Assembly (NCBI GenBank): GCA_012798025.1
Contig: JAAZNX010000008.1
Span: 1-25,692, forward strand
Direction of reading: 5' to 3'
Source: Methanothrix sp.
GTDB taxonomy: Archaea > Halobacteriota > Methanosarcinia > Methanotrichales > Methanotrichaceae
DNA: 25,692 nt
Shown here in pieces: positions 1 through 25,692 of the stretch. The position numbers and the translations under genes were made by a program. The notes below the pieces were generated by a model. It did no database searches. It saw nothing but the letters and a program-made list of their open reading frames with translations, and was not told the DNA's origin. Position 1 is the stretch's first letter. Every line of letters begins with the position of its first letter.

Positions 1-751
1 CATGGCTCCAGTCCCGGAAGGCGTTTACATTGCCAATGGTGATGGCATCGGCCTCCCCTAACTTCAGCCTCATAACCTGGCTGGTGGCGACAGATGTAAC
101 GAACATGTTGCCTCTGCCAGCTCCTTCGTGGTTGAATGCCCTGGATATCACTGTTGGTATCCCATAGGAGTACCAGTAATTTCTCATCAGATAGTCGCCG
201 TATACCTTGCTCACCGCGTATGGAGACATGGGCCGGAGAGGATTCGTCTCGGAGATTGGCACTTCAGGAATATGCTCTGGCACGGGAAAGATGGTTCCAT
301 ATTTCTCCAATGCTCTCTTGTACTGCTCCTCAGAGGACAGCACCAGGCCGTACTCCTCGCTGCTCCCTGCGAAAACCACGACCGGGCTTACATCCTTGAC
401 CCTGATGGCCTCTAGAAGATTGGAAGTGCCCCAGCAGTTGCAGAGCATTGTCTCGTTTGGATCTACAAATGATCTGGGAACGAATGATTGGGCTGCCAAA
501 TGGAATATGATATCCGGTTCGCTGGCTGTGATGGCACTTCCGATGCTGGATATGCTCTCCAGGTCGCCTTCAATGATTCGGACCTCTTTTCCAAGTCCCA
601 AACGCATCAGATTATGCGGAGCTTTGCCATCCGCCCTGCGACGCAACAGACCGCAGACATTGGCACCCCGATCCACCAGCACCCTGGCCATTCGCGAGCC
701 TACAAACCCGCTAATCCCTGTTATCAATATATTTTTATCTTTAAAGCCCAT
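1..751 (-). CDS. GDP-mannose 4,6-dehydratase-like SDR epimerase/dehydratase (3' end outside window)
   Basis: Extended short-chain dehydrogenase acting on nucleotide sugars, probably GDP-mannose, in surface glycan precursor synthesis in the cytoplasm. The reading frame starts at ATG 751 with GGTGG just upstream and stays open to base 1, so about 250 N-terminal residues are present and the C-terminus is missing. Seen: Rossmann motif TGISGFVGS near residues 11-19, HLAAQSFV near residue 77, FAGSSEEYGLV, the catalytic YAVSK (Tyr-x3-Lys), then FNHEGAGRG and GNVNAFRDWSH at the edge. The last two resemble the substrate-binding segments of GDP-mannose 4,6-dehydratases (FNHESPRRG, LGNLDxxRDWGH). The family is clear. 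The exact sugar is inferred, and a GDP-4-keto-6-deoxymannose reductase or another epimerase is possible. It follows a terminator at 869-892, so it is probably transcribed separately from the 924-2183 gene. Confidence 0.85.
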   Translation of the reverse strand, partial: MGFKDKNILITGISGFVGSRMARVLVDRGANVCGLLRRRADGKAPHNLMRLGLGKEVRIIEGDLESISSIGSAITASEPDIIFHLAAQSFVPRSFVDPNETMLCNCWGTSNLLEAIRVKDVSPVVVFAGSSEEYGLVLSSEEQYKRALEKYGTIFPVPEHIPEVPISETNPLRPMSPYAVSKVYGDYLMRNYWYSYGIPTVISRAFNHEGAGRGNMFVTSVATSQVMRLKLGEADAITIGNVNAFRDWSH

Positions 752-868
752 AAAAACCACCACGAAATTATCTTGAGACGCTCATTTACTTCATCCTCTG
801 ATACGCCGATAATTGAACTGGTTTGTAAGCCTTTTGATGGATGTGCAAGCTTCTGCTAAAGCAAAACC

Positions 869-892
869 AAAGGGGGACTCTGACCCCCCTTT
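869..892 (-). terminator. Hairpin terminator behind the dockerin/binding-protein gene
   Basis: A perfect 8-bp stem, AAAGGGGG (869-876) with CCCCCTTT (885-892), encloses an 8-nt loop. It starts 31 nt past the stop codon of the minus-strand gene ending at 924. On the minus strand it is followed by a T-rich stretch (TTTGGTTTTGCTTT), the shape of an intrinsic terminator. It also separates that gene from the dehydratase gene beginning at 751. Confidence 0.65.
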
Positions 893-923
893 ATCTGCAA
901 TGTCATAGCGTATGATCTAATTT

Positions 924-2183
924 TCAGCTCACCACCGGATAGACAAAAGCGCCCTGCTTGTCCAGATCGTAGTTCAACCCCTGGAATTTTGTTAGATATT
1001 CCTGATGGATCTCTTGTGGGTCCAGGTCCTTGAAGAGATCCGGGTGGAACCACTTTGCCATATAGACTATGCTCAAGAAATATCGTCCTCCGAAGAAAAC
1101 ATCTGCCGATTGAATATAGACATGGCCGTTCTTGATTGCCGAGACATTGGCCAGCTCAGGACGGTCCAAAATCTCTTTTTGTTTTTTTTCAAACTTGGTT
1201 GTATTATCCTTATCCAGAGAATAACCGCCGATATTGCTGATCTTCCAGACGATGAATTGAGGATCTCTCTGCACTAGTGCTTCTGGATCAACGATGACAT
1301 CTCCTGTTGTATCTTCAAAGATATTCTTTCCACCAGCCATGACAATCGCATTATGTGATGTAGATCCAACACCACCGGTATTATAAAAGTCGCTTCGACC
1401 ACCTTCGTATACCCTTGGCTTTGCGTCTTCGGGCAAATCCAAAAGCACTTCTTTTATTTTATTGATCTTCTCGCTGTACCAATCTACGAACTCTTCAGCA
1501 TCCTGAACTCTTCTGACGATATACCCAAGCTTCATGACGTCTTCTGCATATGTCTCCGGCTTGTAGCAGTCAAGGCCGATCACAGAGATATCCGGATTTG
1601 CTTTCTTGAGGGTATCATTAATGCTCTTGTAATCCACAGTCCACTGTGTTCCGTAATAGACGATCAGATCTGGATCCTGTTTGAGCACCTTCTCAATGTC
1701 CGGCGTCTTTCCAGATCCAACGCTTTGAACCTTCTGGAATTCCGGGAAATAGGATTTATCGTTCAAAGCCGTATCGCTGACACCAACGATCTTGTCTGAG
1801 GCTTTGATAGTCCTCAAAGCTTCTGCGGCGTTCCTGTTGACGGGGATAATCCTCTCTACAGGCATTTTGACCTTCACAACCTTGCCAGAAGAATCCAGAA
1901 GGGCGAGCTTTGTCTCGTCACCCCGCATGATCTTTTCAATCTGTTCTACGTCCGAGCGATCTATGACGCCATCGTAATTTGCATCGCTGAGATTGGTGGC
2001 AGCATTTGTCCCCTTGATCACTCCTTCTACATAGGCAACGTCCTTCTCATTTATTGTGCTGTCCATATTTGCATTACCGAAGATGCCCAGCGTGTAATCC
2101 GTCGCACACGCAATCAGTGCAGCCTGCGACACACACGCAATTATTACCAATATCAAGGCTAACAGATTCATATTTAACCACAT
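924..2183 (-). CDS. Secreted ABC-type (iron/cobalamin family) substrate-binding protein with N-terminal dockerin repeat
   Basis: Extracytoplasmic solute-binding protein of the Fe-siderophore/heme/vitamin B12 type (PF01497-like), expected to deliver a metal chelate or corrinoid to an ABC importer that is not in the window. Seen in order: signal segment (5-27); a dockerin type I-like region (about 31-90) with two Ca-binding loops, GNANMDSTINEKDV and DANYDGVIDRSDV; then a binding-protein fold from about 106 to the end, opening with VKMPVERIIPVNRNAAEAL and containing DPDLIVYYG. Two in-frame ATGs exist (2183 and 2171). A TATA-like ATATTTATG at 2201-2209 would start transcription near 2179, which favours 2171 and a mature start MNLLALILV. 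The dockerin suggests docking to a surface partner with a cohesin domain, as known for other methanogen surface proteins. The substrate cannot be read from sequence. Confidence 0.85.
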   Translation of the reverse strand: MWLNMNLLALILVIIACVSQAALIACATDYTLGIFGNANMDSTINEKDVAYVEGVIKGTNAATNLSDANYDGVIDRSDVEQIEKIMRGDETKLALLDSSGKVVKVKMPVERIIPVNRNAAEALRTIKASDKIVGVSDTALNDKSYFPEFQKVQSVGSGKTPDIEKVLKQDPDLIVYYGTQWTVDYKSINDTLKKANPDISVIGLDCYKPETYAEDVMKLGYIVRRVQDAEEFVDWYSEKINKIKEVLLDLPEDAKPRVYEGGRSDFYNTGGVGSTSHNAIVMAGGKNIFEDTTGDVIVDPEALVQRDPQFIVWKISNIGGYSLDKDNTTKFEKKQKEILDRPELANVSAIKNGHVYIQSADVFFGGRYFLSIVYMAKWFHPDLFKDLDPQEIHQEYLTKFQGLNYDLDKQGAFVYPVVS

Positions 2184-2200
2184 CTATCTGATTTAATAAG

Positions 2201-2275
2201 ATATTTATGTAAACTAATATGATATAATGTTATTGCATCACATTTATTGTCGAATAACATGAACTGAATATCATA
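2201..2275 (-). promoter_or_regulatory. TATA element and nested inverted repeats upstream of the binding-protein gene
   Basis: A TATA-like box (ATATTTATG, 2201-2209 on the plus strand) lies 18-38 nt ahead of the two candidate starts of the minus-strand gene. Behind it are two nested dyads. The outer one is TATGATAT (2218-2225) with ATATCATA (2268-2275). The inner one is ATGTTATT (2227-2234) with AATAACAT (2253-2260). Both are perfect. The position suits a metal-dependent repressor or activator of an uptake gene. This is inferred from layout, as no known consensus was matched. Confidence 0.4.
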
Positions 2276-2559
2276 AAATTCTTTGGTGAGGTGGTAGCCT
2301 CGATTCGAGATGTCGATGTCTGCTGAATTTCGCAGATCATCCAGTGCAGAGCTCTTGAAACTTATGCACTCGTAAGCTCACCTGCAAAATAGTACTGATC
2401 ATAATTAAGCGAAATAGTTTCGATCGAATGTGTTCAGTATTTGGGTCAGATCTATACGTAATCGTCTATATGATCCTTAAGGAGTGTATTTAGGATCTAT
2501 GGGATGTGTCAAGTACTCTCTGTTCGCAATCATGGCCGCCTGCCTTCTGAGCGGCATTG
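2276..2559. other. AT-rich intergenic region without a supported gene
   Basis: No RNA gene, repeat or convincing coding frame was seen between the dyads upstream of the binding-protein gene and the small reading frame at 2560. A few short open frames exist, but they lack ribosome sites and recognisable protein sequence. Confidence 0.5.
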
Positions 2560-2730
2560 ATGAACACGATCTTGGCCATGAATGGGGATATCTCGGAGTT
2601 GAAGAGACTTATACCGGGCAACGAAGGTATTCGCATGGGCTATCAGGACCCGGCATTCTTCATTGCTGCTAGGCTCATCCCAAAAAGCGAAAAACAGGAA
2701 TTATTCGACGCAGAAAATTATGGTCGCTAA
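2560..2730 (+). CDS. Possible 56-residue protein or gene remnant, not recognised
   Basis: An ATG-initiated frame of 56 residues, whose sequence (for example ELKRLIPGNEGIRMGYQDP and FFIAARLIPKSEKQEL) looks protein-like rather than random. There is no clear ribosome site, and a TGA lies in frame four codons upstream, so it may be the end of a decayed longer gene. It overlaps the untranslated lead of the winged-helix gene at 2747. I do not recognise the family. A competing open frame over 2484-2672 in another phase looks less like protein. Confidence 0.25.
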   Translation: MNTILAMNGDISELKRLIPGNEGIRMGYQDPAFFIAARLIPKSEKQELFDAENYGR

Positions 2731-2746
2731 ATGGAAGGGACATACA

Positions 2747-3019
2747 ATGCAATCAAAAAGAAGATCCACCGATCTGATTGTATCGCAAATTTTGAGAATC
2801 TGCATGCACGGTGCGAGCAAAACAAGGATTGTGTACCAGGCTAACATGAACTTTATGACTGTAGGCCCATACTTAGATAATTTAATAAAAAGTGGGTGCA
2901 TCGAGCCTATCCACGAAGGTTCCAGAATTATTTACAAAACTACGCCAAAGGGTGTGGATCTGAAAGAGCGATTCGAGAGGTTTCAAAGAGATCTAGAAAA
3001 TTTTTATGCATGTGCATAA
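2747..3019 (+). CDS. Small winged-helix transcription regulator (archaeal HTH_45-like)
   Basis: A DNA-binding protein of 90 residues made almost entirely of one winged helix. Seen: RSTDLIVSQILRIC (helix 1), GASKTRIVYQANMNF (helix-turn-helix start), VGPYLDNLIKSGCIEP (recognition helix region), then the wing GSRIIYKTTPKGVDL and a C-terminal helix FERFQRDLENF. This order and the phrase YKTTPKG are typical of archaeal PF14947-type regulators. The start at 2747 is chosen because GGAAGGGA sits 7 nt upstream. Two upstream in-frame starts (2663 and 2720) would add a non-conserved tail. The target is unknown, and the adjacent secreted protein at 3085 has its own promoter. Confidence 0.75.
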   Translation: MQSKRRSTDLIVSQILRICMHGASKTRIVYQANMNFMTVGPYLDNLIKSGCIEPIHEGSRIIYKTTPKGVDLKERFERFQRDLENFYACA

Positions 3020-3052
3020 GCCTAACACTGGATATCGTCTCAGCATGGTAAC

Positions 3053-3062
3053 TAAAATATAC
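3053..3062 (+). promoter_or_regulatory. TATA box for a leaderless transcript
   Basis: TAAAATATAC lies 23-32 nt ahead of the ATG at 3085. No ribosome site is present upstream of that ATG. The spacing is what is expected for an archaeal promoter whose transcript begins at or within a few bases of the start codon. Confidence 0.5.
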
Positions 3063-3084
3063 ATGGTCTCACCAACTACAATTT

Positions 3085-3543
3085 ATGAACTATCCCAGAT
3101 ACATCCTGATGCTGGTCGTATCCATCCTCATGCAGACGGGGCTCGCCCTCTCAGCTCCAATGCCGCTGCTAATGATAGTAAATAATGATTCGATGGAGTG
3201 TGCGAGGTTTTTGCCAGGAGACGAATGCATGGACTGCACGCCGCCCGCAGGCTGGGATATACTGGGTCCTTATGATTCTTGCCCTGAAAACTACAAAATC
3301 GTCAACGTAAATGGGACATGCAAAGGCTTTGAGAACGAACGTTGCTGCACCGAGAAGCATACTGGCGCTTCTGGAGACTGCAGAAACTTAGTCATAAACG
3401 ACGAAACCAAGAGATGCGCCTTTGTAAAGAATGCCTCAAATTGCTCCTTGCCGTCTGGCTGGTTAGCGATGCCTAAAAACGCATCACAATCTATGTGGGT
3501 ATGTCCCATAGATTATGGCTGGACGGCGCTCAACTGCACTTGA
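3085..3543 (+). CDS. Secreted cysteine-rich protein with internal repeat, unknown function
   Basis: Not recognised as a known family. A hydrophobic N-terminal segment (about 7-26, ending ALSAPM) looks like a signal peptide. The mature part has 12 cysteines (39, 48, 51, 66, 79, 87, 88, 99, 111, 120, 140, 151) in about 125 residues. Two halves look duplicated: ECMDCTPPAGWDIL...SCPENY near 47-70 and ASNCSLPSGWLAM...VCPIDYGW near 117-146. Five N-x-S/T sequons (76, 116, 119, 132, 150) would allow archaeal N-glycosylation. Likely a disulfide-stabilised extracellular protein. Its last 14 bases overlap the tail of the convergent stress-protein pseudogene. Confidence 0.6.
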   Translation: MNYPRYILMLVVSILMQTGLALSAPMPLLMIVNNDSMECARFLPGDECMDCTPPAGWDILGPYDSCPENYKIVNVNGTCKGFENERCCTEKHTGASGDCRNLVINDETKRCAFVKNASNCSLPSGWLAMPKNASQSMWVCPIDYGWTALNCT

Positions 3544-4149
3544 ACAATGAAGCTACAGCGCCTTCGAGGATGAATTGGCCCTGACAGGATCGATTCATGT
3601 CAAAAAAAGGCTCTCCGTGGACTACCAAAACAGGCACTGGTGAGTTGCGGACCACCTTTTCAGCAACGCTGCCCACAAGGAACTTCTCCAGTCCGGCCTT
3701 GCCTATGCTGCCAATAACGATGACACCCATGGACTGCTCTCTTGCGAGCCGCAGGACTTCAGCTGCTGGGTCCCCTTCCAGGACTTTGCTCTCGCTGAAG
3801 ACGCGCTGTAGCCAGCTCCTCGATCCTGGCGGCAGCCTTCTTTCCAGCCTCCAGGGCCACGAGGGTGATCTGCTCTAAGTCCTGGCCAGGGCGTCGATCT
3901 CTCCGGCTGGGCTTCCCCTGAGCACACGAAAGGATGCCCGGACTGCCTGCCTTTCCAGGTTTTGGGCTAAGAGGGCGAGCATGTCTTTTGCCTTCTTCAC
4001 GCTCGCCTCGATCTGCTCAGTGCTCTCGCCCCCCCCAAGACAACATGCGCCAGCACTGCCTCCTTAATTTCAGGACAGTATGCCACGCACTCCAAAACCC
4101 TTCTCGAGTGGATTGAGAAGTCAGTTGGCACCAGCACCCTCTCGAACAT
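3530..4149 (-). pseudogene. Universal stress protein (UspA family), broken by three frameshifts
   Basis: Joining the phases on the minus strand recovers a UspA-fold protein: MFERVLVPTDFSIHSRRVLE (N-terminal strand and helix), a middle part IEASVKKAKDMLALLAQ and FRVLRGSPAGEIDALA, then GDPAAEVLRLAREQSMGV and the nucleotide-loop-like GSIGKAGLEKFLVGSVAEKV ending in PVPVLVV. Three phase changes interrupt it: an extra base in a C8 tract at 4029-4036, a missing base near 3880, and an extra base near 3801-3810. The promoter side is intact: an A/T-rich TATA-like stretch near 4181-4192, and GGAG six bases before the ATG. Either a recently inactivated gene or sequencing indels. No shorter frame would give a full Usp domain. 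Confidence 0.8.
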
Positions 4150-4216
4150 ATTTTTCTCCATGCATATCATTCTACATGCAAAAATATTTAAATTGCCATT
4201 CCTGGATCGTACGTAC

Positions 4217-5713
4217 TCAGGCTGTGACCTCTATCTCCAGCACGTCTGGGAAGACCTCAGAGTTTTCGCCGGTTGAAACCAGAATGCTCACCTTGTAGAT
4301 TCCAGGAACCACTCCTGCATTCCAGATTCCAACGTACTTTCCTTTGGAGGTGGAAAGCAGCGTCGTCCTGCCTGCCTCTGAGCCATCAGGACCGTTGATG
4401 ATGGCGGTGCAGCGCAGGGTCCCTTCACTTCCTGTGGTAGCATCAGAGGGCTTGCCTGCTGATCCGATCTGCACTACACCGCTGCTGCGGTCTATGCTGG
4501 CAAAGCCTTGCGGAGATCCAAATCCGCAGGTGACACAACCCTTTACCGTAAGCTTCATCTCTGAAGCAGCGGCCTGCTTCTCCTGAATGGATGCAGTGAT
4601 GGTCACAGCATTTCCTGATCGAACGGGATTGGGCCGAGCATCGATCTCTGCCAGCTCCAGGTTGAGGCTGGGCTGGTTTTCCAGCCAGTCTTTCCAGGTA
4701 TAGAGCCGGGCGTCGTAGCCGGATAAAGTCAGAGCAAACCATACCAGTGAAGCTTCTACGCCCACGTTGGTGTAGACCACCACAGGTCGGTCCTTATCGA
4801 GTCCCAGGAAGATCTGCTTCAGATCTTCTTCAGGCCTGATGCGTTCGTTCTCCACCACATCTTCGTAAGGAATGTTGATCGCTTCGGGAATAGATCCGAT
4901 GCCAAAGTCCCTGGCAGGTCTTGCATCCACTATTTGTGCTCCTCCGTTTAGGACGAAATCGTAGCTTGCCAGAAGATCAGACTTGAGCGTCGGGGTGTAA
5001 TTCGTCTGCTGACGGAGGGCAGGGGCGTCGCTTACATTGAGGCCGGCTGCAGCCCAATCGTCGATGCTGCCATCCAGAACTCGGACCTTCTCGTGGCCCA
5101 GGTACTTCAGCAGCCAGTAGGTGAAGACCGCTGGAGAGGGCCCGCCACCACAGGGAAGACATTCGCCAGCGATCACCACCGAGTCGTTGGCAGAAATTCC
5201 CGCATCCCCCAGAAGCTTGGCAAGCTCTGGAAGAGGCTTCAGGCTCCAGCCTGAGCCCATGAACTCCTCGTAGTTGAGGTTGACCGAGCCCTCGATGTAT
5301 TCGGTCGCATTGGGGCTGATGTCCAGAATAACATCGTTGGCAGTGACCCCCGACGGAGAGACCAACGCCTCGGCAAAGGCACCGGTTCGCGTCTTTGAAT
5401 GGTTGCCCGGAGCAGAATCATTTTTTGCAGGAACCTGCGCGGGTTCAGCTTTTTGAGTTTTTAGTATTGTCTCTTGCCTGTCAAGCTGAGCTTTTTGCTG
5501 CTGTTCCTGCTCGTATACTGCCTTTTTAGCAAGCCAGCCATCCAGATCGGTCCAATCAGGGCAGGTAGGGCAGAACTCGCCTGTTTCTGTACCTGCCAGG
5601 GCCGGCAGCGTTAAAGCCAGGCAAAGGACGAGTATCGAGGCCAAACCTGATGTGATGGCTATGGCTTTGCCATTTCCGATCTTTTTCATCAGGGATGTTT
5701 CCAAACGAGCCAT
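4217..5713 (-). CDS. Exported tandem rhodanese-domain protein with C-terminal beta-rich domain (rhodanese A)
   Basis: Predicted extracytoplasmic sulfurtransferase-like protein of 498 residues. The start is ATG 5713, with AGGAG eight bases before it. A GTG three codons upstream is less likely. Seen: a signal/anchor segment (about 17-40), CPTC at 48-51, a Q/K-rich linker, rhodanese domain 1 (about 120-230) and domain 2 (about 255-347), then about 140 residues of beta-rich sequence with GCVTCGFG. The rhodanese active-site loop of domain 1 reads GECLPCGGGPS, with Cys185 and Cys188, instead of the usual single Cys. In domain 2 the loop reads YTNVGVEAS, so the catalytic Cys is replaced by Thr. In classical two-domain rhodaneses the second domain is the active one, so the arrangement is reversed. 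Last intact gene of the ArsR-led operon, 11 bases after rhodanese B, its closest relative. Confidence 0.85.
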   Translation of the reverse strand: MARLETSLMKKIGNGKAIAITSGLASILVLCLALTLPALAGTETGEFCPTCPDWTDLDGWLAKKAVYEQEQQQKAQLDRQETILKTQKAEPAQVPAKNDSAPGNHSKTRTGAFAEALVSPSGVTANDVILDISPNATEYIEGSVNLNYEEFMGSGWSLKPLPELAKLLGDAGISANDSVVIAGECLPCGGGPSPAVFTYWLLKYLGHEKVRVLDGSIDDWAAAGLNVSDAPALRQQTNYTPTLKSDLLASYDFVLNGGAQIVDARPARDFGIGSIPEAINIPYEDVVENERIRPEEDLKQIFLGLDKDRPVVVYTNVGVEASLVWFALTLSGYDARLYTWKDWLENQPSLNLELAEIDARPNPVRSGNAVTITASIQEKQAAASEMKLTVKGCVTCGFGSPQGFASIDRSSGVVQIGSAGKPSDATTGSEGTLRCTAIINGPDGSEAGRTTLLSTSKGKYVGIWNAGVVPGIYKVSILVSTGENSEVFPDVLEIEVTA

Positions 5714-5724
5714 AACAATCACTC

Positions 5725-6780
5725 CTAAATATCGCTGGATTCTTGCTCAGTGAGCTGATTGGCCATCCAATCCTGGTAAGAGTAGAGCTTGGCATCATAG
5801 CCCATGATCTCCAGAGCAAGCCACATTACAGAACCCTTGAAGCCGGTGTTTGTAAAGGCCACAACAGGTTGCTCTTTGTTCAAAATGGAAAAGCGCTTCT
5901 CCAATTCATTCGCATTCCTTATCTTATCCCCGTCAAGTACGCTCTCATAAGGTATGCTGATAGCCCCTGGAATAGATCCCGAGCCATACTCCTGAACTGT
6001 CCTGGCATCAACAACTTGTGGTAGACCGCTCTTTACATAGTCATAGTTTCCGATAAACTGATCTGTGAATTGCGGTGTGTAATTAGCGGCCGGGCGAACG
6101 GCTGCACTTGATGATACTGGGAGGCCTCTGTCTTTCCAGTCCTGTACATATCCATTCAGGATCCTGACATTTTCATGTCCAAGCGATTTCATCATCCAAT
6201 AGACATAGGCCGAAGCCGATGGCCCTCCGCCGCAGGGCAGGCATTCTCCGTAGAGGACCAGGGAATCATCCTGAGTGATTCCTGCATTTCCAAGGATCTT
6301 TGCTATCTCCGAAACGGACTTGAGCGAATCGCCTTGCATGAATTCTTGATAAGGAATTGCCAGAGATCCAGAGATGTGCTCTTTGGCACTTTCGCTCACA
6401 TCCAATAAAATATCTGAGTTTGTGATCTCATCGATCTCAATCATGATCTCATGGAAGTTGTTGGCGCTCTGCGGAGCGTTCGTGTCAGCCTTCGGCTTTT
6501 CATCATCTTCCAGTACCTCTCTTGCCTGACTATCTTGGCTGCTGGAAGACATATTCCATCTCATCTCTCTCGACTTCTCCGGCCACTTGGCTGAGATTTG
6601 CTCCTGGCCTGCATTGGGTTTTCCAATCTCATCCAGCTTGGCCATTGGATCCCAGCCACCGTCGTCGCAGGCGCCTCCCAAGGAGGCACATTCGCCTCCG
6701 GCGTACGCGCTCTGCGATAGGGTTATTATGGCCAGCAAGGCCCAGAGGATCATGCCGATATTAGCTTTCAGAATATTCAT
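5725..6780 (-). CDS. Exported tandem rhodanese-domain protein (rhodanese B)
   Basis: Predicted secreted sulfurtransferase-like protein of 351 residues, start ATG 6780 with AGGA five bases upstream. Signal peptide about 1-27 (ending QSAYAGG), a low-complexity Cys/Gly and Ser/Asp-rich linker to about 110, rhodanese domain 1 (about 117-222), and domain 2 (about 245-340). Domain 1 has the loop LYGECLPCGGGPSAS with Cys180 and Cys183. Domain 2 has AFTNTGFKGSV, with Thr in place of Cys. The strong match to rhodanese A (same CLPCGGG loop, same YTPxF linker between domains) shows a tandem duplication. It lacks the extra C-terminal domain of A. The CxxC in the active loop could work as a dithiol or metal site as well as a persulfide carrier; that part is inferred. 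Confidence 0.85.
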   Translation of the reverse strand: MNILKANIGMILWALLAIITLSQSAYAGGECASLGGACDDGGWDPMAKLDEIGKPNAGQEQISAKWPEKSREMRWNMSSSSQDSQAREVLEDDEKPKADTNAPQSANNFHEIMIEIDEITNSDILLDVSESAKEHISGSLAIPYQEFMQGDSLKSVSEIAKILGNAGITQDDSLVLYGECLPCGGGPSASAYVYWMMKSLGHENVRILNGYVQDWKDRGLPVSSSAAVRPAANYTPQFTDQFIGNYDYVKSGLPQVVDARTVQEYGSGSIPGAISIPYESVLDGDKIRNANELEKRFSILNKEQPVVAFTNTGFKGSVMWLALEIMGYDAKLYSYQDWMANQLTEQESSDI

Positions 6781-6798
6781 GTCATTCCTGCCCGATTT

Positions 6799-7176
6799 TC
6801 ATGCTGCAAGCTCCTCTTTTACCTTCTCTACAACCTTGGCGCAGGCCTTTTCGTCATGAACAAGTTCGGGTGATTTTTCAATCCCAAGCTCAGTTACGAC
6901 TATCTGTATGGCAGGCTCGATCTCTGCATACTGCAGGGTTTTGGCTGCGCATTGAACCGGACAGCCGTCTATGGCGATCATGAGCCCGGCCTCTTGGGCC
7001 GCCTTTACCATTCCTGGGATGTGACCGCCCACTCCTGCCAGGCAGAAGAAACTGGCCACCTTCTCTTTGGCCAGCTCAATTGCCGCCTGATTTGCGATCT
7101 GTCCGACATTTGAGGCTCCAGAGCAGGCAACGACGCGCACATCTGAAGAGCCACATATACACTTCTTCTCATTCAT
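6799..7176 (-). CDS. DGC-domain putative zinc-binding protein
   Basis: Cytoplasmic 125-residue protein of the DGC family (PF08859-like), annotated as zinc-binding but of unproven function. Seen: CICGSSDVRVVACSGASNVG near 6-25, FFCLAGVGGH near 43-52, and the name-giving DGCPVQCA near 70-77. These are the conserved cysteine positions of the family. Start ATG 7176 has GGTGG seven bases upstream. It lies between the small thioredoxin (11 bases upstream) and rhodanese B. DGC proteins often sit next to thioredoxin-like and permease genes in anaerobes, so a role in metal, metalloid or thiol handling is likely but not shown. Confidence 0.85.
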   Translation of the reverse strand: MNEKKCICGSSDVRVVACSGASNVGQIANQAAIELAKEKVASFFCLAGVGGHIPGMVKAAQEAGLMIAIDGCPVQCAAKTLQYAEIEPAIQIVVTELGIEKSPELVHDEKACAKVVEKVKEELAA

Positions 7177-7187
7177 GAATCGGCCAC

Positions 7188-7424
7188 CTATTTCTTGAGC
7201 ATCCTCTTGATCTCTTCAACAGTTGCCGTTCTGCCCACGATCTTGGACTGTCCGTCGATGTAAAGAGCAGGGGTCATCATCACTCCCCTCTCCATGATCT
7301 CCTGGATGCTGTCCACCTTGATCACTTCTGCAGAAATTCCAGATTCTTCAACAGCCTTCTCAACATTCTTCATCAGGCTCTTGCACTTGGCACAGCCTGT
7401 TCCCAAGACCTCGATCTTCACCAT
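7188..7424 (-). CDS. Small thioredoxin-like protein (MTH895 / redox-active disulfide protein 2 type)
   Basis: Cytoplasmic thiol-disulfide carrier of about 78 residues. Seen: beta strand VKIEVLGTG, the redox pair CAKC, a helix SLMKNVEKAVEESG, then the cis-proline region MMTPALYIDGQ and a C-terminal helix VEEIKRMLKK. This is the TIGR00412-type thioredoxin fold, shorter than classical thioredoxin. Start ATG 7424 is preferred because GGGTG lies seven bases upstream; the GTG three codons earlier overlaps that site. It is 26 bases downstream of the thioredoxin-CcdA gene and 11 upstream of the DGC gene, so co-transcription is expected. A possible job is to accept or supply electrons for the CcdA protein or the DGC partner. 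Confidence 0.88.
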   Translation of the reverse strand: MVKIEVLGTGCAKCKSLMKNVEKAVEESGISAEVIKVDSIQEIMERGVMMTPALYIDGQSKIVGRTATVEEIKRMLKK

Positions 7425-7450
7425 TTCATTCACCCATTAGTCTCATATTT

Positions 7451-8575
7451 CTAAATCAGTTGCCAGTATATTAGTGGAGATAAAACAATCAATGTGAGCC
7501 CCGTTATCATCCGGATGGCCACTTTGTGGTTGTTGCGAAAATTATCTACATGCTCCGGGCTCATGCCAAGAGCCATTATCACTCCCAAAAGCAGCACTGG
7601 GAGCACTATGCCCAGGTTGTACATCATCAGATAAATCAAACCAGACGAGGCATATCCCTGGCTGGAGATGATGCCTATGATGGCGATATAGACCGCTCCC
7701 ACGCAGGGGGCCTTCACCAAGGAGAAGAGAGCTCCTAATAAGAAGTAAGAGCAGAGCCTCTTGCTGGCCAGTGCATCGTTCACATACTTAATGGCCCAGT
7801 CCGTGCGAAAGAGGGAATCCCTTCCGCCATTCAACCTTCTTGCATCTTCCATCTGCATCAGCCCCAAGAGCAGCAGAAGGGCTGCCAGAATCAGGCGGAA
7901 CATAGCTGCAGTAGACTTCTCCTGCAGGACATTAAACAGGCCAACTCCGAATATATAGTAGACCACGAATATGCCTAAGGAGAAGAATACAATCATGGTC
8001 AAGAGGTCCCTTCTGCGACCCGAGCTGGCAAGCACTGTGCTCGCCAGAAAGGCCAGTATGGCCAGAAGACATGGGTTGAAGCCCGCCAAAAGGCCTGCCA
8101 CAAAGACAGTTACTGCGGAAGACAGGTTCAAATTTTGTAGCGAATTGTCGTCATCCAAGATGCTATCTGATTCATCCTCGTTTTTGCCGCCGATATTCTG
8201 GCCATTCAAAGCGCCCGTGATGAGCATTTTCAGTTCGGTCTCATTCCCATCGTAGTCTTTGTAGCCGATAACCGAATTGCCGATAATTATGGACGGGACA
8301 TCCTTGGCTTTGTGCTCCTTTATGATCCTGTGTCCCTCTTCGCTGGAAAAGGTGACAGCCTCAACGGATGCGTTCTCGTAATCTGCCAGTATGTCCGTCA
8401 GCACTCTTTCTGCAGCTGCACACTTAGTACATCCTGGGGAGGTAATTATGGTGATATGAGAACCATCATCGGCTGAGACAGGCCATAAAACTATGACCAG
8501 TGCAACTGTCAGCAAAATTGCCATGATGCAATTTTGTATAGCCTCCATTCGACTTTTCCTGGATCGTTGTATCAT
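7451..8575 (-). CDS. Exported glutaredoxin/thioredoxin domain fused to CcdA-like electron carrier
   Basis: Membrane protein of 374 residues that probably moves reducing equivalents across the membrane, as DsbD/CcdA proteins do. Seen: signal/anchor helix (about 12-32), an external thioredoxin-type domain with SPGCTKCAAAE (Cys49, Cys52) and VPSIIIGNSVIGY, an acidic linker (130-148), then six hydrophobic segments. The two CcdA signature cysteines are in GLLAGFNPCLLA (Cys169) and LVKAPCVGAVY (Cys291). ATG 8575 is the longest start. ATG 8548 has AGGA nearby and would still keep the signal helix. Fusing the outer thioredoxin to the transmembrane part is a reduced version of the DsbD layout. In the operon it stands between the DNRLRE-like gene and the small thioredoxin, which could serve as its cytoplasmic donor. 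Confidence 0.88.
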   Translation of the reverse strand: MIQRSRKSRMEAIQNCIMAILLTVALVIVLWPVSADDGSHITIITSPGCTKCAAAERVLTDILADYENASVEAVTFSSEEGHRIIKEHKAKDVPSIIIGNSVIGYKDYDGNETELKMLITGALNGQNIGGKNEDESDSILDDDNSLQNLNLSSAVTVFVAGLLAGFNPCLLAILAFLASTVLASSGRRRDLLTMIVFFSLGIFVVYYIFGVGLFNVLQEKSTAAMFRLILAALLLLLGLMQMEDARRLNGGRDSLFRTDWAIKYVNDALASKRLCSYFLLGALFSLVKAPCVGAVYIAIIGIISSQGYASSGLIYLMMYNLGIVLPVLLLGVIMALGMSPEHVDNFRNNHKVAIRMITGLTLIVLSPLIYWQLI

Positions 8576-8592
8576 ATCTACAAATTAGGATG

Positions 8593-8628
8593 TTGCCGGA
8601 GGATTAGGGTTTATCCGGCAATTTTTTT
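8593..8628 (+). terminator. Terminator-shaped hairpin, plus orientation, between two minus-strand genes
   Basis: TTGCCGGA (8593-8600) pairs perfectly with TCCGGCAA (8614-8621) around a 13-nt loop and is followed directly by seven T on the plus strand. The neighbouring genes are both on the minus strand, where the same stem would come after the gene ending at 8660 but without a T tract. It may end an antisense transcript, or be a processing or attenuation hairpin inside the operon. Confidence 0.45.
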
Positions 8629-8659
8629 GCAATGCTGCTCGACCTATTACACTCGATCA

Positions 8660-9223
8660 TCAAGATGCTTCATATTGCAGGGATGCTTTCTCCTCTGCCG
8701 AGCCCTCCATCGAAGCAAAGCTGATGGATGCATCGCCCTCGGCTATCAATACGACTGAAAAGGGACAGCCTTCGCTGCACTCCACAGCTGCCTTTTTCAC
8801 AAAATCCGTTGCATCCCAGGTCTGCCAGCCTGTCTCCTGAATGTCCAATGTTCCTAATGCCTCTGGATCATATTCAGGTTGATCTTCCCAGGTAATTGTA
8901 TCCATAGCAGAGTTATCATAAAGGTACATGCTCACTTTTCCAGGCCGCTTTATCTCTCTGACATACATCTTCAGGCTGGCAGAGCTGATCTGCTGGGGCA
9001 GTGTGCTCATGCCTGCAAAGGAGAGATATGCTATTTTCACAGGCTGCCCGCTTTGGGATGTAACCCATATCACGCCGTCCTCGCCAAAGCTTTGATCTGC
9101 GTTCTCGGCGTCGGTGTATGTATCCATCTGCAAAGCCGGTGAGATTTTCACGCCTACGGCACAACCCGCCAGCAAGCCGATACAGGCCAACACCATTAAG
9201 GCCTTCATGGAATAATTTCTCAT
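8660..9223 (-). CDS. Secreted DNRLRE-like (CBM96-type) protein
   Basis: Predicted extracellular protein of about 187 residues. ATG 9223 is chosen because AGGAG lies nine bases upstream; the TTG three codons earlier sits on that site. A lipoprotein-like leader ends LLAGCAVG. The remainder fits the DNRLRE/disaggregatase-related beta sandwich: DTYTDAENADQSFGEDG near the start, KIAYLSFAGMSTLPQQISSA (the segment in which such domains carry a strand of the form xAYLRFDLSxLP), then TITWEDQPEYDP and GWQTWDATDFVKKA. These domains occur on methanogen surface proteins and bind or decorate cell-surface polymers. Its place between the permease (22 bases upstream) and the CcdA fusion is unusual and suggests that the operon has a strong exported component. 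Confidence 0.7.
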   Translation of the reverse strand: MRNYSMKALMVLACIGLLAGCAVGVKISPALQMDTYTDAENADQSFGEDGVIWVTSQSGQPVKIAYLSFAGMSTLPQQISSASLKMYVREIKRPGKVSMYLYDNSAMDTITWEDQPEYDPEALGTLDIQETGWQTWDATDFVKKAAVECSEGCPFSVVLIAEGDASISFASMEGSAEEKASLQYEAS

Positions 9224-9245
9224 TTCTTCCAACTCCTTCTATTGA

Positions 9246-10325
9246 TTATGGAAAGATGGCTCCGTACAGCATACCCACTAAGGTTGATATGATCACTACC
9301 AGACTGATGTAAACGCTGGCCTTTTTCGCTCCAATTACCCTCCAGATAACTACCATATTGGGAAGGCTCAGAGACGGCCCCGCCAGCAGGAGAGCCAGAG
9401 CCGGTCCGGATGCCGTCACTCCTGCGCTATACCCAAAGAGCGTACCGACAATTGGAACCTCCAGTAATGTGGGCATGTAGAGCAAGGCACCAATAACAGA
9501 GGCTAATAAGCAGGCAAGAGGGCTGCTCGTGCCGAAGATGGTGCGGACCCACTCAACAGGCAGAAAGTAGCCTATCACGCCAGTGATGAACGTTCCGACC
9601 ACAAGCAGTGGAAAGATCCTCTTTGCAAGCCACCATGTCTCGCCCAGGAATGCCTCTCTCTCTTCTGGCAGATAATAGGCCTTCATCATAAAGGCGGCCA
9701 TGAGTGCCAGGGCTACAACGATTGCAGCCTTTGGCATCATTTCAAAGAGGCTTGAGGTAGCAACCAGAAGTATGGACACCAGGACTGCCATAAAGAGGCC
9801 GGTCACATATCCCGGGCGGGCTCTTTCAATGGGTTCTGGTTCGGCCTGAGAAGCTGCAGTTTTGCATCTTTCATCAGACCCTTGGAATATGGCCGTCATG
9901 ATCAGGCCGATGACGACAGCCATAGTGACCGCCGCTACTGCTCTGGCTACCCCAATGCCCAGGCCCAAGACTCTAGCCGTGAGAACGATGGCCATGAGAT
10001 TGATGGCTGGCCCAGAGAAGAGGAAAGCAGTTGCCGGACCGATTCCTGCACCCCTCTTTTCAATCCCGGCGAACATGGGAAGGATGGTGCAGCTGCATAC
10101 GGCCAGTATGGTGCCCGAAGTGGCTGCAAAACTGTAGCACAGCCATTTGGGCGCGTCAGCCCCGAAGTACTTCATAACTGTCTCTTTCCTAAGCAGTGCC
10201 GCTATGGCTCCGGCTATGAAAAATGCGGGCACGAGGCATGTCAAAACGTGCGCTGAGAGATATTCCATCAATGTTGTAAGTCCGGCCTGCAAGGCAGCAA
10301 TAGCAATTAATGTGTAGTCGGCCAC
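9246..10325 (-). CDS. PF03773 permease (ArsP-like family)
   Basis: Integral membrane permease of 359 residues with about eight to ten hydrophobic segments. The family signature is clear near residues 71-110: GTILAVCSCTILPMFAGI, then GPATAFLFSGPAINL; a second half-repeat carries LLYMPTLLEVPIVGTLFGYS. Family members include ArsP, known to export trivalent methylated and aromatic arsenicals, and related carriers linked to copper or zinc. The CSC in the motif is a natural thiol site for a soft metalloid. Start GTG 10325 has AGGAG eight bases before it and lies four bases after the ArsR stop, so translation is probably coupled. Substrate choice (organoarsenical or metal) is inferred from the ArsR partner and the nearby Acr3 cluster. 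Confidence 0.85.
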   Translation of the reverse strand: MADYTLIAIAALQAGLTTLMEYLSAHVLTCLVPAFFIAGAIAALLRKETVMKYFGADAPKWLCYSFAATSGTILAVCSCTILPMFAGIEKRGAGIGPATAFLFSGPAINLMAIVLTARVLGLGIGVARAVAAVTMAVVIGLIMTAIFQGSDERCKTAASQAEPEPIERARPGYVTGLFMAVLVSILLVATSSLFEMMPKAAIVVALALMAAFMMKAYYLPEEREAFLGETWWLAKRIFPLLVVGTFITGVIGYFLPVEWVRTIFGTSSPLACLLASVIGALLYMPTLLEVPIVGTLFGYSAGVTASGPALALLLAGPSLSLPNMVVIWRVIGAKKASVYISLVVIISTLVGMLYGAIFP

Positions 10326-10329
10326 GGCG

Positions 10330-10671
10330 TTAGCTCCTGATTATCTGTTCCTCGATGCTCTTTTTGGCATCGATGAGGTGGGATATCTGCTTTAATGCCA
10401 GTTCGTCCACCGCCTTGATCACCTGAAGCACTTGAGGGTCTTTTATGCTGTAGACGGTCCTTTTTCCATCTATCCTTCTATCCAGTATTCCTGCCTGATA
10501 GAGAACATTGAGATGTTTGGATATGGATGATTGAGATCTCCGAAAGGCAGGCATTATTTCACAGACGCATCTCTCATCGCCGGAAAGGTACTCGATGAGC
10601 TCAAGGCGAACGGGGTCTGCCAGAGCGCTGAAGACCTTCAATCGCAGGTCTGAAACGGTATTTTGTGCCAT
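10330..10671 (-). CDS. ArsR/SmtB-family metalloregulator (first)
   Basis: Repressor of 113 residues with one winged helix. Seen: LRLKVFSALADPVRLELIEYL, the metal-binding segment ERCVCEIM at the start of helix 3, the recognition helix RRSQSSISKHLNVLYQAG, and the wing DRRIDGKRTVYSI. The CVC motif matches the As(III)/Sb(III) site of classical ArsR (ELCVCDL). It heads the minus-strand operon and overlaps none of its neighbours. The divergent spacer 10672-10781 has a TATA box flanked by repeats, which suggests autoregulation and possibly control of the small divergent gene at 10782. Inducer identity is inferred from the CVC site. Confidence 0.92.
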   Translation of the reverse strand: MAQNTVSDLRLKVFSALADPVRLELIEYLSGDERCVCEIMPAFRRSQSSISKHLNVLYQAGILDRRIDGKRTVYSIKDPQVLQVIKAVDELALKQISHLIDAKKSIEEQIIRS

Positions 10672-10682
10672 GCCGAAGATAG

Positions 10683-10714
10683 AAAGTTACATCAAATATA
10701 TAAACTTTACATCA
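10683..10714 (-). promoter_or_regulatory. TATA box with flanking repeats in the ArsR divergent spacer
   Basis: AAATATATAAA (10694-10704) is a strong archaeal TATA sequence; it lies about 23-33 nt ahead of the ArsR ATG at 10671, giving a leaderless or near-leaderless transcript. It is framed by AAAGTT (10683-10688) and AACTTT (10703-10708), an inverted pair. There is also a direct repeat TTACATCA at 10687-10694 and 10707-10714, exactly 20 bp apart (two helical turns). These repeats are candidate ArsR operator elements. Confidence 0.5.
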
Positions 10715-10781
10715 CATCGCGATAAGTAGATCTGAAATGGAACAGGTACATTGAAATCACCATGCATACCTATTACTGATA

Positions 10782-11069
10782 ATGATCCAAGACGAGCAGG
10801 AATACAGCGAAATCCTGCATGAAATCCATGCGCTCTGCACCATGCACGAGAAGATCAGCCAGGCCTCAGAGTGTCGCGAGTTCAACCGCCGTTCCGCCCT
10901 GCTTTTGCAGAGACTGGAGGACGCAGGATGTTATCTGCTGGCGGACAGGGCCATGGACCTTCTGGCCTGCTGCAATCCCAAGGATCTCTCTCAGTGTGAT
11001 AGCGTGCAAAGGGCCAGGGATGTTCTGGAGAGAATGAGGGAACTGGCTGCAGAGGATCAGAAAAAATAA
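10782..11069 (+). CDS. Small cysteine-containing helical protein, divergent from ArsR
   Basis: Not recognised. The 95-residue product is almost all charged helix (EYSEILHEIHALCTMHEKI, AREVLER-like repeats) with six cysteines: 19, 31, 50, 63, 64 and 72. There is no signal peptide or membrane segment, so it is probably cytoplasmic. The start ATG 10782 has no ribosome site; a leaderless start is possible. It shares the intergenic region with the arsR-led operon, so co-regulation by ArsR is plausible, and the paired Cys63-Cys64 and Cys72 could bind a soft metal or metalloid. It converges with the redoxin-CcdA gene ending at 11123. Confidence 0.55.
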   Translation: MIQDEQEYSEILHEIHALCTMHEKISQASECREFNRRSALLLQRLEDAGCYLLADRAMDLLACCNPKDLSQCDSVQRARDVLERMRELAAEDQKK

Positions 11070-11122
11070 TTCAGAGGATTCTGGTTTGAGCAAATCTCCG
11101 AGCCGTTTTCGCCTCCTCATCT

Positions 11123-12517
11123 TCACCACATCTTGTACCCAAAGAACCTAACTGCATATACGAGCCCTATCACAATTACAGCCAGGCCGAAGATCTTGGT
11201 TACATACCTTCCGGCCGAGATGTACTTCTCTCCTATCTGGCCTCCAACGGCTCTGGAGAATGTGGCTATTGGAATCACAGGCACGCCGTGCCCCACTCCG
11301 AAGACAAATAGCATCAGGCCGCCGCCGAGCGGAGTCACATTCTGAGAGATAAGCCATATGAGCACTGGGAAGACAAGAGATACGGCACATGGTGCCCAGC
11401 CCAAAGCGAAGAAGACGCCCAGAGTGAATGCTCCAATGAAGGCTGAATAATTGAAGAGGTCCATTGAGATCTTGACTGACCTCTCCATTAGGCCTCCCTT
11501 ATCCGGTGGCAGATCATCTGGATCGACTTTGTGATGAGAGAGGCGTGACCTAACCGGCTCGATGATCTCGCCGACGGGTTTGATGATGTTGATGCCCAGG
11601 ATTACCATCAGCAGCCCCGCGGCCAGGTCGAAGAGGCGGGCCTGTCTGATGAAGACACCAATGTCCGAGAGGAATAAGCCGACAACAAAGAAGACCATGG
11701 CCATGCCCAGTGTGAAGGCCACGCCGATCATGAATCCATCTTTTGAGGCCGAAGCAGACTTTTTAAGATATTCATCCTTGCGACGGGCCGTCATGACATA
11801 GGAGAACATGGCCAAAAGCAGGGCTACGGAGCAGGGCGAAAGCGATGTCACGATTCCCAAAAAGAACATACTTAGGTAATTTGCGCCCTGGCCAGATACG
11901 ATTTCCTTGAAGCCGGAGGCTTCACCCCGCTCTATGCGTTTAAGGTCGCTATAAAGTGTGTCAGCGCTCTGAATGCCGTCTATCTCTCCTTTGCCTAGCT
12001 GATAGACGTGGTAGAGGCCAGCGACCTTTCCATCTTTGTCGATCAGGATCAATGTCGGATTGGCAAAGCCGCCTTCCAGGGTAGAGTAGCCGATATATTT
12101 GCCTGTAAGGGGATAGGGATCGAAGTCCTCGATCCAGGGCCAGGTAACATTGATATTCCACCATTCTTTGGCTAGAGCCGGCCCATTATCGGAGAAGGAA
12201 TTCTTCCGGACATTTAAGGTTACTATTTTAGTGCCTGGATCCTTCTGAACAAGCATCGAAAGCTGGCTGGTCTGAGCTTCTAGAGCTTTCTCGCACTCTC
12301 TGCAAAGCGGATTTTCGATGTTCGTGATATGCAAAAGGACAACATCTCCTCGAAAATCGCTGAGAGATATGTCTTTGCCATCAAGATCAACTGCCTGAAA
12401 ATCAGGAGCTATAGGTCCTTGAGAAAAGGCCGCGGACGGACAGAGAACGATAAAGCTCAAGATGACAAAAAGATTGATAGACCACGATATAAGGGAGTTT
12501 TTGCATTTGATGTACAT
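11123..12517 (-). CDS. Exported redoxin (TlpA/AhpC-like) domain fused to CcdA-like electron carrier
   Basis: Second trans-membrane thiol carrier, 464 residues from ATG 12517 (AAGGA upstream). A TTG start at 12559 would overlap the preceding gene and push the signal peptide inward. Seen: signal helix (about 10-32), redoxin-type domain (about 35-205) with APDFQAVDLDGKDISLSDF and the redox pair in NPLCRECEKAL (Cys72, Cys75), then six hydrophobic helices. CcdA cysteines are in TSLSPCSVALLLA (Cys229) and GWAPCAVSLVF (Cys377). It differs from the protein at 7451 in outer-domain type and in length of the loop between the halves (about 330-350). It follows a secreted thioredoxin gene by 29 bases, and the pair would pass electrons to exported targets. 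Confidence 0.88.
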   Translation of the reverse strand: MYIKCKNSLISWSINLFVILSFIVLCPSAAFSQGPIAPDFQAVDLDGKDISLSDFRGDVVLLHITNIENPLCRECEKALEAQTSQLSMLVQKDPGTKIVTLNVRKNSFSDNGPALAKEWWNINVTWPWIEDFDPYPLTGKYIGYSTLEGGFANPTLILIDKDGKVAGLYHVYQLGKGEIDGIQSADTLYSDLKRIERGEASGFKEIVSGQGANYLSMFFLGIVTSLSPCSVALLLAMFSYVMTARRKDEYLKKSASASKDGFMIGVAFTLGMAMVFFVVGLFLSDIGVFIRQARLFDLAAGLLMVILGINIIKPVGEIIEPVRSRLSHHKVDPDDLPPDKGGLMERSVKISMDLFNYSAFIGAFTLGVFFALGWAPCAVSLVFPVLIWLISQNVTPLGGGLMLFVFGVGHGVPVIPIATFSRAVGGQIGEKYISAGRYVTKIFGLAVIVIGLVYAVRFFGYKMW

Positions 12518-12546
12518 GACACCGAATCCTTTATCCGAGGTCTGCT

Positions 12547-13089
12547 TCAGGGATTCCAACCAGCGGAGTTTTCATCGTATTGGCTTAATGCATCCTCCAC
12601 ATAATTTTTTATCCATTCTTCTCCCGTCACTTGATCTGTGCTGTGCCAGACCGGCACGACCTTGCCCTCAGAATTTGAGGCTAAGGTTACAACGGCTGTG
12701 AAGGGCACGTACATCGTGCCACCATTGGGATCATAAGCCCGCAAAGCTTCCTCGGCTCTGACATCGCCGCTATCTGCATCGATCTCGTAGAATGCGATCT
12801 TGCCATCGAGTTCATCAGCAATTTTCTTCACTGCTTCGGTCTGTGGGACGCAATAGTCGCACTCTTTGTGCACATAGATCAGAACAGGTTTGCTTTTCAG
12901 TGCATCCAAAACCCAGTCAGGATGATTGACCTCGTCGCCTGCCCCCGAAGACTGATCGGGGTATGCTGTCCACCAATCGTCGTTTCCCGCCCCCACTGAG
13001 TACTGAACTCCAAGGGCATTAAAGCCAGTTGTCAGAACGAACAACGCAATTAAAGATGCTAGCCAAACAGCCGCCTTAGATATATCCAT
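12547..13089 (-). CDS. Secreted or membrane-anchored thioredoxin
   Basis: Predicted extracytoplasmic thioredoxin of 180 residues. Start ATG 13089 has GGAG eight bases upstream. An N-terminal hydrophobic segment (about 6-25) serves as signal or anchor. The catalytic pair is in VHKECDYCVPQTEAVKKI (Cys77, Cys80). The cis-proline stretch MYVPFTAVVTL near 127-135 completes the fold. WWTAYPDQ near 39-46 is a small non-conserved lead-in. It probably receives electrons from the CcdA fusion translated from the same message and passes them to exported proteins such as the rhodaneses. Divergent from the second ArsR cluster. Confidence 0.85.
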   Translation of the reverse strand: MDISKAAVWLASLIALFVLTTGFNALGVQYSVGAGNDDWWTAYPDQSSGAGDEVNHPDWVLDALKSKPVLIYVHKECDYCVPQTEAVKKIADELDGKIAFYEIDADSGDVRAEEALRAYDPNGGTMYVPFTAVVTLASNSEGKVVPVWHSTDQVTGEEWIKNYVEDALSQYDENSAGWNP

Positions 13090-13113
13090 GATACACTCTC
13101 CAATTATCTCAGA

Positions 13114-13133
13114 TATTTCTGTTTAATGAAATA
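13114..13133 (-). promoter_or_regulatory. Inverted repeat in the promoter of the secreted thioredoxin gene
   Basis: TATTTC (13114-13119) and GAAATA (13128-13133) form a perfect 6-bp dyad with an 8-nt AT-rich spacer, 25-44 nt ahead of the ATG at 13089. This is where an archaeal TATA box is expected. It may be a TATA-overlapping operator. The arms are short, so chance is possible. Confidence 0.3.
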
Positions 13134-13386
13134 CAGTCGCTTGGACTCAAGTTTTGACTGCTTCTTCTATCGCCTATGCACAAGCTGAGGCTTGCACTTC
13201 GACATTATTGGATATAAGCCTTTCGACTTTGAGAATAATACGGGCTCCTCGCAATTCTCTGTGGATAACCACAGGATATCGATCAGTCAGATTGATAACC
13301 TATAGTGCTTGAGAGTTCGATCGATTAGATGAACGAAAGCGGTAGATCTTCCTGGGACCTGTATTCTCTAGGAGGATAAATTTTAT
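13134..13386. other. Divergent intergenic region, no gene supported
   Basis: Between the minus-strand thioredoxin promoter and the plus-strand ArsR promoter there is no supported gene. Several short dyads and an A/T-rich end near 13380 are visible, but no RNA gene or coding frame of protein-like composition. Confidence 0.5.
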
Positions 13387-13406
13387 ATATCAAAATAGTT
13401 TGATAT
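13382..13406 (+). promoter_or_regulatory. TATA box overlapped by a perfect 20-bp palindrome, candidate ArsR operator
   Basis: TTTATATAT (13382-13390) is a TATA-type element. It runs into the dyad ATATCAAA (13387-13394), ATAG, TTTGATAT (13399-13406), with all eight bases of each arm paired. The first gene begins at 13426, so the site overlaps the TATA box and the region just behind it. A repressor bound here would block TBP or polymerase. The second gene of the transcript encodes an ArsR protein, so autoregulation is the simplest reading. Confidence 0.6.
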
Positions 13407-13425
13407 GCATGGGTAAAGGACCACT

Positions 13426-13569
13426 ATGAAATGCGAAATTTGCAGCATGGAAGCAGAATCCCTCTTCATTGTAAGTCACAAAGAGAAGGGTAGAATAAGG
13501 ATATGCAGCGATTGTATGAAGCAAGAAGAACAAAACCTCTTGCCTCAAAAAAGCTGCTCTTGCTGTTGA
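13426..13569 (+). CDS. 47-residue cysteine-rich (zinc-ribbon-like) protein leading the Acr3 operon
   Basis: A very short gene, start ATG 13426 with AAAGGA five bases upstream. The product has MKCEICSMEAESLFIV, then ICSDCMKQ, and ends KSCSCC. That is two CxxC knuckles (Cys3/Cys6 and Cys27/Cys30) that could form one zinc ribbon, plus a C-terminal CSCC tail with three more cysteines. It precedes the arsR start by 16 bases and shares the palindromic promoter. I do not know a named family; a metal or metalloid chaperone or a DNA- or protein-binding zinc ribbon are options. Good ribosome site, Cys pattern and operon position together make it convincing as a gene. Confidence 0.7.
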   Translation: MKCEICSMEAESLFIVSHKEKGRIRICSDCMKQEEQNLLPQKSCSCC

Positions 13570-13585
13570 GAGAGGATTCTATTGT

Positions 13586-13996
13586 ATGGCATGTGTTACA
13601 AAAGAGGCTATCGGCAGGATGACACGGCTCATCGGCGATGCAGACAAAGCCCAATGCAAAGTCAACAAGCTCCGCTCCATAACAGCCAAGCTAAACGAGA
13701 AAGATATCGATGCAGAGGCTGAGATATTCAAGGCAATGGCCGATCCCTACCGCCTCAAGATCCTCATGCTCTTGCGGGAAGGCGAGTTATGCGTCTGTGA
13801 GATCATGATCGCCATCGATAGGCCGCAATCAACGACCTCCTATCAGCTATCCATCCTCAGGGATGCAGGGCTCATCAGGGAGCGCAAGGATGGAAGATGG
13901 TCCAGATACCGGCTTTCTGAAGGAGCTGTTATAGAGATGCTCAATTTGGTGAAGCTGATGAAGGATAATCAAAATGGAGGAGGCGACAGTGGATGA
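13586..13996 (+). CDS. ArsR/SmtB-family metalloregulator (second), Acr3 operon
   Basis: Repressor of 136 residues, start ATG 13586 after GAGAGAGGA. A 40-residue N-terminal helix rich in Lys and Asp precedes the winged helix: AEIFKAMADPYRLKILMLL, the metal site ELCVCEIM, recognition helix RPQSTTSYQLSILRDAG, and wing RERKDGRWSRYRL. The ELCVCE segment is almost identical to the As(III) site of plasmid ArsR proteins (ELCVCDL). Its stop overlaps the start of the third rhodanese by four bases (ATGA). It probably controls the palindrome at 13387-13406 and thereby the downstream series including acr3. N-terminal Cys3 and Cys29 (approximate) could add to metal binding. Confidence 0.92.
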   Translation: MACVTKEAIGRMTRLIGDADKAQCKVNKLRSITAKLNEKDIDAEAEIFKAMADPYRLKILMLLREGELCVCEIMIAIDRPQSTTSYQLSILRDAGLIRERKDGRWSRYRLSEGAVIEMLNLVKLMKDNQNGGGDSG

Positions 13997-15048
13997 TCAC
14001 GACCAACATAAATCAGATGGGCTCAGCCAAGATTCCAGACAAAAGGTGGTTTTGCGCCCTGGCAGTTTCATTGATCTCCTCGGTTGCCTTCACTACAATA
14101 GTAGACGCTGGCTGCAGTTGTAGTGCTGTAGGTGATTGGGAGACCAAGGCTGCAGAATTTCTTAAGATCGATGATACAAGTGTAACGCCATCGAGTTATG
14201 GCGATGCCCAAACCACCACAACGACAAACCAACCAAAGACAGTTTCGAGAAGCGAATCATTCCCAAATGGAGAGATTCTCAAGCCCATGAAGGGCGTCTC
14301 CAGCTCAGATGTTGTATTGGATGTGTCCAACGGCGAGAACTATGCCAAGTCTCACATCAAGAACGCTATTCACATTCCCTCACGGGATTTTCTTGATAGC
14401 GATGGCAAATTGAAATCGAGCCAGGAGCTCTCCATCGTGCTGGGAGATGCGGGAATTTCCAGGGACGATCCCTTGGTCGTTTATGGAACCTATGAGAGTT
14501 CAGGTGAGGCCGAGTTTGCCTTCTTGGTGCTGCGCTACCTAGGACAAAAGGAGGTAAAGCTCCTGGACGGGAGCCTGGCAGACTGGCAGGCTGCAGGCTT
14601 GCCAGTTGAATCATCAGAGAACAAAAAGCCCAGAACGCATTACATTCCAGAAGTGCAGTCCGAAGTTATTGCAAAATACGATTACGTGAAGTCCAACCAG
14701 GCGCAGATCGTGGACGTTCGGCCCTTTGTGGAGTTTGGCAAGGGCCGCATACCTGGTTCAGTTGCACTCGATCCAGCAACCATCGTCAAAGGGGAGAAGA
14801 TCAAAGGTGTAGAGGACCTCAGCGTCGTTTTCGACAGACTGAGCAAGGACAGGCCCATTGTGGTATATTCAAGCGACTACAGCCGATCATCTCTGGTCTG
14901 GTATGCCCTGCAGCTCATGGGATACAAGGCCAGCATCTACACATGGGAGGACTGGAAAGAGCACGATACCACAGACTCGCAGACCGCCGCTACAACATCC
15001 GTGGGAAGTCCTGCTGGCTCGAAGTACATAAAGCTTGGCAGTAAGTGA
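13993..15048 (+). CDS. Exported tandem rhodanese-domain protein with both active-site cysteines lost (rhodanese C)
   Basis: Third member of the exported rhodanese set, 351 residues, start ATG 13993 with GGAGGAGG upstream and a four-base overlap with arsR. Signal segment about 18-40, CSC at 41-43, a Thr/Ser-rich linker, rhodanese domain 1 (about 100-205) and domain 2 (about 225-325). The active loops read VYGTYESSGEAE (domain 1) and VYSSDYSRSSL (domain 2); neither has a cysteine, while the surrounding folds are well kept, including DVRPFVEFGKGRIPG and YTWEDWKEH. It therefore cannot form a persulfide in the usual way, and a binding or scaffold role is more likely. Cys41 and Cys43 at the mature N-terminus could hold a ligand or form a lipid or disulfide anchor. 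Context with acr3 suggests a role in arsenic or sulfur binding outside the cell. Confidence 0.85.
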   Translation: MITTNINQMGSAKIPDKRWFCALAVSLISSVAFTTIVDAGCSCSAVGDWETKAAEFLKIDDTSVTPSSYGDAQTTTTTNQPKTVSRSESFPNGEILKPMKGVSSSDVVLDVSNGENYAKSHIKNAIHIPSRDFLDSDGKLKSSQELSIVLGDAGISRDDPLVVYGTYESSGEAEFAFLVLRYLGQKEVKLLDGSLADWQAAGLPVESSENKKPRTHYIPEVQSEVIAKYDYVKSNQAQIVDVRPFVEFGKGRIPGSVALDPATIVKGEKIKGVEDLSVVFDRLSKDRPIVVYSSDYSRSSLVWYALQLMGYKASIYTWEDWKEHDTTDSQTAATTSVGSPAGSKYIKLGSK

Positions 15049-15083
15049 ACAACTAGGTAGGAAAAGGTGGAAGTGCATAATAA

Positions 15084-16160
15084 ATGTCGAACGGAGTCGG
15101 AAAAGGCTTGGATTTTCTATCCCGTTACCTTACCGTCTGGATATTCGTGGCCATGTTCCTGGGAATCGGCATAGGCTATTTTGCGCCTGGTGTCACCCAG
15201 TTCATACTAAGTCTGCAGGTGGGCACGACATCCATACCCATCGCCATTGGTCTTATCCTGATGATGTACCCGCCGCTGGCCAAGGTGAAGTATGAAGAAT
15301 TGGGCAAGGTCTTCAAGGATAAGAAGGTCCTTGTCCTCTCCCTGCTACAGAACTGGATCGTGGGTCCTATTCTGATGTTTGCTCTGGCTGTGCTATTCTT
15401 ACGAGACTATCCTCACCTAATGTACGGAATAATCCTCATAGGCATCGCAAGATGCATCGCCATGGTCATAGTCTGGAATGAGCTGGCCCATGGCTGTACT
15501 GAATACTGCGCCGCCCTGGTGGGATTGAATTCCATCTTTCAGGTCTTGTTCTACTCTATCTATGCCTACGTCTTCATCACAGTGCTTCCGGCAGCTCTTG
15601 GCATAGCTGAGGGAACTCTGGTCAATGTAACAATCGCCCAGATTGCAGAAAGCGTATTCATCTATCTGGGGATACCGTTTCTGGCAGGAATAATCACCAG
15701 ATTCAGTCTGATGAAGGCCAAAGGAAGAAGCTGGTATGAGAGGAAATTCATACCCAAGATCTCGCCCATAACACTGATTGCATTGCTTTTCACCATCATT
15801 GTGATGTTCTCTTTAAAGGGGGACTATATAGTACAGCTTCCCTTAGATGTAGTAAGAGTGGCCATACCCCTGGCCTTATACTTCCTGCTCATGTTCTTTG
15901 TCAGCTTCTTCATGGCATACAAGCTGGGCGTGAACTATGAGAATACCGCAGCCCTGTCATTCACGGCTGCCAGCAACAACTTTGAGCTGGCAATTGCGGT
16001 AGCCGTGGGTGTTTTTGGTATCGCTTCTCAGGAAGCCTTTGCAGCAGTGATTGGGCCGCTCATCGAAGTTCCAGTACTGATCGCCCTTGTAAACGTGTCC
16101 TTGAAGCTGAGAGAGAAATTTTACCCTGATCTGCCAGCAGAGGTCTCCTGCGAGACCTGA
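15084..16160 (+). CDS. acr3: Acr3-family arsenite efflux transporter
   Basis: Ten-helix secondary carrier of 358 residues that exports As(III), and possibly Sb(III), from the cytoplasm. Seen: [19 protein letters not shown] at the N-terminus, [11 protein letters not shown], the essential transmembrane-4 cysteine in [16 protein letters not shown] (Cys124), [12 protein letters not shown], and near the C-terminus [19 protein letters not shown] followed by [15 protein letters not shown], where the family's conserved Glu lies. Length and motifs are those of a full Acr3. Start ATG 15084 has a purine-rich site (GGTGGAAGTG) upstream. It lies 35 bases after rhodanese C and 19 before the winged-helix/Fe-S gene. 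With the ArsR gene two positions upstream, arsenite-induced expression is expected. Sometimes named arsB in annotations. Confidence 0.95.
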
Positions 16161-16179
16161 GCACAAAGGTGAGATGGAT

Positions 16180-16980
16180 ATGACAAGCCCTTCCGCAAAT
16201 GTGAAGTTGGTAAGCAATGCCATGGCGAACTCCACGAGAAGAAAAATCATGGCGATGCTGGTGGAGAGAGATAGAACACAAGAGGAGATTGAGAAAGAAG
16301 TCGGTGCCACCATGCTGGATTACCATCTGCAAATGCTGCAGCAAGCAGGCTTAGCAGAGATCGATGATGGAGTGTTCTCTCTTACAGATTTCGGAAAGAA
16401 CTTCATGGAGACCAAATCTGCACAAAAGCCTGAAGAATCGATGAAGGACCTTTCCAAAACCAAGCCGTTACAGATCCTGGAAATTCGCCAGCTTTTGCCA
16501 TGCATTGCCGATGAATCCAAGTTCAGGATCATCGCGCGGCTTGAGCCACCCTTGGAAGGCGCCCTCAAACTCATGGAGCCCCTGTTTCCTCGAGCCAGGT
16601 ACTCTGAGAAGATCGGAGCCCTCATAATCCAGAAGGGCAACATCCTCATAACGTTCTACTCCACAGGGAATGTCACCATGACCATGATCAAGAGCGAGGA
16701 GGAGGCTCGTGAGACTTTGGAGGATATGAAGAGGACCATCAATGAGGCAATAGTCAAAGGCGTGACTCCGGTTCCGCGCGAGAAGATCAAAGTGGACCAT
16801 GCCGAGATCTACGAGTACCTTCCCAAGACCAACTGCCAAATCTGCGGAGAGCAGAGCTGCTATGCATTCGCTATCAAGCTGGTGGGAAGGGAGACGACGC
16901 TTGATAAATGCACTCCCCTGCTTGAGGCAAAATATGCAACCAACCTGGAGCATATCAGGACCTTGCTGGAATACCTCTGA
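16180..16980 (+). CDS. Winged-helix protein with TBP-like segment and C-terminal Fe-S domain
   Basis: Probable transcription regulator or redox sensor, about 266 residues. ATG 16180 is preferred since GGTG is eight bases upstream; ATG 16174 is only two bases from it. Three parts are visible (numbered from 16174). Residues 11-80: ArsR-like winged helix (NSTRRKIMAMLVERDRTQEE, TMLDYHLQMLQQAGL). About 108-192: a segment resembling one TBP repeat, with IIARLEPPLEGALKLME, FPRARYS, then LITFYSTGNVTMTMIKSEEE. 217-250: NCQICGEQSCYAFAIKLVGR...DKC, with Cys221, 224, 229 and 246, the pattern of the PF04060 [4Fe-4S] domain. It sits between acr3 and dsrE in the same transcript. The Fe-S assignment is strong; the TBP-like reading is inferred. 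Confidence 0.8.
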   Translation: MTSPSANVKLVSNAMANSTRRKIMAMLVERDRTQEEIEKEVGATMLDYHLQMLQQAGLAEIDDGVFSLTDFGKNFMETKSAQKPEESMKDLSKTKPLQILEIRQLLPCIADESKFRIIARLEPPLEGALKLMEPLFPRARYSEKIGALIIQKGNILITFYSTGNVTMTMIKSEEEARETLEDMKRTINEAIVKGVTPVPREKIKVDHAEIYEYLPKTNCQICGEQSCYAFAIKLVGRETTLDKCTPLLEAKYATNLEHIRTLLEYL

Positions 16981-16992
16981 AGGCGTGGCACT

Positions 16993-17358
16993 TTGACGAC
17001 ACTGACCATCATCCTCACCGACGGGCCTTACATCTCTGAGTACGCAGAGATGGCGTATAAAATTGCGAAAGCTGCCCTGGTGCATCACAAGGTAAATATC
17101 TTTCTCTACCTCGACGCAGTGCACATACCAAAAGGAAGCCAAAATCCTGTGCTCTTCGTCAATATCGGACGGCTTTTCGAGGAGCTGGCATCCAATGGAG
17201 CAACTATCAGGGCCTGTCCAAGATGTGCCGCAGCACGTGGCTATCAGGCTACAGACGGTGTATGCCAAGAATATCTTCCGGGAATAAGGATTACCAGCCT
17301 GTATGATCTGGCTGAGATGTTGAAGGAAAGCGATAAAGTGATCGCTTTATCAAAATGA
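16993..17358 (+). CDS. dsrE: DsrE/TusD-family sulfur-relay protein
   Basis: Cytoplasmic sulfur carrier subunit of 121 residues. Seen: N-terminal TTLTIILTDGPYISEYAEMA, VNIFLYLDAVHIPK, and RACPRCAAARGY, holding Cys75 and Cys78. In E. coli TusD the reactive cysteine is at 78, so the position is conserved. The start is TTG 16993: there is no ATG before the conserved first strand, and AGGCGTGG is close upstream. It overlaps dsrF by four bases (ATGA), so the two are translationally coupled. In Tus/Dsr systems the three subunits form a hetero-hexamer that passes persulfide sulfur. No DsrC, TusA or sulfite reductase is visible nearby, so here the set probably serves a different sulfur-transfer job. 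Confidence 0.88.
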   Translation: MTTLTIILTDGPYISEYAEMAYKIAKAALVHHKVNIFLYLDAVHIPKGSQNPVLFVNIGRLFEELASNGATIRACPRCAAARGYQATDGVCQEYLPGIRITSLYDLAEMLKESDKVIALSK

Positions 17359-17696
17359 GATCTGTCTTTTACCTGCTGGATGTTGCACCCTACGGGAGCG
17401 AGAAGGCTTATGGGCTGCTCAATGCGGCAGCTGTGAGCATCAAGATGAACGTCATAGTAGGCCTCTATGCAGATGGCGTGTACCTGGCGCTGGCAGGACA
17501 AGATAGCAGAGCCCTTGGGGTCCCCAACCTTTCAGACATAATCTATGCCTATCCCGAGATGAAGGTCATTGCCCATGAGCCCTCGCTTGCAAAGAGAGGT
17601 CTCTTTAGCCAGAGCCTTATCGAAAGGGTTGAGCTGGTCGATGATGAGAAGTTCATAGAGGAGACTGTAGCCTCCGATTCAGTGATCGCACTGTGA
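17355..17696 (+). CDS. dsrF: DsrF/TusC-family sulfur-relay subunit
   Basis: Second subunit of the DsrE/F/H-type complex, 113 residues, start ATG 17355 within the dsrE stop. Seen: SVFYLLDVAPYGSEKAYGLL, MNVIVGLYADGVYLALAGQD, IIYAYPEMKVIAH and a C-terminal VDDEKFIEETVASDSVIAL. It has no cysteine at all, which fits a structural role; in DsrF/TusC the catalytic sulfur carrier is the DsrE/TusD partner. Length is close to that of E. coli TusC (119). Four bases separate it from the TTG start of the next frame and 13 from the preferred ATG. Confidence 0.85.
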   Translation: MRSVFYLLDVAPYGSEKAYGLLNAAAVSIKMNVIVGLYADGVYLALAGQDSRALGVPNLSDIIYAYPEMKVIAHEPSLAKRGLFSQSLIERVELVDDEKFIEETVASDSVIAL

Positions 17697-17709
17697 GGAT
17701 TTGGTTTCG

Positions 17710-18042
17710 ATGGAGCACGATAGACAATTGCATTCAGACGGCAAAGAGCCCAAGGTGGACATTTTCCTGCTGACCAAGCCTCCTTTCAGCGAACGTGCCA
17801 GGTTTTGCCTGCGCTTAATTGAGCAATCAGAACATGCCGTCCTTTATCTAGCAGGAGATGGAGTTTATGTGCTGCTCGAAGAAGCCCTCGAAAACCTGTC
17901 ACTGGCAAGGATTGTGGTCTGCAGAGAGGATCTGGAGGCAAGGGGCGTGCAGGCTGGAGATAAAACGGTGGTGCTGGTTGATTTTTACGAGCGCCTGGTC
18001 GAGGATGCGATGAATAAGGAGAGCAAGCTCTACGCATTTTGA
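17710..18042 (+). CDS. dsrH: DsrH/TusB-family sulfur-relay subunit
   Basis: Third subunit of the complex, 110 residues from ATG 17710. An in-frame TTG three codons earlier lies too near its GAGG ribosome site. Seen: VDIFLLTKPPFSERARFCLRL, HAVLYLAGDGVYVLLEEALE, ARIVVCREDLEARGV and VVLVDFYERLVEDAM. This is slightly longer than E. coli TusB (95) with an extra charged N-terminus (HDRQLHSDGKEP). It closes the E-F-H order of canonical dsrEFH/tusDCB operons, which is the best evidence for its name. Two cysteines (about 33 and 71) are present. The transcript probably ends or is re-initiated after it, since a new TATA-like box is seen at 18093. Confidence 0.85.
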   Translation: MEHDRQLHSDGKEPKVDIFLLTKPPFSERARFCLRLIEQSEHAVLYLAGDGVYVLLEEALENLSLARIVVCREDLEARGVQAGDKTVVLVDFYERLVEDAMNKESKLYAF

Positions 18043-18092
18043 ACTTTGGTTATGAACTTGGATCTCTTTCGTGCGTTCAGATTCCTCTGAGA

Positions 18093-18101
18093 AATTATTT
18101 A
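18093..18101 (+). promoter_or_regulatory. TATA-like box before the glutaredoxin gene
   Basis: TTATTTATC lies 36-44 nt ahead of the glutaredoxin ATG at 18137, in a 94-nt spacer after dsrH. It would start transcription near 18122, leaving a short leader that contains the GGTG ribosome site. Supports a separate transcript for the glutaredoxin-FTR pair. Confidence 0.35.
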
Positions 18102-18136
18102 TCTGTTGCCCGCATATCTTACAAAGCTGGTGTCTT

Positions 18137-18415
18137 ATGAACTTTGAACATGTTGCGGGAAAGGAAAAAGGCAAGATCACGTTATATGCCTTGAGTACTT
18201 GCACCTGGTGCAAGAAGACAAAGGAGCTTCTGACAGCGCTAGGCGTTTCTTTCGACTACATTTATGTTGATCTTCTGAAGGGAGAGGACAGGTCCACGGC
18301 GATAGCGCAGGTCAAGCGTTACAATCCAAGTCTCTCATTTCCGACGCTCGTCATTGGAGATAAGTGCATTGTGGGCTTCAGGGAGAGGGAGATCCAGGAG
18401 GCACTCGGCCGATGA
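18137..18415 (+). CDS. Glutaredoxin-like thiol-disulfide protein
   Basis: Cytoplasmic 92-residue glutaredoxin. Seen: [19 protein letters not shown] (Cys22, Cys25), [14 protein letters not shown], cis-proline [14 protein letters not shown] and the C-terminal helix REREIQEAL. The CTWC pair is of the NrdH/glutaredoxin type. Start ATG 18137 is chosen because GGTG lies five bases before it and the protein begins directly with the fold; a GTG at 18071 would add 22 residues with no match. The stop overlaps the start of the FTR gene (ATGA), which makes this glutaredoxin a likely natural partner that FTR reduces. Confidence 0.88.
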
Positions 18416-18936
18416 ACGAGAATTTCAATGAACCTACCGACAGCGAGGTGGATAAGCTCTACGCTCGCCTGGATAGAGAGGCAAAACAAGGCGGATACTT
18501 CCTCAACCCAGACGCCGAGTTCGTCAAGGGCCTGGTCAGAGGCCTGCTCATAAACGAGAGGCGTTACGGCTACCGTGCCTGTCCCTGTCGGCTGGCTGCA
18601 GGTAACAAGCAGCAGGACCTCGACATCATCTGTCCCTGCTACTACAGAGACGCAGATATTTCGGAGTTTGGGGCCTGCTACTGTGCGCTTTATGTTTCTG
18701 CAGCAGTCCTGAAAGGCGAAAAAGAGCTGAGCTGCATTCCTGAGAGAAGGCAGCCAAAAGAAACAGGAATGGCGACGCCGGGAGCCTCTGGTGCAAGCAC
18801 TTGTGCCACGCCCGTGAAGCTCTCAGTGCCGGTGTGGAGGTGCCTTGTGTGCGGCTACCTCTGCGGCCGAGAAGGGCCACCTGAGGTCTGTCCCATCTGC
18901 AAGGCAGGCAAGGAGCGGTTTGAGCGGTTCATTTAG
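18412..18936 (+). CDS. ftrB: Ferredoxin:thioredoxin reductase catalytic subunit with C-terminal rubredoxin domain
   Basis: Enzyme of 174 residues that uses ferredoxin electrons and a [4Fe-4S] cluster next to a disulfide to reduce thioredoxin or glutaredoxin. FTR cysteines are in [11 protein letters not shown] (57, 59), IICPCYYRD (74, 76) and [10 protein letters not shown] (89, 91). The last pair is CYC rather than the CHC of plant enzymes, so the catalytic-site His is replaced by Tyr. A Thr/Ser/Pro-rich link (about 115-138) leads to a rubredoxin-like knuckle domain with [11 protein letters not shown] (144, 147) and EVCPICKAG (160, 163), the form also seen at the end of rubrerythrin. The fusion would supply a one-electron iron site close to the Fe-S cluster. 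Translationally coupled to the glutaredoxin; 40 bases before copA. Confidence 0.92.
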
Positions 18937-18976
18937 CTTCGAAAAGAAGCACATCACTTTGACTCGCCAATAGCAT

Positions 18977-21448
18977 ATGTCCGATACCAAGAGAGCCGAA
19001 TTAAAGGTCATTGGAATGGCCTGCGCTGCTTGCAGCGCAGCCATCGAGAAGGCCCTCATGGGCCTAGAGGGGGTTGTGCAGGCCGAGGTAAATCTTGGCA
19101 CAGAGATGGCAACAGTTGAATACGATCCAGAGAAGCTCAAGCTTGCAGACCTCGAGATGGCGATCAGTAATGCTGGCTATGGCGTTGTTGACGAAAAGGT
19201 CGTGCTGAAAATCGGCGGCATGGCCTGTGCCATGTGCGTCAACGCTCTTGAGACCGGACTTAAAAAACTGGACGGCGTCGTGGATGCGCGCGTGAACCTG
19301 GCGGCTGAGAAGGCTTACGTCAGTTACAATCCTAGAATGGTAAGCCTGGAAGATCTCAAAGCTGCCGTGGCCGATACTGGCTATCAGTTCCTGGGGCTGG
19401 CTGGCGAGGAGGCATCTGCAGATCAGGAAAAAGCATTGCTGGCAAAGGATCTGGCAGACAAGAAACGGCGGATCATAATCGGATTTGCAGCAAGCCTCAT
19501 CTTAATGATTTTGATGTACCTGCCGGTTCACAGTATCGTACCCATGACCACCTTCATGGCCGCCCCCAATTTCATGAATCTGTTCATGCTGGTGCTGTCC
19601 GCTCCAGTCTTCATCTACGTCAGCCTTCCAATATTCCGCGCAGCGTTCCGGGCCCTGCGCAACAGGAGCCTGGACATGGATGTGATGTACGCCATGGGCA
19701 TCGGCGTGGCCTATGGTTCCAGCATACTTGGCACCTTCGGGATAGTGCTCACTTTGGATTTCACGTTCTACGAGACTTCTATCATGCTTGCCTCTTTTCT
19801 GACGCTTGGGCGTTACCTGGAGACGAAGGCCAAAGGCAGCACCTCTGAAGCCATTCGGAAGCTTGTGGGTCTGCAACCCAAGAAGGCAACTGTCCTGAGG
19901 GATGGGTTCGAGGTTGAGGTGGCTGTGGAGGAGGTTGTGGTCGGTGACCAGATCCAGGTCAAGCCCGGAGAGAAGATTCCAGTGGATGGACTCGTACTGT
20001 ACGGTCAGAGCTATGTAGACGAATCGATGATCACCGGCGAGCCTGTGCCAGCCCTAAAAGTTGTTGGCCAAAACGTGGTGGGTGGGACGATCAACAAGAA
20101 CGGAGTACTCAGATTTCGGGCCACAAAGGTTGGCCGCGAGACCATTCTGGCGCAGATCATCTCTCTCGTTGAGGAGGCTCAAGGGTCAAGGCCGCCCATT
20201 CAGAGGATTGCTGATCGTGCGGTGAGCTATTTCATTCCCGCCATTCTATCAATCGCAGCTCTCGCTTTCGTCTACTGGTACTTCCTCGCCCGCGAGACGC
20301 TGCTCTTCTCGCTGACAGCTCTCATATCAGTATTGGTAGTTGCATGCCCATGTGCCCTTGGCCTGGCAACGCCCACAGCAGTCACCGTGGGCGTTGGCAG
20401 GGGTGCGGAGCTGGGAATTCTAATCAAGAGCGGCGAGGCTCTAGAAGTCTCCGAGAAGCTCAATTCAGTGGCCTTCGACAAGACAGGCACACTGACTGTA
20501 GGGCGTCCCGATGTCACAGACCTGGCGAGCTTTGGCATAGATGAAATGGATCTTTTAAGGCTGGCTGCAAATGCGGAAAAAGGCTCCGAGCATCCTCTGG
20601 CTGAGGCAGTGGTCAGGAAGGCCCAGGCCGAGGGGATCAGCCTCACAGGGGCTTCAGACTTCGAGACCCTGCCAGGAAAGGGCGTGGTAGCAAAGGTTGA
20701 TGCAAGGTGTGTGGTGGTCGGGAACAGGTTGCTCTTCCTTGAAACTGGCATTGAAACGCCAGATGAGCTGCTGACGAAGGCATCCGACTTCGAGAAACAG
20801 GGAAAGACGGCCATTCTGATTGCCCTGGACGGCAAAGGCTGTGGCGTCTTGGGGATCGCCGATAAGCTGAAAGATTCGGCCTCAAGTGCAGTGGCCGAGC
20901 TGAAGAAGATGGGTCTTGGGGTGATTATGATCACAGGAGATAATCTTCGCAGTGCATCCGCTGTGGCAAATCAGCTCGGCATTGAGCAGGTCCTCTCCGA
21001 GGTTCTGCCTGAAGAGAAGTCCAAAGAGATAAAGAGGCTGCAGCAAGGAGGACGCAAGGTGGCCTTTGTTGGCGATGGCATAAACGATGCACCGGCTCTG
21101 GCGCAGGCCGATGTCGGCATCGCCATCGGCAGTGGAACAGATGTTGCTATCGAGGCGGGAGAGATCGTTTTGATGAAGGACGATCTGCTGGATGCCGTGG
21201 CCGCCATTCAGCTCAGCCGCAAGGTTATTTCGAGGATCAAGCTGAACATCTTCTGGGCCTTCGCCTACAATGCTCTGCTGGTTCCAGTTGCTGCAGGAGC
21301 GCTCTTTCCATCTTATGGCATTACCTTTCGACCTGAGTTTGCGGGCCTGGCCATGGCCTTGAGCTCAGTGACCGTCGTCTCACTCTCACTACTGCTCAAA
21401 AGATATATTCCGCCGGCAAAAGAAATGCTATTGCCTTCTGCCTTCTAA
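18977..21448 (+). CDS. copA: CopA-type copper-translocating P1B-ATPase
   Basis: Membrane ATPase of 823 residues that exports Cu(I), likely also Ag(I). Seen in order: two heavy-metal-binding domains with [10 protein letters not shown] (Cys16, 19) and [10 protein letters not shown] (Cys84, 87); paired helices from about 160; actuator loop [13 protein letters not shown]; the transmembrane metal site [13 protein letters not shown] (CPC at 457-459); phosphorylation site FDKTGTLT (Asp501); SEHPLAEAV; and [20 protein letters not shown] near 699-718. These are the complete signature motifs of a Cu(I) P1B-1 pump. Start ATG 18977 has no ribosome site; leaderless or coupled translation is possible. The gene's 3' end overlaps the convergent small gene at 21428 by 21 bases. 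It is the last of the plus-strand series and extends it from arsenic to copper. Confidence 0.95.
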
Positions 21449-21664
21449 TGCCTTGAGCCTTCTCTCCAGGTTATCGACCTTATCTCTCATCTCGGCCAGG
21501 AGTCCCTCTATGCGGCAAAGCCTTGCATCTTCACCTGTAGTCACCGGGTGCACGCCATAGGCAGGCCTTGTCAGAAGTTCCTCCTTGTACTCTTCCACGA
21601 TTGGGTTGTCAGACTCACGTGGAACAGCTTTTGGCGCATTGATTTCTTCCAATTTTTTTGTCAT
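21428..21664 (-). CDS. Small coiled-coil protein, unknown function
   Basis: Not recognised. The 78-residue product starts at ATG 21664 with a strong GAGGTG site eight bases upstream. The C-terminal half (about 48-78) is a clear heptad-like helix ([20 protein letters not shown], then [11 protein letters not shown]). The N-terminal half is polar with Pro/Glu and no predicted structure ([15 protein letters not shown]). Cytoplasmic, likely oligomeric. Its stop lies within the end of copA on the other strand. Confidence 0.65.
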
Positions 21665-21735
21665 CGATTATTTCACCTCGAGAAGAATAGCCACTGCAGG
21701 CAAAACGATAAAGCTAAAAAGGATATTTCATCAGC

Positions 21736-21852
21736 TCACTTGTCGTTATGATCCTCAATCATATGCAGTTTCAATTCTTCCTTCGAATCGAAGATCATTC
21801 GACAGAGTTTGCATTTGAATTTCCCATCTCGTTTGGATCCGGTGCTTCCCAT
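21736..21852 (-). CDS. 38-residue single C2H2 zinc-finger protein
   Basis: ATG 21852 with GAGGTG eight bases upstream begins a 38-residue protein that is almost only one zinc finger: FKCKLCRMIFDSKEELKLHM then IEDH, with Cys14, Cys17, His30 and His35 (C-x2-C-x12-H-x4-H). The hydrophobic core residues Phe12, Phe21 and Leu27 are at the classical C2H2 positions. A basic, flexible head (GSTGSKRDGK) precedes it. It lies 71 bases upstream of the coiled-coil gene. Binding of nucleic acid or protein is likely; the partner is unknown. Strong ribosome site and perfect motif make this a confident small gene. Confidence 0.75.
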   Translation of the reverse strand: MGSTGSKRDGKFKCKLCRMIFDSKEELKLHMIEDHNDK

Positions 21853-21918
21853 GATAACACCTCTAATCGTTATCGTTTCGGTCTATCCAATCCTCATTAA
21901 TTTAGTTTTTCTTTCAGA

Positions 21919-22047
21919 TCATCTCTTTGTCTTCCTCTCTTTGTTCCAGTACGGGGATTTACACTTGGGGCAAACTGCAGGCAGTTCTGTTGATCTGGGG
22001 TACCACCTGTGAGAACATCGTTTGCACACAAGCGTAGGCAATTCCAT
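21919..22047 (-). CDS. 42-residue archaeal zinc-ribbon protein
   Basis: ATG 22047 opens a basic small protein with two knuckles: LVCKRCSHRWYPRS (Cys8, Cys11) and AVCPKCKSPYWNKERK (Cys26, Cys29). This is the common archaeal single zinc-ribbon type with consensus CxxCGHxWxPR...CPxCKSPYWNxP, thought to bind nucleic acid. It has no ribosome site, but TATATATAA at 22072-22080 lies 25-33 nt upstream, the spacing for a leaderless message. It is separate from the ABC permease gene that ends at 22105. Confidence 0.8.
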   Translation of the reverse strand: MELPTLVCKRCSHRWYPRSTELPAVCPKCKSPYWNKERKTKR

Positions 22048-22071
22048 ATGTTTGCAGTATCAGAGTATTGG

Positions 22072-22080
22072 TATATATAA
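22072..22080 (-). promoter_or_regulatory. TATA box for the leaderless zinc-ribbon gene
   Basis: TATATATAA on the plus strand, read as TTATATATA on the minus strand, lies 25-33 nt before ATG 22047. No Shine-Dalgarno-like site is present in between. This is a textbook archaeal leaderless layout. Confidence 0.6.
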
Positions 22081-22104
22081 GTTGCCCGGGAGGCATACAG
22101 CTCA

Positions 22105-23265
22105 TCACTCGCTTCCAATGGCCAATACCGGATCGAGCCTCGATGCCTTATATGCTGGATACAATCCCGCAAGAAAATTCACACCAAGGGCGAAGACCAC
22201 TGCCAGAGCAAATGTTTGTGGCGTGAGCAACACAGTTAGCCTGGAGACCTGATAGACGTCGCTGGGAAGCTGGACGGGATAGGCCTCTATTAGTTTAGCA
22301 GTTGTCCATGCTAGGAGGCAGCCCAGGAGAGCCGCGGGCGGTCCAAGAATCAAGCTCTCTGCAAGGAAAATCTTCACGATGCTCGACTGTGTTGCCCCCA
22401 TGGCCATAAGTATGCCGATCTCCTTGGTTCTTCGAGTCACAGCCATTATCATGGTATTGGCCACACCGAACCCTGCAATCACAAATATCAGAGCGTAAAA
22501 TATGTAGAGTATGACCTTCTGTGTGTCCATCACCTGCAGGACGTCCCTGTTCTGCTCCTGCCAGCTCACAGCCTTGTAGGCAAAGCGAGAGCTCAAGTCT
22601 TGGGCAATTGACGGTGCAGTGTAAATATCCGACAGGCGAACGCCGATCTCCGAAACGACATCTTGCTGACTCAGGAGTTCCTGAGCCGTATCCAGTGGAA
22701 GATAGACAAGAGTTTCGTCTGAGCCTGTTCCTGTTTTTATGAGACCTATCACCTCTATGTTGAATGATTTATTCTGGAGGACCAAATTGAATTTCTGTCC
22801 TGGTCGGAGTTCCAGATCATCTGCAAGCTTGGTTCCCAGAACAGCAGCTCGTTTCTTGAAGACGAGATCCGAGTAGTCTCCCCAGATCATGTCATTTTGA
22901 ACCTTCATAAGCGGATCTTCCTTTAGGGGATCAGCTCCTATGAAGCTCACTGCGCGCACAATATCTTTGTGCTTGGCCCCGGCCTTGCCCATGATGCGGG
23001 GCGAGACTGCCTCTACCTGAGGATAGCTCCAGATGATAGCGGATAGGGTTCGGTACAGAGTGATGTAGTCCTCATTCTCCTTGGGGCTGACCGTCAGATG
23101 GGGATTGTTCTCCACCAGGCTGCTTACAAGATCGCTCTTATATCCTTCGTTGATGCCCATCATTACAACTATCACACCAATGGCTAAAGCCACAGCCAGG
23201 ACTGTGAAGAGCACCATCTTGGGGTCGGAGGATATGTGCTTCCTGGCAACCATCAGCTCGAACAT
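22105..23265 (-). CDS. ABC transporter permease, MacB/LolC-type (second of a pair)
   Basis: Membrane permease of 386 residues. Start ATG 23265 has GAGGGG six bases upstream. Seen: FELMVARKHISSDPK then a first membrane helix (about 17-36), a large extracytoplasmic MacB-PCD-like domain (about 40-255, with NPHLTVSPKENEDYITLY), then three C-terminal helices of the FtsX domain starting near AGFGVANTMIMAV and ending with ALGVNFLAGLYPAYKASRLDP. The RRTKEIGILMAMGA segment is the coupling region that meets the ATPase. Partners: the paralogous permease at 23309, 43 bases upstream. No ATP-binding subunit is in the window. Such pairs move lipoprotein-like or peptide substrates or act as mechanotransmitters; the cargo is unknown. 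Confidence 0.9.
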   Translation of the reverse strand: MFELMVARKHISSDPKMVLFTVLAVALAIGVIVVMMGINEGYKSDLVSSLVENNPHLTVSPKENEDYITLYRTLSAIIWSYPQVEAVSPRIMGKAGAKHKDIVRAVSFIGADPLKEDPLMKVQNDMIWGDYSDLVFKKRAAVLGTKLADDLELRPGQKFNLVLQNKSFNIEVIGLIKTGTGSDETLVYLPLDTAQELLSQQDVVSEIGVRLSDIYTAPSIAQDLSSRFAYKAVSWQEQNRDVLQVMDTQKVILYIFYALIFVIAGFGVANTMIMAVTRRTKEIGILMAMGATQSSIVKIFLAESLILGPPAALLGCLLAWTTAKLIEAYPVQLPSDVYQVSRLTVLLTPQTFALAVVFALGVNFLAGLYPAYKASRLDPVLAIGSE

Positions 23266-23308
23266 AAATTGCCCCTCATCCTCCGATCAATCATCCGCAG
23301 CTTCTCGA

Positions 23309-24478
23309 TCATCCCTTAAGAGCCACCACCGGGTCGAGTCGAGAGGCTTTTCGTGCGGGGTAGTAGCCTGCAGCTATGCTCAGCAGGACAGCCAGGATTG
23401 TGAAGACGACAAAGTCCATTGGATTGATGGCAATGGGAAGATTCATCATCTGGCCCATGGCATTCTGTATTTGCACCCCGCGAAGCTGCATTGAGACCAA
23501 AAAACCAAGGATGCAGCCAAGGATAGCACCCATGAGCCCCAAAAGACCGCTTTCCAGCAAAAACAGCCTTTGAATGTTTACAGGAGATGCGCCCATGGCC
23601 ATGAGCATTCCAATTTCGCGCGTCTTTTCCTGGACCATCATGTTCATTATGCTTGCTATGCCAAAAGTGGCAATGATCATGAGCAACAGCATGGTTATAG
23701 CATTTTGGGTTCTCTCAAAGGCCAGAGTTCTGACGATATCGGGATAAAGCTGCTGCCAGTCTTTAGCGTTGTAGCCAAAGGATCTAAGCTCTTTGGCGGA
23801 GGCTTCCGCGCGGAAGGGATCCTCTAGCTTTATGTCGATATTGGTAACCACATCTCCTTCGTTCAAGAAATCTCGTGCAGTATCCAGAGAGACATAAGTG
23901 ACGGCTTCGTCTACCTGCTTGTAGCCGAAGTTGAAAAGGCCGGATACCAGCAGACTGGCGGGAACTGCATTCGGGAACTTGGCCTGGACAGTGTCGCCTT
24001 TTTTAACCTTGAGCTTCTTGGCCAGGGCCAGACCCATGACTATCCTCTTGCCTCCCAAAATCGATCCGATGTCTCCCTCAACCATATAATTGTTGATATC
24101 GGAGATCTTGTCAGCTTCTACCGGATCCACGCCGATCATGGCCACATTTTCCGCTTTATCTTTATAGGCCAAGGTCGCTGTTGCCGCAAGGCTGGGCGAG
24201 ACACCTAAAACTCCTGGCATTGCCCATGCGACATCCACAATGCCCCGATAGAGATGGATGTAGTCTTCACCCTCTCTGGGGCTGACGGTGATATGTGGAA
24301 GAAACCGAAAGACGATATCGAAGAGGAAGTCCGAGAAGCCGTTCTGGATGGAGATGAAAACGATAGATATGGCTACAGCCAGCGCGACTGCTCCTACTGA
24401 GAGAAAGGTGCGCCATTTCCTATAGGTGATATGACGAGCTACAACTGTGAGCTCGAAGGCTGGGAGGCTGTTTTTCAA
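23309..24478 (-). CDS. ABC transporter permease, MacB/LolC-type (first of a pair)
   Basis: Permease of about 389 residues, a tandem paralogue of the next gene. The start is a TTG: either 24484, two bases from GGGAG, or 24478, eight bases from it; 24478 is preferred. Seen: FELTVVARHITYRKWRTFLS, first membrane helix (about 28-48), external domain with LPHITVSPREGEDYIHLYRG, and three C-terminal helices from GIASIMNMMVQEKTREIGML to AAGYYPARKASRLDP. The shared HxTVSP(K/R)E(N/G)EDYIxLYR segment in both paralogues marks duplication within this family. An AT palindrome, AATTAGCTAATT, lies 80-91 nt upstream. Confidence 0.9.
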   Translation of the reverse strand: MKNSLPAFELTVVARHITYRKWRTFLSVGAVALAVAISIVFISIQNGFSDFLFDIVFRFLPHITVSPREGEDYIHLYRGIVDVAWAMPGVLGVSPSLAATATLAYKDKAENVAMIGVDPVEADKISDINNYMVEGDIGSILGGKRIVMGLALAKKLKVKKGDTVQAKFPNAVPASLLVSGLFNFGYKQVDEAVTYVSLDTARDFLNEGDVVTNIDIKLEDPFRAEASAKELRSFGYNAKDWQQLYPDIVRTLAFERTQNAITMLLLMIIATFGIASIMNMMVQEKTREIGMLMAMGASPVNIQRLFLLESGLLGLMGAILGCILGFLVSMQLRGVQIQNAMGQMMNLPIAINPMDFVVFTILAVLLSIAAGYYPARKASRLDPVVALKG

Positions 24479-24557
24479 GACCAAAACTCCCTGAGAGGTT
24501 GTTGGCTTTCATTTCGGACAGATGCAAGGAACGAGACCCCCGCATGTATTTACTTGT

Positions 24558-24569
24558 AATTAGCTAATT
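24558..24569 (-). promoter_or_regulatory. Perfect 12-bp palindrome upstream of the permease pair
   Basis: AATTAGCTAATT is fully self-complementary and lies in an AT-rich stretch 80-91 nt ahead of the TTG start at 24478, which has no TATA box of its own closer by. It may be an operator or part of the promoter. AT-rich palindromes of this length can also arise by chance. Confidence 0.3.
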
Positions 24570-24701
24570 TTATCGTTTTACTCCTCGTCAATTTTGCTTG
24601 TATGTGTTTAGCTCACCCTCTATCATCTTAAAGTTTGCCACAAAATGTATTTCGAGCGGAAAAATTAAATAATATGATAAGAATAATCCCTTGTAGGGAG
24701 C

Positions 24702-24957
24702 GTGCAAGAGGGAGGGACAGTCAAGCAACTTCAAGAGCGAATTAAACAATTGGAACGCGAGAATGAGTTGCTTAAGGCTAAAATTCGTGAGCTTGAATCC
24801 CGATTAGCCCAATATGAGAATGTGCATACTCCAACAAGTCTAAGACGTGGCCGCAATCGCAAAAAAGATCGAGATACGAACGATAAAGGAGAACCTGGTC
24901 AAAAGGTCTGGCATAAAGGCGTAACAAGGCCTTTTGTGGCTCCAGACCGGCAAGTTG
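24702..24957 (+). pseudogene. IS66-type transposase 5' fragment
   Basis: GTG 24702 (GGGAG upstream) opens a coiled-coil head, VKQLQERIKQLERENELLKA then KIRELESRLAQYENVHTPTS, followed by the basic stretch LRRGRNRKKDRD and GEPGQKVWHKGVTRPFVAPD. This is the N-terminus of archaeal IS66-like transposases (usual form GKPGQKxGHKGxTRxxxxPDxxV). The match stops after DRQV near 24957; the zinc-finger and DDE parts are absent and the frame runs into unrelated DNA, ending at 24998. A truncated, inactive copy. Confidence 0.65.
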
Positions 24958-25111
24958 GACCTTTCATCATTGAGTCTCGGCGGCCGTTCTGTTCTTGAAT
25001 CCTTGTCTTTTAATCCTTCGTAACCCCAGCATTCCATTCTTGGATCCAGACGTAACCTGTCGATATACTCAATCCGCAAATCTCAAGTCGCATCATCATA
25101 GCTAATGCCAT
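24958..25111 (-). pseudogene. IS630-like transposase helix-turn-helix fragment, frameshifted
   Basis: From ATG 25111 the minus strand reads MALAMMMRLEICGLSISTGY then VWIQEWNAG. After a one-base shift in the TAACCCCAGC stretch (25021-25030) it reads GYEGLKDKDSRTERPPRLND, then E. Together this is the N-terminal helix-turn-helix plus GxEGLxDxxRxGRPPxL linker of IS630-family transposases. The catalytic domain is missing. It butts directly against the IS66 fragment in opposite orientation near 24957. Detected by motif only, so the family name is moderately sure. Confidence 0.5.
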
Positions 25112-25290
25112 GGGCCATAGCATTGAGATATATCAATTTAGGCTTAACCTTATAATCTGTTTACCTGCGAAGCCTTTCTTGGATCTGCTCACTATTTCCG
25201 ATGAAAAGCTCCTGCTGTGTACTGGTTTTTCATCCTTCGTACATGAGGCTGGAGCATCACGAGGGTTTTGTATGCTTACAATATCCCCCT

Positions 25291-25515
25291 TCATGAGATA
25301 TATTTTATCTGTACTATTATATTAATTTTGTCGCTAGATTCTAAAGACATGGTGATCATCTGACCATTCTTTAACATATATTTATCCACGCCAACGTCAG
25401 ACGGAACTCCCTGGACATCGAACTTCCACCAATGCTGTAAAAGTATCTTGTCCACCACAAGCTTTAAGTAAAGTGAATTTGCATTAATTAAAAATAAGTG
25501 GATCTCAGAGTCCAC
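25291..25515 (-). pseudogene. Possible DUF4430-like C-terminal remnant
   Basis: A frame of about 75 residues (upstream limit uncertain; GTG 25515 is one option) ends at 25291. Its middle, HWWKFDVQGVPSDVGVDKYM then LKNGQMITMSLES, resembles the end of DUF4430 / intrinsic-factor-like domains (WxFxVNGxxxDVGxDxYxLKDGDxI). The first part, DSEIHLFLINANSLYLKLVV, does not give the rest of the domain and there is no signal peptide or ribosome site. It may be the surviving end of a secreted protein in a region scarred by insertion sequences. Confidence 0.35.
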
Positions 25516-25615
25516 GCGCCCATTCAAGGCAGGAGGTGAGGGCAAAGCACGAGTCTTGTTCTCACTTCCATCTCCCGCTTTAAAGCTGAAATGGGGCTAC
25601 AGAGGAGGGCACAAT

Positions 25616-25692
25616 ATGGCAGATGAGAAAAGTTCCCTGAAGATGAAGGATATAAACGAGGCGTTATCTGATTATAAGGTGCAAAGCCTGCA
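25616..25692 (+). CDS. 5' end of an unidentified gene
   Basis: ATG 25616 follows a strong ribosome site, GAGGAGGG, at six bases. Only 25 full codons are in the window (MADEKSSLKMKDINEALSDY then KVQSL), too little to identify. The start is charged and hydrophilic, so the protein is probably cytoplasmic. Confidence 0.6.
   Translation, partial: MADEKSSLKMKDINEALSDYKVQSL

Follow-up and report, generated by a model that had tools for sequence, protein, structure and literature searches.

Two ArsR operons of Methanothrix as a probable metalloid-efflux regulon linked to sulfur and thiol chemistry

Gene content of the island

The stretch of DNA analysed here (the window) comprises 25,692 nucleotides of Methanothrix sp. 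contig JAAZNX010000008.1 and carries an island that, judged by gene spacing, is organised in three tight units: two ArsR operons (A and B) and a divergent thioredoxin/CcdA unit (Table 1). Operon A contains ArsR1, a PF03773 permease, an ArsE-type thioredoxin, a DGC protein and a pair of exported rhodanese-like proteins. Operon B contains a 47-aa Cys-rich gene, ArsR2, RhoC, Acr3, a protein joining a winged HTH to a TBP-like and a [4Fe-4S] domain (HTH/Fe-S), DsrEFH and a glutaredoxin/FTR-rubredoxin/CopA tail. According to profile matches and alignments, every protein listed in a first-pass annotation is encoded where it had been placed, but that inventory was incomplete, as it had missed the HTH/Fe-S, CBM96 and 47-aa genes.

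Table 1. Features of the island in window coordinates
Feature	Position	Strand	Evidence
RhoA, exported tandem rhodanese fold with C-terminal domain	4217..5722	-	PF00581 x2, alignments, tree
RhoB, exported tandem rhodanese fold	5725..6780	-	PF00581 x2, PDB alignment, structure model
DGC-domain protein	6799..7176	-	PF08859, 114 bits
MTH895/ArsE-type small thioredoxin, GCAKC	7188..7433	-	TIGR00412, 103 bits (cut-off 62); PDB 1ilo
Exported glutaredoxin-like domain fused to CcdA (DsbD_TM)	7451..8575	-	PF02683
Exported CBM96 protein	8660..9232	-	PF24517, 95.7 bits
PF03773 permease	9246..10325	-	238 bits
ArsR1, CVC	10330..10671	-	NF033788, 82.7 bits (cut-off 55)
ArsR1 promoter: TATA-like box and diverged op1 form	10672..10725	-	coordinates counted by hand
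Exported TlpA-like (AhpC-TSA) domain fused to CcdA	11123..12559	-	PF00578, PF02683
Exported thioredoxin-like protein, CDYC	12547..13089	-	Cys alignment; weak Glutaredoxin match
Candidate operator op2, ATATCAAA-atag-TTTGATAT	13387..13406	+	pattern search, 0.01 expected
47-aa Cys-rich protein (CxxC, CxxC, C-terminal CSCC), first operon B gene	13426..13569	+	previously unlisted gene
ArsR2, CVC	13586..13996	+	NF033788, 93.7 bits
RhoC, exported tandem rhodanese fold	13993..15048	+	PF00581 x2
Acr3 arsenite exporter	15084..16160	+	TIGR00832, 449.8 bits (equivalog cut-off 282.8)
HTH/Fe-S: winged HTH, TBP-like domain, [4Fe-4S] PF04060	16174..16980	+	domain searches, alignment
DsrE, CPRC	16993..17358	+	PF02635
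DsrF, no Cys	17355..17696	+	PF02635
DsrH	17701..18042	+	PF04077
Methanoredoxin-like glutaredoxin	18137..18415	+	PF00462; PDB 5cax, 1e-34
Ferredoxin:disulfide reductase type (FTR beta and rubredoxin)	18412..18936	+	PF02943, PF21349; PDB 4tpu, 8.7e-69
CopA-type P-type ATPase, two HMA domains	18977..21448	+	PF00403 x2, PF00122

The cysteines of these proteins are strongly conserved. The CVC pair is present in 31/31 aligned ArsR1 sequences, which in the window has no further cysteine, and in 14/14 aligned ArsR2 sequences. Acr3 retains Cys124, presumably the conserved transport cysteine, in 19/19 alignment members, and the HTH/Fe-S protein has five invariant cysteines. The three Dsr subunits are encoded side by side, and the CPRC cysteines of DsrE (28/28) and Cys36 of DsrH (29/29) occupy what we take to be the positions of the active residues. 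In operon A, six cysteines of the DGC protein are found in every one of the 29-30 aligned sequences, and the ArsE-type thioredoxin keeps its pair in 41/41. Additionally, both CcdA fusions combine a DsbD_TM domain carrying two membrane cysteines with an exported CxxC, export and topology having been judged by eye: in the glutaredoxin fusion the CxxC and both CcdA cysteines are conserved in 17/17 sequences (the second CxxC cysteine in 13/13), and in the TlpA-like fusion the four redox cysteines are kept in 15/15. The secreted thioredoxin gave no Pfam match at 0.001 and a weak Glutaredoxin match (E 0.061), and its CDYC cysteines are present in 17/17 sequences.

The permease, with a CSC motif in 46/46 aligned sequences, belongs to PF03773, a family that includes ArsP-type organoarsenical exporters. 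Among NCBIfam models it matched SaoE and SO_0444 alone, both below cut-off, and it was placed in no NCBIfam equivalog; SaoE of the Sao system was rejected, as the score was 93.9 bits and 325 are required. The 47-aa gene that precedes ArsR2 is under purifying selection, and its product has no Pfam match. For two genes of the tail, the start was chosen by eye, 18137 being likelier for the glutaredoxin (ORF opening at 18071) and 18412 for the protein with the FTR beta and rubredoxin domains (ORF opening at 18364).

Conservation of gene neighbourhoods

Judged from sequence comparison, much of the island is conserved in relatives, and its grouping exceeds chance in both the co-location and the operator tests. 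The first-pass annotation would have been refuted by scattered genes; instead, many relatives also have these parts close together. Around the permease (35 copies examined of the 37 listed at E < 1e-100, within 8 kb or up to the stretch end), ArsR1 was found in 32, the ArsE-type thioredoxin in 27 and DGC in 20. The rhodaneses accompany only part of the family (RhoA 19/35, RhoB 15/35) and none of 11 permease copies outside it.

Similarly, the HTH/Fe-S gene, in 30 family copies, is near DsrE in 26, DsrF in 25, DsrH in 26, ArsR2 (taken as the best window match of the ORF) in 24 and Acr3 in 18, compared with 3 for the flanking ABC genes. Among named genomes, all three Dsr genes are present at 43 of the 57 HTH/Fe-S loci with downstream room, 29 of the 65 loci from those genomes duplicating contigs of the other locus set. 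The HTH/Fe-S-DsrEFH cassette thus recurs in both Methanothrix and Methanosarcina relatives. Acr3, however, is near HTH/Fe-S in only one of ten Methanosarcinaceae loci and, consequently, the cassette might respond to a different ligand in that family. The glutaredoxin-FTR-CopA tail lies near HTH/Fe-S in 3/30 family copies (this genome and two close relatives) and therefore looks like a recent addition.

Candidate operators

Palindromic candidate operators are found at the promoters, of op1 type before ArsR1 and of op2 type before ArsR2. With duplicates dropped, 22 of 23 matches to the op1 pattern precede ArsR1 and the remaining one a permease, while five shuffles gave 0-2 matches over 2.03 Mb. 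Genome-wide, all eight sites, found in seven of eight genomes, precede an ArsR1-permease operon. The consensus op1 was not found in the window, nor in its own clade, and the ArsR1 promoter in the window carries a diverged form. A palindrome at the regulator's own promoter, as expected for ArsR proteins, is represented by op2 in the window and by op1 in relatives.

In the window, op2 overlaps the 3′ end of the operon B TATA-like box. Once duplicates were dropped, 17 of 20 matches precede an ArsR2-type gene, and the exact form is present in 8 of 14 ArsR2 stretches from a set other than the named genomes. A search of ten genomes gave 22 distinct op2-type sites, 12 at promoters of this system, 3 near it in genome G004 and 7 elsewhere; genome G055 had none in this search.

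A palindrome with the same arms and spacing as op2, ATATCAA-N6-TTGATA(T), occurs in Methanosarcina-type loci, where it precedes HTH/Fe-S in 20/29 Methanosarcinaceae promoters (spacer 4-8; 22/31 before dropping duplicates). In 38 Methanosarcinaceae stretches, all 44 distinct op2-type sites with spacer 5-6 lie no more than 400 bp from a labelled gene, a zone covering 18.7% of bases: 24 are at HTH/Fe-S, 9 at ArsR2-type, 9 at PF03773, 1 at Acr3 and 1 at DGC genes. For 16 of the 44, the downstream gene (ArsR2-, PF03773-, Acr3- or DGC-like) matches its window protein weakly (<60 bits). With spacer 4-8, 2 of 47 sites are elsewhere. The shared palindrome points to a probable link between arsenic-type export genes and the sulfur-relay complex DsrEFH, the pairing of each candidate operator with its binding protein being presumptive.

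Exported rhodanese folds and arsenic genes elsewhere

Each exported rhodanese-like protein has two PF00581 domains, and the structure model of RhoB (pLDDT 77) matched thiosulfate sulfurtransferases in Foldseek. In both RhoA and RhoB, the loop of the N-domain contains a CxxC (GECLPCGGG), and the canonical catalytic cysteine is replaced (YTNVG in RhoA, FTNTG in RhoB); RhoA has further CPTC and CVTC motifs. RhoC has no loop cysteine, and a cysteine pair follows its signal peptide (AGCSC). The loop CxxC is present in 69/71 RhoA/RhoB sequences, while no N-loop cysteine was found in 16 RhoC-labelled sequences and the canonical cysteine of the C-terminal domain in none of 87 rhodanese-like sequences. 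These losses weaken the earlier proposal that the rhodaneses strip sulfur outside the cell. The data also suggest that the database labels sulfurtransferase and CODH/ACS gamma subunit, given to the exported rhodaneses and the HTH/Fe-S protein, are misleading.

ArsC, ArsA and ArsM had been reported as absent, which holds for the window but not for the genome. Outside the window there are an ArsC-type LMWP (C143, 69 bits; phosphatases belong to this family as well), an ATPase of the ArsA family (C206, 222 bits) that is possibly Get3-like, and ArsM (C219, 356 bits; cut-off 263). Among 19 close ArsM copies, 6 were listed with a rhodanese-like protein no more than 2 kb away, which is of RhoC type in the two relatives read. 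With these results, a role in handling methylated arsenic gains some ground.

Interpretation

We read the island as a probable regulon for metalloid efflux, arsenic being the likeliest cargo, combined with sulfur and thiol repair in the cytoplasm and with extracellular thiols driven by CcdA; gene content, conserved neighbourhoods and palindromic operators bear out the arsenic, thiol-redox and sulfur island under two ArsR regulators that had first been described. As regards ligands, induction, what the PF03773 permease carries and all chemistry that follows export, we infer this course. A metalloid with affinity for thiols, As(III) being the likeliest, would fill the CVC site of ArsR2 and derepress operon B, and Acr3 would then export As(III). 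Operon A would provide a further, separately regulated exporter, whose permease plausibly moves an arsenical outside the range of Acr3, for example methylated As(III) produced by the ArsM of the genome. Where the metalloid has poisoned thiol targets, DsrEFH, controlled by the HTH/Fe-S protein, would re-establish sulfur transfer to them. On the outer side of the membrane, exported CxxC proteins (the thioredoxin, RhoA and RhoB) would receive electrons from both CcdA fusions, so that surface thiols stay reduced and might bind the exported metalloid.

ArsR proteins with two cysteines can also sense other metals or persulfide. An alternative, which we consider unlikely, is a reactive-sulfur response in which ArsR senses persulfide or polysulfide, sulfane sulfur is handled by DsrEFH, DGC and FTR, and export has a secondary role. 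The conserved cysteines of DsrEFH, the three rhodanese folds, FTR and glutaredoxin would fit, as would the scarcity of Acr3 in Methanosarcinaceae cassettes and the winged HTH of HTH/Fe-S, which resembles SqrR/HlyU-type folds, among others, with E above 0.001. However, a true Acr3 is within the same operon, ArsM stands beside RhoC-type proteins in the two relatives read, and the canonical rhodanese cysteine is missing. Furthermore, the sensor cysteines of SqrR/BigR differ from the CVC of both ArsRs, which scored 34.4 and 42.5 bits with the BigR model (cut-off 155).

It is still less probable that exported rhodaneses desulfurate thioarsenates outside the cell with CcdA-driven reduction, as first proposed. 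Arsenic-sulfur chemistry is to be expected where habitats are sulfidic, and CxxC rhodanese folds do lie beside CcdA fusions in arsenic loci, but the cysteine losses described above argue against it, as does a homologous rhodanese pair at another locus (L172), accompanied by NosD and a subtilase, where no arsenic gene was seen. Finally, resistance to copper or to soft metals in general, with CopA as main exporter, is very improbable, since, although CopA closes operon B and NosD adjoins that homologous pair, CopA is peripheral (near HTH/Fe-S in the three copies mentioned) and Acr3 is not known to carry Cu.

Returning to the arsenic-linked regulon, a broader model may be put forward tentatively. 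Methanosarcinales would have a dedicated metalloid-sulfur cassette, in which the ArsR-like, TBP-like, [4Fe-4S] protein senses As(III) or the resulting Fe-S/thiol damage and makes DsrEFH pass sulfane sulfur either to arsenic or to thiol/Fe-S targets that have been poisoned, the cassette being switched by the palindrome that it shares with ArsR and PF03773 export genes. Methanotrichaceae would extend it outside the cell through a rhodanese fold turned CxxC redox or metalloid-binding protein, the tiny Cys-rich protein being a metalloid chaperone. Methanothrix is a major methane producer in soils and sediments that lack oxygen and are often sulfidic. Defined by its cis sites and neighbours, the regulon connects export genes with a sulfur relay in the cytoplasm and with surface thiols driven by CcdA, and it brings to the fore the HTH/Fe-S protein and a family of exported rhodaneses that lack the classical cysteine; its concrete candidate operators can now be tested in genetically tractable Methanosarcina.

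Comparison with known systems

A plasmid of Leptolinea (Chloroflexota) carries adjacent genes for a transcriptional regulator, for a protein with the TIGR00412 name “redox-active disulfide protein 2” and for a permease that shares 43% identity with that of Methanothrix. Compared with such ArsR/PF03773/ArsE operons, operon A adds DGC, CBM96, the glutaredoxin-CcdA fusion and two exported rhodanese folds. Operon B shares ArsR and an Acr3 with Cys124 with Acr3 arsenite efflux operons, but also has the 47-aa protein, RhoC, HTH/Fe-S and DsrEFH, the ArsC-type gene being elsewhere in the genome. In Firmicutes, the heat-shock operon has a metal-binding CxxC activator, McsA. The 47-aa query found three other proteins, one named McsA by its source, with CxxC...CxxC in common; however, the Methanothrix protein has an extra C-terminal CSCC and opens an ars operon, and its assignment as McsA was rejected, as it lacks the McsA domain architecture at only 47 aa.

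The three adjacent subunits of DsrEFH resemble the DsrEFH/TusBCD sulfur relay, but in Methanothrix they are tied to HTH/Fe-S and an ArsR-type operator, with neither TusA nor DsrC among the identified window genes. Thioalkalivibrio DsrE/F-like genes are reported to change under arsenite, their role being unclear there (PMC6620896). With thiosulfate sulfurtransferases, the exported proteins share the tandem rhodanese fold (Foldseek E 1.4e-16 to 1uar), but they are exported, have lost the catalytic cysteine of the C-domain and have gained an N-loop CxxC (RhoA and RhoB) or none (RhoC). The closest solved structures to the glutaredoxin and FTR-rubredoxin are 5cax (PDB name Glutaredoxin) and 4tpu (Rubredoxin), presumably the Methanosarcina methanoredoxin and ferredoxin:disulfide reductase. 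Methanoredoxin and ferredoxin:disulfide reductase are both named in PMC7278568. Unlike that Methanosarcina system, the Methanothrix pair is encoded by adjacent genes and closes an ars operon, in this genome and two close ones.

Gene content and transcription units of the island

The window is one entire contig (G000:C97) of a draft genome of 1.74 Mb that is 87.65% complete, and the named homologues of its proteins come mostly from Methanothrix/Methanosaeta. The gene list of the first-pass annotation was borne out by Pfam and NCBIfam searches (the secreted thioredoxin by its CDYC motif and a weak match only), and gene spacing agrees with the three tight transcription units described there. Three genes are added: those for the HTH/Fe-S protein and a CBM96 protein, missing from that list, and one for a cysteine-rich protein of 47 residues, absent from the annotation. 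Membership of the PF03773 permease in Sao or SO_0444 was rejected by NCBIfam profile search. A defence system was rejected for the five proteins tried, whose sole match was a weak Csa3 HTH. At gathering thresholds, no known structured RNA was matched.

Features of the island and its flanks, with the basis of each assignment
Feature	Position	Strand	Basis or remark
Unit 1: ArsR1, permease, CBM96, Grx-CcdA, ArsE thioredoxin, DGC, RhoB, RhoA	10671 to 4217	-	spacing
CBM96 protein	8660-9232		Pfam
Unit 2: secreted thioredoxin, TlpA-CcdA	13089 to 11123	-	spacing
TTCGAC direct repeats	13196-13230		flank the conserved TATA-like box of the secreted thioredoxin promoter
op2, perfect 8-bp inverted repeat	13387-13406		19 bp upstream of the 47-residue gene
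Unit 3: 47-residue protein, ArsR2, RhoC, Acr3, HTH/Fe-S, DsrE, DsrF, DsrH, Grx, FTR-rubredoxin, CopA	13426 to 21448	+	spacing
47-residue protein	13426-13569		CxxC...CxxC and C-terminal CSCC; first gene of the ArsR2 operon
HTH/Fe-S protein: winged HTH, TBP-like domain, [4Fe-4S] domain	16174-16980		PF04060, 46 bits; HTH and TBP matches below cut-offs
Exported substrate-binding-like protein, dockerin-like N-terminal repeat	924-2183	-	by eye; FepB label without family search
Short truncated ORF resembling a transposase start (IS66-type)	24702-24998	+	by eye

Conservation of gene neighbourhoods

The first-pass annotation had proposed a comparison of gene neighbourhoods, and in relatives the parts of the island indeed recur together and are not merely scattered, its modules occurring both jointly and separately. 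The following counts are lower bounds, because the contigs of these draft genomes are short, and each gene label (here and at the candidate operators) names the window protein that phmmer matched best and is not a family assignment. In f1, the window's family in the comparison set, 35 permease copies were examined of 37 listed at E below 1e-100, and their neighbours were ArsR1 (32), the ArsE thioredoxin (27), DGC (20), RhoA (19), RhoB (15), Grx-CcdA (14) and CBM96 (11). Outside f1, the 11 permease copies had the ArsE thioredoxin in 11 cases, DGC in 8 and a rhodanese in 0.

Around the 30 copies of the HTH/Fe-S gene in f1 we found DsrE (26), DsrF (25), DsrH (26), an ArsR2-type gene (24), Acr3 (18), RhoC (13), the secreted thioredoxin (11) and TlpA-CcdA (10). 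The ABC permease genes that flank the island, which served as an internal control, were near 3 of the 30; CopA, glutaredoxin or FTR were likewise near only 3, and were rejected as core members. Ten copies from 6 genomes outside f1 had DsrE, DsrF and DsrH in 8 cases each, and Acr3 in 1. Among named genomes, a set that overlaps the other one and in which 29 of the 65 loci are on contigs already present there, 43 of the 57 loci with room for them have the starts of DsrE, DsrF and DsrH no more than 2.5 kb downstream of HTH/Fe-S. For DGC, 24 plasmid records were found, none spanning 80% of the query; the one Shewanella region read holds an MFS transporter and DGC and its annotation has no arsenic gene, so DGC alone is no arsenic marker.

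Candidate operators

The candidate operator of ArsR1, op1, is ATCGTCTTATGGCGATA-N-GTTTATAT and lies immediately upstream of the gene. A first anchor for aligning these promoters missed 9 of the 32 ArsR1 copies, and a wider one covered all 32. A looser pattern matched 24 times in 2.03 Mb (23 without duplicates; 0-2 in five shuffles), always upstream of ArsR1 except for one match upstream of a permease. A genome-wide scan of 8 genomes found 8 sites, spread over 7 of them and all just upstream of an ArsR1-permease operon, and 0 in the reversed control. The consensus has no site in the window's own genome, whose clade has a diverged version.

The candidate operator of the ArsR2 operon, op2, is ATATCRAAATNNNTKGATAT, which overlaps the TATA-like box; 0.01 such repeats were expected in the window. 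Exact copies of op2 occur in 8 of the 14 ArsR2 stretches of the comparison genomes, and a looser pattern gave 29 matches. Of these, 20 remained once duplicate records had been removed, as was done before all counts of distinct sites: 17 upstream of an ArsR2-type gene and 3 without a labelled gene on that strand. Over ten genomes, 22 distinct op2-type sites were found (none in G055; reversed control 0), of which we place 12 at promoters of the island system, 3 nearby in G004 and 7 elsewhere. At three loci with unexplained sites (L241, L245 and L255), no arsenic gene was seen when translations were inspected by eye. Between the two ars modules of G004, at L255:2576-2938, lies an ORF that by eye is ferredoxin-like and ends in a GCCDGGCCS tail.

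The same palindrome, ATATCAA-N6-TTGATA, is found in Methanosarcinaceae upstream of HTH/Fe-S-DsrEFH in 20 of 29 promoters (spacers of 4-8 allowed), with a spacer of 6 bases as in op2 of the window. When 38 stretches from this family were scanned with spacers of 5-6, all 44 distinct sites, 43 of them exact, had a labelled gene no more than 400 bp away, a zone that makes up 18.7% of the bases scanned; with spacers of 4-8, 45 of 47 did. As these sites are related by descent, no simple probability can be attached to 44 of 44. The genes concerned, in separate operons, are HTH/Fe-S (24), ArsR2-type (9), PF03773 (9), Acr3 (1) and DGC (1), 16 of the 44 labels being below 60 bits. Thus the palindrome of the ArsR2 promoter also marks, in a second family, PF03773 permease genes and the DsrEFH cassette.

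Chance clustering of the island genes is rejected on the neighbourhood counts and these operator-site tests. Since op1 differs from op2, the two ArsR operons are probably switched separately. The TTCGAC repeats were dropped as a third operator: several relatives keep a single copy in their secreted thioredoxin promoters, and Methanosarcina-type HTH/Fe-S promoters have only TTCGAA look-alikes, in four cases, one a duplicate record.

The HTH/Fe-S and 47-residue proteins

Five cysteines of the HTH/Fe-S protein are conserved in all 40 copies aligned. A Foldseek search with its structure model (pLDDT 80, pTM 0.55) matched archaeal TBP and winged helices of the ArsR family, none at E 0.001 or better. 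Two names are in use for it in databases, 'ArsR family metal-binding transcriptional regulator' and CODH/ACS gamma subunit, the second of which we consider wrong. Of 294 genomes sampled from the phylum, 20 have it at E 1e-40 or better, and all of these belong to f1 or another family, f3; the 65 loci in named genome contigs are titled Methanosarcinales or unresolved archaea, save one Methanosuratincola MAG. The ArsR2-RhoC-Acr3-HTH/Fe-S-DsrEFH operon on that contig (L189) is like that of Methanothrix, with HTH/Fe-S 76% identical, and reflects either transfer or a binning error.

The motif of the 47-residue gene matched 25 times in 144 stretches (17 without duplicate records), and never away from such loci. 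The next labelled gene is ArsR2, 7-28 nt away, in 20 matches and RhoC, 419-441 nt on, in the other 5, because there the ArsR2 ORF call starts upstream and overlaps the small gene. It accompanies 13 of 14 aligned ArsR2 sequences by our own count (the exception is G031). All 105 pairwise comparisons among 15 sequences gave a lower pN than pS (means 0.21 vs 0.67), and the gene is under purifying selection. The protein database holds three other homologues, one named McsA, and a PDB search returned nothing significant.

Exported rhodaneses

By sequence and fold, RhoA, RhoB and RhoC are tandem thiosulfate-sulfurtransferase-like proteins; for RhoB this is also seen in a PDB alignment, a structure model (its first 106 residues mostly unreliable) and Foldseek. 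The canonical cysteine of the C-terminal domain is Thr or Ser in most of 87 rhodanese-like sequences and Cys in 0. In 69 of 71 RhoA- or RhoB-labelled sequences the N-domain loop is longer by a five-residue insertion, GxCxxCG, and a loop cysteine is present in 0 of 16 labelled RhoC, where a pair of cysteines right after the signal peptide is conserved (12/13 and 13/13). The absent canonical cysteine, and the RhoC proteins without a loop cysteine, speak against the earlier suggestion that these proteins strip sulfur outside the cell.

Rhodanese ORFs under 60 bits were left out of the comparison, and the tree also left out repeated sequences and rhodaneses of up to 260 residues (240 among loci added from homologue searches). 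It contains clades of permease-linked RhoA (support 0.99), other RhoA (0.96, with one copy falling outside), most of the RhoB copies not linked to the permease (0.99) and RhoC (1.00, with one RhoC-labelled copy outside). In Methanotrichaceae, another exported rhodanese pair lies beside NosD, subtilase, CBM96 and Grx-CcdA (L172), and in the window's genome a homologous rhodanese lies beside subtilase (L116); both loci may serve the cell envelope. Given these homologues and the clades, the RhoA and RhoB genes linked to the permease seem to be a copy of an envelope module specific to the family. Three further loci (L109, L166 and L173) resemble in gene order L172 and L116, the two loci in which families were tested. 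In the retrieved text of PMC10470525, a rhodanese gene of M. thermoacetophila appears merely as a qPCR target.

Arsenic genes elsewhere in the genome and in relatives

ArsC, ArsA and ArsM had been described as missing, which holds for the window and not for the genome: ArsM is on contig C219 (356 bits vs a cut-off of 263), an ArsC-type LMWP, of a family that also includes phosphatases, is on C143, and there is one ArsA-family ATPase (222 bits). Three relatives (G012, G004 and G015) have a further module of an ArsR2-type gene, a shorter PF03773-like permease and ArsM, joined by ArsC in G012 and G004, the labels being best matches to the window proteins plus ArsM and ArsC. A rhodanese-like protein is within 2 kb of at least 6 of 19 close ArsM copies among the rhodanese matches listed. 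At L274 and L277 it adjoins ArsM and has an exported rhodanese fold without the loop cysteine and with two cysteines after the signal peptide, a RhoC type assigned in these two of the six.

Proposed mechanism and comparison with known systems

On the genomic evidence, the island is a real, conserved arsenic-linked regulon, whose substrate and chemistry are predicted. The observed gene content, neighbourhoods, cysteines and palindromes suggest a scheme in which As(III) would release ArsR2 and be exported by Acr3, while the PF03773 permease would export another arsenical, possibly methylated. DsrEFH may restore sulfur transfer, and the CcdA fusions would keep the exported CxxC proteins reduced. 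We recognised no description of this gene combination in the open-licence PMC literature. For the link between DsrEFH and arsenic there is one outside hint, from Thioalkalivibrio: there DsrE/F-like genes reportedly change under arsenite in an unclear role, and inactivation of a DsrE/F-like cysteine by As(III) is offered as one possibility (PMC6620896).
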